Shown here in pieces: positions 1 through 49,361 of a stretch of DNA of 49,361 bases. A program made the position numbers and the translations under genes. Every line of letters starts with the position of its first letter. Within the stretch, counting starts at the first letter, position 1. The notes beneath the pieces were generated by a model, which made no database searches, was not told the DNA's origin, and was given only the letters and a program-made list of their open reading frames with translations. Source of the stretch: a virus; IMG/VR virus record IMGVR_UViG_3300009160_000007, positions 1 to 49,361 of that record; one strand, 5' to 3'.

Positions 1-38
1 GGGGGAAAGTTATGGCCCTGCTAGGAATCGAACCTAGA
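1..38. repeat. Terminal direct repeat, left copy (contig overlap)
   Basis: These 38 bases are identical to the last 38 bases of the window. The repeat covers part of the tRNA-Arg gene, so a biological terminal repeat of this size is less likely than an assembly overlap. The natural reading is a circular or circularly permuted genome of 49,323 bp. Confidence 0.9.
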
Positions 39-84
39 TCTAGCGTTTAGGAAACGCCTGTCCTATCCGTTGAACGACAGGGCC
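13..84 (-). tRNA. tRNA-Arg (anticodon CCT)
   Basis: The minus strand folds into a standard 72-nt cloverleaf. The 7-bp acceptor stem pairs GGCCCTG with CAGGGCC, the anticodon stem pairs GGCGT with ACGCT around the loop TTCCTAA (anticodon CCT), and the T stem pairs CTAGG with CCTAG around TTCGATT. The discriminator is A and no CCA is encoded. It reads AGG, a very frequent arginine codon in the late genes of this phage. It lies between two early genes without a promoter of its own that I can see, so it is probably cut from the early transcript. Confidence 0.95.
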
Positions 85-91
85 GTGGTTA

Positions 92-805
92 TTAGAACGG
101 AACTTCGTCAGAGGTGTCGACGGAACCCGGGCCGGTCTTGGCCTTGAGGTATTCGTCGAGCGCGTTGCGAAGCGTCACGTCAGCTTCAGAGATGCCCTTG
201 TCGCCGTAAGGCTTGGGCTGCCATTCCTTAGCGTACCAGTCGAGACTGTTAGCCGGGAGTTGGCCAAGGGTCTGACCCTTGTTCTTACCGAAGTGGAGGG
301 TAGCATTGCGCCACTCGCCCTTAATGGACGTAGGAGCCTGCTTGGGCTTGGCCGGAGCGTCGTACGACGTCTTTGCGGCCGGCGTGTAGGTATTGGCCGG
401 AGCCTCTACCGCGCCCTGACCATCGTCATCCTCGGCGGCAAGATTTGCGATGGCCGACAATGCGTACCGGCGAAGGTAGCTATAGATCGAGCCAGCCTTT
501 TGCGCGTCGATCTTGGCCGGGTCCACGGGGATGTGGGCCTCGAACTCGATCTGGTCGCCGGTGACGTGGAGCAAGATGCTCTTGATGCCTACCTGTCCGC
601 TGTGCGAGGACGGGTGCTGGATAATAGTCCAGCCGTGCTTGGCAAAAGTTCCCTTGATGGCGTCAATGTGCGAACCGAGGGTCGCATACTTGTTGCCGAA
701 GTGGGGGTTCTTCGCGTCGAACTTTGGCGGTTGAACTTCGCTGATAGCCTTGACCAGAGCCGTGGAAGCGACGGCGCTGAGCTTGTTGTTGGTGTTGATG
801 TCCAT
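92..805 (-). CDS. erf: ERF-family single-strand annealing protein
   Basis: This 237-residue protein matches the ERF superfamily of phage recombinases (P22 Erf type), which anneal complementary single strands during recombination and concatemer formation. Visible family signatures are the N-terminal stretch with NPHFGNKYATLGSHIDAI (about residues 33-50), the block SYLRRYALSAIANLAAEDDD (about residues 108-127), and a low-complexity linker rich in Pro, Ala and Lys. The C-terminal third (about 160-237) is probably a separate small domain: GEWRNATLHFGKNKGQTLGQ resembles the C-terminal extension seen in some phage recombinases. Together with the PD-(D/E)XK exonuclease in the same gene block it makes a Red-like pair. 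The ATG is preceded by a C-rich leader ending CTCCCACC and has no Shine-Dalgarno sequence. Confidence 0.88.
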   Translation of the reverse strand: MDINTNNKLSAVASTALVKAISEVQPPKFDAKNPHFGNKYATLGSHIDAIKGTFAKHGWTIIQHPSSHSGQVGIKSILLHVTGDQIEFEAHIPVDPAKIDAQKAGSIYSYLRRYALSAIANLAAEDDDGQGAVEAPANTYTPAAKTSYDAPAKPKQAPTSIKGEWRNATLHFGKNKGQTLGQLPANSLDWYAKEWQPKPYGDKGISEADVTLRNALDEYLKAKTGPGSVDTSDEVPF

Positions 806-813
806 GGTGGGAG

Positions 814-972
814 TTATTTGGTTTGGGTGAATTTGGTGAGGAAGGCGCGAATGAGCATCGTGGTCAAGCCGCTGGTGGTGCGGTAATCGCTTTTCTTAGC
901 GAGGTGCTTAAGCGATTTGATCTCGGCCGGGCTGAGTCGAACAGTAAGGAAGTGGCGCTTATGCGGACGCAT
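814..972 (-). CDS. Small ribbon-helix-helix-like DNA-binding protein
   Basis: A 52-residue basic protein starting MRPHKRHF. The pattern HFLTVRLSPAEIKSLKHLAK (about residues 6-25) followed by a serine/threonine-rich turn and a second helix ending LIRAFLTKF resembles the ribbon-helix-helix fold: a beta strand that contacts DNA, then two helices. Such proteins are usually dimeric repressors or copy-control factors. I chose the internal ATG because the longer reading would run deep into the upstream coiled-coil gene; the chosen start overlaps that gene's stop by 14 nt, as is typical in this block. Its own last codons (ACC CAA ACC AAA TAA) form the CA-rich leader of the ERF gene. The function is inferred from fold resemblance only. 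Confidence 0.6.
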   Translation of the reverse strand: MRPHKRHFLTVRLSPAEIKSLKHLAKKSDYRTTSGLTTMLIRAFLTKFTQTK

Positions 973-1249
973 TGTTGTCGGCTTCCTCCCATTGCGTGAG
1001 CGCTGTGGATACGTCGCTGTCAGTAGACGCCGCTTTGTGGAGCGCGCGGCCGGCGGCCTGAAGCTCACCGATCTTTACGCGAAGCTTTTCGAAGTCTGCG
1101 TTGATAAGCTCCTGTGCCGCGATGATCTTGGCGACGCGCTCATTGAGGAGATGGTAATTCTCCTGAGCGTTCGCAAGCTCAGCCCGGGTAGCAAGAAGCT
1201 GGTTGTTGGTGTGAATGGCGTCGATAGCGCCTTTGATGATGTCGTCCAT
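959..1249 (-). CDS. Small alpha-helical (coiled-coil) protein, unknown function
   Basis: A 96-residue protein with no recognised family. Its middle (about residues 20-75) is rich in Ala, Leu, Glu and Lys, with heptad-like spacing (for example ATRAELANAQENYHLLNERV), so a coiled coil is likely. There are no cysteines and no membrane segment. It sits in the early block and overlaps the following ribbon-helix-helix gene by 14 nt, which suggests coupled translation. The upstream gap contains a strong GC hairpin with a GAAA loop. It might be a small scaffold or binding partner, but nothing in the sequence shows which. Confidence 0.6.
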   Translation of the reverse strand: MDDIIKGAIDAIHTNNQLLATRAELANAQENYHLLNERVAKIIAAQELINADFEKLRVKIGELQAAGRALHKAASTDSDVSTALTQWEEADNNASA

Positions 1250-1262
1250 AGTGGTAAAGGGT

Positions 1263-1278
1263 GCCCCCTTTCGGGGGC
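1263..1278 (-). promoter_or_regulatory. GC hairpin with GAAA tetraloop in the early mRNA
   Basis: On the minus strand the sequence GCCCCCGAAAGGGGGC forms a perfect 6-bp stem closed by a GNRA-type tetraloop. It lies between the stop of the 76-residue gene and the ATG of the 96-residue gene, about 13 nt before that ATG. It is not followed by a run of T, so it is not a standard intrinsic terminator. mRNA stabilisation, processing or translational control are possible. Confidence 0.6.
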
Positions 1279-1285
1279 CGGTTGG

Positions 1286-1516
1286 TTAGGCCTTCTTAGC
1301 GTTGATGATGGCTTCGAGGGCGGCGACGCGCTTGTGGAGGTCCTCAACAGCGAGAACAGTCGCATTGTGAATGCGGATCATCTCGGGCATGTCTTCGAAG
1401 GGGTTGACCTCCGAGTGGCGCTTCCCGAGCACCTCGATCATGGGATCGTGGAGTTCTCGGATCATGTTGTGGATCTCCTCATGGGAGACGACTTTGGTTG
1501 GCTTGATGTAGGCCAT
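1286..1516 (-). CDS. Early protein, 76 aa, unknown function
   Basis: I do not recognise this 76-residue protein. It is predicted to be mostly helical, with a histidine-containing first half (HEEIHNMIRELHDPMIEVLG, about residues 12-31) and a C-terminal helix VEDLHKRVAALEAIINAKKA that could form a short coiled coil. There is no metal-binding HExxH: the HEEIH match is a helical coincidence in a protein too small for a zincin domain. The start ATG is preceded by about 27 nt consisting only of A and C, the clearest example of the CA-rich leaders in this genome. Confidence 0.6.
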   Translation of the reverse strand: MAYIKPTKVVSHEEIHNMIRELHDPMIEVLGKRHSEVNPFEDMPEMIRIHNATVLAVEDLHKRVAALEAIINAKKA

Positions 1517-1543
1517 GTGTGTGGTGTGTGTTTGGTTTGGGTT
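1517..1543 (-). promoter_or_regulatory. CA-only 5' leader
   Basis: On the minus strand the 27 bases in front of the ATG contain only A and C, built from AACC/AAAC units and then CACACACC and ACACAC. There is no purine-rich Shine-Dalgarno sequence. Such a leader would be unstructured and G-free. Similar but shorter leaders precede the early genes starting at 2470, 5744, 6333, 6566 and 49313. Confidence 0.6.
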
Positions 1544-1561
1544 TGGTTTTCCGGATGGAAA

Positions 1562-2470
1562 TTACTTGGCGGCCTTAATCATGGCGACGACGGCCTCCAT
1601 GAGTTGGGCGTTAGTGGGATACTGCTCGTTGTGAGCGAGGTGCTTGCTGACGTCGGCAAGGCTGATGTTGAACCTGATCTGAACATCGTCGCCGACACCG
1701 GCGCCCCGGTACTTGCGCTCAACAGAAGCTACCTTGGAGTTAGGAATAAGGGCGGCGAGGATGGCGGCATTGGCCTTCAAGCAAGCATGCTCGGCGTTCG
1801 CGGTGGCTTTATCAGAGCGATGCTTAGCAAGCTCAGCGGAGGTCAACGTGGCCGCAGAATAAACGTTGGTCGAGAAGTGATGGCCGAAATTCTCGGCGAG
1901 GAGCTTAACAAGGCGCTTAGCGGTGGACTCCGGGTTGATCGGGCGGCCCTGATAGCTCTTAATGCTGCCGGTGGAAGCTTCGCTGGTGCGCTGGCATTCC
2001 GTGACTACGCCATCCCAAGTGCGCTTGGTGTCGGTATTAGGAAAGACGTTGTAGCTGCTGTAGCTGATGCAGTCGATAGCGCCGTTATTGCGGGTGCTTG
2101 TGCCGGTGATCGTCATGACGATGTTGCCGGTCTTGTCATGGGCGGTGAACGGGTTCTCGGGAAGCGCAACCACGCTATCAATCCAACTGAACTCTCCGGT
2201 GGTGATGAAATGCTTGCTGGTAAGGTCAGCGATATTGGCCTTAGCGGCGGCAATCTTGGCCTTATAAGCGTCGATGGCTTTGTTGCTGCTTTCGCCGAAG
2301 ATCACGCGGAACGTAGTCTTCTCATGGGAGCCTCCGTAGCCTCCGTTGTTGTGCTGGGTGACCTCGATGGCGGTCTTATAGCCGGCCTTGGCGAGTTCGG
2401 TGGTAACGGCGCTGACGAGGGCATTATAGCCTTCGGCGGTGACGTTGTGCTGTTCGATGGTGTTGCTCAT
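1562..2470 (-). CDS. Early protein, 302 aa, unknown function
   Basis: I do not recognise a family for this soluble 302-residue protein. It has alternating helical and strand-rich parts: an N-terminal helix (VSAVTTELAKAGYKTAIEV), a Gly/His loop (HNNGGYGGSHEKTTFRVIFG, about residues 40-59), a strand-rich middle, an Ala/Lys-rich helix around residues 210-235, and a C-terminal part VGDDVQIRFNISLADVSKHL. There are no transmembrane segments and no obvious nucleotide-binding or nuclease motif. It is the first gene after a 70-nt regulatory gap, so it probably heads its own transcript and may be highly expressed. The Arg and Ile codons look more conventional than in the late genes. Confidence 0.65.
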   Translation of the reverse strand: MSNTIEQHNVTAEGYNALVSAVTTELAKAGYKTAIEVTQHNNGGYGGSHEKTTFRVIFGESSNKAIDAYKAKIAAAKANIADLTSKHFITTGEFSWIDSVVALPENPFTAHDKTGNIVMTITGTSTRNNGAIDCISYSSYNVFPNTDTKRTWDGVVTECQRTSEASTGSIKSYQGRPINPESTAKRLVKLLAENFGHHFSTNVYSAATLTSAELAKHRSDKATANAEHACLKANAAILAALIPNSKVASVERKYRGAGVGDDVQIRFNISLADVSKHLAHNEQYPTNAQLMEAVVAMIKAAK

Positions 2471-2530
2471 GTGTGTTATTGGGTGAGGAGATCACTATCC
2501 CTATGTGTGCACTCTCGTGCAACACCTATT
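2471..2530 (-). promoter_or_regulatory. Early promoter/leader module A
   Basis: On the minus strand, in order: AATAGGT (2530-2524), 20 nt, TAGGGAT (2503-2497), then the leader CCTCACCCAATAACACAC directly before the ATG at 2470. The same three elements, in the same order and with 19 nt between the first two, precede the gene starting at 6566. A small palindrome TGCACGAGAGTGCA lies between the two boxes. A phage or sigma-factor promoter is the likely role; no clear -35/-10 pair of the E. coli type is present. Confidence 0.5.
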
Positions 2531-2540
2531 TAACAATTAC

Positions 2541-2972
2541 TTACTTAAAGTTGGTAAGTCGTTGATATGGAACGTGATATTCTTGCACTTTTGCCCTGAA
2601 ATTAGGGGGTGTAGAGCTGATTGTGCCCCCCATTCGGACGTATCCGGTGACTCCGAAGCGATATCCGGCATACACATCAGCAAAGGTGATCGGGCGGTTG
2701 AGTTTGGCCCGGAGACGTATGTAGGTAATTTCCAGATACGCAGCACAAGCTCGACGCGCGGCCCAGCGATTGTGTGCGTCAATCCATGGAGCCTTGGACA
2801 CTTCGCTCCATGCGTCATTGCTTATTCCATACGCACCGCGAGCTATGACAAATCCGCGCGACGTATGCAGGCATGCGTCAGGATCAGACACGCTGCCGGT
2901 CTCAAGCTTGCGCACCCATTCCGTCTGATCAGCAAGGCCAGTGACAGATGCAAGGAACATGAGCCACTTCAT
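2541..2972 (-). CDS. Lysozyme-like / lytic transglycosylase-like endolysin
   Basis: A 143-residue protein with a short hydrophobic N-terminus (MKWLMFLASVTGLA) that may be a signal or anchor, followed by a lysozyme-superfamily pattern. This consists of a Glu in KLETGS (E24, candidate catalytic acid), a Gly/Tyr block RGAYGISNDAW (residues 45-55), and a helical region with NRWAARRACAAYL ending in YRFGVTGYVR. This layout resembles small phage muramidases and SLT-type enzymes, which cleave peptidoglycan glycan strands. I chose the ATG at 2972 over the upstream GTG because GGAGG lies 8 nt in front of it, and because the ATGA overlap with the preceding gene fits the operon. It is odd that the enzyme sits in the early block, far from the holin. 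Assignment rests on motif resemblance. Confidence 0.55.
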   Translation of the reverse strand: MKWLMFLASVTGLADQTEWVRKLETGSVSDPDACLHTSRGFVIARGAYGISNDAWSEVSKAPWIDAHNRWAARRACAAYLEITYIRLRAKLNRPITFADVYAGYRFGVTGYVRMGGTISSTPPNFRAKVQEYHVPYQRLTNFK

Positions 2973-3124
2973 TTGATGAACCTCCACTTATTGCATGCTG
3001 CATTAAACAGGGCCATCCACCTTTTATGGTCAATGGCCCTGCGGCTAGATACCTTCCTGATTTCGAGAGGTGTGAGAAGCTTCATGCCGGGTCTCATAAG
3101 TTCTGGCCGGAGCTTCTGCTTCAT
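2969..3124 (-). CDS. Small basic protein, 51 aa
   Basis: A 51-residue ORF fits exactly between the DnaC-like gene and the lysozyme-like gene. Its ATG overlaps the upstream TGA (ATGA) and its own TGA overlaps the downstream ATG (ATGA). This double overlap is the best evidence that it is real. The product starts MKQKLRPELMRPGMKLL and ends NKWRFIK. It is strongly basic (many Arg/Lys) with several Met and Trp and one Cys, and has no membrane segment. I do not recognise a family; nucleic-acid binding is possible from charge alone. Confidence 0.65.
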   Translation of the reverse strand: MKQKLRPELMRPGMKLLTPLEIRKVSSRRAIDHKRWMALFNAACNKWRFIK

Positions 3125-3840
3125 ATCATCTCAGGCGTCTCAACGCCCGGCGCCACAGCTACGCTCGAGAACAGGTCCTTATCCTTGAGGCGCGCGACAA
3201 ACGCTGTGCCGATCTCTTTGTCCGGGAATCTATCAAGCAGCGACTGGCCGGTGTGGTTAGTCGTGATGATGGTGGGCCTAAGGGCTTGTGTGCGCTGGTC
3301 AATGAGCGCGAACAACACAGAGGCCATGCGTTCGGTCATCTTCTCTTTACCAAGGTCATCAAGGCCAAGCACGTCACACTCAACGAGGTCGCGCATCATC
3401 TTATCCCACCTATCCTTGCCCCACGCGGCAACAAGGTCGGCCTCAAGCTCGAACATGGTAAGGATACGTACGAAACGCTTAGCGCCCTTGAGCCTATTGC
3501 GCACATACCACATGCAACGGGTCTTACCCTTGCGAGTAGCTCCATGTATGATGATAGACCGCTTGGTCACAGCCGGGTCCCAATGCATGGCCACGTTGCG
3601 CAGCACCTCGGGCAGCCTGTTGGGATCAGTATCCTTGAACAGCTCCGGGCATCCATCTGTGTTGCTGGGGCTAGGCTTAATGCCCTCCTCCTTCGCGCGG
3701 ATGGCCTCAGCGGCCAACACGCAAGCTTCTGCGCAACAGTACTCAGCCGGCGCCAACCTAATCACATGGCCGGCAATCTCGAGCACGTTAGGCTGGATCA
3801 TGCAGCCGCAGTTCACACAGGGCTTAGCTTCGTGCGTCAT
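3121..3840 (-). CDS. DnaC/IstB-like AAA+ ATPase, probable helicase loader
   Basis: This 239-residue protein has the AAA+ motifs of phage DnaC-type helicase loaders, which place the replicative DnaB helicase on single-stranded DNA. Walker A is GATRKGKT (residues 100-107), Walker B is LGLDDLG (158-164), and the sensor-1 motif TTN is at 193-195. The N-terminus carries cysteines C8, C11, C36 and C40, a likely zinc ribbon, as in some DnaC/DnaI relatives. I chose the ATG at 3840 (MTHEAKP), which overlaps the preceding small gene by 17 nt and starts just before the first Cys pair. A longer start would add 16 residues lying fully inside that gene. No helicase gene is recognisable in the window, so it probably loads the host enzyme. 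Confidence 0.8.
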   Translation of the reverse strand: MTHEAKPCVNCGCMIQPNVLEIAGHVIRLAPAEYCCAEACVLAAEAIRAKEEGIKPSPSNTDGCPELFKDTDPNRLPEVLRNVAMHWDPAVTKRSIIIHGATRKGKTRCMWYVRNRLKGAKRFVRILTMFELEADLVAAWGKDRWDKMMRDLVECDVLGLDDLGKEKMTERMASVLFALIDQRTQALRPTIITTNHTGQSLLDRFPDKEIGTAFVARLKDKDLFSSVAVAPGVETPEMI

Positions 3841-3997
3841 TGTACATGGCCCTGATTGTCTTCTCGCTGAACGCCTTGAGGCGGCCATCGAGCCGAAGGT
3901 TGAAGTACCGCACCTTGCCCTTGGTCCTAGCCTTAAGCGGCCGGACCACGGAGCCGTCGGGCAGCATGTGGTACTTGGTGTCGTTGATCTGTTTCAT
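3824..3997 (-). CDS. Small NUMOD-like DNA-binding protein, 57 aa
   Basis: A 57-residue basic protein. The pattern YHMLPDGSVVRPLKARTKG followed by VRYFNLRLDGRLKAFSE and a C-terminal helix resembles the small NUMOD-type DNA-binding modules found next to HNH homing endonucleases, and also free-standing in phages. No HNH catalytic motif is present, so it is at most a DNA-binding module. The chosen ATG begins one base after the stop of the replication protein (TGA C ATG), and the 3' end overlaps the DnaC-like gene. Its position between an initiator-like protein and a helicase loader makes a replication role plausible but unproven. Confidence 0.55.
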   Translation of the reverse strand: MKQINDTKYHMLPDGSVVRPLKARTKGKVRYFNLRLDGRLKAFSEKTIRAMYNDARS

Positions 3998-3998
3998 G

Positions 3999-4655
3999 TC
4001 AGAATCCCTTGGCGTGGTCATTGTCGGACTGCGCCGGCTTCACCGCACGGCCGTAGAGGCCTGTGGCTGCCTTCACATGGATGGATTGCCACTCATTGCG
4101 AGTGGATACCTCAAGAGCGTCGATGGCGGACTTAGGATCGAAGCCAGACAGGTATTTCACCTGCTTGAGCATCCAGCTAACGCTGGTGGTCCACTTGCGG
4201 GCCCGGCGAACCTCAAGGTACTTACCCCACGCCATGTTCACGTCTCCATGGAGCTCAGCAATAGCTACCCCAAGCTCATACGCCTGTATCTTAGTCTTAT
4301 CATTTACATCAGTTGTATCTATAGGGTGAAGTTTCTTTCGCCCCTCACCGGAAGTTTTCTTCACCCCCCCGGTGAAGTTTTCTTCACCCTCTAAACTGAG
4401 TGTGACCACGTCCCAGAGCACACCCTTTTCGTCGCGCGTGATCAGGCCAGCCTCAATAAGCTCCCCAATCAGCATCTGGACGTTGCGGTCTGTGCAATGC
4501 AGGTAAGCACCAAGCGTAGCCCTAGAGGCATAGCACCCACGCTCATTACTGAGTATGTGTACGATGCTCCAGAGGAACTTGGCGTTCGTGCTGATGTTAG
4601 GGTTGCTGAATACTTTGGCCGGTATCCACACGCCCTTAAATGGCAGGTCACTCAT
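3999..4655 (-). CDS. Winged-helix replication protein (initiator/primosome-like)
   Basis: A 218-residue protein. The first ~75 residues (KGVWIPAKVFSNPNISTNAKFLWSIV and then the helix-turn-helix part SRATLGAYLHCTDRNVQMLI plus EAGLITR) form the winged-helix domain typical of phage replication and primosomal proteins that lie directly before a DnaC-like gene. The linker at about 90-115 is Glu/Gly/Lys-rich. The C-terminal half has Trp/Arg-rich helices (WGKYLEVRRARKWT, WMLKQVKYLSGF), similar in layout to DnaD-like or lambda-O-like partner domains. It overlaps the upstream 72-residue gene by 8 nt. The most likely role is origin recognition followed by recruitment of the helicase loader. The origin itself was not identified; in phages of this layout it often lies inside this gene. 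Confidence 0.68.
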   Translation of the reverse strand: MSDLPFKGVWIPAKVFSNPNISTNAKFLWSIVHILSNERGCYASRATLGAYLHCTDRNVQMLIGELIEAGLITRDEKGVLWDVVTLSLEGEENFTGGVKKTSGEGRKKLHPIDTTDVNDKTKIQAYELGVAIAELHGDVNMAWGKYLEVRRARKWTTSVSWMLKQVKYLSGFDPKSAIDALEVSTRNEWQSIHVKAATGLYGRAVKPAQSDNDHAKGF

Positions 4656-4866
4656 TGATCTTAGGCTTCACGCCGGCCTTAGGCTTGAATGGAGTAGCGC
4701 ATGCGAGCGCGCGGAACTTCTCAAGCTCCTCTTGAAGGATAGCGTAGTCCGCGTAAGGAACCCAGTTGCCATCTGGGTTGCGTACCATCTGGGCGAGACC
4801 GCCCTGCGGCGCGGACAGGACCATTACGTACCTGTTGCCGACGCCATCATGTGGTGTGAGTTCCAT
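4648..4866 (-). CDS. Early protein, 72 aa, unknown function
   Basis: A 72-residue protein with no family I recognise. The first half, starting MELTPHDGVGNRYVMVLSAP, looks strand-rich; the second half has a helix (YADYAILQEELEKFRALACA) and a basic tail rich in Lys and Pro. Short proteins with the pattern 'YADY..LQEELE' are common in phage early regions and have no known function. The start codon shares one base with the exonuclease stop (TAATG), and the 3' end overlaps the winged-helix gene, so translation is probably coupled across all three. Confidence 0.65.
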   Translation of the reverse strand: MELTPHDGVGNRYVMVLSAPQGGLAQMVRNPDGNWVPYADYAILQEELEKFRALACATPFKPKAGVKPKINE

Positions 4867-5744
4867 TACAGGCTCGAGCGCCAGAGGTACTTCTCATCAG
4901 AGAGACCAAGGTCACGTTGGGTGTGGATGCGGTACAGGCCGGCGATCAGGTCGCGCTTACCATAGTCGAGCGTCTGCTGGCTGATATCGAACGCGCGCGT
5001 ATTCATCGTGTCCTTAGCACTCACGACGTACGAGCATTCAACCGGCATCTTGAAGTGAGCACTAGCAAGCAGCGAATAGACGTAAGCCTGAAGGCCCCAG
5101 TTACTGTCGCGGCACTTGCGCTTGACCGCTTCGAATGTGCATTGAGGCGCGGTCTTGTAGTCGCCCACGAATACCTTACCAGAGTTGAGCACCTCGACGT
5201 AATCGAGCTGACCCTTGATAGAAATGTTCGGGATATGCGTATCGCCATGCTCGAGGTCAATCGTGGCCACAAGACTAAGCTCGAAGATAGGCTTAGATCC
5301 GCCGGCCGGATTAAGCGCTCGCATCAGCCTGAAGCCATCAATAGCAAGGGCGTTAGCCTTGGCTGCGATGTCCTCAGCGATGAGAAGCTTGCCCTTGGCC
5401 TCGGCCTCAAGCGTGAACATCTTATAGAGGTTCTTGCCTTCAGTCGTGCGCCTATCGAGCTTAGGCATGAGCTGATAGATATCACTAAGCTCCTCACCCG
5501 CGCATACCGAATGGTAATAGCGGCCAAGGATGATATCGTCGGTCATGTCCTGCTCGCTGTAGATCTTGTGCCCGGCGTTGCAGCCGTGCTCGAGAATCTT
5601 TTTGATCAGGCTCTGGTTGATGCCATCATGAATGCGATAGTCAGCCGTCGGAATGACGTTGACCTCACGAATCGTGATCTTGGCGTTGTCTGCGAACTCG
5701 CGCTCCCGGATGAGAGGCGAGATGTTGGTGTTGTTTGGGTCCAT
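4866..5744 (-). CDS. PD-(D/E)XK exonuclease (RecE/DUF3799-like)
   Basis: A 292-residue nuclease of the PD-(D/E)XK fold, closest in layout to the RecE-type/DUF3799 phage exonucleases that resect double-stranded ends for the annealing protein. The core signature is GQLDYVE (D181), a spacer, then VGDYKTA (D195, K197), with the upstream helix LGRYYHSVCAGEE (about residues 73-85) and the downstream WGLQAYVYSLLA helix (about residues 211-222) typical of the family. The N-terminal NVIPTADYRIHDGINQSLIK matches the family opening, where a substrate-proximal helix follows. It pairs functionally with the ERF protein. The leader CCACCCACACATAC precedes ATG without a Shine-Dalgarno sequence. Confidence 0.82.
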   Translation of the reverse strand: MDPNNTNISPLIREREFADNAKITIREVNVIPTADYRIHDGINQSLIKKILEHGCNAGHKIYSEQDMTDDIILGRYYHSVCAGEELSDIYQLMPKLDRRTTEGKNLYKMFTLEAEAKGKLLIAEDIAAKANALAIDGFRLMRALNPAGGSKPIFELSLVATIDLEHGDTHIPNISIKGQLDYVEVLNSGKVFVGDYKTAPQCTFEAVKRKCRDSNWGLQAYVYSLLASAHFKMPVECSYVVSAKDTMNTRAFDISQQTLDYGKRDLIAGLYRIHTQRDLGLSDEKYLWRSSL

Positions 5745-5761
5745 GTATGTGTGGGTGGAAA

Positions 5762-5911
5762 TTAGCGAGTGGTCATATCCTCAATCCAATCGAGAATCAT
5801 AGGCATGGCATCAGGGCCATACTCAACGCCGTCAATGACAACCTTTGGGGTGCCAGAGCTAAGCGCGCGGAATGCTGCGAACAACTCGCGTCGTTTGGTG
5901 TCGTCGCTCAT
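5762..5911 (-). CDS. Small early protein, 49 aa
   Basis: A 49-residue ORF starting MSDDTKRRELFAAFRALSSG and ending WIEDMTTR. Its ATG overlaps the stop of the upstream 141-residue gene (ATGA), and 17 nt separate its stop from the exonuclease ATG. It fills what would otherwise be a gap in a block of tightly packed genes, which supports it. The protein is acidic, with a helical N-terminus and the segment TPKVVIDGVEYGPDAMPMI, which looks like a short strand-turn-strand. No family is recognised. Confidence 0.6.
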   Translation of the reverse strand: MSDDTKRRELFAAFRALSSGTPKVVIDGVEYGPDAMPMILDWIEDMTTR

Positions 5912-6333
5912 TTGGTGCGGGATTTGATCACGCGAACATTGAGAGGAACGATGCGCACATCATCCCACGACACGCCATTGACGACCCGGGCCTCCTTGTC
6001 GCGCAGCTTCATAGCAAGGTTCATGTTGCCGCAGAATCCAGCGATCATCCAATATGGGCCATCGTTCTGATGGCGCTCATACGAGTCCTTGGCATTACGA
6101 AGCCAGCTGCTGAGCCACATCCAATCCTTATGGCCCTCGGTGATGAGGGCCTTCTTGGCCTCGATGTTGGCGATCTCAACCTTAAGCTGAGCAAGCTTGC
6201 GCTCGAGGAACTTAGGGCCACGCAAGCAAGCTACGACGTACTCGTATTTGCGCGGGCTGATGCGGCTGCCAATATCGACGTGGTCGAGCTGGGCCGTGTA
6301 TTCGTACTTTTCTGGTCTGAGGTTTGTGGTCAT
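5908..6333 (-). CDS. Early protein, 141 aa, unknown function
   Basis: I do not recognise this 141-residue protein. It begins with a charged segment containing two KYEY repeats (PEKYEYTAQL and PRKYEYVVAC), followed by a long helix (ERKLAQLKVEIANIEAKKAL, about residues 44-63) that could be a coiled coil. Next comes a Trp-rich middle (KDWMWLSSWLRNAKD, and GPYWMIAGFCGNMN), and a strand-rich basic C-terminus. There is no membrane segment. The leader ATCTCCCACACACAC lies directly before the ATG. The stop overlaps the next gene as ATGA. Confidence 0.62.
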   Translation of the reverse strand: MTTNLRPEKYEYTAQLDHVDIGSRISPRKYEYVVACLRGPKFLERKLAQLKVEIANIEAKKALITEGHKDWMWLSSWLRNAKDSYERHQNDGPYWMIAGFCGNMNLAMKLRDKEARVVNGVSWDDVRIVPLNVRVIKSRTK

Positions 6334-6347
6334 GTGTGTGTGGGAGA

Positions 6348-6566
6348 TTAGCGGTTACGAAGCTCAAGCTTCTCGAGCATAGCGTAGACCTCATTGATGA
6401 GGGTCGTGTTGAAGCTGATCGCGCGCTCCTTGCGCCGGATGTTGGCCGCAACGCTTGCGTCCGGGTCGATGGTGCCCCCGGTCTCGGCCTTGACGACCTT
6501 GGCTGTGTGTTCGTGGATGATAGCGAACAATGCGTCGCGTACCTTAAGTTCTGCTGCGGTTCTCAT
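6348..6566 (-). CDS. Early protein, 72 aa, unknown function
   Basis: A 72-residue, mostly helical protein (MRTAAELKVRDALFAIIHEH, then ERAISFNTTLINEVYAMLEKLEL). A longer reading with a GTG start exists, but the ATG is preferred because it is preceded by the same CCTCACCCAATCACACAC leader found in front of the gene starting at 2470. No family is recognised and there are no catalytic motifs or membrane segments. It is the first gene downstream of the second copy of the early promoter/leader module. Confidence 0.6.
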   Translation of the reverse strand: MRTAAELKVRDALFAIIHEHTAKVVKAETGGTIDPDASVAANIRRKERAISFNTTLINEVYAMLEKLELRNR

Positions 6567-6633
6567 GTGTGTGATTGGGTGAGGCAAACGTTTTGACCCA
6601 TCCCCTAGCTCATGTCAAGCTAGTTGACCTATT
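6567..6633 (-). promoter_or_regulatory. Early promoter/leader module B with inverted repeat
   Basis: On the minus strand, in order: AATAGGT (6633-6627), 19 nt, TAGGGGAT (6607-6600), then CCTCACCCAATCACACAC directly before the ATG at 6566. Module A (upstream of 2470) has the same order and spacing. An inverted repeat GTCAAGCTAGTTGAC (6614-6628) overlaps the first box, and a third GTCAA lies further downstream on the minus strand, so a repressor or activator site is plausible. TTGACA at 6618-6613 resembles a -35 box but has no matching -10. Confidence 0.5.
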
Positions 6634-6636
6634 ATT

Positions 6637-6712
<76 letters not shown>

Positions 6713-6719
6713 AGTCAAA

Positions 6720-7103
6720 TCACATGCGCTCGCCGGTGCGGATCAACACAGGCTGCCTATCGCCCATGTAGACCACGCCGCGCACAATATTATAGTCCAC
6801 CCATTCGGTGGCCTGTGTCATGCGCTCGCATTCATCGGCCTCATCATCGAAGGCCTCATAGTAGCATGCAATCAGCTTCTCATAGCTGTAGTATACGTGC
6901 TTACCATCTGGATCCCAACCAACGATAGCTTCGTCAAGCTGCTCGCGCGGCTCGAGCAATATGCAGCCGCTTAGGTCATCGTTATCATCTATCACATCAT
7001 CGAACCAAGTGCGGTTCTTTGGCTTCACATCAGGTCCTAGCTTATCAGCTGGGCTTGTGCTTACGCGTGGCTTTATCTTTTTGGTTTTAGGTTTGCGTCT
7101 CAT
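6720..7103 (-). CDS. Conserved phage protein of unknown function (YDYDKLI/NPV-type family)
   Basis: A 127-residue acidic protein. The C-terminal ~70 residues follow a layout I know from a very widespread, functionally uncharacterised phage family: 'LDEAIVGWDP', then 'VYYSYEKLIACYYEAFD', then 'EATEWVDYN'-like (here QATEWVDYNIVRGV), then a Gly and a short strand ending PVLIRTG. The N-terminus (about residues 1-45) is a basic Lys/Pro/Arg tail followed by an Asp-rich stretch (DDVIDDNDDLSG). Members occur near early or replication genes. It begins 30 bp from the divergent nuclease gene, and the tRNA-Ile gene lies directly downstream on the same strand. Confidence 0.65.
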   Translation of the reverse strand: MRRKPKTKKIKPRVSTSPADKLGPDVKPKNRTWFDDVIDDNDDLSGCILLEPREQLDEAIVGWDPDGKHVYYSYEKLIACYYEAFDDEADECERMTQATEWVDYNIVRGVVYMGDRQPVLIRTGERM

Positions 7104-7133
7104 GGCGCCTCAATCCAGATCTAATCGTACCAC

Positions 7134-7604
7134 ATGTCCATCCCAATCTACGAGACCAACGAAGACCGGCAGCGTGAGCGCGCGGTAGCTGATTTCCTAT
7201 CCATCAGGTGGAATTGCATCCCTGTGCCATCCGGCCAATTGGCCATCCATGACTACGCCCTGTGCAGGCATTCCCATGCGGACGATAAGCTATTCGCGCA
7301 TGCCTATCTGGAGATCAAATGCCGGTCACTCCACCGCGAGGATTTCTGGCTATCCAAGCACAAGTGGGATTACTTGCTCGAGCTATCGGATACGACCAAT
7401 CGGCCAGCCTTCATAGCCGTCCATTGTGCCACGTCCGACGCTGTCAGGTATGTGCGAGCTTGCGAGCCATACCCCCAGCTAACCTTTGCCGGCCGGACTG
7501 ACAGACCAGATGATCCCAATGCCATGGAGGATATGGTCATCATCCCATTACATCGATTTACCCATCTGGGCTGCCTCAGGAGCTCATTGGACAGCTCGAC
7601 CTGA
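7134..7604 (+). CDS. PD-(D/E)XK nuclease-like protein
   Basis: A 156-residue protein with the core of the PD-(D/E)XK nuclease fold. The N-terminal helix has a conserved-type Glu (E15 in NEDRQRERAVADFL), followed by D40 in the strand IHDYAL and the E60-I61-K62 motif in AYLEIKCR, then a helix with aromatic residues (KHKWDYLLEL) and a strand (PAFIAVHCA). This order is seen in Holliday-junction-resolvase-like and other small phage nucleases. The exact substrate cannot be told. It is the first plus-strand gene, divergent from the conserved 127-residue protein. The longest reading is used; the ATG lies 30 bp from the divergent start. Confidence 0.62.
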   Translation: MSIPIYETNEDRQRERAVADFLSIRWNCIPVPSGQLAIHDYALCRHSHADDKLFAHAYLEIKCRSLHREDFWLSKHKWDYLLELSDTTNRPAFIAVHCATSDAVRYVRACEPYPQLTFAGRTDRPDDPNAMEDMVIIPLHRFTHLGCLRSSLDSST

Positions 7605-7824
7605 CCCAGACTACCGGTTGGTCATTCCGTGACCCTGATTGACCTAGGACAGGGATATAATCGACGCGTGACCCTCGGATGGTAGTCCCCTAAAGAAGCA
7701 CCTGTGTCAAGCCCCCTATCTGCGGCCGCGCTGGTTAGACGTGCATTTGGTGCAAGATCAGCACCTGACATGGACTAGACATAATCCCCGTTGTGCGAAT
7801 CCGGCTGCTAGCTGAGCTGACCGG
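7605..7824 (+). other. 220-bp noncoding gap between convergent genes
   Basis: No ORF of useful length is present on either strand. The gap contains two copies of CGTGACCCT (around 7629-7637 and 7667-7675), a TATAAT at 7656-7661 without a well-placed -35 box, and a small inverted repeat GGTGC-AAGATCA-GCACC at 7749-7765. It is the longest gene-free stretch in the window and a candidate site for an origin, a transcription terminator pair or a packaging signal. None of these is proven by the sequence. Confidence 0.45.
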
Positions 7825-8445
7825 CTACGCTGAAGGGGGCGGGGGGGGTCGATCGTCGGCCGCTGGCGCTGGGGCTGACGGGTCAGTAGGGGTATCGGCT
7901 GAATTCAAAAAAATCCCCCTAGGGTCCTTAGCCCACTTCAGGTATTTCTCAGTTTCCACCGGCCGGTCTACCACGACTTGGGCATCTATGACGACCTCCT
8001 TAGCCCTAGCTAGCTCGGCGCCGCGAGATTTAAGCAGTCTGTCGAGCGAAGCATGGTCTATGGAAAATCTGTGTTCCACGACTGCCTGTGGCTGGTCTTG
8101 GAGGGTCAGAATCTTGTCTATGGCGATACCCATGGCGATTGGGATCTGGGAGACGTGCAAGCTGTCAATCTCGTCGACCAGCTTCTGGCTGGCCTGTTGG
8201 ACGAAGCTCTTGAGATTGCGGACAGTCGCGGTCTTGAACTCATCGTTCAGGCCGGTGACCTCCGGCATCTGCCGTTTGATGGCCATGACGTTGTTTGGAG
8301 ACATACGCTGGTCTTTGGCAATCTCGTCGATGCCGCGCCCGGCGCGAAGCAGCTCCATCACGGCGTTCTTGCGCTCCGTAGTTATGCGGCTAGCATTATG
8401 GTCAGAGCTCGGGTTCGTATCCAGACGCTCATTATCGTTTGACAT
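7825..8445 (-). CDS. HTH DNA-binding protein, possible terminase small subunit
   Basis: A 206-residue protein with a helix-turn-helix near the N-terminus (TERKNAVMELLRAGRGIDEI then SPNNVMAIKRQ, about residues 22-58). A long helical middle with FKTATVRNLKSFVQQASQ follows, then the family-like stretch PIAMGIAIDKILTLQDQ (about residues 103-119), and a proline-rich disordered tail ending PPPPPSA. Proteins of this layout are common in phages near the terminase or DNA-metabolism genes; some are annotated as small terminase subunits, others as regulators. No other small-terminase candidate is visible near the large terminase. The minus-strand orientation, opposite to the terminase, is unusual for TerS, so a regulatory role is equally possible. 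Its start lies inside an inverted repeat shared with the divergent RusA gene. Confidence 0.6.
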   Translation of the reverse strand: MSNDNERLDTNPSSDHNASRITTERKNAVMELLRAGRGIDEIAKDQRMSPNNVMAIKRQMPEVTGLNDEFKTATVRNLKSFVQQASQKLVDEIDSLHVSQIPIAMGIAIDKILTLQDQPQAVVEHRFSIDHASLDRLLKSRGAELARAKEVVIDAQVVVDRPVETEKYLKWAKDPRGIFLNSADTPTDPSAPAPAADDRPPPPPSA

Positions 8446-8482
8446 GCTTCGGGAGTGTTACGATAAATCTGCCCATGTCAAA
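8438..8482. promoter_or_regulatory. Divergent control region with 9-bp inverted repeat and promoter
   Basis: TTTGACATG (8438-8446) and CATGTCAAA (8474-8482) form a perfect inverted repeat 27 bp apart, and the start codons of both divergent genes lie inside its arms. On the plus strand TTGACA (8439-8444) is followed after exactly 17 bp by GATAAA (8462-8467), a good sigma-70-type promoter. Its expected transcription start falls at or next to the RusA ATG at 8475, which would give a leaderless mRNA. Confidence 0.55.
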
Positions 8483-8969
8483 TGAGCTTGTGAGCCGCGA
8501 CCCGCTTAGGATCGACTTCATTGCTCACATCGAGCCAATCAGGACAACCCACCAAGCTGACCTCCGAATCTTGAAGACGAAGGATGGCCGGCAATTCATC
8601 GGCAAGACGTCCAAGTCGAAGATCAAGAATTGGGGCGAGCTGTTCGCTATGCAGATTCGCCGGCACAAGCCAGACAAGCCCATCGAAGGCCCCCTGTGGC
8701 TCAGGCTCACCTTTGCCTTCCCCTTGAACAAGGGCGATAAGGCCAAGAGCCTGCCACATGCGGTCAAACCGGACTGGGACAACCTGCCCAAGACCATCTG
8801 CGATATCCTGACGCGCGAAGGATTCTGGCACGACGACGCACAGGTCGTTTTCGGCCAAGTCGTCAAGTGCCGCCACCACCAGCCTTTTGTCGGAGTCCGC
8901 ATCTGCCCAGCTCCTTGGATCGATGAAGCCTTTGTCGACGCCCTCTATGCATCCCACAACCCAGACTGA
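8475..8969 (+). CDS. rusA: RusA-family Holliday junction resolvase
   Basis: A 164-residue member of the RusA family, dimeric endonucleases that cut four-way junctions symmetrically. The family core is visible: PHAVKPDWDNLPKTICDIL with D100 and D102, then HDDAQVV with D120/D121; these correspond to the catalytic aspartates D70, D72 and D91 of E. coli RusA. The N-terminal strand region (LWLRLTFAFP) and a basic block are also typical, and the length is slightly above the usual 120-140. I chose the ATG at 8475 (MSNELVS), because the 12-codon longer reading would run through the start of the divergent HTH gene. In this phage it probably trims branched replication intermediates before packaging by the terminase. 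Confidence 0.85.
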   Translation: MSNELVSRDPLRIDFIAHIEPIRTTHQADLRILKTKDGRQFIGKTSKSKIKNWGELFAMQIRRHKPDKPIEGPLWLRLTFAFPLNKGDKAKSLPHAVKPDWDNLPKTICDILTREGFWHDDAQVVFGQVVKCRHHQPFVGVRICPAPWIDEAFVDALYASHNPD

Positions 8970-9399
8970 GAAGGAGATAATAGCCCGGTATGGCTTGCCC
9001 CGAGATGAGATGATAGCCTTTCGGCGCTCTCAGCTCAAGGAAGGCGAAGACTGGTTCCGCGAGACGCAGGGCGCCAAGCCGGCTCATATGTGCCCAATCA
9101 TATTCACCGACGGCGGCTACCTCAAGGTTCTCGCCAAGTTTAAGCTTACGACTACCGATCAGGATGTCTGGCCTAAGATAGCCATCGTCACCCGGACCAA
9201 CTGGCCGAACCAGCGGCTGATGTCTGTCCTTATTGACGGCAAATCCCACAACGTCGTTGTCGCCAACGCTAAGCTATTTTATCCGGGCGCCGAGGTAGAG
9301 GTTGACCGGAAGGGCGGAAAGCTAATCTGCTCGCAACGGCCCCTGAGCGCGGCCAAGCTTTTTTCAGCAATCAAACGACGCCATGAAGAAACCAAATAA
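8947..9399 (+). CDS. Protein of unknown function, 150 aa
   Basis: I do not recognise this 150-residue protein. The N-terminal half is helical and charged (EKEIIARYGLPRDEMIAFRR, EGEDWFRETQGAKP). The second half is strand-rich, with KIAIVTRTNWPNQRLMSVLI and the basic segment VEVDRKGGKLICSQRP. This looks like a small DNA-associated domain, but no named fold can be claimed. The ATG at 8947 is preferred to an upstream reading; it overlaps the RusA gene by 23 nt. The 3' end overlaps the next small gene by 17 nt. Confidence 0.6.
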   Translation: MHPTTQTEKEIIARYGLPRDEMIAFRRSQLKEGEDWFRETQGAKPAHMCPIIFTDGGYLKVLAKFKLTTTDQDVWPKIAIVTRTNWPNQRLMSVLIDGKSHNVVVANAKLFYPGAEVEVDRKGGKLICSQRPLSAAKLFSAIKRRHEETK

Positions 9400-9553
9400 T
9401 AGTAACAAGGAAACCAACAGCAGCTCTGAGCGCGCAGAATCGGCACGATACGAATCGTACGAGAAGAAGCAGCCGGGCTACTCTAAGTCCGATAAGTCCG
9501 ACAAGGGCTCGTCGAACGGCAAGAGCTGGAAGTCCTTCAAGGGCTGTAAGTAA
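9383..9553 (+). CDS. Small Lys/Ser-rich protein, 56 aa
   Basis: A 56-residue ORF that starts inside the previous gene and ends TAATG, sharing one base with the next start. The product is very hydrophilic and repetitive (SSSERAESARYESYEKKQPG, then SKSDKSDKGSSNGKSWKSFK), with about a quarter each of Ser and Lys, so it is probably disordered. Such proteins can bind nucleic acid or serve as small virion or packaging factors, but no family is recognised. The contiguous, overlapping arrangement supports translation. Confidence 0.6.
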   Translation: MKKPNNSNKETNSSSERAESARYESYEKKQPGYSKSDKSDKGSSNGKSWKSFKGCK

Positions 9554-10119
9554 TGACCCAATCCGAGGAAGACGACGATCTCCTCGAGGTCCCAAGCCCA
9601 GCTGAGCAAGCCCGGGTGCGGGGAGCCATCAAGTCTAACCTAGATCTGCTTTCTCCGTTCATGCGGAAGAAATACGAGGAGGACTCAAGGGCTCAGGCTA
9701 ACACGGCAGCTCAATACGGACTTGGAGCAGACAAGGCTTATCAGCGCCGAGTAACCCTAGAAATGGGCGCTCAGGGAATAATTAACGCCGGCGGCCCAAG
9801 AAAAGGGGGCTATGTCAGTCTGGAGTCCGGAGCGGCCGGAATTATTGCGGCTGGCGGAAGAAAAACGAGCGATCGAGTCGAGGTGGGAGCTGGAGCTGCT
9901 GGCATGAAACAGCAGAACAGGGATTACCTTCTAAGGAAAAAAAGCGGCGTGGGCGCCCTAGCGGGCGCCAGATACGGGTCACCGGAGATGTTTCCGGGAA
10001 AGTTTCCGCACATCATTGGAGGTCCCATCTCGGTTGGGTTCGGCACGACTGCCGGCGGAGTGAATTTAGACATACTTGGAGCAGGAAGAAGGGGCTTCGC
10101 AAGCAGGGCTAACGCGTGA
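9553..10119 (+). CDS. Protein with internal Gly/Ala repeats, unknown function
   Basis: A 188-residue protein directly before the large terminase, overlapping it by 4 nt. The N-terminus is acidic (SEEDDDLLEVPSPAEQ). The middle has three imperfect ~20-residue repeats: MGAQGIINAGGPRKGGYVSL, then SGAAGIIAAGGRKTSDRVEV, then GAGAAGMKQQ. The C-terminus is Gly/Ala/Arg-rich. The position invites a packaging role, for example as an unusual small terminase, but there is no helix-turn-helix or other DNA-binding motif, so this stays an inference. The repeats are short enough to be structural turns or a beta-helix-like surface. Confidence 0.58.
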   Translation: MTQSEEDDDLLEVPSPAEQARVRGAIKSNLDLLSPFMRKKYEEDSRAQANTAAQYGLGADKAYQRRVTLEMGAQGIINAGGPRKGGYVSLESGAAGIIAAGGRKTSDRVEVGAGAAGMKQQNRDYLLRKKSGVGALAGARYGSPEMFPGKFPHIIGGPISVGFGTTAGGVNLDILGAGRRGFASRANA

Positions 10120-11756
10120 GCTTCGAGCAGATCAATATCGGGACGCGCGACGACCCGCTGATGGTCACGCGGCATCCGATAATACATACGCCATCAAAGG
10201 ATGATTTGATTGAGCTAGCGCGCGAGCTTGGCCCAGAGGGGGTAGTCGATGTGCTTAAGCGGCGCGAAGAAAAGATTAAGGCCGAGGAGCTAGACCCTTA
10301 CAGGCATGGCTACGAGCCGGACCATTGGCACGACGCCGACGGACTCCTGATGTCTGGCAACGAGCTTCTGATAATGGGCGGCAACCGCGCCGGAAAAACG
10401 GAATACGCAGCCAAGCGCGTCATGCAGCTTCTGTGCAGCCGGCCAAACTCAAGGGTGTGGTGCCTGCATACGACCTCACAGACTTCCATCCAGATGCAGC
10501 AGGCGGTCATATGGAAGTACATGCCGCCGGAATACAAGAACGCCAAGAAGACCAAGGTAACCAACATCCAGTATTCCCAGAAGAACGGATTTACCGACGC
10601 TACGTTCGTCCTGCCCAACAGGTCTCAGATATTCTTCATGAACTACGGGCAGGAGAAGAAGGTCATCGAAGGTGGCGAACCCGACCTGATATGGTGCGAT
10701 GAGCTTGTGCCGCCGGACTGGGTTGAGACGTTGCGATATCGATTGGTGACGCGCTCTGGAAAAATGATCCTGACCTTTACTCCTATCACCGGATACACTC
10801 CGGTGGTTAAGGAATACGTTTCCGGCTGCAGATTCAAAAAGACCCTCAAGGCCGACCTATTGCCTGACACCCAGAACGTTCCCAGCATACCGCGCGGCCA
10901 CATGCCGTACACAGCAAGTTGCATTAAGGGCTCGGCGAGCGTGATATGGTTTCATTCAATACTAAATGGCTACTCTCCATTCGACCAAATCAAGCTGGCG
11001 TTGCGCGGGCGCGGTCCGTACGAAGTAAAAATACGAGCGTACGGCTGGGCTGAGTCGCTGTCTGGTTCCCAATTCCCTAGGTTCGGAGAGCCCAACATCA
11101 TTCCCAAGAAGCTTATACCAACCGAAGGGACCAATTACATGGTGGCTGATCCAGCTGGAGCTCGAAATTGGTTCATGCTCTGGATGCGAGTCGATAAGCA
11201 GGGCAACAAGTATGTCTACCGAGAATGGCCGGACATAAGCATGGGAGAGTGGGCCCTAAATGGAGACAAGGCTGACGGGAAAGCGGGGCCAGCTCAGAGG
11301 CAGGGGGCGGGGATGGGGCTCATCGAAACCAAGCAGCACATCCGGACCCTAGAGGAGGGGGAGGAGGTGTTCGAGCGCTACATCGACCCACGCGCCGGCA
11401 ACGCTACAGTCATCAACAAGGAAGGCGGAACAACCTTGATACAGCTGCTCGAAGAAGACCCAGAGCCGATGTGGTTCACTCCTGCCGCCGGCCTCAGGCT
11501 CGAGGAGGGGGTTAATATTATCAACGACTGGTTCTCCTATGATCAGAACAGCCCCATCAGCTCAGTCAACCAGCCTAAGCTTTACATTTCCGAGGAGTGC
11601 ATAAACACCATATGGTGCCTGCGCGAATGGACCGGCCTCGACGGCGAGAAGGGTGCAAGCAAAGACCCAGTCGACTGCCTGAGGTACCTAGCCGTGATGC
11701 AGCCCGGATTCACCGACGACCTAACCTACAAGGCTATTGGAGGAGGGTCTTACTAA
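10116..11756 (+). CDS. terL: Terminase large subunit
   Basis: A 546-residue terminase, the ATPase and nuclease motor that packages DNA into the prohead through the portal. Walker A is GGNRAGKT (88-95), Walker B with the catalytic Glu is LIWCDE (191-196), and the coupling motif is LTFTPITG (about 213-220). The C-terminal RNase-H-like nuclease has D345 in VADPAG, D424 in YIDPRAGNA and D517/D520 in KDPVDCLRY. The length is somewhat above the common 420-500. The start is GTG and overlaps the upstream stop (GTGA); an alternative start deeper in the gene would lose a conserved-looking N-terminal helix. It leads the late packaging and structural run, followed at once by the HTH gene and portal. Confidence 0.93.
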   Translation: MSFEQINIGTRDDPLMVTRHPIIHTPSKDDLIELARELGPEGVVDVLKRREEKIKAEELDPYRHGYEPDHWHDADGLLMSGNELLIMGGNRAGKTEYAAKRVMQLLCSRPNSRVWCLHTTSQTSIQMQQAVIWKYMPPEYKNAKKTKVTNIQYSQKNGFTDATFVLPNRSQIFFMNYGQEKKVIEGGEPDLIWCDELVPPDWVETLRYRLVTRSGKMILTFTPITGYTPVVKEYVSGCRFKKTLKADLLPDTQNVPSIPRGHMPYTASCIKGSASVIWFHSILNGYSPFDQIKLALRGRGPYEVKIRAYGWAESLSGSQFPRFGEPNIIPKKLIPTEGTNYMVADPAGARNWFMLWMRVDKQGNKYVYREWPDISMGEWALNGDKADGKAGPAQRQGAGMGLIETKQHIRTLEEGEEVFERYIDPRAGNATVINKEGGTTLIQLLEEDPEPMWFTPAAGLRLEEGVNIINDWFSYDQNSPISSVNQPKLYISEECINTIWCLREWTGLDGEKGASKDPVDCLRYLAVMQPGFTDDLTYKAIGGGSY

Positions 11757-11761
11757 TTCCC

Positions 11762-11989
11762 ATGATATCTATACCAGCAGGAACGCCTCCGCTGCTTCGA
11801 CTAGCCGAAGCTCAGGTGCTCTTTAACATAAGCAAGTCAACCCTGCTGCGTATGCGCAGGCGGGGAGACATCAGGACCTACAAGACGACAGGAGGACAGT
11901 TCATGTTCTACCGCGACGACCTGATCGAACACATTTCCAAGAACACCAATGGCAAACATCAAATACAAGGACCATCGCAATCAGCGTGA
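11762..11989 (+). CDS. MerR/excisionase-like HTH protein
   Basis: A 75-residue protein with the HTH-17 (MerR/Xis-type) pattern: LLRLAEAQVLFNISKSTLLR (about 11-30), then the wing RRRGDIRTYKTTGGQFMFYRDDL (about 32-54; arms of strand-turn-strand and the typical 'R.. L..I' end). These proteins bind DNA with an N-terminal helix-turn-helix plus a beta wing; free-standing copies in phages act as excisionases or small transcription regulators. Here there is no integrase, and the gene sits between terminase and portal, with its last 41 nt inside the portal gene. A role in packaging-site recognition or in controlling late expression is possible. Confidence 0.72.
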   Translation: MISIPAGTPPLLRLAEAQVLFNISKSTLLRMRRRGDIRTYKTTGGQFMFYRDDLIEHISKNTNGKHQIQGPSQSA

Positions 11990-14177
11990 CCAGCTCGCGT
12001 ACCACGCGCGGGTACCGGACATCCAATTCCTGCTGAACGAATACCAGCGTTCGGCATTCTTCGGCACCATGGTGTCCAAGATGAACTATGCCGACGACAT
12101 CAGGCTAGCTCGCTGGCCCGGCCAGACTGACGACGGGAAGAAGCACAGCTACGCCCGCCCGGACGGAGACCCAGCATTCCCATTTGAGGGAGCTTCCGAC
12201 GTTCGAGTCAGGCTGGTTGATAGGCTTATCAGGGAGCAGAAAGCTCTCCTCATGCACTCATTTAAGGCCTGCACCCTGAAGGTCGGCGGAACTGAGATCA
12301 ATGACACTATGTCTGCGGCGTCGGCCACTAACCTGATGCGCTGGATGGTAGAGACCAAGATGAGGCTGGAGCTGCACAAGGAGGCTGAGCTTACGGCAGA
12401 CTACATGCTGCACTATGGCTGGTCGATTGTTCAGGTCGGATGGGAGCGAGAAGCCGGCAAGCGCGTCCAACCGATAACCATGCAAGAGCTTGCTGAAGCC
12501 GCTCAAGCTCAGCAGATGGCCGGCGCTGATGGCCGAATGAGCTCAATGGTTGCCGCCATTAGCGACCCGAAGAAAGAAGACTACGCAGCGCAGCTCATGA
12601 TGGTTTACCTTCCCGACCTTATCGAAAGTCAGATTAGGAAGATAATCAAGGAGCTCAGGGAGACCGGAGAGTCTACCATCGAGCAGCCCTTCATTGCCAA
12701 GAACCTTCCTACTGTAACCGCACTTAAGCCGTTTGATGAAGTCTGCTTCCCGCCGGAAACCAGCGACCTGCAAAAGGCGCGCGTGATCTTCCGTAGGCAA
12801 TACGTGACAGAAGTTGAGCTCAGGTCTATGGGTGAGATAGGCGGATGGAAGAAGGACTTTATCGAGGCCGCATCCCGCACGATGGGCAACCATTACTATT
12901 TCAATGACCCCAACCTTGTCCCGACTACCACGATGCTCAACTCGAACATCCAGCGCGGTGACAATTTGGTCGAGCTAGTGTGGGCGTATTATCGCCAGCT
13001 GGATAAGAATAACGTTCCGGCCATATACTTCACAGTATTCTGCCCTCAGGTTGGCTCTGAGATGTACGGCATGCAGGAGCTTCTGAACTTTGCGCACAAT
13101 CAATATCCGTTCGTGGAGCTAAGGATGGAAACCTCTAGGCGTCAAGTGACTGAGTCGCGCGGCATACCGGAGCTAACCAAGACTGAACAGGACGAAGTCA
13201 AAGCACAGCATGACGCCATCAGGGATCGAACTGCCTTTGAAGTGCTGCCGCCCGTCAAGGTGGTAAAGCGAATTGGCGCCCTTAACAGGATAGCTCCAGC
13301 CCAAGTCCTGCCGGTCACCAATAAGGATGACTACACTTGGCTTGAGCCGCCAGCCGGCCGGCCTGAGTACGCCTTCCAGATTATCGAGCAGGTTGAAAAG
13401 AACCTAGGCAACTACTTCGGCTTCCAAGTCGGGGAGAAGCCCATTGACCCGGTAAAGATTCAGATGATGAAGCAGCTTCAGATCGATAACTGGCTTACCT
13501 TCTGGACTAGGTGTTTCACGCAGATGTTCTCCCTGTGTCTGCAATACATGCCAGAGGAGGAGATTGTCAGGATTACCGGCTCGCCGCTTAAGCAGGGAAT
13601 GTCCGATATTCATTCGCAGTACGACTTGAACGTACGATTCGACGTGCGCGACGCCGACCCGGAGTTTGTCCGCGAGAAGCTCAAGTCTATCGTCGAGACT
13701 GTCGTGCCGCTCGATGTCTCTGGAGTCATAGACCGCGACAAGCTCGTCAAGCTCGTCATCGAGTCAATCAGCCCGGACGCAGCTCGCGAGCTGATCATCG
13801 ACAAGGCAACCGCCTCACAGAAGCTGTACAAGGATGTGACCAGCGACATAGCCCTAATGATGCTCGGCAACGAAGCTATGTACGTGGAAAACGACCCGCA
13901 GGCCGGCTCCAAGCTGAAGTTTGCTCAGGAAATCATGAGCAAGAACCCGAAGGCCCAGCAGGCCGCGCAGGGCGATCGCATCTTCCAGATACTTCTGGAA
14001 AACTACACGAAGCAGCTGCAGTTCTCCATCGACCAAGAGAAGAACAAGCAAATCGGACGCGTCGGAGTCTCTCCCGCAAGCGAGCAGATCCAGAAAGAGT
14101 TTGGAAAGGCCGCCGAGGAAGGCCAGCCAACAGCTCCAGCTCCGCAGCAAGCCTCGCCTGACCAACAACTCGCATGA
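11949..14177 (+). CDS. Portal protein
   Basis: A 742-residue portal, the dodecameric ring at the vertex through which DNA enters and leaves and on which the short tail is built. The size and architecture match the large portals of podoviruses. There is an N-terminal region with repeated aromatic and acidic patches (YQRSAFFGTMVSKMNYADDI), a middle with RMETSRRQVTESRGIPELTK, and the stem/wing part with PAPAQVLPV-type loops (here RIAPAQVLPVTNKDD). A Gln/Pro/Ala-rich C-terminal tail follows. The order with the terminase and downstream scaffold and capsid genes supports the call. The start overlaps the HTH gene. Confidence 0.85.
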   Translation: MANIKYKDHRNQRDQLAYHARVPDIQFLLNEYQRSAFFGTMVSKMNYADDIRLARWPGQTDDGKKHSYARPDGDPAFPFEGASDVRVRLVDRLIREQKALLMHSFKACTLKVGGTEINDTMSAASATNLMRWMVETKMRLELHKEAELTADYMLHYGWSIVQVGWEREAGKRVQPITMQELAEAAQAQQMAGADGRMSSMVAAISDPKKEDYAAQLMMVYLPDLIESQIRKIIKELRETGESTIEQPFIAKNLPTVTALKPFDEVCFPPETSDLQKARVIFRRQYVTEVELRSMGEIGGWKKDFIEAASRTMGNHYYFNDPNLVPTTTMLNSNIQRGDNLVELVWAYYRQLDKNNVPAIYFTVFCPQVGSEMYGMQELLNFAHNQYPFVELRMETSRRQVTESRGIPELTKTEQDEVKAQHDAIRDRTAFEVLPPVKVVKRIGALNRIAPAQVLPVTNKDDYTWLEPPAGRPEYAFQIIEQVEKNLGNYFGFQVGEKPIDPVKIQMMKQLQIDNWLTFWTRCFTQMFSLCLQYMPEEEIVRITGSPLKQGMSDIHSQYDLNVRFDVRDADPEFVREKLKSIVETVVPLDVSGVIDRDKLVKLVIESISPDAARELIIDKATASQKLYKDVTSDIALMMLGNEAMYVENDPQAGSKLKFAQEIMSKNPKAQQAAQGDRIFQILLENYTKQLQFSIDQEKNKQIGRVGVSPASEQIQKEFGKAAEEGQPTAPAPQQASPDQQLA

Positions 14178-14461
14178 GCCAACCAAAAGACCCAAAAGAA
14201 GTAAACGCCGCCATCCAGAGGGCGTTTGAGAACCAATCGCCACAAGTCACCGAGGTGTTCAAGGCGGTGCTTGTTGTGATCGACGTGTACCTTCAGATAG
14301 AAATGTCGAAGGTTATGGCATCCGGCACCATCGGGGAGGAGCGGGTGCATAGCGCCGGCCGCCTTGATGCGTTCAATGACATGCTCGTAGAGCTTCAGAC
14401 GCGCCGAGACGTAGCCACTTCTGGAACGAATGCGGGTCAAAGCAATCCACAGGGATCATGA
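14174..14461 (+). CDS. Small helical protein downstream of portal, 95 aa
   Basis: A 95-residue protein whose ATG overlaps the portal stop by 4 nt. It is helical (VNAAIQRAFENQSPQVTEVF, VVIDVYLQIEMSKV) and ends in a Gln/Ser/Asn-rich tail that is probably disordered. Small proteins in this slot between portal and scaffold are common in podovirus-type clusters and have no assigned role; they may be minor head components. No motif allows more. A 67-nt gap without a recognisable signal separates it from the scaffold gene. Confidence 0.62.
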   Translation: MSQPKDPKEVNAAIQRAFENQSPQVTEVFKAVLVVIDVYLQIEMSKVMASGTIGEERVHSAGRLDAFNDMLVELQTRRDVATSGTNAGQSNPQGS

Positions 14462-14528
14462 ACCTTGTAGGACCAAATCTTTGAGCCACATTACCTTTCG
14501 TCTCTGCGGACGTTAAACGCTGACCTAC

Positions 14529-15479
14529 ATGGACAACGACCAACAGCCTGAAGCTGAACTCGAACTTGGGAACGAGCCTAATCCCCCCATGAACCAAAAC
14601 GCGGGACCAGCCGAGCCTCGCGTGATAGAAAAGCCCGAAGATTTTTTCTCTCGGGTGCTGTCTGGCGGCCAGACGCAACAAACCACCGACGTGGAGTCGT
14701 CGGAAGCGCCCGAGGCGGAAACGCCAGAGGCAACCACGGATAGCCAAGAGACCGAAGGGCAGACCAATCAGCCTACATCCTCCACCAAAGGGATGCAGAA
14801 GCGTTTGGATAAGCTTACGGCCCTGAGGCGCGAAGCCGAGGAACGTGCAAAGAAGCTGGAAGATGAGGTCTCTGATCTCAAGCGCTCCAAGGCCGTTGCC
14901 GCACCTGTGTCCAACAACCCATATGGACAACTTGAAAGTGCTGGCGATATACAGGCCGAGTTTGAGAGGCAGAGGAAGATTCGACTATTCTGCGAACGTT
15001 ACCCGGACGGATACTACCCAGAGAGCGGTGAATCGATAAGCAAGGAGTCCATAGCCAAATCAAAGGTGAAGGCACTCTTGGCAATCGAAGAACACCTGCC
15101 GCAGCAGATGGACTATGTCCAGAACTACAACCAAGCCAAAAAGATCGCTAATAACGATTTCAAATGGCTTAGTGACCCCACGGATGACCGGACGGCCAAG
15201 GTGAAAGCCTTCGTCGACGCAGTCCCTGAGATCAAGAGGTTCCCGGATTATGAAATCTACGCGGCGCACATGGTTTCTGGTCTTACGAGCTACCAAGCTC
15301 AGAAGGCTAGGTCCAAGCAACCTCAGGAACGAGTACCGATGCAGCCCACGACTACGAGCTCAGCTCCGGTCCGCCCCCAAAAGGGTGACCCGGTAGAAGG
15401 AGCCGCAAGCATGGACCGCTATCGCAAGTCAGGATCGATCGATGATCTAGCAGCCGTGTTCAAAAACAAGTTCGTCTAA
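14529..15479 (+). CDS. Scaffolding protein
   Basis: A 316-residue protein in the position of a scaffold, directly before the capsid gene. Its composition is that of scaffolds: about 90 residues of acidic, Pro/Gln/Thr-rich disordered N-terminus (EAPEAETPEATTDSQETEGQ), then a coiled coil (MQKRLDKLTALRREAEERAK, about residues 89-108), a folded helical middle, and a short basic C-terminal end (FKNKFV). Scaffolds guide capsid assembly and are removed before DNA packaging. The assignment rests on position and composition, since scaffold sequences diverge quickly. Confidence 0.72.
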   Translation: MDNDQQPEAELELGNEPNPPMNQNAGPAEPRVIEKPEDFFSRVLSGGQTQQTTDVESSEAPEAETPEATTDSQETEGQTNQPTSSTKGMQKRLDKLTALRREAEERAKKLEDEVSDLKRSKAVAAPVSNNPYGQLESAGDIQAEFERQRKIRLFCERYPDGYYPESGESISKESIAKSKVKALLAIEEHLPQQMDYVQNYNQAKKIANNDFKWLSDPTDDRTAKVKAFVDAVPEIKRFPDYEIYAAHMVSGLTSYQAQKARSKQPQERVPMQPTTTSSAPVRPQKGDPVEGAASMDRYRKSGSIDDLAAVFKNKFV

Positions 15480-15491
15480 AAACCCAAGACC

Positions 15492-16823
15492 ATGGCAAAC
15501 CTCTACGAAAACCAGTTCCAGAACCAGCGCCCCCTCCCGGGTGCTCGCATCGGTATCCGAGAAGAACTCTCGGACCTGATCCTCAACGTCGACATGAAGG
15601 ACACGCCCATCACCTCGATGGCCAAGCGTGGTTCCAAGCCCGGAAACACCACGTTCCGCTGGCAGGTCGATCGCAACCCTGACCCGTCCATCGAACTTGG
15701 CGTCCTTGACGGCGCTGATGTCGATCCGACTAACCCCAAGGACTCCTCTGAGTTCAAGCAGTACACGATTGGCTACCGCACGGAAGTGGAAAATAACATC
15801 CACATGTTCCGCCGCGCTGTCCACGTGTCCAACCTGACTCAGGACATCCTGAACATCGCGGGCGTTAAGGACGAGCTGTCTCGACAGCTTTCCAAGGCCA
15901 CCCTCGACCTGAAGCGCTCGATGGAGCTTACCTTCACGTCTGACGTTCTGCCCGCCATCGACAACGGCACCCTCCCGTATCGCACTCGCTGCCTTACGTC
16001 GTGGATCAAGTCGGACCTCGCTACGGCTGGCACCAACGCTCAGTCCAAGTACGGCATCCAGACCTCGAACGCCTCCGCTGGCAACTATCGTCAGGTCATC
16101 CGCCCGATCGACTCGAACTTCACCACTCCTTCTACGTCCATCATTGGTACTGATCTCACGATCGATAACCTCTCTGAGAACGACGTTCAGGACGTGATGA
16201 CCTCAGTCTACGAGCAGACCGGCCAGTTCCGCTCACATGAAGCCGTCGTTGGAACCTCCCTAAAGAGGCAGTTCACCAACCTCGTCTACACCCAGCGCGC
16301 CCCGGCCGCCGGCAACATCACCACCAATCGCGACGCTAACGCGGATACCATTAAGGCTTCCGTGGACGTGTTCGAAGGTGACTTCGGCCGCCTGTCGCTG
16401 ATCCCGTCCCAGTTCCTCCACGCTGGCGTCAACCCCTACACCATCAAGTTCGTCTCTGGCGACGTTGACGGCGAATGGCACGTCTATGACGGCGTCCAGT
16501 CCATCGCGGCTAACGTGGTCGACAACAAGGTCACTTGGGCTGGCGACGTTCCGACTGTCACGGCCGGAACTAACAACGCCAAGTACGCCACCGAGGCCGA
16601 CGCCAAGAAGCACGTGAACCTTCACGCGCAGAACGCCAAGTGCAAAGGCTTCATCATCCCGTGGGAATACCTCGAAATCCGCTATGGTGGCAACATCGCG
16701 CAGGTTCGTGAGCTCACGGAAAATGGCGGTGGTCCTCGTCGCATGATGGAAGCTATGGCCGCTCTGGTCGTCCAGAGCCCCCTATGCTTCGGCATGTTCG
16801 ACTACAAGGCCAACAACGCCTAA
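15492..16823 (+). CDS. Major capsid protein (SU10/DUF5309-like, HK97 fold)
   Basis: A 443-residue capsid protein with the layout of SU10-type/DUF5309 major capsid proteins. The N-terminus contains EELSDLILNVDMKDTPITSM, followed by NTTFRWQVDRNPDP, then EVENNIHMFRRAVHVSN and the spine-helix-like AGVKDELSRQLSKATLDLKR. A loop-rich middle follows, and the end has a characteristic C-terminal strand EYLEIRYGGN. The gene is strikingly different in codon use from its neighbours: almost no AGG or ATA, and mostly CGC/CGT, ATC and CTC, as expected for the most expressed virion gene. The leader CTAAAAACCCAAGACC lacks a Shine-Dalgarno sequence. I am confident in the role and less so in the exact family. 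Confidence 0.85.
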   Translation: MANLYENQFQNQRPLPGARIGIREELSDLILNVDMKDTPITSMAKRGSKPGNTTFRWQVDRNPDPSIELGVLDGADVDPTNPKDSSEFKQYTIGYRTEVENNIHMFRRAVHVSNLTQDILNIAGVKDELSRQLSKATLDLKRSMELTFTSDVLPAIDNGTLPYRTRCLTSWIKSDLATAGTNAQSKYGIQTSNASAGNYRQVIRPIDSNFTTPSTSIIGTDLTIDNLSENDVQDVMTSVYEQTGQFRSHEAVVGTSLKRQFTNLVYTQRAPAAGNITTNRDANADTIKASVDVFEGDFGRLSLIPSQFLHAGVNPYTIKFVSGDVDGEWHVYDGVQSIAANVVDNKVTWAGDVPTVTAGTNNAKYATEADAKKHVNLHAQNAKCKGFIIPWEYLEIRYGGNIAQVRELTENGGGPRRMMEAMAALVVQSPLCFGMFDYKANNA

Positions 16824-16835
16824 TCGTACGAGGTC

Positions 16836-17174
16836 ATGGCTGAGCTGCCGCCCATCCATGAATCCATTCCCGGCGAGCTTCTCAAGCCTATGCTTGAGGA
16901 GTTTCGCTCGGGGTGGGCCCTCCGTAAAGTCCAAGCAGAGGCAGCTCGGAAGCTCATCGCCGAGACCAACAAAACTGGGCACAAATTTTCCGAAGGGGTA
17001 GGCCAGCTAAGGGCCCGAATCCCTATCGATTTCTATCAGCACATGAAGTTTATGTTCGGCCATGACATATGGCAGGACAAGAAATTCCTGAACCGCGTCC
17101 TGCAGGAGAACCCTGAGTTCAAGCCGACTGTTGAAGCTAAAACCCAGATCGTTACGCCCGGTCTAAGCTTCTGA
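16836..17174 (+). CDS. Small virion-region protein, 112 aa
   Basis: A 112-residue protein between the capsid and the probable adaptor gene; its last base is shared with the next start (TGATG). It contains helices (LKPMLEEFRSGWALRKVQAE, AARKLIAETN) and ends in a more strand-like part with DFYQHMKFMFGHDIWQDKKF. Genes in this slot in SU10-like clusters encode small virion or assembly proteins of unknown function. There is no signal peptide or membrane helix. No family is recognised with certainty. Confidence 0.6.
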   Translation: MAELPPIHESIPGELLKPMLEEFRSGWALRKVQAEAARKLIAETNKTGHKFSEGVGQLRARIPIDFYQHMKFMFGHDIWQDKKFLNRVLQENPEFKPTVEAKTQIVTPGLSF

Positions 17175-17929
17175 TGCGCACCTCATACTTCAGCGAAATA
17201 CTGCACATAGCCCTCCAGATGTGCGGATTGGACCGAAACCTGACGACTCCCGACAGGTTCGCGATGATACGCGACTTCTCTAGCCGCCGACTCCAGAAAA
17301 TATGGGAGTCCAACGACTGGCCTGAGCTTAAAAAGTACTCCCAATGCGCCACGACGTACGTCGGAGACCGCGCAAAGATAGCTTTGCCGGCCGATGCAGG
17401 CCAAATAATGGCCGTATGGTCAAGGGACCCAATTGCGTCCACTCACGCTATTCAGAAAGACACCGAAACCATCGATGATGGCATGTATTTGGTCAATGAG
17501 CTCGATTCGACTGTCTGGGTCGAGCACCGCCCGGACGCTCCAGTACTGTCTGGTGACGCTTGGGTAAGCTCTCAGGTGTATAGTCCGGGAGCTCAGGTGT
17601 ATTACGACGCCGGCAGCTCATCTGGATCACTAATTCCAGTCCAAGGTTACGCTGTTCAGGGTGATTTCTACACCTATATCGGAACTACGACCTCTCCGGC
17701 CGGCGTTGCGCCAACTATTGGCGACTGGCAGAAGGTAAAAATACCTCGCTTGTTCGCCGACTACATGGCTCAGGGAGCTTTTTCTGATTACAGCCGCGCG
17801 CAGGGCACTCTAGACGTCAATACCCTTGGTTACATCGAGAACCGAACCGAAGAAGCAAAGGTGCATGCCATGGACCAAGTATTGCGGCAGCAGGGCAACA
17901 CGCGCAGGATCAATTTCCGAGGATACTAA
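17174..17929 (+). CDS. Probable head-tail adaptor / neck protein
   Basis: A 251-residue protein in the position of a head-tail adaptor (gatekeeper-type). The N-terminal third is helical and contains a motif typical of podovirus adaptors, with residues FSSRRLQKIWESNDWPELKK (about 36-55) followed by a strand-rich region. The middle is Gly/Ser/Tyr-rich (SSQVYSPGAQVYYDAGSSSG) and looks like an inserted beta domain. The C-terminus is again helical (AKVHAMDQVLRQQGNTRRIN). The position right after the capsid and one short gene, and before the fibre, supports a neck role. The exact family is unproven. Confidence 0.5.
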   Translation: MRTSYFSEILHIALQMCGLDRNLTTPDRFAMIRDFSSRRLQKIWESNDWPELKKYSQCATTYVGDRAKIALPADAGQIMAVWSRDPIASTHAIQKDTETIDDGMYLVNELDSTVWVEHRPDAPVLSGDAWVSSQVYSPGAQVYYDAGSSSGSLIPVQGYAVQGDFYTYIGTTTSPAGVAPTIGDWQKVKIPRLFADYMAQGAFSDYSRAQGTLDVNTLGYIENRTEEAKVHAMDQVLRQQGNTRRINFRGY

Positions 17930-17932
17930 TCT

Positions 17933-18208
17933 ATGTTCAACAAAACTACCCCCCTAATCAAGCGGTTCAAAACGAAGACTTTTACGGCTTCAAGCACCGC
18001 CACCACAATCGAGCCTGTCATAATGGGCGAGCAGCGCATTCAGCTGCACATCCAGCCCAAGGCTGCCGACTGCGTCATCAAGTTTAACGACGGCGATGCC
18101 CACGGCCTTCTCATTGCGAGTGGAGGTATCTATATCATTGAAGGCTACCAAGGCCCTCTGTCCATCACCGGTTCAGGAGTTATAGTCGTTTACGAGGGTG
18201 TGATCTAA
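17933..18208 (+). CDS. Small beta-rich virion protein, 91 aa
   Basis: A 91-residue protein, strand-rich in composition (IQLHIQPKAADCVIKFNDGD, GGIYIIEGYQGPLSITGSGV, VVYEGVI), without a signal peptide. It looks like a small single-domain beta sandwich, as in head decoration or tail-fibre attachment proteins; the position between the adaptor and the fibre fits either. The start follows the upstream stop by 3 nt, and the last base overlaps the fibre ATG (TAATG). No family is recognised. Confidence 0.55.
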   Translation: MFNKTTPLIKRFKTKTFTASSTATTIEPVIMGEQRIQLHIQPKAADCVIKFNDGDAHGLLIASGGIYIIEGYQGPLSITGSGVIVVYEGVI

Positions 18209-19635
18209 TGGGCTCGTCGTATTCGATCCCTCCGGAAAAAAACGTCGTCAATGTTGGCGATGAGATTTCCCAGCAACTGCTCGACGCGCTGAACGCCGCG
18301 CCGGCGCCTTCTTCCGGCAACCCGTATGCTACTGCTGCCGATATATCGTTAGCCATCACGTCGGCCTTGCCGCTGACTGGCGGCGCGATGACTGGTTCGA
18401 TTACCAACTCGGCGGGGACGCATGACACAGAGATGGCAGGCGACTTGTTCGGCGTTCAACTCTCTGCCGATCATACCAAGGGAACGACGCTCGAGTTTGA
18501 CGGCCTCGACACGTACGACGGCGCAAGCCATATGCAGGTCACGCCGACGGGGCTGACCTTCCCGGATTTGACCATCCAGACCACGGCCTACACGGGTGGC
18601 GGCGGTTCATTTACTGGTGGTGTAGTAACCACGCCTATCGTCTTTGACGGAACCTCTGGTCAGTATATCAGCAAGGGTAATTTTGATACCAGTAGAGGCG
18701 GAAACTACGGCATCAGTCTTGTTTGCGCAATCGGTTATGAGTTTAACTGGCAAGCAGGATGGCTGACGACTACTGAACAAAATTCGACTACCCCTCGTCC
18801 GCTTTACCTCGACTCGCTGGCGGGAACAAATTTAAAGGTCTGGAATAGTTCAACAAATCTTGGAACAGAAGTCTCAGCCACCGGCATCACCTTCCCGGAC
18901 GGCTCAATCCAGACTACAGCTGGTGCTGGCCAGCAAGGCGACCAAGGTCCGCAAGGCGACCAAGGTCCGCAAGGCGACCAAGGTCCGCAAGGCGACCAAG
19001 GTCCGCAAGGTCCGCAAGGAAACGATGGCGGCTATTTTTCAGATGTAAATAGCGACAACATTCCATACATCCGCTACAATCAGTCTTGGCAACCCCTGTC
19101 GTCCTACGACCAAACTGGCGGTGGTGGTATTGGTGAAGCCCCATACGACGGAAGCCCATATGTCCGTATCAACAACGATTGGCAACCGATGTCGTCCTAC
19201 GACCAGAACAGCGGCGGTGGCGGCGGTATTGGTGAAGCACCCTATAACGGCACTCCATACATCCGCATCAATAACGATTGGCAACCTCTCTCGTCTTACG
19301 ACCAGACCAGCGGCATGCAAGGACCGCAAGGCGACCAAGGTCCGCAAGGCGATCAAGGTCCGCAAGGCATGAACGGAGGTAATTTTCCAGATGTAACTAA
19401 CGATGGAGTTCCATACATCCGTATCAATTCCGATTGGCAACCCCTCTCAAGCTACGACCAGACAGGTATTAATGAAGCTCCCTACGACAACACATCCTAT
19501 GTCCGCGTCAACAATAGTTGGTCGCAAACCTTTAGGGAGTTGCAGGGCAACGGAAGTGGTGACCCATTTTATCCTTTCGAGGTTAAGATTACAGTCAACG
19601 GCACGGACTACTGGACGCCTGTCCGACCTGCTTAA
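18208..19635 (+). CDS. Collagen-like tail fibre
   Basis: A 475-residue fibre. The N-terminal third has a helical, Ala/Ser-rich opening and two copies of a fibre motif, TGLTFPDLTIQTTA and TGITFPDGSIQTTA (about residues 110-125 and 225-240). A collagen-like segment of GPQGDQ repeats follows (about 242-272), then four repeats of the type PYIRINNDWQPLSSYDQ separated by Gly-rich linkers, a second short GPQGDQ segment, and a final variant repeat (SYVRVNNSW). Fibres of this type form trimeric rods; the repeats likely bind the host surface or connect to a receptor-binding tip. Codon use (mostly CGT/CGC, few AGG) resembles the capsid gene more than neighbouring genes. Confidence 0.8.
   Translation: MGSSYSIPPEKNVVNVGDEISQQLLDALNAAPAPSSGNPYATAADISLAITSALPLTGGAMTGSITNSAGTHDTEMAGDLFGVQLSADHTKGTTLEFDGLDTYDGASHMQVTPTGLTFPDLTIQTTAYTGGGGSFTGGVVTTPIVFDGTSGQYISKGNFDTSRGGNYGISLVCAIGYEFNWQAGWLTTTEQNSTTPRPLYLDSLAGTNLKVWNSSTNLGTEVSATGITFPDGSIQTTAGAGQQGDQGPQGDQGPQGDQGPQGDQGPQGPQGNDGGYFSDVNSDNIPYIRYNQSWQPLSSYDQTGGGGIGEAPYDGSPYVRINNDWQPMSSYDQNSGGGGGIGEAPYNGTPYIRINNDWQPLSSYDQTSGMQGPQGDQGPQGDQGPQGMNGGNFPDVTNDGVPYIRINSDWQPLSSYDQTGINEAPYDNTSYVRVNNSWSQTFRELQGNGSGDPFYPFEVKITVNGTDYWTPVRPA
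18934..19014 (+). repeat. 18-bp tandem repeat in collagen-like segment
   Basis: Four complete copies of CAAGGCGACCAAGGTCCG followed by a half copy. In frame it encodes the repeats QGDQGP. Near-perfect DNA identity suggests recent expansion by slippage or recombination, so copy number may vary between related phages. Confidence 0.9.
19318..19369 (+). repeat. Second block of the collagen-like 18-bp repeat
   Basis: About three further copies of the CAAGGCGACCAAGGTCCG unit, with small changes (GACC to GATC, GGTCCG to GGACCG), in the same reading frame of the fibre gene. The DNA similarity to the first block allows recombination between the two, which would delete or duplicate the receptor-type repeats between them. 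Confidence 0.85.
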
Positions 19636-19638
19636 TTT

Positions 19639-19746
19639 ATGATCACCATCATCCTCATTTCCATCACCTTCCTTGGCGGAGTTTACGTCGGCGCGCGCTG
19701 GGCCGAAAAGCTCCGCGACGTCTACCATTCCGTCCTAGGTAAGTAA
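19639..19746 (+). CDS. Small single-span membrane protein, 35 aa
   Basis: A 35-residue ORF between the fibre and the next structural gene, 3 nt from each. The product MITIILISITFLGGVYVGAR forms one clear transmembrane segment (about residues 2-18), followed by a short amphipathic, charged tail (WAEKLRDVYHSVLGK). Such peptides can be holin-like or regulate lysis, or act in virion assembly; nothing distinguishes these. It fills the gap exactly, and the codon use is normal, so I consider it real but not certain. Confidence 0.55.
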   Translation: MITIILISITFLGGVYVGARWAEKLRDVYHSVLGK

Positions 19747-19749
19747 GCC

Positions 19750-20892
19750 ATGTCAGAGGAGCCCTACTGGAAGCGTCTGATAGACGAAGCCACTAGGGCT
19801 CGTCCGGATCTGGCGTACAAGTTTAAGTCAGCCGAAGCGGCGGCATCAAAAGCGATGGCCGGCAGCCCAGATGCGCCGGCACCATCACCGCCTCCACCGA
19901 TAGACATTAGCTACATGGATGACAGTGTGCTTCCCGGCAGGCCCACTCATCCGTTCGAGGTAAGGCAGATGACTGACGGATCAGTCAGGTGCTACAAGGG
20001 CCTGATCCTTGATGCTGGTAATAGAAATTTCTCCAGCTATCTTCAGGGCACAATCGTCCAGCCGCTGAAAGTCAAAAAGAAGGTAAACATAAGGGGCACA
20101 TCTGGCAGCACGAACAATGGCCAGAAGGACTTCATTCCTTCAAACTACGCACCCGGCCCAGAGCAGCAGAACTACTCTGAGTACGCCGACCCAATGCAAA
20201 CGTCATTCATACCCTCATACAGGGGGTATGGAACCGGAGGAAGCGTAAGCACCGGTGGAGACCCAAATCCAGATACCACCCTTGCTACATTTGGAACAGG
20301 AACGTGCCCGATAGGCAAAGACTCATTTGAGGGTGGCGGCGTAGGCGCTTACTACAGCTGGTCTGGCACTGGCATGATCAGGCTATTTTGCTATGACGAC
20401 GGAGACCCATCTACGCGCAAGTGGGGAATATGGGGGAATGGCGGCGCTCCGACCAGCTTGGGGTCTAAAGGCTTCTTCATCTTGATAGCTCAATGGACGG
20501 GATCAGTAATGACCCAGTTCCTTAAGAGCGACATAGTCGTTGTAGGGGGAGGGGAAGGCTATCACCCATTCAAAGTCACGGCTGTCGGAGACACCATTAG
20601 CGTAACGGCTGGTACAGTTAATAACAAGACAGTCGCCTCCGCAGACTATGAAGGGGGAGGAGATACTTGGGTGTACATGGAGTGGGAGTTTGACGAAGCT
20701 ACCGGAAGGTGGACGGGTCAGCCAGACGTAAATACCTATGGAAGCGAGCAAGTGTCTGATAATGAAACGATATACGTACTCATAGCCTTCGTTGAGGGCG
20801 ACTTTGTGCGCCAATATGTGACTGGATCCTTGTGGGTTGACCGCATGGCAATGGGAGACGCTGACGCTATGTACTACGTCGCGCGAATCTAA
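19750..20892 (+). CDS. Structural (tail or fibre-associated) protein, 380 aa
   Basis: A 380-residue protein in the tail region. The first ~50 residues are helical and end in a Pro-rich linker (PDAPAPSPPPPIDI). The rest is rich in Gly, Ser, Thr and Tyr with many short strands (GSVSTGGDPNPDTTLATFGT, GGVGAYYSWSGTG, DTISVTAGTVNNKTV), typical of beta-rich receptor-binding or fibre-tip proteins. No family is recognised. The start ATG lies 3 nt after the small membrane protein and the stop 1 nt before the next ATG. A role as a second host-recognition or tail appendage protein is inferred from composition and context only. Confidence 0.55.
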   Translation: MSEEPYWKRLIDEATRARPDLAYKFKSAEAAASKAMAGSPDAPAPSPPPPIDISYMDDSVLPGRPTHPFEVRQMTDGSVRCYKGLILDAGNRNFSSYLQGTIVQPLKVKKKVNIRGTSGSTNNGQKDFIPSNYAPGPEQQNYSEYADPMQTSFIPSYRGYGTGGSVSTGGDPNPDTTLATFGTGTCPIGKDSFEGGGVGAYYSWSGTGMIRLFCYDDGDPSTRKWGIWGNGGAPTSLGSKGFFILIAQWTGSVMTQFLKSDIVVVGGGEGYHPFKVTAVGDTISVTAGTVNNKTVASADYEGGGDTWVYMEWEFDEATGRWTGQPDVNTYGSEQVSDNETIYVLIAFVEGDFVRQYVTGSLWVDRMAMGDADAMYYVARI

Positions 20893-20893
20893 G

Positions 20894-21655
20894 ATGGCCA
20901 CAGGCGGGGGAGGAGGGAGTCCGGTACCTGTATCGAACATGTTTTTCATAGGGCAAGGCTGGTCATTTCTCCCAATCGAGGGGACGCGAGGCACCTACGA
21001 CAATAGAAGGACTTGGCTGGCTAATAGGCATGTACCACTTCCGTACAGGGACTGGAATAGCATCGAGGAAATGAACGAGTGGTGGAAAAACCAAGAAGCT
21101 TACGGGGCGTTTACAGTAAAAGGGCACTACCAGCAAAATCCGCCCGGAAACCCATGGATCAGGCTAGAGTCTGAAAAGGACTACATTGCATCAAGCCCAT
21201 CTGAGCTGTTTGTCGGCGTGAAGCAGATACGAACATGGACTAACAGCTCCGGCGAGCTGCGCGCTATATACGATTTTTACCTGATATGCGGATGGTCGCC
21301 GGCGGAGGTGAGCATGTACGCAACGACTGATTTTAACTACCCTTGGTCGGCTATGATTGGCCACAAGGTTAAGATTTATGTCCTTGGTAAATACTACGAA
21401 ATAACGATAGAGCAAGAAGCCCTAGACTGGGAGTATACCGGGGCATCCAATGAGAATATGTTCGATGGAGGACAGCTAATAATCCCGGACGGCCTTGAGA
21501 GCCTTGCCATGCAAACCGGAGAAGGAACCGAGGCTCCACCAGCAGGCGTCACAAGGAATACTTTTACCAGAGTTCATCAGATCAAGTCTAGGGATAAGCT
21601 AATGAATAAAATCGTTACATCTAAGGAGAACGGATGGAAGATACCCCCAGACTAA
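20894..21655 (+). CDS. Tail-region structural protein, 253 aa
   Basis: A 253-residue protein starting MATGGGGGSPVPV. A Gly-rich flexible N-terminus is followed by a Trp/Tyr-rich part (NRRTWLANRHVPLPYRDWNS, EMNEWWKNQEAYGAF) and a beta-rich core (LRAIYDFYLICGW, KVKIYVLGKYYEITIEQE). There are no known catalytic motifs. The ATG at 20894 is preferred over an upstream reading that overlaps the previous gene by 56 nt, since it gives the natural short spacing seen throughout this region. It resembles small tail or baseplate-like proteins only in a general way. Confidence 0.55.
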   Translation: MATGGGGGSPVPVSNMFFIGQGWSFLPIEGTRGTYDNRRTWLANRHVPLPYRDWNSIEEMNEWWKNQEAYGAFTVKGHYQQNPPGNPWIRLESEKDYIASSPSELFVGVKQIRTWTNSSGELRAIYDFYLICGWSPAEVSMYATTDFNYPWSAMIGHKVKIYVLGKYYEITIEQEALDWEYTGASNENMFDGGQLIIPDGLESLAMQTGEGTEAPPAGVTRNTFTRVHQIKSRDKLMNKIVTSKENGWKIPPD

Positions 21656-21679
21656 ACTCCGCCAGCAACTCCATAATTT

Positions 21680-23047
21680 ATGCCAAGAGAAATATCAACC
21701 GAGTCCGACCTTCGATTTGAAGGATTCGCCAGCTACCCTAACAGCGCGGCCTTTGAGCCAAGCACCTTATTGGAATACGCGTCTAACATTAGGATCGTCG
21801 AAGGCGTCATCACTAAGCGCAAGGGCTCTACAGGCCTGTACTCGACCTCCGAGCAAATGACTGACGCCATTGCGGCCCATTCTCCTACGGGAGATTCCAT
21901 ACTTCTCTTTGGGGACAACCGCAGATGGGTAATAGATAGCTCTATTGCCTACGCGCTGCCGGCCCTAGCGACAAAAAGGCCTGTGCGCGGGCAAGGCTAC
22001 AGAGACGCCCTATGCATGGAGACGGCTGACTTAGATTACGTGGCCGGCGGCAACATCGTCGAGCGCCTAGTAACGGCCAAGAATGATCAGCTCGCGTTTA
22101 CATTCTACGGCGGCGTTGCTCCAATACCTGCAGACACCTTGAGCTTGGTGCAGGGAACGTACGACCCGATTAAGGCTCTGGTCACTACCCATAACTTTAT
22201 CTACGCCTTCGGCGCCCGCAGTATCTACGCGGTAAAAGCAGGCATGGGATACGTAGCCTCCCAAAAGAAGACCGACAGCATGCACCAAGTGCAGAAGATA
22301 AGCTCCAATGATGGAGTTGCCGGCCCAAACGCTGTGGCAGAGATGGCCGGGCTCGTAGCTTTCTTCGATTCTGGCACCAATCCGGGCATAAAGATCATCA
22401 ACAGCGGAAAACTAAGCGAGGGCGCTGCTCCTATGAGCGACGCAATCAAGGATATCATCCAACTGGTGAACCCTTCGCGGTATTCCGAGATTTGCGCCGT
22501 GTCTTTTGCCGGCAGGTTTTACTTTGCGTTGCCGTTCCAAGACAAATGGAAGGTGCTTGTGCTTAATCCGTCCATCAAGGGCATGTTCGAATCTCTCGAC
22601 GAGTATCCGTTTAGCCCTGAAGTCCTGCTTGTAGCTAGAAAGGACGGCATACCTTGCTTGTTCGCGCTGCAGAAGACCGGCCAGTTCAGGCTTATCAGAC
22701 TCGAAACGGGCACGGCTGACATTGGATCGCCAATTGTGTCCGAAGTCCGTAGCCGCAGCTACCAATTCAGGACCATGGTCGACAAGAAGTACGATGGATT
22801 CTACGTTCACATGGACAATGCCGACGGCGCGGCGGTCCAGATAAAAGCCCTCACAGTCAATCCAGACTCCGAGCAGCTGCTTGATCAGTTTACTACGGCG
22901 ACTGGCAGCACGATTAGGCGCGGTTTGATCAACAAACGTGCCATGGCCGTGAAGCTCAAGATCGTTGTATCTGCTGGCTATCCGCGCATCCTCGGGATGG
23001 GGGTTGATGGCTCCATGGTCGGACGCTCCTTCTTTAGCATCTACTAA
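21680..23047 (+). CDS. Probable tail nozzle / stabilisation beta-propeller protein
   Basis: A 455-residue protein with a pattern I associate with podovirus tail nozzle or stabilisation proteins: an N-terminal region LLEYASNIRIVEGVITKRKG (about 30-49), then a series of beta-rich blades in which Gly/Asp turns are followed by short hydrophobic strands. Examples are AHSPTGDSILLFGDNRRWVI, LTFYGG-type loops and FAGRFYFALPF. Such proteins form the distal hexameric part of short tails and open to release DNA. The last base overlaps the next start (TAATG). The role is inferred from layout and position. Confidence 0.58.
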   Translation: MPREISTESDLRFEGFASYPNSAAFEPSTLLEYASNIRIVEGVITKRKGSTGLYSTSEQMTDAIAAHSPTGDSILLFGDNRRWVIDSSIAYALPALATKRPVRGQGYRDALCMETADLDYVAGGNIVERLVTAKNDQLAFTFYGGVAPIPADTLSLVQGTYDPIKALVTTHNFIYAFGARSIYAVKAGMGYVASQKKTDSMHQVQKISSNDGVAGPNAVAEMAGLVAFFDSGTNPGIKIINSGKLSEGAAPMSDAIKDIIQLVNPSRYSEICAVSFAGRFYFALPFQDKWKVLVLNPSIKGMFESLDEYPFSPEVLLVARKDGIPCLFALQKTGQFRLIRLETGTADIGSPIVSEVRSRSYQFRTMVDKKYDGFYVHMDNADGAAVQIKALTVNPDSEQLLDQFTTATGSTIRRGLINKRAMAVKLKIVVSAGYPRILGMGVDGSMVGRSFFSIY

Positions 23048-23862
23048 TGCCCCCTCCCGGAACACCCAGTAACGATACAAGCCCGACGTCGTCGTACACG
23101 ATGCCGGTCATCCATACCGGCTACGGGTACAGCCTGTACGGCCGAAGTGCTACGGAGGAAATATCTTACGGACTAGACTCGTACATAGCCAACGCAACTA
23201 AGTGGGCTAGCACGAACCTGTCTCTGACCGGCTCTCTTGCCAGCCAGACAGTAACGAATGCTGCCACGCTGAAGTCGATGTTTACGTCGACGATGGGCAG
23301 CTCTGCTATCCCACTTGTACCGACTACGGCAGATCAGCTTTCCCGGCTATCAGAGCTAGCTCTTGCGGCCAAGTCGCTGCTTGAGAGCCCTGAGATAGAT
23401 GAGTCCGCTAACAACCAGATAGCCTCCGGGCTTAGCGCGGCGATGGGCGGGGGTCATAATTCTGTCAGCGCAATCAAGGATACCATCACCTTTGATCAGA
23501 AGCTCCAAGCCAAGCAGCTTGCCTTCACCGCGTACACGCAGGCCCTAGACACCTACTACAAGGTCTTCACGGCAACTGGCTCACAGCTGTCCGCTACGAC
23601 CAGCCAGAGCACGGCAACGGCGGCCTTGACTATACCTGTCGTAGCTCCGTTCGAATCTCAATTCGCGGCAGACGTGCTTACCGGATGGCAAGACACGCTG
23701 AACACCGGCCAGCTTAGGGATCAACAGATACGCCAGACCTATGAGGCTGGAGCTATCCTTGATACCTTCAACCCCGGCACCAACTTCTCCGCATGGAACG
23801 CTGAGTACGCTCTAGCTTACTGCGGTATCAAATCTCAGGCGGCCGCCGCCAAAGCAACCTAA
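23047..23862 (+). CDS. Putative internal virion protein, 271 aa
   Basis: A 271-residue protein at the start of a six-gene run that ends in the giant protein. It is rich in Ala, Ser and Thr with long helices (SELALAAKSLLESPEIDESA, LAFTAYTQALDTYYKVF, QLSATTSQSTATAALTIPVV) and lacks cysteine-rich or catalytic motifs. Proteins placed after the tail nozzle in podoviruses are usually ejection proteins that leave the capsid with or before the DNA; this composition fits. No family is recognised. The start and stop each overlap neighbouring genes by one base (TAATG). Confidence 0.5.
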   Translation: MPPPGTPSNDTSPTSSYTMPVIHTGYGYSLYGRSATEEISYGLDSYIANATKWASTNLSLTGSLASQTVTNAATLKSMFTSTMGSSAIPLVPTTADQLSRLSELALAAKSLLESPEIDESANNQIASGLSAAMGGGHNSVSAIKDTITFDQKLQAKQLAFTAYTQALDTYYKVFTATGSQLSATTSQSTATAALTIPVVAPFESQFAADVLTGWQDTLNTGQLRDQQIRQTYEAGAILDTFNPGTNFSAWNAEYALAYCGIKSQAAAAKAT

Positions 23863-24854
23863 TGCAACAGCTACAATCATCTTACCGAGGGGACTCATCC
23901 CCGTCGTTGGCCCAGATATTCGGTATCCAGTACCAGCCTCAACAGGCCATAGCCCAAGCCGCTAACACGGCCGTTGGTTCTGGAATGTCAGCCGGCGCTC
24001 AGGTCAAAACGACGGCCATGAACAACGCAACGCAGATAGCTATCTCGGACGCAAATAGGTGGGAAAATAAAAGGCAGTTTAACCTGACCAACAGGCTGTA
24101 TAACAGGAACGCAGACGAGAACGAGCGTCACAATATGGCCGGCGAAGACAACGCTAACCGCGTAACTGATTGGAATACCGGCGGAAGCATAGACGCAACG
24201 GATCGCGCGGCTGCCGGCGACGTAAAAGCCCAGATTATGGAGATGGAGATGGCGCTTCAGGGCCTTGACAAGACCGACCCGGACTACGCCAAAAAGGCCA
24301 AAGCTATTACCGATAGGATAAGCGGGCTAAGAACTTCCGCAGGCGGTGCAGCTGGCACCCGTGGAGGACTTACCGGATTTGCGCCTAGGGCTGGCAATAT
24401 GTATGGACCGAAGGAAAGCTTTACCACTAAGGGAGGGAAATTACTCACCGCAGCTGGCGCAGCTGGTGAGCCTGAGGCGCCTGCTCCGGTGCCGGTTCTT
24501 CCTGAGGCGCCGACTCCTGTTGGCAGCATCAGAACGGCTGGAGAGCCTACTGTTCTTCCTGCTGGCACCAACCTTAGCCAATATACGTTAGGCGCAACGA
24601 CGCCTACACCGACCCTCACAAACACCTTCTCCGGAACCATTACTGGTGGAGGATATAACTTAGGCGGAACTCCAGCTGCGCCTCCAGCTGCGCCTCCAGC
24701 TGCGTCTCCAGCTCCAGCATGGACTCCGGGAGCAGGCGGAGTATGGATTCCGACGGGTGCCCCAAGCGCAACACCAAGCCCCATGGCTCCAGCTGCAGGA
24801 TCAGCTGCTGCTCCCTTTAAAATGCCAAATTGGTTTAATCCTGCAGGAATTTGA
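23862..24854 (+). CDS. Putative internal virion protein with Ala/Pro-rich tail, 330 aa
   Basis: A 330-residue protein. The N-terminal half is helical with many Asn and Gln (NNATQIAISDANRWENKRQF, RLYNRNADENERHNMAGE). The C-terminal half (about 190-330) is a long Ala/Pro/Gly/Thr-rich low-complexity stretch, with repeats such as APPAAPPAAS and pairs of PVPVLPEAPTPVG. The low-complexity part is probably disordered, and could pass through a narrow channel. It belongs to the same cargo-like run, but no function can be assigned. The ATG shares one base with the preceding stop. Confidence 0.5.
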   Translation: MQQLQSSYRGDSSPSLAQIFGIQYQPQQAIAQAANTAVGSGMSAGAQVKTTAMNNATQIAISDANRWENKRQFNLTNRLYNRNADENERHNMAGEDNANRVTDWNTGGSIDATDRAAAGDVKAQIMEMEMALQGLDKTDPDYAKKAKAITDRISGLRTSAGGAAGTRGGLTGFAPRAGNMYGPKESFTTKGGKLLTAAGAAGEPEAPAPVPVLPEAPTPVGSIRTAGEPTVLPAGTNLSQYTLGATTPTPTLTNTFSGTITGGGYNLGGTPAAPPAAPPAASPAPAWTPGAGGVWIPTGAPSATPSPMAPAAGSAAAPFKMPNWFNPAGI

Positions 24855-26053
24855 ACTACTTTTCTCCAGATCCTATAGACTCGATGACCAGCGAGCAGCT
24901 AAGTAAGGCTGCCGGAGGAACAGGAATAGGTATATCTGCGGATAATCAGTCACTCAGGCAGAGAGCAGCCGATAGGCTTCAGGAAACTGAAAGGCGATTC
25001 TCCGTTAAATCAGAGAACGCTTGGAAACCAATGCTTGCAGGAGAAGCGGCAAGGTTTGGGACGTCATTTCTGCTAAGGAAGAACCCGGCGGCAAGGGCTG
25101 CTATGGAAAAGTATAACCTTGGCTTTGACGCGGCCAGCAACCTTTTCGGAGCCAACTCTGCAACCAACGCCGGAGAAGATCCTTACGGAAGGACCAAAAT
25201 GAACCCGGAGACCGGAAGCCTTGAGCAACTGTCTCCATCCGGCAATGACGCAGGGTCTACAGCCACAAACGCTATTGAGGCTATCATTAGCGCCGGACAA
25301 TGGAATCCATACACGGCCCTTCCTGCCTATGCAATAGGAGGAGAGATGACCGAATCTCAGATACATGCGGCGGGAAGGGATATGTCTCCTCACCTTAGGG
25401 CTATATCTTCAGCAAAGCCTTACACGGGAGAGGATAGCCAATACCAATCACTAGTAAAAGCCGTAGAAAATCTCAGGACGGCTAATACTGCTCCGGCAGA
25501 GCCCGGTAAGATTAGCGCGGCACTATGGGAGGGTCTACGAGCCGACAAAAAGTCCCTCATAGACAGGCACCTCAATGACGCGGCGGCTGACCTTTCTAGT
25601 GGCGATGAGGAAAGGGTCAGGCGAGCATCGGAAACCATACCAATACTGTCCACAGTAATGGACAGGTTTAACGCCGACATGGAGGCCGTACAGACTAGCT
25701 CTCAGGAATACACATGGCCGGTTAAGCGAGCTGCAGAGTTTGCCGACGACGAGATGGCTCCATACCTAAGCGGAGAACGCATGTGGGACACTATTTCTGG
25801 CAATATTCCGAGCTCAGGATTCTTGGACTTTTGGAACCCTGCTGGCAAGAACATGGCCGCGTTCAAGCAGCGCCAAAGATGGAACGGAAGCCATAAGGGA
25901 AGGAAGCAGGGCGCAGCTCACCTAGAGGATCTACACGCGCGAGCCCTTGAGGCAACCGGAGGTGTGGATCCGCGCATAGCATCCCAAAAGAAACAACAGG
26001 CAATAGCAGACAATTTTTCCGTAGCCGACCCCGGCTTCGGCCTCTATCAATAA
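24851..26053 (+). CDS. Putative internal virion protein, 400 aa
   Basis: A 400-residue helical protein. The likely start is TTG (MNYFSPDPID), which overlaps the previous stop as TTGA, as seen elsewhere in this run; the first in-frame ATG lies 11 codons later and is an alternative. Visible features are helices with Arg and Glu (LRQRAADRLQETERRFSVKS), an Ala/Asn-rich part, and a Trp/Pro C-terminus (FLDFWNPAGKNMAAFKQRQR). Arg is mostly coded by AGG here. No catalytic motif or membrane segment. The role is inferred only from the run it belongs to. Confidence 0.5.
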   Translation: MNYFSPDPIDSMTSEQLSKAAGGTGIGISADNQSLRQRAADRLQETERRFSVKSENAWKPMLAGEAARFGTSFLLRKNPAARAAMEKYNLGFDAASNLFGANSATNAGEDPYGRTKMNPETGSLEQLSPSGNDAGSTATNAIEAIISAGQWNPYTALPAYAIGGEMTESQIHAAGRDMSPHLRAISSAKPYTGEDSQYQSLVKAVENLRTANTAPAEPGKISAALWEGLRADKKSLIDRHLNDAAADLSSGDEERVRRASETIPILSTVMDRFNADMEAVQTSSQEYTWPVKRAAEFADDEMAPYLSGERMWDTISGNIPSSGFLDFWNPAGKNMAAFKQRQRWNGSHKGRKQGAAHLEDLHARALEATGGVDPRIASQKKQQAIADNFSVADPGFGLYQ

Positions 26054-26065
26054 CCAAAAAAAGAC

Positions 26066-27445
26066 ATGGCAAACATACCCAAATATAGCCCCAAAGGGCG
26101 AGCAGCGCTAGAGAAGCAGGTGGCAGACTATCAGGCATTGGTTGAAAAGCTAATGCTTGAGAATCCGGCCTTCCATCCTAAGGCTCCAATAACGCTTTCA
26201 GGAAAATCAGAAACTACGCTCGACGAGACTGTCACTAGGAACCCGGGAGCAAATGATCCGGGCGGTAGCACTACGAAAAATAGCCGCACAACCACGGACG
26301 CACCGACGCTTATTGCGCCGACTACCGGAGAAGATGCTGTGCGCTCAAGGCATGATAAGCTGCGCGACTTTATTGATACGGCACAGCTCGATTTGGCCGA
26401 TGAGGGCAGGCTTGCGACGCGCATCCCCATGACCACAGAGGAGGCGATGGACATTGCATCTGGTCAGGTTGCTGCAATGCCTGAAGCAAAGAAAATCAGA
26501 AGCTTCTCGAGTCTGCTTGGAGTCAAGGGCACGGGCGGAGCTACGGACAGGGCTCAAGATATGCTTCTTCGTGGTGCTGTTCCGGATGATGGATTTACTT
26601 TCATAAGGTCGCTTCTATCTGGAGCGAAGGAAGATCCTAGGCTCCTTGCTGAACTTATGGGACAGATTAATAATGCCGGCGGAGCTCCTAGGGTTCCATT
26701 TGCTCAAGTGTCGACCGATTTCGCACCTGATGTAGCGGAAGCCTTTACTGCGGAAGGAACGAGGTCTTGGATGGGTACAGGCGCTCCGGGTTCAGCGGCG
26801 GATGTTGCACATTATGCCTCTCAAAGAGAGGGCGCTGTCAGGAATACTGCTAATGCCATTCCGGGATATGAGCGAGGCCTTGAAAGCCTTGGTGCTGATG
26901 CTATAAACAAGATAAGCAGGAATAGGAAAATGGCCACCATAGGCGGAGCTCTAGCGGGCATTACTGCGGTTGGTGCAGGCACAGCCTATGCCATGCATGA
27001 TAGTGATGCGGATAAGTATAACCAAAACGCAAGGAAGATCATGTTTGGAGCCGGCGGACCAGACACGATAAAATTGAGCGAAAAGGATCCGGCTAAGTAT
27101 GGCGAAGCGCTTAATGCTGCGCTAAATACTTATGTTGGACGTGAGTTTGGTGATTCTAAGTCTGCTCTGTACGGAAGGTACTCAAGTCTAGTTGGAAAGC
27201 ACAGGCAGACCATCTCTAGGCTTGGAGAAGGAACCATGAGGCCTGATGCATCTACCTCTGACGCAGGATATAAGGAGCTCGTTAAGGACCTTAATGATTT
27301 CTACGCATCCGGCGGATATAACGAAAAGAATCCTGTTATGCTTCCGTATGGAGATTCGAATAAATCTGGAGTCCTAAGCATCGATAAGACCGGAACCAAG
27401 CTGGCAAGGCTTAAGCAGCACGACTTCCAGTCCATCAAAGACTAA
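26066..27445 (+). CDS. Putative internal virion protein with one membrane segment, 459 aa
   Basis: A 459-residue protein with an N-terminal helix, a Thr/Pro/Gly-rich disordered stretch (TTKNSRTTTDAPTLIAPTTG, about residues 68-87), then a long helical domain. Near residue 290-310 it has the hydrophobic, Gly/Ala-rich segment MATIGGALAGITAVGAGTAY, the only clear candidate membrane helix in the run before the giant gene. A protein that inserts into the cell envelope during ejection would look like this; direct proof is lacking. The upstream gap is 12 nt and AT/A-rich (CCAAAAAAAGAC), without a Shine-Dalgarno sequence. The last base overlaps the next ATG. Confidence 0.5.
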   Translation: MANIPKYSPKGRAALEKQVADYQALVEKLMLENPAFHPKAPITLSGKSETTLDETVTRNPGANDPGGSTTKNSRTTTDAPTLIAPTTGEDAVRSRHDKLRDFIDTAQLDLADEGRLATRIPMTTEEAMDIASGQVAAMPEAKKIRSFSSLLGVKGTGGATDRAQDMLLRGAVPDDGFTFIRSLLSGAKEDPRLLAELMGQINNAGGAPRVPFAQVSTDFAPDVAEAFTAEGTRSWMGTGAPGSAADVAHYASQREGAVRNTANAIPGYERGLESLGADAINKISRNRKMATIGGALAGITAVGAGTAYAMHDSDADKYNQNARKIMFGAGGPDTIKLSEKDPAKYGEALNAALNTYVGREFGDSKSALYGRYSSLVGKHRQTISRLGEGTMRPDASTSDAGYKELVKDLNDFYASGGYNEKNPVMLPYGDSNKSGVLSIDKTGTKLARLKQHDFQSIKD

Positions 27446-28437
27446 TGATCGACGACCCAGAGGATATCGACCCGGACGTCCTCGCGGCTGCCGTTAGGTC
27501 CCAGCTAGACAACTACGACTCTGACACGGCCGATAGGTCTCCGCAGGGCTATGCCCCTGCGCAAATGTCTGACACTCAGGTAATTAGGGCAATGGGTAAG
27601 GACCCGCTGGAGTTGATGGACCCGAGCTTTGCGCGCGAGGCAACGGCGTACCGAGCTGCCGTCGGCAAGGATCAGGCCCTTCGTGCCAAGGCTGCCGCAG
27701 ACCAAGCCAAGCTGATGCAGAAGCAGATGGACCCTTCCTACATAGCCCAGCAGGTGTACGGCTCTACGGGCAACATAGGTGCGGCCCGAGTCATATCGAA
27801 ATCCAAGGGTCCAGCCCTATTTAACCATGGCGAAACTGTGGAAATGGGCCGGGGCGGTAGCTATGCCATTATACCCTCTGGAGAAATTATGGAGACCGGC
27901 CCTGATGGTAAACCAAAGCGAACCAGCATGAGTCATTACATACAGCGAAATGGGGTTAGTGTAGTTCCATTCATAGGCGGCGATGAGGCAGCTATAACTT
28001 GGAGGGGGGCAGCGGCCAAGACTAGCGAACTAATGGACGTCCTAGACCAGATTGAGGACCTTTACAATAAGCCCGGCTTTAAGAGTATGCCATTCAGCGA
28101 TACCAATAGGCAACTCGAACAGCTAGAGTCAGGCCTAGTGAATATTGTATCTCAGCTCAAAACCGGGTCAAAGAGTATGGCCGGCGTGTCTGACTTGGAA
28201 ATGGAGAACCTGCTTAAGGGATTACCAGCGGCCGGGTCTAACTTAACCCAGCCGGTTGCAACTGGACTTGAGCGAGTATCCAAGACGAGGGAGCAGGTAA
28301 GAGGAATACTGATGCGTACGGCATTGATGAACGGGCTTGTGCTTACGCCACTTAAGGCTAAAGCTGAAGTCACCGCAGGCTCTCCCATAGGCCAGCGATC
28401 ATCCTCTACACCTCCCGGACTAAATGGACCAAAGTGA
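27445..28437 (+). CDS. Putative internal virion protein, 330 aa
   Basis: A 330-residue protein immediately before the giant gene, overlapping it by 14 nt. The N-terminus is acidic (DDPEDIDPDVLAAAVRSQL), the first half Gln/Ala/Lys-rich helical (RAKAAADQAKLMQKQMDPSY), the middle beta-like with a Gly/Arg loop, and the end helical again (VSKTREQVRGILMRTALMNG) followed by a disordered tail. No family or motif is recognised. Close coupling to the giant ORF suggests the two products are made together and may assemble in the virion. Confidence 0.5.
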   Translation: MIDDPEDIDPDVLAAAVRSQLDNYDSDTADRSPQGYAPAQMSDTQVIRAMGKDPLELMDPSFAREATAYRAAVGKDQALRAKAAADQAKLMQKQMDPSYIAQQVYGSTGNIGAARVISKSKGPALFNHGETVEMGRGGSYAIIPSGEIMETGPDGKPKRTSMSHYIQRNGVSVVPFIGGDEAAITWRGAAAKTSELMDVLDQIEDLYNKPGFKSMPFSDTNRQLEQLESGLVNIVSQLKTGSKSMAGVSDLEMENLLKGLPAAGSNLTQPVATGLERVSKTREQVRGILMRTALMNGLVLTPLKAKAEVTAGSPIGQRSSSTPPGLNGPK

Positions 28438-31400
28438 TAACGAACAGGTAAACTCAGACGGACTAGACATACAGAAGACGCGAGATCTTCTGGCAAGGCA
28501 GGGAGTTCCCGTCGCAAGGCAGGCCCTCCCTGATTTTTTGGATCCAGTTGCAGCCGAGGAGTCACAGCAGGACCCGCATCTACAAGAGCTAAGGAATAGG
28601 GAATGGACCGGTAAAGATTACGCCGAGTTCCTTAGGTCAGAGGAGGGCGGAAAGTTTAAATTTTCATTCGACGATACCGGCAGGGAGGCGTTCAAGAAAT
28701 ACAAGCAGTACATGGCTGATAAGACCATGGAGTTTGTTGGCCCTGCAGAAATGGCGCTTCGTCAAATGGGTCAAGAAATAGGCGAAGGCATATCTAATTT
28801 CCCAAACCCGCTCACCGATCCTGCTGCCGCTGCAGCAACGACGGCAGAAGGTGCCTTTAGGGGCCTAAGGGACCTTTATGGAGTTCTGTGGCAGTCTGAA
28901 GACCCAAGTAGCCCTCTATTTAAGTTCAGGAGCTGGGCCACCGCGCTAGTAGGCAAAGATGATGGCGACATAGATTCGCAAATGCGCCAGTTCCATATGG
29001 CTCGCGAGCACAACGCAGCCACTTATGAGCAGAACTCCGTGCTAGCATCAATGCTTCCGGAATCTTGGAGGGATGGGTTCAGCTCAAAGGTGAACCAGAA
29101 AGGTTCTATTGGACTTGCGTACATAGCTTTGGATCTACCCGAAATGATAATGAGCGCGGGAGCTTCAACTCCAGCCTCTGCAGCAAGGATAGCAGCTATG
29201 GGCGGAAGCCATGCGGCCCGGGTTGCCAAATCAGCCAAAGTTGCTGACTCATGGATTCAGGCTACCGCAGGACGCTACCAGACTTTTGCACAGCGCGTTG
29301 CTGGCGGTGCGCTTGAATCAGCCGGTGGAGTAGCCCGCGCTCCGTTCAAGGCTATGTACGGAACCAGTCAAGCTGCCGCGCAGCTAGCCGGTGACTACGC
29401 TGGTAATGCTGTGCGAAACATGGCTACGGCTGAAATAGTTGAAGCTGGCGCCACACTACTTGGATCTACTGCCGTGCATCCTGTAGTCGGATTCATGCGT
29501 AGCTTTGGAGCTGAGGCGCTCGGAGAAGTCATGCAGGTAGCTGGCGCTGACATGGTTGATAGGGCTCTCGGCAAAACTATGGTCAGGGCTGACTCTCTTG
29601 GTGCGACTACGCTTGAGCGACTTGCGGCTGGCACAGCCAAGGGCGCGGACGCCATGTCGCGCGAAGCTCAGATTCTAGCTAAGGGCATCAATGCGACGAT
29701 CGGATGGGCTCCTTCACTTTCTGGAGCTGCCCTTAAGGCGGCCTACAGGGATGGAATGTTTGGAGCAGCACTAGGTTATGCCAACTCTCCGAGCGAAGGA
29801 GCTGGAGCCGGTATTGCAATGGGTACTGCATGGGGAGGCTTCTCTGGAAGTGTAAGGCATCTTCATTCATATACTCATTACGCCCCGCAAGACTCTAGGG
29901 TCGTTGATAATTTTAGGGACTATGTGATACCGGCGTTCGGCCGCGTTGCCGGCTCCACCAGCATGGAGATGGCAAAGCGGTTCTACGATCACGTCAACTC
30001 TTTCGGAGACCTTAGGACTAGCTCCATAGAACTTTCGCACATATCCACCTTGGTGGCGCACGAAGCCAGCCTTGTCGGCGAAGGGAACGTGATGTTCTAC
30101 TTCGGCAAGAGTGATCAGGAGTTCAGCAATGTGCTAGCCGAGTCCAACGTCAAGGGAGGCGACTATGATAAGCTCATGGACTCCTTCAGGACTATGGGCT
30201 CTGCAGCCGGCATGTTCGAGAAAGTGACCATGAATGATGGCACAGTTAAGAGACTGATAGCTATCAACTCAGACCTGTACAAGCCTACCACCGGCCGACA
30301 CGAAATCTCCCACGCCCTGTTTAGGTCCGTGGTCGAAGCTAACGCTGAGATGGATTCTGTTATCGATAAGGCAACCGGCCGATACATGGGTGACGTCTTT
30401 AACCCTGCCTACGCCAGCCGCATATTCGGAACCTCCAAGGATATGGGCGTAATGCCTGATGCAGCTTGGGAGTCTCTAATGACCAGCTACGGAGCTGCTA
30501 GGGACTGGACCGACTACGGCAAGCCAAGCGACCCGGAGATGGTGAAAAAGATAGGAGAGATGGCTAAGGCCAACTACGGAACCCTGCTCACCCGCCTTCG
30601 CGACCACCTCAACAAGGGCGTGGATATGCAGAAGTTTGAAGTCATGGACGACTTCAGGACGGCCACCAATATGGCCGAGGAAGCTTTCGCCTACTACGCG
30701 TCTGGTACCTCTAACGTTTTCCCGGTAGACAAGTACGTCAAGGACCCGGCCGCTCGCAACTTGCTCAGGTCTTGGGCGGAGAACAGGGCAGCTAGGAAGA
30801 ACAGCAGAATACTTTCGGGGCTCGAAGAAGCTGGCGTGGAGATCAAGGCCAAGTTCACCAATACCGACGGAAGCCCTAAGATACTGGACGACAACGGCAA
30901 CCCGGCCATCGAGACCTACATGTTCGATGACGGCGTCGTTGTCAGGACTCCGGGCATGGACTCATGGGTCGAGTCCGTGCTCAAGCAGGCGTACGCTAGG
31001 TCTGAGGTTCTGGTATCAACCCTTGATCCAATGCGTCAGGAAGCTTTCGCAAAGGAGCATGGCAAGGTGCACCTATTCAAGTCGTTGCCCTCCGGCGGCA
31101 TGAGGCTCAAGTCTCCCTCGGAGCTCGACGAGGCCTCCCAGATTCAGGCCAACAAGATACTCAGCGCCATACAGGGCGTGAGCGAAGATGTCAGGCCCGT
31201 CATCGAGTCTATGCCTGATGGCTCGGTTAAGCTCAGGCTTGAGACCGCTAACGCTGAGACGATGGCTGCCATCCAGTCCTCTGGAGCCCTGACACCTCAG
31301 GAGTTCAACGAGCTTTCCGCGATAGTAAAGATAGCTGAAAAGAACCGCATGGGCGACGTGACGTTCAATGTGATGACCGGAACCTTACTTGCGCACAGCA

Positions 31401-34400
31401 AGCAGGTGCGCAAAGCCGGCGGCGTTTATAGGCTTACAGGCTCCGACGTCCCTGTCACCTACAGGACTTTCATGCCTTACGCGGTTGAGGTAAATCTCAA
31501 GACGCACGACTCGGAGGGCAACCCTCTGCGCGCGGCCAAGGGCGGCATCCTGATCCACTCCGTCGACGTTGCTGCCGTGAACCGCAGGCTGATGAAGACC
31601 TTTAAGCGAGCTGACGTCAGGAGCATCTTTAACGGCAACTTCTCTGAGTTCGTGGACAGGTTCAACCTGTACGTATCTAACCAGTCCGGACTAAACGGAG
31701 CCAAGGTACCGAGCGCAGATCTATTCAGGGCTGAGTACGGCGACAGGGCAGAACGAGTAAGGGATATAATGTACGAGGCTTTTGGTGGCCGTAAGCGCAA
31801 AGATGACGCGTTCATCAACACCCCAGCTGATGGCTACATCGGCGGAGCAGATGACCCCAATAGGCCCTTCTTCACGATGCGTCTTGATACGCTCGCTGAT
31901 ATCAAGGTCCACCCGACGTCTTGGAACGTGCACAGCAAGGTGCAGCCCTTCCCGTTCGTTCATGTTCAGGGATATGATGGCATAGCTCGCAACTTCCAGA
32001 TCACCGGATTCACCGAGCGTGATATCGGTAACGGCAAGAAGTACCTCAAGGACAACAATGGGTTCGAGGTCTATGAGACCAAGACTGGTTTTGCCCTCTA
32101 TGATCCGTTTGGCATCAAGATAAGCGTATTCAAGACGGCCAAAGCCGCCATGAAGCGAGCTGGAGCTGAAGTCGCTCACATAAGCGAAGCCGACCTGCAG
32201 CCTGCGTCTGTCGACATGATCAACATGTCAAGTCCCCACGACGAAGCCCTAGCTAAGCTGGAGTCAACGACTGAGTCGCTTAATGTTCACGTTAGGTATC
32301 AGCTCTCCGGTCTGGTTAAGCACGTCAAAGAATCCAGCCACGGCGGCAAGAGCGTGGTTGATCACTTGTTTGAGTACGCATCCAAGGATTCCGGCGCTAG
32401 GTACTCCCATCCTCTTGGTGACGTTGAGAGCTCTTTCTCCAAGAAGTTTATCCCGCTGGTAGAAATACTTGGGGAAGCTGCCGGAGACTTTAACACCACC
32501 ATTGAAGTCGATGGCAAGAAGTACGACGTGTCTATGAGGGACACTCAGATAGCTTTTGCGGATGAAGACACTGGTGTAGCTAGGGGCACGGAAGTGGTTG
32601 GCACATTCCAGAACGAGCTACTGCGTGTTGATAAGTCTTGGTTTAAGCATCTGTACAACACCGACAAGGAGCTACTGTCTGATCAGCTTGCGCGTCGTAT
32701 GGCCATAGCGGTCAAGTACAACGCCCTTCATAAAGCCGGTAAGGTAAACCTTCCTACGGCCATGACGGCATCCGCCATCCAGAGCTACAGGAGGATGGGA
32801 GAGCTTATGGCCGAAGCGGCCGGCGGAGACAGGGATACTAGGGATGAAAACATATCTAAGCTGCTCGCTAAGCATGGAGAAGGCATGGCCCAGCTAGGTG
32901 CCGACATAGATTGGTCGTTCTTTGAAGCAGGAGACCCCACCAAGGCCAATAGGTCTAAGCAGCGCGGCCAATCAACGTCTTCATTCAACCCGTCTACGTT
33001 TACCAAGGGTGTCATCAGTGTGCCAGATCACTGGCAAGCTGCGCTTAACGCCATCGAGGTTGATGAGTCTATGGCTTCGCTACCTGACATCGAAGGCATG
33101 GCAATAGGAGCAGCAATAAAATCAGCCGCGCGGCAAGCTTACGGCGATAAGCTTGGTGGCATGCCTCCCGTGTATCTGGATGTGTCAGCCCTAACTCCTG
33201 ACCCCAAGATGCGTCCTCGCATTATGAACGCCCTCATGCAGGCAGGTGGCCGCGCGGGTGAGTTCCTAGAGTTCCATTCATCTAACACCGGGATCAGGGA
33301 CATACAGGGGGCCATTGAAAGCTACCTAGTCCAAGCAGAGAAGCACAGGCCGACTGGCGTAGATGATGCCGAGTACGCCAATGCCAATAAGCCAATGCGA
33401 GAAGGCATGGCCAAGCAGCTAATCTCTGACTACAGCGCTGCAGTAAAGCGACTGGCGGCCGGCGGTGGCATGTTCCAGAAGTCGGTAGCTGGCTTCTTTG
33501 ACAAGCAGGGCAAGCTTAGGCAGGAGGCTGGGACTAAGAAGGGCTTTATCACGTCTGCTGTCATAGCTGATTTTTCCAATCCGGACGTCCAGACAGTGGT
33601 GTCCATGACCAATTTGTTCACCGCGCTGCGCGAGATCACCAAGGAGATTAGCAAGGGTGACCGCGAGTCCTTGGCTGACCACCAGAGGGATTACATCCGC
33701 GTCCTGTCTTTGATCATGAGGGTCACCAATGACTCCAGCCTTATCTTCCATGAGATGAGGACGCTTGACGATAGGGGTATGAAGCCGGGCATGAGTGAAA
33801 TCAGGGCTAAGAGCGGACTATTCAATGGAGGCCATAATCAGGGCATGGATTTCTATACCCTACCTCCGAGTATCGGAGAGGTGGTTACTTCGACTTCCAT
33901 AAACGGGCAAGCAAAGAAGCGTAACATTGCCTACGTTCCTGTCAATGTAAACAGGCAGCCTCCGGGCAGGGCTCTAAGGATAGCCGAGGAGCGAGGAATG
34001 CACGTCGGCTCTAGTGGCATACCTGCCATGATAGCTGCACAGCCAAAAGGATCTAGCAGTCATGCAATAAGCATCGCTGACGTGTCACATATCGTCGGAA
34101 CCTCAACTGAGGTTAGGGCGTTCATGTCCAACACTAGCGGCAAGGCTATGAGCACTATAGACCCAAGCAGCCTTAAGAGGGGCGCTGGCTCTATCATACC
34201 GGGCGGCAACGCTTGGGATGGTATCATGCCTCCCATGGCCTTGCAGTTCTTCGCAAGCAAAGACGGCCCAGCTAAGCTGATGGCCATGATGCCTGACGCC
34301 AAGGAGGCTACCAAGGAAACGCTTCTTGCCCACATGTCACTAGCTCAGGCTATGGGTATCATGAGGAAGGTTGAGGATGATATGGTGAACGGCGGAGAGA

Positions 34401-37400
34401 TCAGGTCTGGAGAGATATCCTCCATGCTCAAGGAAGCCGGTGTGTACGGAGACAATATGATGTTCGTGGAGCAAGTGGTAGCTGGCTACGCCGACACAGC
34501 ATCCTCAGACCATAACTCCCGAATGGCTGGCGTCCTTAGGATAGGCCAGTACCTCGCGGCTCAGGAAAACTACTTTAAGCATAGTCTAGACTCTGATTCA
34601 TTCCCGTCTAACGGAAGCGCCAACAGGCTACTCGAGAAGCTTGGTGTTGATACTGCCAAAACCCCCGGAGCCGGCGCTAGGTATGTGGATATGCTTAGGC
34701 AGTTTATAAGGACCGGCAGCGTCGCCGACGTTGATGGCGACTACAGGATGGCCGTCAGGACGCTTGATGGTCCTGTGGATAGCCAAGGCAGCATCATGGG
34801 TGTAGGCTATGGCTCAAAGAAGATAGACTCTGTCCAGTCATCCAAGCTGATGATGCTTACCGGCAGCCAAGCTATAGCCAAGCTCGACGACGTTAGGAAG
34901 CGCGAGATGGAAAAGCTGGGCCTTATCGGCAGGATGGTAGATCACTTCGGCAACAGCTACGATTACTTTGAGATTTCAGACAGGAAGGCCGAGCTCAGCT
35001 TGCAGAAGTTTGGTGGCCGGATTGATGGCATGCTTACCGCAGGCATCTATAATGCGGATGAGAAGCTGAATAAGCTTATAGACCAGACGCTAGATACGCT
35101 TGTGTCTGATTCTGCAGTCCCGGTTGACGCCAGCCTGTATGACGAGTTCTACCGCAGCTTCAATTCGAAGGGATACACGCTTGGTGATATCATAACCCAC
35201 CCTGAGCTGTATGCTTTCTACCCGAACCTTGAGCACACAAGGTTTGAGCTGTCTCCAAATGGATCAACGTGCGAGGCGTCGTACAGCCCGATGGAAAACA
35301 TCTTCCGGATTTCCCCGCAAGCTATACTTGTTTCTGCCCTTGGTGACAGGATGAAGAAGCGGAGTGGCGGCGTGGATATAGACTACCAATCCTTCATGGG
35401 GCATGATGCTAACGTCGAGTACGTTCGCGGCCTGCTTCTCCATGAGATGCAGCATGCCATTCAAGAAGCTGAAAAGTTTTACCAAGCTGGGCATATTTAT
35501 ACCGCTAGCGACGTTGCTAATCTTGCCAACACCGCCGCCGGCCGGCCAGACCGGCTGGCTATGGCAGCCGGAGCCTACGCGGCTTCAGTGCCTAACCTTC
35601 CTATCTTGCTGGGCGGACCGGAACCAATGGGAATATTGGACTCACCCGAGAAGCAGCTAGCTCCTTGGACTGGCCTAGACGAGCACATCGTCGCGGCCAT
35701 GCGAACCTATCATCGCAACTCCGCCAAGCTGGTAAGCCATGTCAGAGACGCGTCAGGCAAGCTGGAGATCATCCGGCCTGATGACGCCACTGCGACCAAG
35801 GAGATCCAAAAGATACTTAACGCGCCGCTGGCCCACACTCTCATATCTGAGTTCATACCTCGCACCATAGCTTACTACACGTCGAGCAGGATGAAGGCTG
35901 AGTCCACCATGATTAAGGTGCTAGCCGGTTTGAGTGATGGAATAATGATGGCCGATGCCGTCGCTTACTTCGACAACATCATTAAGACGGCTGAGAGGAA
36001 CATAGAAGAAGCCAAGGTTCTCGCTGAGGCTATAAAGGTAGGAGACTTTTCGTCAGCGCAGAATGCTGCCAAGCAGGTATCACTAAGTAAGGCAGACTTT
36101 GATCGTATTGCTATAGGATCCAAGTGGCCGAGCTCGGTAAACGCCTTGCAATCATACGACCCAACCCTGATTAGGATGTCATCCGAGGTAAGCCTTGGAG
36201 CTACACTCACAGTTGCTTCTATAATCGACGAGGCAGACGCCATAAAAGCCCCGTGGGGATTCAAGGCCGCCAACACCTTCATGAAGCTTCTTGAGGGCGT
36301 GTACTACGGCACTGACCCGGACGAGATAATGTCTAACGTGACCGCAGACAGGTCTAGGATGTCTGAGTCTGAGCTGGCAGCTTCCCCTCGCGGGGTGGCC
36401 GAGAATACTTACGAGCGTGTAGCTAGGCTTGCTAGTAACAATGGGGAAAACCTTGGCCAGAGTGCTAGTAGCATATTCCGCAACCCTCCAAAGCTGAACA
36501 TGATCGGGGGAAGTGTGGGCGCGGAGAAAATGAACGTCAGCCCGTTTGGAGAGTCCGCGAACAACCTATTCGCCGGCGGCATGCGAATGCTGGCTAGGGC
36601 AAGCCTGCTTGGTCACTACGTCCATAAGGCCAACGCCGAGCTTAAGCACCTAGGCAAGCTCATGTACACCTCTAGGGGCTGGCACATTGGTGATGACGGC
36701 CTCCCCGTATACATTAGCGAGACTGGATTCCTTGCAGGCTCTCCCTTGTTGGGTCAATTCGGCGGAGACGTTAATAACCTAGCGGCCAATCAGGAGCAAG
36801 TCATCAGGGCTAAGCATGATGAATCCGCTGCGCGCAGAAATCTTACCGAGGAGCAAAGGCGTGATCTATTTGGAAATGCCAAGGACACTGACTCAGAGGA
36901 TGTAATAAGGTTCGGCAAGCTGCTTGTGGATAAGAGCTTTATCCCAACCCAGATGTACAAAAGTGGGGACATGGGTTTTCTTGGCGGCATAAGCAGGGAT
37001 GGAGGTAAGACTGTGACTATCTCGGACATCGCTGCTGCGATGGGCGCCAAGCATGTCATCGAGGAGCATATTGGAATGAGCAGCCGCGCGCTCAACGCCA
37101 TCTACAAGGCTGAGATACCGGAAGTGGTTGAGTCCCACAAGATCGTCGAGACCTTCAGGGCTGCCGGCCTTTCGTACGAGGACATCAACGTGGCCCACTT
37201 AGACCACATCGAAAAGAACTTTAAGGGCGTTAAGTTTACGCGAGGAGAGCTGGCCGACATGATCGCCATGATACATGACGTGCCGCTCCTAGATGTATCC
37301 GGAAGGGGTAACACCATACCGGCCATCATGAGGGACATGATGTCAGGCGTCGATAGCGCGGAGCAGTTCAGGAAGCTTTACAGGGCAGCGATGAACCCGG

Positions 37401-40400
37401 ACGCTCCTAACTACTACGCCCCGTGCATGAGGGCGTTCATTAATGAGTCGTTAAGCGGAGGAAATAGTAACTCTGATCGCGCGATGCCACTCAGGTCGTT
37501 GCTTAAAGTTGATAGCACCACTGAGGCTGGAGCCGGAAGGTTCTTCCTGATGGAAGCGATCGTGGAAACCATACAATTTAACTGGAATGCCAATGAATAC
37601 ATACAGAGGTTTGTTGGAGGTCAGGCCGGCAAAGACCTAACTAAGCGCATAGCTAACGCGCTGGCTGACAGGTTCCCTGAGCACACTGATCGAGGCGGAT
37701 ACAGTGATAGGGATGATGTAGCTCGTATGAATATCCGTGTTGAAACAAGCATGGACGCAATGGGACAAACTAGGCGCGGAAATAGTTCGGACTTCATAAC
37801 CCAAGCAAGCGCCTATTACAGGTTTGCATCTAGGCTTGAGCGTCTACTCGTAGAACTTACTCCCTTTGCTGAAAAGCTAGCGCAGAAGATGGAGAAATCT
37901 ATCAGGGATACTGGAGAAGTTATCGCCGGCTCCAGTCATACTCAAAGGTTCCAAGAGATGTTGGCTGCATTCTATTCCGAAGCGCTGACCGCCGGCCTTA
38001 AGGATGTCGTGGTATCTCGCGTCGGCGAAGATGGACAAAAGCGTATTGAGCTAAGCTCGCGCGAATTCCAAATGATGAGTCAGGGTAAGAGGTCGTTCTA
38101 TGACGGCGTTAAAGTCAATGAAACCATAGTTAGGAGAGGAATTGGATCACCCTTCATGGCTGAAGGCTCCTCTGGCTCTGTCTTGCATGGGTTGGTAGGT
38201 GGAGCGTCTGAAGCTTTCGCAGCCTCGGCACGGGCCTATGGACTACAATCGGTAATGGCTGGCACCAGCGTCCATCCGACAGTACCGGCATTAAGCGACA
38301 CTGCTTACAAGCCCGACAAGGTTCTCAGGAATATGCACAGGAGCATAACCTTTGGGCCCGGCCCAGATGTGCCAGACACAGTCAACCTTACTAATGGAGA
38401 CGAACAGATAGCGATAGGCTTAAGGTCTGCGGAAGGCGGCATGAATAAAGCAGAAGCCTCCCTGAGCACGTCCTTGTATGAGTCAAAAATCCCCAACGCA
38501 GATTATGACTCCGAGGTGCCAGCCTACATTAGGCATGCCCAATTTGCGCAGCGCGCATTGATGATAAGGGCCAATGACCTGTTTAAGTACATCAGCTCCA
38601 TGGACGGAGAAGAAGGGCTTGATAAGCGCATCCAAATTTTGGCCGGCAGCAGCAGGATCAGGGGCGCTTCTATGCGGGAGCTAATGCTAGCCAACCCTGA
38701 TACGCTAAGAATCCTGACCGAGCCAAACATAGGCGAGCAATCGGCCAAGGCTCTTGGCTTCTTGCGCATGGCAGAAACCATCGATCAGCAGGCATACAAT
38801 ATCGGCCTTGGTAATGTTACGGGCATCGATCAAGGAAGCTGGGATTCTATCCCGGCCACAGACCGACGTGACGCGGGAGGCTATAAGCCTCAGTCTCAGG
38901 CGGCCTTGGTACGGCACTACACTAGGGAGGGAGCCTTGGTCGTCACCTCCGCGTATGAGGCACTCGGCTCTACGATGGAGCCGCACACGGCTAGCCTTCT
39001 CAATGGGCTCACAAGCACAGCCGCCAGTAAAAAGCAAAAGGCCGTAGCCTCAGAGCCTCTTAGGGTGGTGTCGAGGACTAGCGCAACTGGACATAATTTG
39101 CTCGCTGAGTTTATACGCGACGCGGAGGCAGAAGAAGCTGAGCGCGTGGTAAACCTTGATTACACCAGCGCGGACTATGAGCAAAAGATGCTGCAAATGC
39201 GCATACCTCGTATCGCTAGGATACTTGGAGATTTTGCAGCCGAGGCTGGAACTCGCTTCTCTGTCGATAGAGAGGTTGTCGCCGACCCCGGATTACTAAG
39301 GTACGTTGTAAGCAGATCATTTGATAGCAAGGACTCGCTCCCGACGTTAATCCAAAAGGAGTATTACAAGAACGGATTTATCCGCAACATAGCCCATACG
39401 CTAGATGGCACCATCCCTTTGCTTGCTGCAGCGCAGCTACTAGAAGCAACCCACCTGCCAAGGAACACGGCCCTCTCAAAGAAGCTAAGGATGTGGCTTA
39501 AGGCAGACAAATCTAGGTACCATTGGCACGTTGCGGAAAAAGCGCCCGAGGTAAGCGACTCCCAAAAGTTGTCCTTAATCTCCTCGATGAGTTCAGCGAT
39601 GGCAGTCATGAGCGTAGCGCACATGCGCAGGCCGTTCATGAACTCATTTGGCGACATGTCTTCACCTATGTCAATGGAAGTTCTAGCTAAGGTGATAGGC
39701 GGAGCGGCTACCGAGTCTGACAATTTTGACTTCCAATCCATGGCCCGGATGGCGCAGGGAAGTATGCTTAACAGCGTGAGCATTGATGCTATAAAGCAGT
39801 TCGCCACACTAACAGGACTAGCTGAAACGCAGAGAACCATCAGGTCGCTTCGCAAGACCGGCGTAAATTTCAACAAGGCCGAGTTGCTCGCCATAGAAGC
39901 TGCCGTCGGTACTATAGCTAAAAGGGACGTAATTGACCGCATGGATGCGGACGCATTCATACATGACGTGCTTGGCATTAACCCGGACACAAACACCCTT
40001 CTCGGGGGAAGGAATAATTATGACCTCAACTGGGCGGCGGCGAAGGACAGGCTTAGTCCCCTTTCCCTTAAGAAGGCATTGGTTACCACTAACAACTGGA
40101 TCGATGCTAGCGCTTACCAAGAAGTCATGGCCAAGGCCCTTAAAGGTCTATCAGAAATTGATGGAGCTACTCCAATAATTTCCCGAAACGCGACTACTGG
40201 TAAATATATACTTCCGCATAAGGATATCGACGCCAAGGGGTTTGTGATAGACTCCTCCCTTCACGGAGGAAGCATGCGTGGTGTCTTTAGGCTCACGGAT
40301 CATAGCAGCATTGAGCCTATGAAGATGGATACTTCGATATTAGAGCCGGATGTTCGAGAAGCTAGAAGGTGGGCCGATGACGCAGCTTACGAGGGTGTAG

Positions 40401-43400
40401 GCGCTGACGACTTGGAGCCGGGCAAATACATGCGAACAAATCATGAGCCTATTGCGGCCAAGCCTTACGATGGTGGCCTTGGAGCGGTTGGAGCCATGTT
40501 TATGTCTGAGGACCCTATTGATCTAATCGAGAGGGAGCCTGTGATGGAGTCTGGCAACGTACAGATACAGTTTGGCAACCAAGGACGAAGTGCGATCCCT
40601 GCTAGCGTGATTCGCGGATTCGTTCAGGAGTCAATTATCGGACGAGCCCAAAAGGACGGAGCTAAGACCATTGAGATAGCTCCAGCCGGCCAGCAGCTTT
40701 CTTACGGCGGACTAGGTGTGTCACAGATTGGCGGCTTTAGCTCTGCGGAGGGCGTACAGGAAGCCTCTGCTCAATTCCACGGCAGGGGAATGAGGTCTAT
40801 CAGCAAGACCACCTTCCAAACATACGGAAACGATAAAAGGAAACAGCCTACCATGCTCACCATGGAGGCGGCTAGGCTTAGGGGATTCACTCAGCCCCCT
40901 TCTGGCTCTAATTACGGAACTGGCTACATATCAGACCCCCACAGGGCTGGAGAGTTTGCTCCCAAGAAGGGCTACGCATGGAAGCGCCTTCCTGATGGGC
41001 GCATCATGATCAACCTCACCGGCGACCATCTTGGCTACAAGCAAGACTATCAGGTCAGGGGTGCTGTAAGGGCTGGTTATGGATTCAGCCTTTCCGAGGG
41101 CGTTGGATATGACCCTAACTCAGGGCTGCTGATACCGGGCAATATGCAGTCTCAGGCTACGACCTCTGACTTCCTTGGCATGATGAAGCACCCGCTTGCT
41201 TCCGCTTTCTCGCAAAAGGACCCGATGATGATGAAGGCTATAATCGACAGCGCCGTGCGCGACAGTCGAGGCATGCACCACACTCGCGGGAAAATAGATC
41301 CGATGCAGCCGATACTAGAAGGAATACCGGGGCACATGCTAGGGTCGATGGAAAGGGATCAATTTAAGGCCTTCCTATTGGACACGCGTATCCCAATTGA
41401 GCGCAGGGCTTTCCACGCTGCCACCATGAATGACATAAATGGGCCAAGCTCGTACACGTCATTCATTCTTCCCGCCGGAACTACAACTGAAAACCTAGCC
41501 TCCATACTTATGGCTATGCATGTTGAGCCAACACTTGGTGGCGCCTTCATTGAGTCGGCTACTAGAGAGAGGAAGCATAGGCTTAACGTTGGACACGAAG
41601 AAATATTTAAGGGAGATGCGCAAGCTCGAGGTATATTCACCATGAGCCAGATGGAAGGTGACTTTGGCATAGTTCCAAGCCGTCAGTCCGGCGCCTACAC
41701 TAAAGGCATATTGTCCGGACTTGAGGACAACGTGCACATGGGCATGTCAGTCGATCCGCACCTGATGGACGACGTATATCTTGCCGCGCACAAAATAATA
41801 AGCGGAGAAAGCGGTTACTTCCTGCCGGATACTGAAAGGACTCTTTCGATGAACGGAGACACGGGTCTAGCAATAGCCCAGATGTTCCCGGGCAGAAAAG
41901 ACCTGCTGGCCCATTCATGGGACTCCAAGGCTGCTAATGGAATCAAGGTGTGGAAGCGCACCAACATCATGAAGGATGAAAACTTCCGGGCGTTCGTCGT
42001 AGAAATGAATCACCCAAGCTCCTTCGGACTTGAAGGAGGCTTGCAGATCGGAAGGAAGGCCGTCGCTTTTAAGACCGAGGCCGAGGCGATCGCCTTCTCC
42101 AATAAGCTATCGTCAAGTATGACTGAGGCATCTGTGCTTAGGGCTCTAGCCGGCGGAGATTTCAGGATCGTTGAGCGACCAGACGAAGGTAAGGGAAGCA
42201 AGTTCTTTGCGGAAGCTAAGGTCAGGGAGATTGAGCGACTGCAGCCGTCTGTTGGTTTCTCGGGCGAGCTAGAGGGAACAGGAAAATACCGCGTGGGCGA
42301 TTTGGATATGGCTATGGACGTCCAGCAAGCCCGACAGGTTGGGAAAGCTTTGGGCCGAAATTTCCACCTAGAGTTCGACACTCCTGCCGTAAAGCTCGAG
42401 CAGATTACGGGCAGCTCAATCCCTGAGCTCGAAGATATGGTAAGGCAGAAGGTGAACTTCGGCCTGCCTCAAGGCGTTATGAACTTCGGATCAAGGGCTA
42501 TGAACGCCATCATCCGTGGCCTGCCGGGCAATAACAGGGACTTCCAGTATCTCAATGGTACGGAATGGTTCAGTCTGCTAACCAAGAACGGCGTATCAAA
42601 GGCAGAGATAAGGCAGACTGGCCTTGGGCACCTGCTTGCAAACAACCCGGCCGCCAAGTTCAGCAGGCAGGACATGGCTGAATTTATGGCCGCAGTATAT
42701 CCGACCATGCGTAGGTCGGAGCCGGCCATGTACCTAATGCATGCCGCGCAGCAGGCTTCAGCGCTTGGGTTTAACCCAGAGGAAAGCGTAAAGCCTCTTG
42801 GGAATAACACGTTCGTGCCTCCATTCATACACGACTCAAGGCTTCAGAGCAGGGCGAACCAGCTGATGGCCGTCGACGCGCTGCTAACAAAGCGTCTGGA
42901 ATTAACCACGCTGTACGAAAAGGTTTCTAGTGAAGGAGCTGATGAGGCAACCAAAGCCAAGCTCGCTGACATGGCTGGCTTTATCGAGGGCCACCTCAGG
43001 TCGTTCGCAGAGAAGATCGGAGTATTCCGAGCTGACAGGATAGATTCAGTCTCCCTATCTGACACAATCCATGGCAAGCTTGCTGAAATAGTGGCCAAGG
43101 AAGGAGAGCCGTTTGCTTCGTACGACTTTAGACAGCTCGAGCAATCGCGTCATGCGGTTAATGACAGGATCAAGGCGTTCGCCTCCGACGCTGCAATTAG
43201 GGCTATACTTGGTCCTGTAGCTGATGAAATAGGGCCATACATATCGTCCTTAGTAAGCCCCAACATGCCCCACGCGGCAACCAAGCCAACCAATGCGCTA
43301 GCTGCAACTCTGGAAGCTGGCAAGAGCACCGGGTTTGGATGGAATTCTGACTCCGAAGATTCATTGGGTCAGTCCATGCATTATTACGGAAGCTTCCCGT

Positions 43401-46400
43401 ACACCAGCTACATAGCTTCGCCTTATCAAGCGCACCACCAAGCGATCGTCAGGTACGCAGACAAAGAAGGCCTGTCTGATATAACTACTTACCTCAAAGA
43501 GGTTCGCGACAACCTGAAGGCTCGTAAGGAAAAGATAAGCAGGATGACCCCGGGGCCAGAGCTTGACGCTGAAAAGCAAAAGTACACCTCCGAGATTGCC
43601 CTGCAGCAGACCATACAGCGTGTGGCTGCGGTCAGGCTCGCAACAAGCAAAAGGATGGCGCATGACGACAATAGGAACCACGGGACGCACTTCGAAAGGG
43701 CTATGCCCGGCAACTCGTCGATGTCTGGTGGTGGCGGAGCATATGAGCTTGGCCACTCAAGGACTGGATGGGGAATGATGACCTCAGCCTTAGGTATAGA
43801 TGGCTTTGCTACACTTACCGGCATTGATCCTAATGGAGACCTGCCGCTCGCGTTCAGGCGTGAACCTATATCACTTCTCGAAGAAATTCAGTCAGACATA
43901 TTCCAGAAGGTTGATAAGATAGTTCCTTACAGCGACCCGGACATGTTCCTTCCTACCACCCTTGCGGAGCAAGAGGCTTTCGGCAGGTCTTCCGAGCTGG
44001 CCAAGCTCAATAAGGAGTACAAGGACCTCCTAGCTCTTGCCAATGACTCAAGCAGGAAGGCGGCAGAGCAGCTATCTACCATTATCGGTACTGGATCTGG
44101 AGGAATATCAACTGGCACCAAGGACTTTGATATTCTGGCTTCTAGGTTGTTCCTAGATCAGACCGACATCTTCCAGCGCTCGATGATGCACGAAGCTGTT
44201 CCGGCCCTACTAAAGAGGACTGGTCGTACGGCAAAGGTTCCTGACCGCATTCGCGAATCCATATCTCGCATGACTAATGGTCAGGTATCTCCTACCGAGG
44301 TGTTCGTCTATGACTTTGACCATGAGCTCATAGACGCCATCCGAAGCTACCCAAGTTTCGGGCCTGATACTGTAGATAGCGCTACGTACGAAAAGATGAA
44401 GCAGCGCATGATCGAAAACATAACGAACGCTGAGCATGCGGACCCATCAATGCGCAACCCAAGGTCTGAGCAAATGAAAGACAAAATGCTCAGAGACATG
44501 CGAACTGTTGATGGCGTTGCTCAGATTGCAAAAAAGCAGCTCGAGATGACGGCTGCCATTATCAATCGAGGCGTAGAGGCTATGCGAAACCAAGGCCTAG
44601 ACGCCCTGAAGAAGGAGCTTGATATGCTTGAGGCTGCTGGGGCTACCGGAGAAATGCATAGGTTTGTAAGCGAGCTGGTTAGCATTGGGCGCAATAGCTC
44701 AAAGATAGGAGACCTCATTGCCACTCACGTTGTCCGGTCTATGATCAAGGATGAGAAGCTGGCAACAGAGCTTGGCGGCCACATAGATGGAACCGGCGCC
44801 GTGGATTACGAGGGCTTAGTTGATAGGACTATTGAGCGCATCCGAAAGGATTACGCGGACAGTAAGTCATACATCGGCAAGTCGGTCTTGATCATACTTG
44901 ACGAGCTTAAGCGTCGTCCAGCACAGGCAAGGCCTCACTCCGAGGCCGCAAAGAGCTTCTCCAACGTTCTACACGAAAGCGAGAACGCATTGGCTAGCAG
45001 GTTTAAGCAGGCCTTAGTTGCGCTAGACGTTGATACTACTCCTCAAGATGTAGCCGACACGCTCGCAAATTGCCCTGAAGTTAAAGGCGACTTTGGTCAG
45101 GTATGGGTAAGGGTAAACCCAGTCGGCCAACTAGGACTTGGTACGGCCGGCAATGTCACCTTCAGGACGTTTGATACCAAGGAGCAATTCGTGGCTTATG
45201 GTTTGGCGCTGAAGAAAATGGGCATAAGCAATGGAGCCATAAACGTATACACTGCTCCATACCACAGGCATAATGGAAGCGCAGCCGGTGACTTCGCTAA
45301 AAACGTGGTGGAAATATATTCGGCTATGTCTGGTGGCCCCAAGTTCTTGGAAGCCGCTAACAGGAAGGCCGACGAGATAGCCGCCATGAGGAAGGTGGTT
45401 AAGGAAACCTTTAGCCCAAATAAGAGCGGCCATGTATCCATGCCAGATGGAGAGGACATAACTGTCTTCCCTGATTCCATGCCGTTTGCCGAAGATGGCG
45501 CCTACAAGACCAGCCAGCTAATAATGAATGTGCTGGATTCAATGAACCATGGCCAGCACGGCATGGGAATCATGGATGCTACTTACCAGATTCAGCGCGG
45601 CGGAGGCATAGCCACGCCTGCAGGTTGGCTTAGGATTGGCGGATCACAAGGCCACCTGCTCTCACTCAGGGATGCGGGCATGCCCAAGGATATGACCATG
45701 TATGTTAGTGGAGCCATCTTGGCTTGGGAAAAGAATACCGGCAAGTCAGTCAACGGGCCAGAAGGGCCTCACTCTGGATTCTTCCATAGGCTGGCCACGC
45801 TTGAAGTAGCTCAACACGTTGGTGAGCTTACCGGCGGCAAGGTGTTCACCCACGGAGGTCAAGAGGGTAAGCTGGCTGATCACTTTAAAATAGCTCTTAC
45901 GGCCCTTGGTCGTGAAGCAGAGAAGGCCTTCCCAGATGACTGGATGATGGCTTACCGGGGACGCGTCGGAACCTATACTGGCGCCCCAATAAACCTGTAC
46001 GGCCCAATATCAAATAGGGTGCACATTTATGAAGGCAAGAAGGTGGTCAATAAATCTCACACCGACAAGATAACCACCAAGGTTGGCTCTGAGGCTGGAC
46101 TTTTTGTGGCAGCTGGTGCCAATTCGAACTCTGCCGGATGGGGCTACATAGCTAACTATGGCCTGCCTCAATACGCCTTAGAGCTCGCCGTGCCCGGATC
46201 GACAGAAGCCTTCAAGCTTAACTACTCGCTAGATTCATTTGAGCGCCCCTCTGTCAATGTTGATGGCAACTGGCTAGTGCTAACTGACGCGAGCGGCAAA
46301 GTCATCGAAAAAATAGACCAGACTCAGGCTAGCCCTAGGCAGCTTGAAGCGTTCCGTGAAATGTATCTGCAGTCATCCAAGTACAGGGGTAACAACTGGA

Positions 46401-47203
46401 TGGTTCGCGCGTTCCTTAAGGAGTTTGGACCGGCTGGAGCTTACGTAGACTTCGGAACAATATCTCCTACGTCTATCATGAAAGAATTCGCCGGCAGCTT
46501 CCCGACGGGAGCCGACGAAAGCGTATTTGGTGACATGGACCTATCTAGGATTAAGGAGGCCATTCGTGCTAAGTATGTCGAAAAGGGTTTAATAGGTCCT
46601 CAGCTTACTGAGAAATTTGCCGGTGAAAATATGCCGTCTGGAATGGCCGGGTCCGGCATGGCGCCAAGCAGGGAATCAAACGAGGCTGTGACCCTTGCTT
46701 TAGTAGAGCGCGGGATGATAAACCAAGACCAAGTTGGGTCTTCAACCATGCCAATGACTGTTGCTGACAAATTTGAAATGAGGGGCGCCGGACTTCAGCC
46801 CTATGGCACTTCCATTAATCCGATGAACAGGAATATACAGCCGTTGATGTATAGGTCTGATCCATCTGGCACCCTTGCCGCAGGCATAGAGCACAAGGCA
46901 CATGTCGATGGCCTAGTGAAGCTATTCTTCCCTAGGGCCCACCTAGACCCGGCTGCATCTGCGGCATATGTGATAAGGATGACCAACCCCCTAACTACCA
47001 CGCTTGTGCACAGCCCGCTAGTTCGCACCAAGGAAATGGAAATCCAATTCAGGCGTAGGGTCATGGAAGGCATACCTCTCATGCAGATCACCGGCGCGGA
47101 TGTAAACGGAGGCGAGTCAATCAGTACCAATGGTGTCAAGAGGCTGGCCTTCCTGCTCAAGCGACGTGAAATGATGCCAACTGAACGTGATGAGCGCCGC
47201 TGA
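28424..47203 (+). CDS. Giant polyvalent (injected) protein with two zincin-like peptidase motifs, 6259 aa
   Basis: One uninterrupted ORF of 6259 codons, near 680 kDa. In outline: residues 1 to ~490 are helical and Ala/Gly-rich with segments that could meet membranes (AALGYANSPSEGAGAGIAMG). A first zincin-like domain has the motif HEISH (626-630) and a downstream Glu pair in AEEAFAYYAS (752-753). About 1060-1160 (RSIFNGNFSEFVDRF) resembles a segment often found next to such peptidases in other phage giants. A second zincin has HEMQH (2340-2344) preceded by YPNLEHTRFEL. Around 4711 (NGTEWFSLLTKNGVSKAE) and 5153-5158 (EEIQSD) is a module typical of phage polyvalent proteins. The remainder is unassigned. 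Proteins of this class are packed in the virion and injected; their peptidases and other domains are thought to act on host proteins or defences. Arg is largely AGG and Ile often ATA. Confidence 0.85.
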   Translation: MDQSDNEQVNSDGLDIQKTRDLLARQGVPVARQALPDFLDPVAAEESQQDPHLQELRNREWTGKDYAEFLRSEEGGKFKFSFDDTGREAFKKYKQYMADKTMEFVGPAEMALRQMGQEIGEGISNFPNPLTDPAAAAATTAEGAFRGLRDLYGVLWQSEDPSSPLFKFRSWATALVGKDDGDIDSQMRQFHMAREHNAATYEQNSVLASMLPESWRDGFSSKVNQKGSIGLAYIALDLPEMIMSAGASTPASAARIAAMGGSHAARVAKSAKVADSWIQATAGRYQTFAQRVAGGALESAGGVARAPFKAMYGTSQAAAQLAGDYAGNAVRNMATAEIVEAGATLLGSTAVHPVVGFMRSFGAEALGEVMQVAGADMVDRALGKTMVRADSLGATTLERLAAGTAKGADAMSREAQILAKGINATIGWAPSLSGAALKAAYRDGMFGAALGYANSPSEGAGAGIAMGTAWGGFSGSVRHLHSYTHYAPQDSRVVDNFRDYVIPAFGRVAGSTSMEMAKRFYDHVNSFGDLRTSSIELSHISTLVAHEASLVGEGNVMFYFGKSDQEFSNVLAESNVKGGDYDKLMDSFRTMGSAAGMFEKVTMNDGTVKRLIAINSDLYKPTTGRHEISHALFRSVVEANAEMDSVIDKATGRYMGDVFNPAYASRIFGTSKDMGVMPDAAWESLMTSYGAARDWTDYGKPSDPEMVKKIGEMAKANYGTLLTRLRDHLNKGVDMQKFEVMDDFRTATNMAEEAFAYYASGTSNVFPVDKYVKDPAARNLLRSWAENRAARKNSRILSGLEEAGVEIKAKFTNTDGSPKILDDNGNPAIETYMFDDGVVVRTPGMDSWVESVLKQAYARSEVLVSTLDPMRQEAFAKEHGKVHLFKSLPSGGMRLKSPSELDEASQIQANKILSAIQGVSEDVRPVIESMPDGSVKLRLETANAETMAAIQSSGALTPQEFNELSAIVKIAEKNRMGDVTFNVMTGTLLAHSKQVRKAGGVYRLTGSDVPVTYRTFMPYAVEVNLKTHDSEGNPLRAAKGGILIHSVDVAAVNRRLMKTFKRADVRSIFNGNFSEFVDRFNLYVSNQSGLNGAKVPSADLFRAEYGDRAERVRDIMYEAFGGRKRKDDAFINTPADGYIGGADDPNRPFFTMRLDTLADIKVHPTSWNVHSKVQPFPFVHVQGYDGIARNFQITGFTERDIGNGKKYLKDNNGFEVYETKTGFALYDPFGIKISVFKTAKAAMKRAGAEVAHISEADLQPASVDMINMSSPHDEALAKLESTTESLNVHVRYQLSGLVKHVKESSHGGKSVVDHLFEYASKDSGARYSHPLGDVESSFSKKFIPLVEILGEAAGDFNTTIEVDGKKYDVSMRDTQIAFADEDTGVARGTEVVGTFQNELLRVDKSWFKHLYNTDKELLSDQLARRMAIAVKYNALHKAGKVNLPTAMTASAIQSYRRMGELMAEAAGGDRDTRDENISKLLAKHGEGMAQLGADIDWSFFEAGDPTKANRSKQRGQSTSSFNPSTFTKGVISVPDHWQAALNAIEVDESMASLPDIEGMAIGAAIKSAARQAYGDKLGGMPPVYLDVSALTPDPKMRPRIMNALMQAGGRAGEFLEFHSSNTGIRDIQGAIESYLVQAEKHRPTGVDDAEYANANKPMREGMAKQLISDYSAAVKRLAAGGGMFQKSVAGFFDKQGKLRQEAGTKKGFITSAVIADFSNPDVQTVVSMTNLFTALREITKEISKGDRESLADHQRDYIRVLSLIMRVTNDSSLIFHEMRTLDDRGMKPGMSEIRAKSGLFNGGHNQGMDFYTLPPSIGEVVTSTSINGQAKKRNIAYVPVNVNRQPPGRALRIAEERGMHVGSSGIPAMIAAQPKGSSSHAISIADVSHIVGTSTEVRAFMSNTSGKAMSTIDPSSLKRGAGSIIPGGNAWDGIMPPMALQFFASKDGPAKLMAMMPDAKEATKETLLAHMSLAQAMGIMRKVEDDMVNGGEIRSGEISSMLKEAGVYGDNMMFVEQVVAGYADTASSDHNSRMAGVLRIGQYLAAQENYFKHSLDSDSFPSNGSANRLLEKLGVDTAKTPGAGARYVDMLRQFIRTGSVADVDGDYRMAVRTLDGPVDSQGSIMGVGYGSKKIDSVQSSKLMMLTGSQAIAKLDDVRKREMEKLGLIGRMVDHFGNSYDYFEISDRKAELSLQKFGGRIDGMLTAGIYNADEKLNKLIDQTLDTLVSDSAVPVDASLYDEFYRSFNSKGYTLGDIITHPELYAFYPNLEHTRFELSPNGSTCEASYSPMENIFRISPQAILVSALGDRMKKRSGGVDIDYQSFMGHDANVEYVRGLLLHEMQHAIQEAEKFYQAGHIYTASDVANLANTAAGRPDRLAMAAGAYAASVPNLPILLGGPEPMGILDSPEKQLAPWTGLDEHIVAAMRTYHRNSAKLVSHVRDASGKLEIIRPDDATATKEIQKILNAPLAHTLISEFIPRTIAYYTSSRMKAESTMIKVLAGLSDGIMMADAVAYFDNIIKTAERNIEEAKVLAEAIKVGDFSSAQNAAKQVSLSKADFDRIAIGSKWPSSVNALQSYDPTLIRMSSEVSLGATLTVASIIDEADAIKAPWGFKAANTFMKLLEGVYYGTDPDEIMSNVTADRSRMSESELAASPRGVAENTYERVARLASNNGENLGQSASSIFRNPPKLNMIGGSVGAEKMNVSPFGESANNLFAGGMRMLARASLLGHYVHKANAELKHLGKLMYTSRGWHIGDDGLPVYISETGFLAGSPLLGQFGGDVNNLAANQEQVIRAKHDESAARRNLTEEQRRDLFGNAKDTDSEDVIRFGKLLVDKSFIPTQMYKSGDMGFLGGISRDGGKTVTISDIAAAMGAKHVIEEHIGMSSRALNAIYKAEIPEVVESHKIVETFRAAGLSYEDINVAHLDHIEKNFKGVKFTRGELADMIAMIHDVPLLDVSGRGNTIPAIMRDMMSGVDSAEQFRKLYRAAMNPDAPNYYAPCMRAFINESLSGGNSNSDRAMPLRSLLKVDSTTEAGAGRFFLMEAIVETIQFNWNANEYIQRFVGGQAGKDLTKRIANALADRFPEHTDRGGYSDRDDVARMNIRVETSMDAMGQTRRGNSSDFITQASAYYRFASRLERLLVELTPFAEKLAQKMEKSIRDTGEVIAGSSHTQRFQEMLAAFYSEALTAGLKDVVVSRVGEDGQKRIELSSREFQMMSQGKRSFYDGVKVNETIVRRGIGSPFMAEGSSGSVLHGLVGGASEAFAASARAYGLQSVMAGTSVHPTVPALSDTAYKPDKVLRNMHRSITFGPGPDVPDTVNLTNGDEQIAIGLRSAEGGMNKAEASLSTSLYESKIPNADYDSEVPAYIRHAQFAQRALMIRANDLFKYISSMDGEEGLDKRIQILAGSSRIRGASMRELMLANPDTLRILTEPNIGEQSAKALGFLRMAETIDQQAYNIGLGNVTGIDQGSWDSIPATDRRDAGGYKPQSQAALVRHYTREGALVVTSAYEALGSTMEPHTASLLNGLTSTAASKKQKAVASEPLRVVSRTSATGHNLLAEFIRDAEAEEAERVVNLDYTSADYEQKMLQMRIPRIARILGDFAAEAGTRFSVDREVVADPGLLRYVVSRSFDSKDSLPTLIQKEYYKNGFIRNIAHTLDGTIPLLAAAQLLEATHLPRNTALSKKLRMWLKADKSRYHWHVAEKAPEVSDSQKLSLISSMSSAMAVMSVAHMRRPFMNSFGDMSSPMSMEVLAKVIGGAATESDNFDFQSMARMAQGSMLNSVSIDAIKQFATLTGLAETQRTIRSLRKTGVNFNKAELLAIEAAVGTIAKRDVIDRMDADAFIHDVLGINPDTNTLLGGRNNYDLNWAAAKDRLSPLSLKKALVTTNNWIDASAYQEVMAKALKGLSEIDGATPIISRNATTGKYILPHKDIDAKGFVIDSSLHGGSMRGVFRLTDHSSIEPMKMDTSILEPDVREARRWADDAAYEGVGADDLEPGKYMRTNHEPIAAKPYDGGLGAVGAMFMSEDPIDLIEREPVMESGNVQIQFGNQGRSAIPASVIRGFVQESIIGRAQKDGAKTIEIAPAGQQLSYGGLGVSQIGGFSSAEGVQEASAQFHGRGMRSISKTTFQTYGNDKRKQPTMLTMEAARLRGFTQPPSGSNYGTGYISDPHRAGEFAPKKGYAWKRLPDGRIMINLTGDHLGYKQDYQVRGAVRAGYGFSLSEGVGYDPNSGLLIPGNMQSQATTSDFLGMMKHPLASAFSQKDPMMMKAIIDSAVRDSRGMHHTRGKIDPMQPILEGIPGHMLGSMERDQFKAFLLDTRIPIERRAFHAATMNDINGPSSYTSFILPAGTTTENLASILMAMHVEPTLGGAFIESATRERKHRLNVGHEEIFKGDAQARGIFTMSQMEGDFGIVPSRQSGAYTKGILSGLEDNVHMGMSVDPHLMDDVYLAAHKIISGESGYFLPDTERTLSMNGDTGLAIAQMFPGRKDLLAHSWDSKAANGIKVWKRTNIMKDENFRAFVVEMNHPSSFGLEGGLQIGRKAVAFKTEAEAIAFSNKLSSSMTEASVLRALAGGDFRIVERPDEGKGSKFFAEAKVREIERLQPSVGFSGELEGTGKYRVGDLDMAMDVQQARQVGKALGRNFHLEFDTPAVKLEQITGSSIPELEDMVRQKVNFGLPQGVMNFGSRAMNAIIRGLPGNNRDFQYLNGTEWFSLLTKNGVSKAEIRQTGLGHLLANNPAAKFSRQDMAEFMAAVYPTMRRSEPAMYLMHAAQQASALGFNPEESVKPLGNNTFVPPFIHDSRLQSRANQLMAVDALLTKRLELTTLYEKVSSEGADEATKAKLADMAGFIEGHLRSFAEKIGVFRADRIDSVSLSDTIHGKLAEIVAKEGEPFASYDFRQLEQSRHAVNDRIKAFASDAAIRAILGPVADEIGPYISSLVSPNMPHAATKPTNALAATLEAGKSTGFGWNSDSEDSLGQSMHYYGSFPYTSYIASPYQAHHQAIVRYADKEGLSDITTYLKEVRDNLKARKEKISRMTPGPELDAEKQKYTSEIALQQTIQRVAAVRLATSKRMAHDDNRNHGTHFERAMPGNSSMSGGGGAYELGHSRTGWGMMTSALGIDGFATLTGIDPNGDLPLAFRREPISLLEEIQSDIFQKVDKIVPYSDPDMFLPTTLAEQEAFGRSSELAKLNKEYKDLLALANDSSRKAAEQLSTIIGTGSGGISTGTKDFDILASRLFLDQTDIFQRSMMHEAVPALLKRTGRTAKVPDRIRESISRMTNGQVSPTEVFVYDFDHELIDAIRSYPSFGPDTVDSATYEKMKQRMIENITNAEHADPSMRNPRSEQMKDKMLRDMRTVDGVAQIAKKQLEMTAAIINRGVEAMRNQGLDALKKELDMLEAAGATGEMHRFVSELVSIGRNSSKIGDLIATHVVRSMIKDEKLATELGGHIDGTGAVDYEGLVDRTIERIRKDYADSKSYIGKSVLIILDELKRRPAQARPHSEAAKSFSNVLHESENALASRFKQALVALDVDTTPQDVADTLANCPEVKGDFGQVWVRVNPVGQLGLGTAGNVTFRTFDTKEQFVAYGLALKKMGISNGAINVYTAPYHRHNGSAAGDFAKNVVEIYSAMSGGPKFLEAANRKADEIAAMRKVVKETFSPNKSGHVSMPDGEDITVFPDSMPFAEDGAYKTSQLIMNVLDSMNHGQHGMGIMDATYQIQRGGGIATPAGWLRIGGSQGHLLSLRDAGMPKDMTMYVSGAILAWEKNTGKSVNGPEGPHSGFFHRLATLEVAQHVGELTGGKVFTHGGQEGKLADHFKIALTALGREAEKAFPDDWMMAYRGRVGTYTGAPINLYGPISNRVHIYEGKKVVNKSHTDKITTKVGSEAGLFVAAGANSNSAGWGYIANYGLPQYALELAVPGSTEAFKLNYSLDSFERPSVNVDGNWLVLTDASGKVIEKIDQTQASPRQLEAFREMYLQSSKYRGNNWMVRAFLKEFGPAGAYVDFGTISPTSIMKEFAGSFPTGADESVFGDMDLSRIKEAIRAKYVEKGLIGPQLTEKFAGENMPSGMAGSGMAPSRESNEAVTLALVERGMINQDQVGSSTMPMTVADKFEMRGAGLQPYGTSINPMNRNIQPLMYRSDPSGTLAAGIEHKAHVDGLVKLFFPRAHLDPAASAAYVIRMTNPLTTTLVHSPLVRTKEMEIQFRRRVMEGIPLMQITGADVNGGESISTNGVKRLAFLLKRREMMPTERDERR

Positions 47204-47537
47204 ACCCGATATGGCCGGACTGGCCAAAGATGGAATCATCTCTGGCATACTTGGTGGAGCTGCCATGTGCGCTAGAATCCTTTTGAGCGACGAGCCGTTA
47301 TCACTGGCGTGGATTGTCAGACGTGGTGCTGCGGCTATGATAACCGCAGCCATCGTTGGACTGCTTGCTCAGGATTACATCACCAGCAAGGGTGCACTTT
47401 ATGCTTCGATAGGCGCCGCCGGCGCAGTTGCTCCAGAGATCATGGAGTACCTCATAAAATACGTCCGCGCGCGCGGCGAAAAGGAAATCAAACATGCACC
47501 TAAACCAACCACCCAAAAGCGCAGACGATCGAAGTAA
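47190..47537 (+). CDS. Holin-like membrane protein, 115 aa
   Basis: A 115-residue protein with two to three membrane segments: GIISGILGGAAMCARILL (about 15-32), RRGAAAMITAAIVGLLAQ (about 44-61) and ALYASIGAAGAVAPEIME (about 69-86). A strongly basic tail (GEKEIKHAPKPTTQKRRRSK) follows. The size, the three hydrophobic stretches and the charged C-terminus are those of phage holins (a LydA-like or related type), which make the hole that lets the endolysin reach the wall. I chose the ATG rather than the GTG one codon before it. It overlaps the end of the giant gene by 14 nt and the following gene by 44 nt. Confidence 0.6.
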   Translation: MSAAEPDMAGLAKDGIISGILGGAAMCARILLSDEPLSLAWIVRRGAAAMITAAIVGLLAQDYITSKGALYASIGAAGAVAPEIMEYLIKYVRARGEKEIKHAPKPTTQKRRRSK

Positions 47538-48528
47538 CCTTTTATGGGCAACATTCGTGATACTATCCATGGCCGCATCCTGTGCGGTCTATACAAGCTT
47601 TGTCGTTCAATCGGTATTAAGCTCCCTTCGCTCAACCAGTGCGATGGTGGTTCTGCTGACGGACAACGGGGTTGCAAGCGACGACAAGAAGCTCGAGCAA
47701 AGCCTAAACGCAGCCCAGCGCGCTCTCGAAACAAGCGGTGACATGGCCATGGCCCTGACTGTCGCGTGTGTGATAGTCGCCATAGGCCTTATAGCCAAGG
47801 TGCTTAAGTCCTCTCGCATAGCCTTGGTCGTAATGTCCATGTCTGTGCTTGTTGGGTGCAAGAGCTCGGACAAAGAGCTGCCGGCAGCTGAGCCAGCCCC
47901 TAAGCTGGCCGCACTTGATCAGGTAGGTAAAGAAATCGACGTGATAGATTCTCGGGTAGCTGCAGCTGTCGTCGTCGCGCGGGAAGCTAATGCGGCCGGC
48001 AAGCCAGCTGTCGTCGAATCTGAGCTCTCTGTAGCTGCGTCAAGCTTACCTAAGGCCACTGAGGGTGATCTTGCTTACGCGCGCCAGCGTAGTGAGAAAG
48101 CCACGCCAGCTGAATATGAAGCTCAGCGCAAGAAGGCCGCAGAGAAGCAGAAGCAGGTAGAAAAGGAATGGGAGCTGCTTGAGGATCAGGTGAAAACAAA
48201 CAAGGCCGCGATTGAAGCTCGCGACAAACGAATCGTAGAGCTCCAAGACGAAATGGTCAGGGTCAAGAAAGACGCGTCAGCTAACCTATGGACTCTGGCC
48301 GGAATAGCCATGTCGGCGGCGGGCGCGGCCTGCATGGTATTCATGGGTCCAAAGACCGGCCTCCCATTACTTGGCTGTGGCATAGCTATGGGCGCAGTCC
48401 CGTTTGTGATAGACTCGGAATATTTTGGCATAATCGTGGCCTGCACCCTGAGCTGCCTTGCCCTGCTGGCGCTCTGGTATGCTTGGGACTGGGTTAGGGA
48501 TAGGACTAACGCAAAGCCGTCCCCTTGA
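47494..48528 (+). CDS. Spanin-like membrane protein with internal lipobox
   Basis: A 344-residue protein with an unusual plan. Residues 1-105 have two hydrophobic segments (WATFVILSMAASCAVYTSFV, about 18-37; MALTVACVIVAIGLIAKVL, about 85-103). A classical lipoprotein signal follows: basic KSSR, the hydrophobic IALVVMSMSVL, then LVGC with C122. Then a long charged helical part with coiled-coil character (about 130-260) leads to two more hydrophobic segments near the C-terminus (about 263-305 and 310-332). A lipobox at one end and a membrane anchor at the other is the plan of a unimolecular spanin, which fuses inner and outer membranes in the last step of lysis. An in-frame GTG at 47800 would start a 242-residue protein exactly at that lipoprotein signal. 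The start used here overlaps the holin-like gene. Confidence 0.55.
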   Translation: MHLNQPPKSADDRSNLLWATFVILSMAASCAVYTSFVVQSVLSSLRSTSAMVVLLTDNGVASDDKKLEQSLNAAQRALETSGDMAMALTVACVIVAIGLIAKVLKSSRIALVVMSMSVLVGCKSSDKELPAAEPAPKLAALDQVGKEIDVIDSRVAAAVVVAREANAAGKPAVVESELSVAASSLPKATEGDLAYARQRSEKATPAEYEAQRKKAAEKQKQVEKEWELLEDQVKTNKAAIEARDKRIVELQDEMVRVKKDASANLWTLAGIAMSAAGAACMVFMGPKTGLPLLGCGIAMGAVPFVIDSEYFGIIVACTLSCLALLALWYAWDWVRDRTNAKPSP

Positions 48529-48626
48529 CACGGCTAGGGCCCTCTATACGCTATCTGTGTTGGTTGTGAGATCGCGTGTGGGGTGGCTAAGCCTTAAAGG
48601 GCCGCAAGTCGGCCCGCCCTGAAGCG
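48529..48626. other. Noncoding end of late region, with hairpin
   Basis: No gene. The plus-strand late genes end here, facing the minus-strand tRNA genes. A hairpin GGGCCG-CAAGT-CGGCCC lies at 48599-48615; read on the minus strand its stem is followed by TTTAAG, so it may end the minus-strand tRNA transcript. A TTGACA at the very end of the last gene has no matching -10 box. Confidence 0.45.
48599..48615 (-). terminator. Possible terminator hairpin after tRNA-Ser
   Basis: Perfect 6-bp GC stem (GGGCCG with CGGCCC) and 5-nt loop. On the minus strand it is followed by TTTAAG, a short T run. It would stop transcription coming from the tRNA genes and keep it from running into the late genes. It is weaker than the hairpin after tRNA-Leu. 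Confidence 0.4.
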
Positions 48627-48711
48627 CAGAGGAAGTGGGATTCGAACCCACGGCCGGTTGCCCGACTTCGGTTTTCAAGACCGACGCATTAAGCCGCTCT
48701 GCCATCCCTCT
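48627..48711 (-). tRNA. tRNA-Ser (anticodon TGA)
   Basis: An 85-nt class II tRNA. Acceptor AGAGGGA pairs with TTCCTCT (one G-T pair), the anticodon stem TCGGT pairs with ACCGA around CTTGAAA (anticodon TGA), a long variable arm with GTCGGGCAACCGGCC follows, and the T stem GTGGG pairs with CCCAC. The discriminator is G; no CCA is encoded. It reads UCA and related serine codons. The terminator after tRNA-Leu lies between the two tRNA genes. Confidence 0.93.
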
Positions 48712-48752
48712 GTGCCGGGCATAGTGGGGCCCTTGGCTTACCCGTCAAACAA

Positions 48753-48778
48753 AGAGGCCCGACTTTCGTCGGACCTCT
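48753..48778 (-). terminator. Rho-independent terminator after tRNA-Leu
   Basis: On the minus strand AGAGGTCCGAC-GAAA-GTCGGGCCTCT forms an 11-bp stem (one G-T pair) with a GAAA loop, followed by TTTGTTT. It begins at the last base of tRNA-Leu, so the stem directly adjoins the mature tRNA. Read from the plus strand no T run follows. Confidence 0.8.
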
Positions 48779-48859
48779 GCTCAGGAAGGGAGTCGAACCC
48801 TTACGCCTTATCGGCCACGGCGCCTAAGGCCGTTGCGTCTGCCGTTCCGCCACCTGAGC
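48778..48859 (-). tRNA. tRNA-Leu (anticodon TAG)
   Basis: An 82-nt class II tRNA. Acceptor GCTCAGG pairs with CCTGAGC, the anticodon stem ACGGC pairs with GCCGT around CTTAGGC (anticodon TAG), a long variable arm with TGGCCGATAAGGCG follows, and the T stem AAGGG pairs with CCCTT. The discriminator is A; no CCA is encoded. It reads CUA, a codon often used in the late genes. It lies 4 nt downstream of the stop of the early gene at 48864-49313, so it probably shares that transcript. Confidence 0.93.
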
Positions 48860-48863
48860 AAAA

Positions 48864-49313
48864 TCAGCCCTTGGCGAGCTTCTTAAGCGCCTTGCGGAGC
48901 TCGCGGATAGCTTCACGGGCTTCGACCTTGGCCTTCTTCTCGGCCTTGCTCTTGCGAACAGGCTTAGGAGCTGGGGCCGGCGTGGAGTTGGTAGCTCCAT
49001 AGACAGCAGGGTCAAGGCCGAGGGCGCGCGAAAGCTTAATAGCTCCGATCTCCCTCATGACTCCACGGCGAATGAGGTCGGAGAGGTTCATCTTCTCCTC
49101 GCGCGCCGTGATGACGATCTGCTTGTACAGCGAGGCTGGAACGGCAGCGCTGAGGATGCCGTGCACCGATTTGCCGTAGCCCATGCCGAGGTCCGCCTTG
49201 CGGGCGTAGAGCCTGCTGTGGTCCGTGGCGCAGATCCGGTGGGAGTGCTTACCGCTGGTGGTCTTGATTTGTTTGATGGCAAAAGAGCCATCATCCTTGG
49301 TGTTGTTGATCAT
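48864..49313 (-). CDS. RHH-like DNA-binding protein with basic tail, 149 aa
   Basis: A 149-residue protein. The middle segment SAAVPASLYKQIVITAREEK followed by MNLSDLIRRGVMREIG (about residues 55-90) has the strand-helix-helix layout of ribbon-helix-helix (CopG-like) DNA-binding domains. The C-terminus is a long basic helix rich in Lys, Ala, Arg and Glu (KSKAEKKAKVEAREAIRELR) that could bind nucleic acid or dimerise. The N-terminal ~50 residues are hydrophilic with several His. The ATG follows a CACACACAC leader without a Shine-Dalgarno sequence. Because the genome is circular, this gene lies directly downstream of tRNA-Arg and ERF in transcription direction, so it belongs to the early block. 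Role: probably a regulator or DNA-binding accessory protein. Confidence 0.6.
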   Translation of the reverse strand: MINNTKDDGSFAIKQIKTTSGKHSHRICATDHSRLYARKADLGMGYGKSVHGILSAAVPASLYKQIVITAREEKMNLSDLIRRGVMREIGAIKLSRALGLDPAVYGATNSTPAPAPKPVRKSKAEKKAKVEAREAIRELRKALKKLAKG

Positions 49314-49323
49314 GTGTGTGTGT

Positions 49324-49361
49324 GGGGGAAAGTTATGGCCCTGCTAGGAATCGAACCTAGA
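49324..49361. repeat. Terminal direct repeat, right copy (contig overlap)
   Basis: Identical to the first 38 bases of the window. The second partial copy of the tRNA-Arg gene seen here is an effect of this overlap and should not be counted as an additional tRNA. Confidence 0.9.

Follow-up and report, generated by a model that had tools for sequence, protein, structure and literature searches.

How do the early genes of this phage begin translation? The window (the whole stretch of 49,361 nucleotides, IMG/VR record IMGVR_UViG_3300009160_000007) contains a series of minus-strand genes whose leaders consist of little else than A and C up to the ATG. 'Early' is used here as a label given by gene content and strand, not by timing data.

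An earlier note listed eight such starts, described all of them as having G-poor A/C leaders and was entered under positions 1517 to 6600. All eight are minus-strand ATGs and seven have the leader (Table 1), the exception being the start at 1249. The region of this start folds with -21.3 kcal/mol (-40..+40) and includes a GC hairpin; relatives have hairpins in comparable positions, some of them with C and G arms swapped. The statement that none of the eight genes carries a purine-rich Shine-Dalgarno (SD) sequence was correct: none was found at normal spacing at any of the eight starts. The trait is not confined to the region given: it reaches position 806 and continues across the 38-bp terminal repeat as far as 49313.

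Table 1. Features of the window. AC and G are fractions of the last 20 nt upstream of each start.
Feature	Coordinates	Strand	AC	G	Remarks
ERF ssDNA annealing protein gene (AC-leader class)	92..805	-			PF04404 1.1e-16; phrog_2324 3e-30
ERF leader (start 805)	806..838	-	0.90	0.00	Tract of AC>=0.9 ending at ATG; orthologue mean AC 0.83 (n=18)
Start 1249 (exception)	1249	-	0.55	0.25	
GC hairpin GCCCCC-GAAA-GGGGGC, then ACCCTTTACCACT	1263..1278	-			Upstream of 1249 start
Leader of 76-aa gene (1286-1516; start 1516)	1517..1554	-	1.00	0.00	38 nt, AC-rich
Leader CTCCTCACCCAATAACACAC of 302-aa gene (1562-2470; start 2470)	2471..2490	-	0.85	0.00	
Putative sigma-70-type promoter TTGCAC-N17-GATAGT	2494..2522	-			Conserved by eye, 3 genomes with 302-aa gene
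Exonuclease VIII (RecE)-like gene (AC-leader class)	4866..5744	-			phrog_412 3e-14; PF12705 6e-6
Leader TTTCCACCCACACATAC of exonuclease gene (start 5744)	5745..5761	-	0.75	0.00	Directly after upstream TAA
Leader TCTCCCACACACAC of 141-aa gene (5908-6333; start 6333)	6334..6347	-	0.80	0.05	Directly after upstream stop codon
Leader (CTCACCCAATCACACAC-type) of 72-aa gene (6348-6566; start 6566)	6567..6583	-	0.80	0.05	
Putative promoter TTGACA-N17-CAAAAC	6590..6618	-			Between tRNA (6637-6712) and leader; conserved by eye, 3 genomes
Major capsid gene	15492..16823	+			phrog_1328 9e-36; late gene; codon reference
Leader TAACTTTCCCCCACACACACAC of 149-aa gene (48864-49313; start 49313)	49314..49335	-	0.85	0.00	Between tRNA-Arg(CCT) and gene

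With regard to leaderless mRNA, in which the transcript begins at the AUG or a few nt before it, five of the seven leaders come after a stop codon or a tRNA and two after a putative promoter; a transcript from either promoter, the one upstream of the 302-aa gene included, would carry some 20 nt of 5' leader. A generic promoter scan returned 4 sites (5.3 expected), none of them at leaders, and listed neither of the two putative promoters. A 23-nt stretch including the leader of the 302-aa gene recurs before 6566 with 96% identity. The most extreme and most conserved leader is that of the 76-aa gene, with AC 0.90-1.00 in 16/16 orthologues; an AC fraction of at least 0.75 is found in 17/18 exonuclease orthologues and in 8/8 orthologues of the 149-aa gene. 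The capsid gene has a milder version of the same kind (AC 0.75 in the window, 0.70-0.90 in 18/18 genomes).

Of 30 related records, 20 were obtained whole, one (G017) was partial and unused and nine were left out. The profile, SD, structure and correlation statistics concern 18 genomes, the window and 17 relatives of about 48 kb, and are limited to genes matched in at least two other genomes (670 of the 767 called). G030, a 26 kb fragment that yielded no late marker gene, was excluded. So were G013 and G024: in both the giant gene went uncalled, probably since its frame crosses the end of the record, and false genes were predicted opposite it. The count of A/C runs excludes G030 only and therefore covers 20 genomes (the window and 19 relatives). 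The giant 6259-aa protein was considered as a virion RNA polymerase and rejected (four overlapping pieces, no Pfam match and one PHROG match with E=0.046).

The leaders are far more frequent than expected by chance. With gene calls made blind to the leaders, an AC fraction of at least 0.75 precedes 7 of 18 called early starts in the window; among the 178 remaining minus-strand ATGs of that block the number is 5 (p=1e-5, Fisher test). Runs of at least 12 A or C ending at an ATG number 71 on the early strand and 9 on the late strand, against 3 and 4, respectively, in block-shuffled sequence. The leader is nevertheless missing from 11 of the 18 called early genes, the DnaC-like loader and the O-like gene among them.

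A start-aligned profile of genes with an upstream gap of at least 12 nt ('gapped' genes) bears out the contrast between early and late genes. Positions -20..-1 of early gapped genes (n=132, 28 clusters) contain 37% A, 39% C, 10% G and 14% T, compared with 18% G and 22% T in late gapped genes (n=132). C occupies -1 in 70% of the early leaders, followed upstream by alternating A and C to -7 (a CACACAC register), and G is back up to 23% at -36..-21. The base bias is similar on the other side of the start (+4..+33: A 0.39, C 0.29, G 0.18, T 0.13). A pyrimidine tract (UUUCC, UCUCC, CUCCC or UUUCA) is present in about 38% of these leaders, mostly some 15-25 nt upstream. The Kozak-like start region of the Flavobacterium type, with A at both -3 and -6, was not observed in early gapped genes, where -3 is C in 52% (A in 26%) and -6 is A in 61%.

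To quantify SD core motifs a single gene caller was used throughout, with T7 as a positive control (0.83 compared with 0.25 in shuffled sequence). There is no signal in early gapped genes (0.07 against 0.05 shuffled) or in late gapped genes (0.02 against 0.07). Ungapped late genes retain a weak excess (0.19 against 0.07), so SD sequences are possibly not wholly absent. There is little or no SD anywhere in these phages and, since the late block is also without it, its absence is not specific to early genes. The AC leader would therefore mark the strongest class within an SD-poor system.

We consider it likely that ribosomes land at the AC leaders and there initiate translation independently of SD. 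Since A does not base-pair with C, a 14-38-nt A/C leader together with an A/C-rich gene start would remain single-stranded and expose the AUG. The calculated probability of being unpaired over -20..+3 is 0.68 for early gapped genes compared with 0.60 for dinucleotide shuffles, and 0.52 compared with 0.51 for late gapped genes. The gain over the shuffles is modest, and openness by itself does not call for a register as regular as CACACAC. The C directly before the AUG and the upstream pyrimidine tract would fit 30S binding through ribosomal protein S1, which probably helps initiation on these leaders. On its 5' side each leader is bounded by a stop codon, a tRNA, a GC hairpin or a putative promoter.

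Is the order of the bases or only their composition important? The leader is tied to gene families (the ERF annealing protein, the RecE-like exonuclease and several small proteins): leader AC is 0.76-0.96 in eight families and 0.47-0.64 in eight others. If UUUCC and the CA repeat formed a sequence-specific element, recognised by a small RNA or by a protein of phage or host origin that picks messages, this would account for the excess of CACACA (43 of 132 early gapped leaders, 7.7 in shuffled sequence) in a fixed register to the ATG, for that of the pyrimidine tract (50 of 132, 14 shuffled), and for the fact that 19 of the 20 viral loci carrying the combined module belong to SD-poor AC-leader phages. 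However, orthologous leaders exchange CACACAC for CCAACCAACC or CAAACCAAAC and mostly retain AC richness alone; pairwise identity is 0.41 between ERF leaders (0.37 expected from composition) and 0.40 between exonuclease leaders (0.35 expected). The gene for one candidate factor, bS21, was absent from all 14 records searched. We therefore regard such an element as unlikely, and the 'mRNA-recognition signal' of the earlier note finds no support in this form. We left aside pairing of the leader with 16S rRNA outside the SD region, since one and the same partner would not match both CACACAC and CCAACCAACC.

A role at the level of the transcript, with the leaders serving as Rho-loading or RNA-processing and stability segments between cistrons and translation not the target, is considerably less probable. 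The leaders do contain tracts with more C than G, and some come after tRNAs and GC hairpins, a placement suggestive of processed 5' ends. Those of the window, however, measure only 14-38 nt and end at the ATG, composition is normal again at -36..-21, and relatives retain the tracts even with the leader placed within the coding sequence upstream (for example, ERF leaders overlapping the upstream gene in G008, G010, G012, G018 and G021 are still AC-rich).

Initiation at the AC leaders is also supported by an association with codon adaptation, measured against each genome's own capsid gene. At the gene level, with genes taken by family label from the eight AC and eight non-AC families (chosen by leader AC), adaptation is 0.62 (n=91) and 0.46 (n=99), respectively; the p-value of 3e-22 is too small because G010 and G012 are near-duplicates. 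The more trustworthy family-level test gives a rho of 0.50 between leader AC and codon adaptation (p=0.003, n=32), with 0.07 for the control region -60..-41 and a partial correlation controlling for coding AC of 0.50. Late families show no such link (rho 0.14, p=0.39, n=39), and clusters 116 and 125 have AC leaders and low codon adaptation (0.43-0.44). With codon adaptation as a proxy, the AC-leader early genes are probably a strongly expressed set. The least probable reading, that the leaders merely follow an early strand that is A/C-rich in highly biased genes, agrees with the skew of that strand and with the higher frequency of codons ending in C in AC-leader families (0.50 compared with 0.38), but not with the fall in G from 0.27 in coding sequence to 0.10 in leaders, nor with the control region and the partial correlation.

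The UUUCC/AC leader also occurs in a second phage lineage (approximately 62% GC). Its ERF protein is about 30-32% identical to that of the window and its exonuclease 25% (one contig); two late-strand proteins are at 42-58%, and no other tested window protein is common to both. The presence of the same leader in this lineage suggests that the style is imposed by a common host group, probably an SD-poor one in which such starts are normal. The claims of the earlier note that the repetition exceeds chance and is linked to translation initiation are supported (the tract ends at the ATG, structure is lost and codon adaptation is associated); the description 'phage-specific' is not.

Several searches concerned the host. 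No named phage matched the second-lineage protein queried, and the capsid alignment found no relative among 84,980 species genomes. A tRNA-Arg(CCT) pattern matched six loci, four titled Yanofskybacteria, Paceibacterota or Wolfebacteria and two only 'bacterium'; these were rejected as a pointer to the host, with 56-60 of 72 positions matched in five of the six, too few to name one. None of 286 genomes from that phylum contains the two-part leader pattern (TTTCC-N1-9-CACACACATG). Other tRNA-Arg searches returned 96 mixed phage records and four Bacteroidota plasmids at 78-82%. tRNA-Met matched 273 plasmid records, among the genera listed mostly Escherichia and other Proteobacteria. Bacteroidota, Verrucomicrobiota and others are possible hosts. 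The remaining one of the 20 module loci, L205, is a chance match (36% GC, SD-using, 18-aa frame). L185, one of ten loci in another set, likewise does not precede any called start and lacks a family hit; at L184, L186, L190 and L191 the gene caller set no start at the motif either.

Parts of this arrangement are known elsewhere. In SD-poor bacteria (Bacteroidota, Chlorobi, some Verrucomicrobiota, cyanobacteria), non-SD genes have weak structure and an A/U or C/A bias around the start (PMC5397173, PMC10783764); those described in PMC5397173 have C immediately upstream of the start, C/A around -15 and U around -25. The phage leaders resemble these in lacking SD, in their G-poor relaxed start and in the positions of C, C/A and U, but differ in being nearly A/C-only (mean G 10%, T 14%), in their CA repeats and in their concentration in defined early families. 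PMC3879156 reports that ACA triplets boost initiation in Salmonella yifK and dppA mRNAs as an enhancer without strict position, with S1 proposed as the reader, and that an ACAA repeat promotes SD-less initiation. There the ACA elements lie upstream of a true SD, whereas the phage tract ends at the AUG without one. In E. coli, CA repeats placed downstream of the start increase translation with or without a leader (Martin-Farmer and Janssen 1999, as cited in PMC9031893); the phage tracts are natural, upstream and family-wide, and the gene start is A/C-rich too. The GC-rich Salinibacter ruber phage M1EM-1 is similar and milder: its leaders have C 0.37, A 0.28 and G 0.19 (30 annotated starts), with an AC fraction of at least 0.8 at 2 of 37 starts from our own gene calls.

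The AC leaders of these uncultured phages look like a clean natural example of SD-free initiation, common to at least one other phage lineage and not a private code. A broader proposal, which we put forward tentatively and consider rather doubtful, is that in an SD-free bacterial lineage and its phages a UUUCC-like tract and an A/C-only tract in CA register would form a strength-graded alternative to SD that S1, or some other component of the 30S subunit, reads and through which recombination and other early genes gain priority during infection in several phage lineages. The leaders are also a warning for gene callers that seek SD motifs in viral metagenomes. How starts are found without SD is still debated, with open structure, S1 binding and specific bases all proposed. 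These phages provide about 130 natural early leaders in which sequence has drifted while A/C composition was kept in certain families and is tied to codon adaptation, and the set therefore lends itself to a simple experiment separating composition from order and openness from bases.

Seven of the eight minus-strand genes for which the earlier note described leaders of A and C (starts at 805, 1516, 2470, 5744, 6333, 6566 and 49313) do have an AC-rich, almost G-free stretch before the ATG (the AC leader). The description fails for the gene starting at 1249, which has a mixed leader and a GC hairpin instead. The repetition is indeed beyond chance: with gene calls made blind to the leader, an AC fraction of at least 0.75 is found at 7 of 18 early starts compared with 5 of 178 other ATGs on the same strand and in the same block. 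It also occurs at 4 of 25 late starts, including that of the capsid gene.

The block names 'early' and 'late' are assigned by gene content only. On the minus strand lie genes for recombination and replication, encoding an ERF annealing protein, an exonuclease VIII-like protein, a DnaC-like loader and an O-like protein; the terminase, portal, scaffold-like and major capsid genes are on the plus strand, as is a 6259-aa frame. Since 38 bp are repeated at both ends, the IMG/VR virus record is probably a complete phage genome of about 49.3 kb, circular or circularly permuted. A capsid gene search of viral contigs gave 76 loci, and the DnaC-like gene is present in 25 of 30 related records tested. 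The longest frame has 5.3 to 6.5 thousand aa in most relatives; searched in pieces, the 6259-aa protein gave no Pfam match and a single PHROG match (E = 0.046). One relative, G005 (51.9 kb; loci L123 and L125), has a near-identical early gene block at both ends (for example, 52-3517 and 48318-51765); two variants may have been assembled together, or the duplication is genuine.

Gene calling covered the window and 20 related records; 18 genomes were retained for statistics. In early genes separated from the upstream gene by at least 12 nt (gapped genes; n = 132), positions -20 to -1 contain 37% A, 39% C, 10% G and 14% T, with a CACACAC register over the seven positions nearest the ATG; composition at -36 to -21 is ordinary (23% G). 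The values are 30, 31, 18 and 22% for late gapped genes (n = 132) and 33, 33, 20 and 14% for overlapping early genes (n = 96). Leaders of this kind are conserved in the related phages.

In T7, the control for the same caller and Shine-Dalgarno (SD) measure, 83% of the leaders have an SD core (25% shuffled). Early gapped leaders lack it, as had been claimed (7% versus 5% shuffled). Late gapped leaders, however, lack it too (2% versus 7%); in the other late genes it is slightly more frequent than after shuffling (19% versus 7%). The AC leader therefore represents the strong form in a phage family poor in SD sequences, and not an SD substitute peculiar to early genes. Flavobacterium phage 11b is also SD-free but its leaders are A/U-rich (53% A, 31% T).

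Mean leader AC is 0.76-0.96 in the AC families (ERF, exonuclease, a 78-aa protein and protein clusters 26, 49, 79, 110 and 111) and 0.47-0.64 in others (O-like, DnaC-like and clusters 0, 32, 33, 35, 51 and 65). In several AC families pairwise leader identity is near that expected from composition (ERF, 0.41 versus 0.37; exonuclease, 0.40 versus 0.35; 78-aa protein, 0.54 versus 0.46): composition is kept, not sequence. Identity exceeds expectation in clusters 26 (0.58 versus 0.38) and 110 (0.54 versus 0.36). ERF leaders are AC-rich even inside the upstream gene, evidence that selection acts on the leader itself and not on spacer DNA.

AC leaders go with stronger codon adaptation, which is only a proxy for expression. 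Scored against the capsid gene of the same genome, with the first 12 codons excluded, codon adaptation is 0.62 in AC families (n = 91) versus 0.46 in the others (n = 99). Among early family averages it correlates with leader AC (rho = 0.50, p = 0.003, n = 32), also after control for coding AC (0.50); the control region -60 to -41 gives 0.07. Late families lack this correlation (rho = 0.14, p = 0.39, n = 39). Capsid leaders have an AC of 0.70-0.90 in all 18 genomes. Openness is greater in the start regions of early gapped genes (0.68) than in dinucleotide shuffles (0.60) or in late start regions (0.52), and the first codons of the early gapped genes are A/C-rich too.

The 5' boundary of the leaders is a stop codon, tRNA, GC hairpin or putative promoter. 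Of the 132 early gapped leaders, 50 contain a pyrimidine tract (TTTCC, TCTCC, CTCCC or TTTCA), compared with 14 after shuffling. Neither putative promoter in the table was among the sites returned by a generic promoter scan. Several early starts, in the window and relatives, have a GC hairpin just upstream. Near one gene boundary some relatives have CCCCC-loop-GGGGG and others GGGGG-loop-CCCCC, an exchange suggesting that what is conserved is the hairpin and not its sequence. tRNA-Arg(CCT) is present in many relatives, often directly ahead of an AC-leader gene, so tRNA processing may provide some mRNA 5' ends.

Positions of features in the window
Feature	Position	Strand	Remark
tRNA gene	13-84	-	among early genes
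ERF	92-805	-	
GC hairpin	1263-1278	-	
Putative promoter TTGCAC-N17-GATAGT	upstream of start 2470		conserved in the three genomes with the gene
Exonuclease VIII-like	4866-5744	-	
Putative promoter TTGACA-N17-CAAAAC	upstream of start 6566		conserved in the three genomes with the gene
tRNA gene	6637-6712	-	among early genes
6259-aa frame	28424-47203	+	38% of genome
tRNA gene	48626-48711	-	among early genes
tRNA gene	48777-48860	-	among early genes

Outside the family, the module TAATTTCC-N1-9-CACACACATG occurs at 20 viral loci. Nineteen precede frames of 61-288 aa on SD-poor contigs with the AC-leader style; one is a chance match. A second SD-poor lineage with the same leaders (ten loci: L186, L188-L191, L194-L196, L198 and L206; about 60-63% GC) was compared with 19 window proteins or pieces. 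The matches were ERF (about 30-32%), exonuclease (25%, one contig only) and two late-strand proteins (42-58% identity). Of further contigs, L184 has a terminase 62% identical to that of the window, and L192 and L202 have none of the window genes tested. Because the style is common to lineages sharing little else, it probably points to the host group; the phage-specific signal proposed earlier is not supported.

PMC3879156 describes enhancement of initiation by ACA triplets upstream of the SD in Salmonella, suggests S1 as their reader and cites an ACAA repeat promoting initiation without an SD. Other papers report that translation in E. coli increases with CA repeats downstream of the start (as cited in PMC9031893), that non-SD genes of many phyla are weakly structured, with C beside the start, C/A around -15 and U around -25 (PMC5397173), that Bacteroidetes use upstream adenines (PMC6847099) and that Bacteroidota and some Verrucomicrobiota are among the SD-scarce bacteria (PMC10783764). 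A search of open-licence papers, and thus weak evidence of absence, found none on AC-only phage leaders.

The AC leader is real and conserved, and probably functional. Most likely it is an unstructured site at which ribosomes of an SD-poor host land to initiate independently of an SD; less probably, it is an element read by its sequence. Such initiation is already known, and the AC leader is a new variant of it.

Follow-up and report, generated by a model that had tools for sequence, protein, structure and literature searches.

A single gene fills more than a third of the phage genome described here, and its 6,259-aa product is probably a "polyvalent" ejected virion protein of record size, "largest" being meant only relative to the proteins compared here in a nonexhaustive survey. 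Proteins of this kind were already known; the novelty lies in a length of more than 6,000 aa, in the fraction of a small genome taken up by one gene and in its fixation across a lineage. The window, i.e., the whole stretch of 49,361 nucleotides analyzed, carries a 38-bp direct repeat at its ends and is therefore complete as a circular genome of about 49,323 bp. The giant ORF accounts for 38.0% of it, in line with the original prediction of a single 6,259-codon ORF covering about 38% of a phage genome.

28424..47203, + strand: giant ORF (ATG start; 6,259 aa, 682 kDa, pI 6.3, 3 Cys), predicted to encode an ejected polyvalent virion protein

The giant ORF is intact and conserved

The translation contains zero internal stops over 6,259 aa, and the probability of that many sense codons arising by chance at 53% GC is ~1e-117. 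A metagenomic assembly and an unusually long ORF nevertheless raise the possibility of an artifact, that is, of genes fused by sequencing error or chimerism. Relatives were found in IMG/VR via the major capsid protein and TerL, and they form a large group of ~48-kb phages. The homologous region is stop-free in 48 other records that cover it partly or wholly, one of which (G001) hardly differs from the window and probably stems from the same population. In the 18 complete relatives, the giant measures 5,632 to 6,459 aa and takes up 35 to 40% of the genome (near-complete contigs); the region is also stop-free in about 30 partial contigs. Identity to the window protein ranges from 94% down to 18%, with length kept throughout. 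Dozens of independent contigs, some with as little as 18% identity, keep this frame unbroken, and selection is purifying along the entire chain (dN/dS against the 94% relative G003 of 0.12 overall and of 0.06 to 0.23 across all 500-aa slices). These results refute an artifact, for which we see a negligible chance. The giant ORF is real, intact, conserved and under selection. The earlier description of a frame open from end to end is thus confirmed in the window and in its 18 complete relatives; that reading was to be abandoned if relatives had the region split by true stops, and none of the 48 records does.

Conservation is uneven along the genome and along the protein. Between G014 and the window, the capsid protein and TerL are 86 to 92% identical, the giant 49% and its N-terminal block 75%; the giant is a fast-evolving protein with a slow core. 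As for the host, TerL relatives occur in the genome collection only in two MAGs labeled Verrucomicrobiota (51% identity), which is a hint and no more.

Genomic context of the giant gene

The giant gene follows a packaging and structural module and four smaller genes and directly precedes a holin-like gene:

10116..23862, + strand: packaging and structural module (TerL, SU10-type portal, scaffold, major capsid protein, collagen-like fiber, head-closure-like protein)
23862-24854, + strand: predicted smaller ejection (conduit) protein, 330 aa
24851-26053, + strand: predicted smaller ejection (conduit) protein, 400 aa
26066-27445, + strand: predicted smaller ejection (conduit) protein, 459 aa
27445-28437, + strand: predicted smaller ejection (conduit) protein, 330 aa
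47187..47537, + strand: holin-like gene (PHROG 6384, E 6e-4)

Judged by its predicted products, the gene set of the module is that of a short-tailed phage. All four genes upstream of the giant are cysteine-free, and the 26066 product has a Gly-rich hydrophobic stretch. They gave no significant family matches, and gene 27445 diverges too fast to serve as a query for further relatives. The early genes on the minus strand include an ERF-type annealing protein, an IstB/DnaC-like ATPase and a PD-(D/E)XK nuclease (92-805, 3121-3888 and 4866-5744); no DNA or RNA polymerase was recognized among the seven early genes scanned.

A late gene of such length could also encode an external structural protein, such as a tail fiber, an adhesin or a tape measure. 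However, a short-tailed gene set with an SU10-type portal leaves no long tail to measure, and the ORF is devoid of fiber or tandem-repeat signals, with a collagen-like fiber encoded separately at 18208-19635. Together with a cysteine level that is that of ejection proteins and not of tail proteins (see below), these features make an external structural role very improbable. The predicted tail fiber gene itself holds collagen-like tandem repeats at 18933-19368, in units of 18 bp and 99 bp.

Cysteine is nearly absent from the giant and from proteins of its probable class

Three of the 6,259 residues of the giant are cysteines (0 to 6 across all 19 complete members), and the four upstream genes have none in 1,519, compared with 29 in 4,151 (0.70%) in the other late genes (p = 7e-11). 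The same contrast is found in seven podoviruses whose ejection proteins are either established or annotated as such; these proteins contain 9 cysteines in 17,777 residues (0.05%) versus 132 in 20,929 (0.63%) for portal, scaffold, capsid and tail proteins; the N4 vRNAP has 0 in 3,500. A second, independent set of 61 nonredundant phage proteins, picked only by the EEIQSDW motif, yielded 15 cysteines in 69,995 residues (0.02%), against 855 in 106,976 (0.80%) in neighboring ORFs. Phage proteins that are ejected or that bear EEIQSD thus seem, in general, to be almost free of cysteine. Since scaffolding proteins are also cysteine poor (zero in T7, P22, SP6, P-SSP7 and phiKMV) and epsilon15 is a weaker case (0.26%), cysteine poverty marks the class and is not proof of ejection. 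We found no statement on cysteine exclusion from ejection proteins in the literature searched, most subscription papers and preprints lying outside it, and neither the paper on the N4 structure nor the review of ejection proteins mentions cysteine.

Anatomy of the giant protein

The family alignment consists of conserved islands separated by indel-rich linkers, onto which the following elements map:

28586..32143, + strand: N-terminal core (~aa 55-1240), the part with the highest conservation, to which most of the ~1,500-aa protein of a sister lineage aligns collinearly
29744..29857, + strand: Gly-rich invariant stretch (aa 441-478; family alignment), candidate membrane-active segment
30221..30703, + strand: zincin-like domain 1 (aa 600-760; H626 E627 H630 and E753)
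31421..31873, + strand: most conserved segment of the giant (aa 1000-1150; family alignment)
34901..35473, + strand: zincin-like domain 2, phage polyvalent type (aa 2160-2350)
37067..37276, + strand: duplicated ~70-aa element, copy 1 (aa 2882-2951; hhalign)
42467..42730, + strand: duplicated element, copy 2 (about aa 4682-4769; hhalign)
43679..43924, + strand: H..GH.R ... EEIQSD..Q element (aa 5086-5167; prob 72, E 3.3e-5)
45464..45616, + strand: second half of the EEIQSD module (aa 5681-5731; PF...YK...A...G...DA..Q..R)
46061..46453, + strand: GY..NYG.P / SKY.G / FLKE domain (aa 5880-6010), conserved, only in the giant's own lineage

Two AlphaFold2 (AF2) models of moderate quality (mean pLDDT 64.5 and 69) were obtained; that of the core is nearly all helical over ~aa 80-510 (low confidence) and alpha/beta over aa 510-1260. 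Ten residues of the Gly-rich stretch, which may be membrane active, are invariant (G451, G459, G463, G467, W470, G471, G472, S474, G475 and R478). The segment at aa 1000-1150, with conserved R1003, R1014, D1029, D1048, R1113, D1114, E1118, D1127, N1132 and P1134, has no known homologue in a PDB profile search. A further conserved island spans aa 4140-4770, and the internal duplication of aa 2882-2951 at aa 4685-4759, within the element at aa 4682-4769, reached an hhalign prob of 92.5 and an E value of 5e-7 in 435 comparisons. With its several islands and this duplication, the 6,259-aa giant is a large multidomain polypeptide, as are polyvalent proteins, which often exceed 2,000 aa.

A sister lineage (TerL 64 to 65%; G035 and G037) shows the same gene order with a protein of 1,478 to 1,575 aa in the giant's place, shorter and not split. 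The 1,575-aa version has zero cysteines and lies after a head-closure homologue and cysteine-free genes. It is collinear with aa 55-1238 of the giant (hhalign prob 99.9, E 1.5e-36, 936 columns) and lacks the ~5,000 aa that follow. Because the match is confined to aa 55-1238, the giant looks like an ancestral core of ~1.2 kaa to which an extension of ~5 kaa was added; the tree being unrooted, the sister lineage may instead have lost the extension.

The zincin-like metallopeptidase, the hub domain of the polyvalent class, is recognizable in the giant by sequence homology and motifs. Zincin 1, modeled by AF2 as strands followed by the HExxH helix, is the only one of the two that keeps the full set of candidate zinc ligands. 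In one clade of the family it has the form HEXXXH, a variant described for polyvalent-protein metallopeptidases (MPTases) (PMC5512222). Zincin 2 displays FEFSD, H2259 in DHxxLYxxYP, and H2340 E2341 Q2343 H2344, and a third zinc ligand is not evident. It matches gp60 of Pseudomonas phage H66 (prob 93, E 3.3e-7) and is also homologous to distant phage ORFs. Many other phages carry zincin 2 relatives as small ORFs of ~340 to 450 aa, so the MPTase also exists outside giant chains. An otherwise different phage (G006, a 40.3-kb contig) shares the zincin 2 region only, within a 3,806-aa ORF that is, as far as its sequence tells, another giant of the same kind.

For the EEIQSD module, a canonical version was built from 80 phage loci fetched by the EEIQSDW pattern; its order is GVK..GL..TKxE, then AH.R..EEIQSDWHQ, then PFKK.W..A..GYD.I..T.G..Q..RY. 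The giant has these elements in the order known from other phage proteins, at about aa 4682-4769, aa 5086-5167 and aa 5681-5731, so that the module is stretched. The first matches the pre-EEIQSD element of other phages, GVK..EL...GL...L...VTK.E (prob 81, E 1.2e-5), for which copy 1 of the duplication (aa 2882-2951) gives E 0.13. The second has invariant E5153, E5154, Q5156, S5157, D5158 and Q5161, and the third is in canonical order and register, with a weak E value of 0.12 when taken alone.

Database searches beyond these elements returned little. Scanned in 1,300-aa slices against Pfam and PHROGs, the giant gave nothing above the cut-off, and neither did four conserved blocks of 19 members against Pfam, with a weak PBECR1 match in 2 of the 19. 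PDB profile searches with the four blocks yielded nothing significant, nor did PDB fold searches with both AF2 models (best match, zincin 1pwu, E 0.08). The AF2 model of the core has significant fold matches to viral proteins only, several of them annotated "large polyvalent protein associated domain" or "ART-PolyVal-like," names that are automated. Host-modifying enzyme domains (ART, methylase or helicase, as well as nuclease or kinase) were absent at Pfam significance from the 19 members, and disparate catalytic domains are hinted at only by the names of distant fold neighbors. When thirds of the giant were compared with GenBank phages by tblastn, only the zincin 2 stretch was hit, in 20 H66-like records. 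The early statement that most of the length matches no nameable domain therefore stands for Pfam, PHROGs and PDB sequence searches, whereas family profiles do place several segments. The polyvalent motifs noted at the outset are supported by the zincin 2 match to H66 gp60, the canonical order of the EEIQSD module and the polyvalent-named fold matches.

Comparison with known ejected proteins

A close parallel in gene arrangement is H66 gp60, a 3,787-aa "PLxRFG domain-containing" protein of an F116-like Hollowayvirus that, according to its record, was verified in the virion by mass spectrometry. Like the giant, it is encoded by a single huge late gene directly before the holin (followed in H66 by endolysin and Rz); it has 1 Cys, and the three genes before it are almost cysteine-free, as are those upstream of the giant. 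It is 1.65 times shorter, does not match the giant outside the zincin region and is annotated with a methyltransferase-like domain, none of which was found in the giant. Polyvalent proteins as defined by Iyer et al. 2017 (PMC5512222) likewise are very large and multidomain, bear zincin MPTase(s) and are encoded in an ejected-protein context. The giant differs from them in the absence of a recognized host-targeting enzyme domain, in exceeding 6,000 aa and in occupying 35 to 40% of a small genome across its lineage. The antirestriction proteins of the P1 DdrB/DarB type are, by description, similarly large and delivered with phage DNA, as the giant presumably would be; P1 DdrB has an MPTase domain (PMC5512222), and the DarB-type protein of Serratia phage Parlo reaches 3,764 aa (PMC6606913). 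Unlike in DarB, no helicase or methylase of that kind was found in the giant.

In T7, gp14, gp15 and gp16-type genes are ordered from small to large with the largest last (PMC8954989), and gp15 and gp16 are cysteine-free. The giant is, in the same manner, the last and largest gene of a putative ejection cluster and cysteine poor, and gp16-like proteins measure 609 to 1,337 aa (PMC8954989). When T7 gp15/gp16, SP6, P22 (including gp16) and N4 vRNAP were compared with the giant family profile, no homology was detected. Given this lack of homology to gp15/gp16, we propose that the giant works like T7/P22 gp16 without filing it as a member of that family.

N4 gp50 (3,500 aa), the closest giant analogue, combines an HExxH domain, zero cysteines and smaller ejection proteins encoded alongside, a setting matched by the giant if the latter is indeed ejected. 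Large size, an ejected-type gene position and a zincin could also point to a giant RNA polymerase carried in the virion, as in N4 or crAss phages, to initiate early transcription. However, the giant shows no sequence or profile similarity to N4 gp50, no polymerase domain appeared in the Pfam and PDB searches, and the sole DxDGD motif (aa 2102) falls where conservation is low. We consider this reading highly unlikely and dropped it.

Codon usage and phage tRNAs

The genome encodes four tRNAs:

13..84, - strand: tRNA-Arg(CCT), reads AGG, the giant's most enriched codon
6637..6712, - strand: tRNA(CAT), 84% identical to E. coli tRNA-Ile
48626-48711, - strand: tRNA-Ser(TGA), reads TCA, also enriched in the giant
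48777-48860, - strand: tRNA-Leu(TAG), reads CTA, also enriched in the giant

Given its identity to E. coli tRNA-Ile, tRNA(CAT) is probably a tRNA-Ile2 and should read ATA, the second most enriched codon. The AGG/ATA-rich usage that the giant was said to share with neighboring late genes is indeed shared and is stronger in the giant: AGG makes up 52% of its Arg codons, versus 34% in other late genes and 13% in minus-strand early genes, and the ATA shares are 45%, 35% and 10%. The giant alone uses 195 AGG and 149 ATA codons. Ranked by enrichment in the giant over early genes, the codons of the four tRNAs are 1st, 2nd, 5th and 11th of 61 (rank-sum p = 1.4e-4), and the relative G002 has the same four tRNAs. 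The match between these tRNAs and the giant's favored codons offers a concrete reason for tRNA carriage.

A model for synthesis, packaging and delivery

The analysis establishes the intact, selected gene, its homologies, the gene order and the cysteine and codon signatures; from there we infer the presence of the giant in the virion, its ejection, its copy number, the action of its payload and the reason for its purge of cysteine. Delivery together with the DNA is indicated indirectly by gene position, by the cysteine signature and by the mass spectrometry annotation of H66 gp60. The giant would be made late, aided by phage tRNAs for AGG, ATA, CTA and TCA, and packed in the head in few copies. 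At infection it would pass out by way of the portal and short tail as a mostly unfolded thread, accompanied by the four small cysteine-free proteins encoded upstream, and these may help to build the conduit across the envelope. As an ancestral ejection core, the N-terminal ~1,240 residues may remain at the envelope in the manner of T7 gp16 or the N4 vRNAP N-terminal domain. The ~5,000-residue extension would be the payload, which refolds in the cytoplasm and affects the host during the first minutes after entry. The purge of cysteine may reflect passage through the oxidizing periplasm or a tight channel, in which disulfides would block the chain.

The original prediction held that a protein near 680 kDa must fit inside the capsid or be processed. 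Size, however, does not impose processing: the N4 head holds a zincin-bearing protein of 383 kDa in about four uncut copies (PMC12633501, PMC5512222), and by our estimate, which takes a standard protein volume and a cavity of ~52 nm, four copies of 682 kDa would fill <5% of the interior of a T=7-size capsid. The idea of a delivered, self-cleaving polyprotein fares better in its first part, which agrees with the polyvalent similarity and the ejection-type cysteine signature, than in its second. Self-cleavage, in which zincin 1, perhaps with zincin 2, would cut the chain before packaging or after delivery, is compatible with ejection since it concerns the form delivered. It could draw on the HExxH and E753 kept by zincin 1, on the polyvalent-type HEXXXH in one clade, on the indel-rich linkers between islands and on the proposed processing of P1 DdrB before packaging (PMC5512222). 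Yet N4 vRNAP is packaged unprocessed despite its MPTase/HExxH domain (PMC5512222, PMC12633501), no conserved cleavage-site motif was recognized in the islands (without a dedicated search), and the single unbroken frame is kept in all members. We regard self-cleavage as possible but rather unlikely; the reading we favor overall is that of an ejected polyvalent protein.

A bolder version, in which the ~680-kDa chain traverses the tail uncut, as the largest single chain known to do so, and exemplifies a rule that ejected proteins of tailed phages exclude cysteine, is quite possible but falls short of probable. The giant is ~1.8 times the size of N4 vRNAP and 4.7 times that of the largest gp16-like protein (PMC8954989); nothing relevant on the longest phage proteins was found in the literature searched, the scope of which left aside most subscription papers and preprint servers. 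The upper bound for what a ~50-kb phage packs and delivers would thereby be set far above the ejection proteins compared. The core of ~1,500 aa in the sister lineage and the 5,600 to 6,460 aa found here form a natural pair for following how injected effectors may be built by extending an ejection protein. The cysteine rule may make the question of which phage proteins are injected answerable from sequence, and it is testable by a single-residue change in a model phage. If the bolder version is true, a short-tailed lineage devotes more than one third of its genome to one injected polypeptide, and runs of cysteine-free genes would reveal a phage's injected payload from sequence alone.
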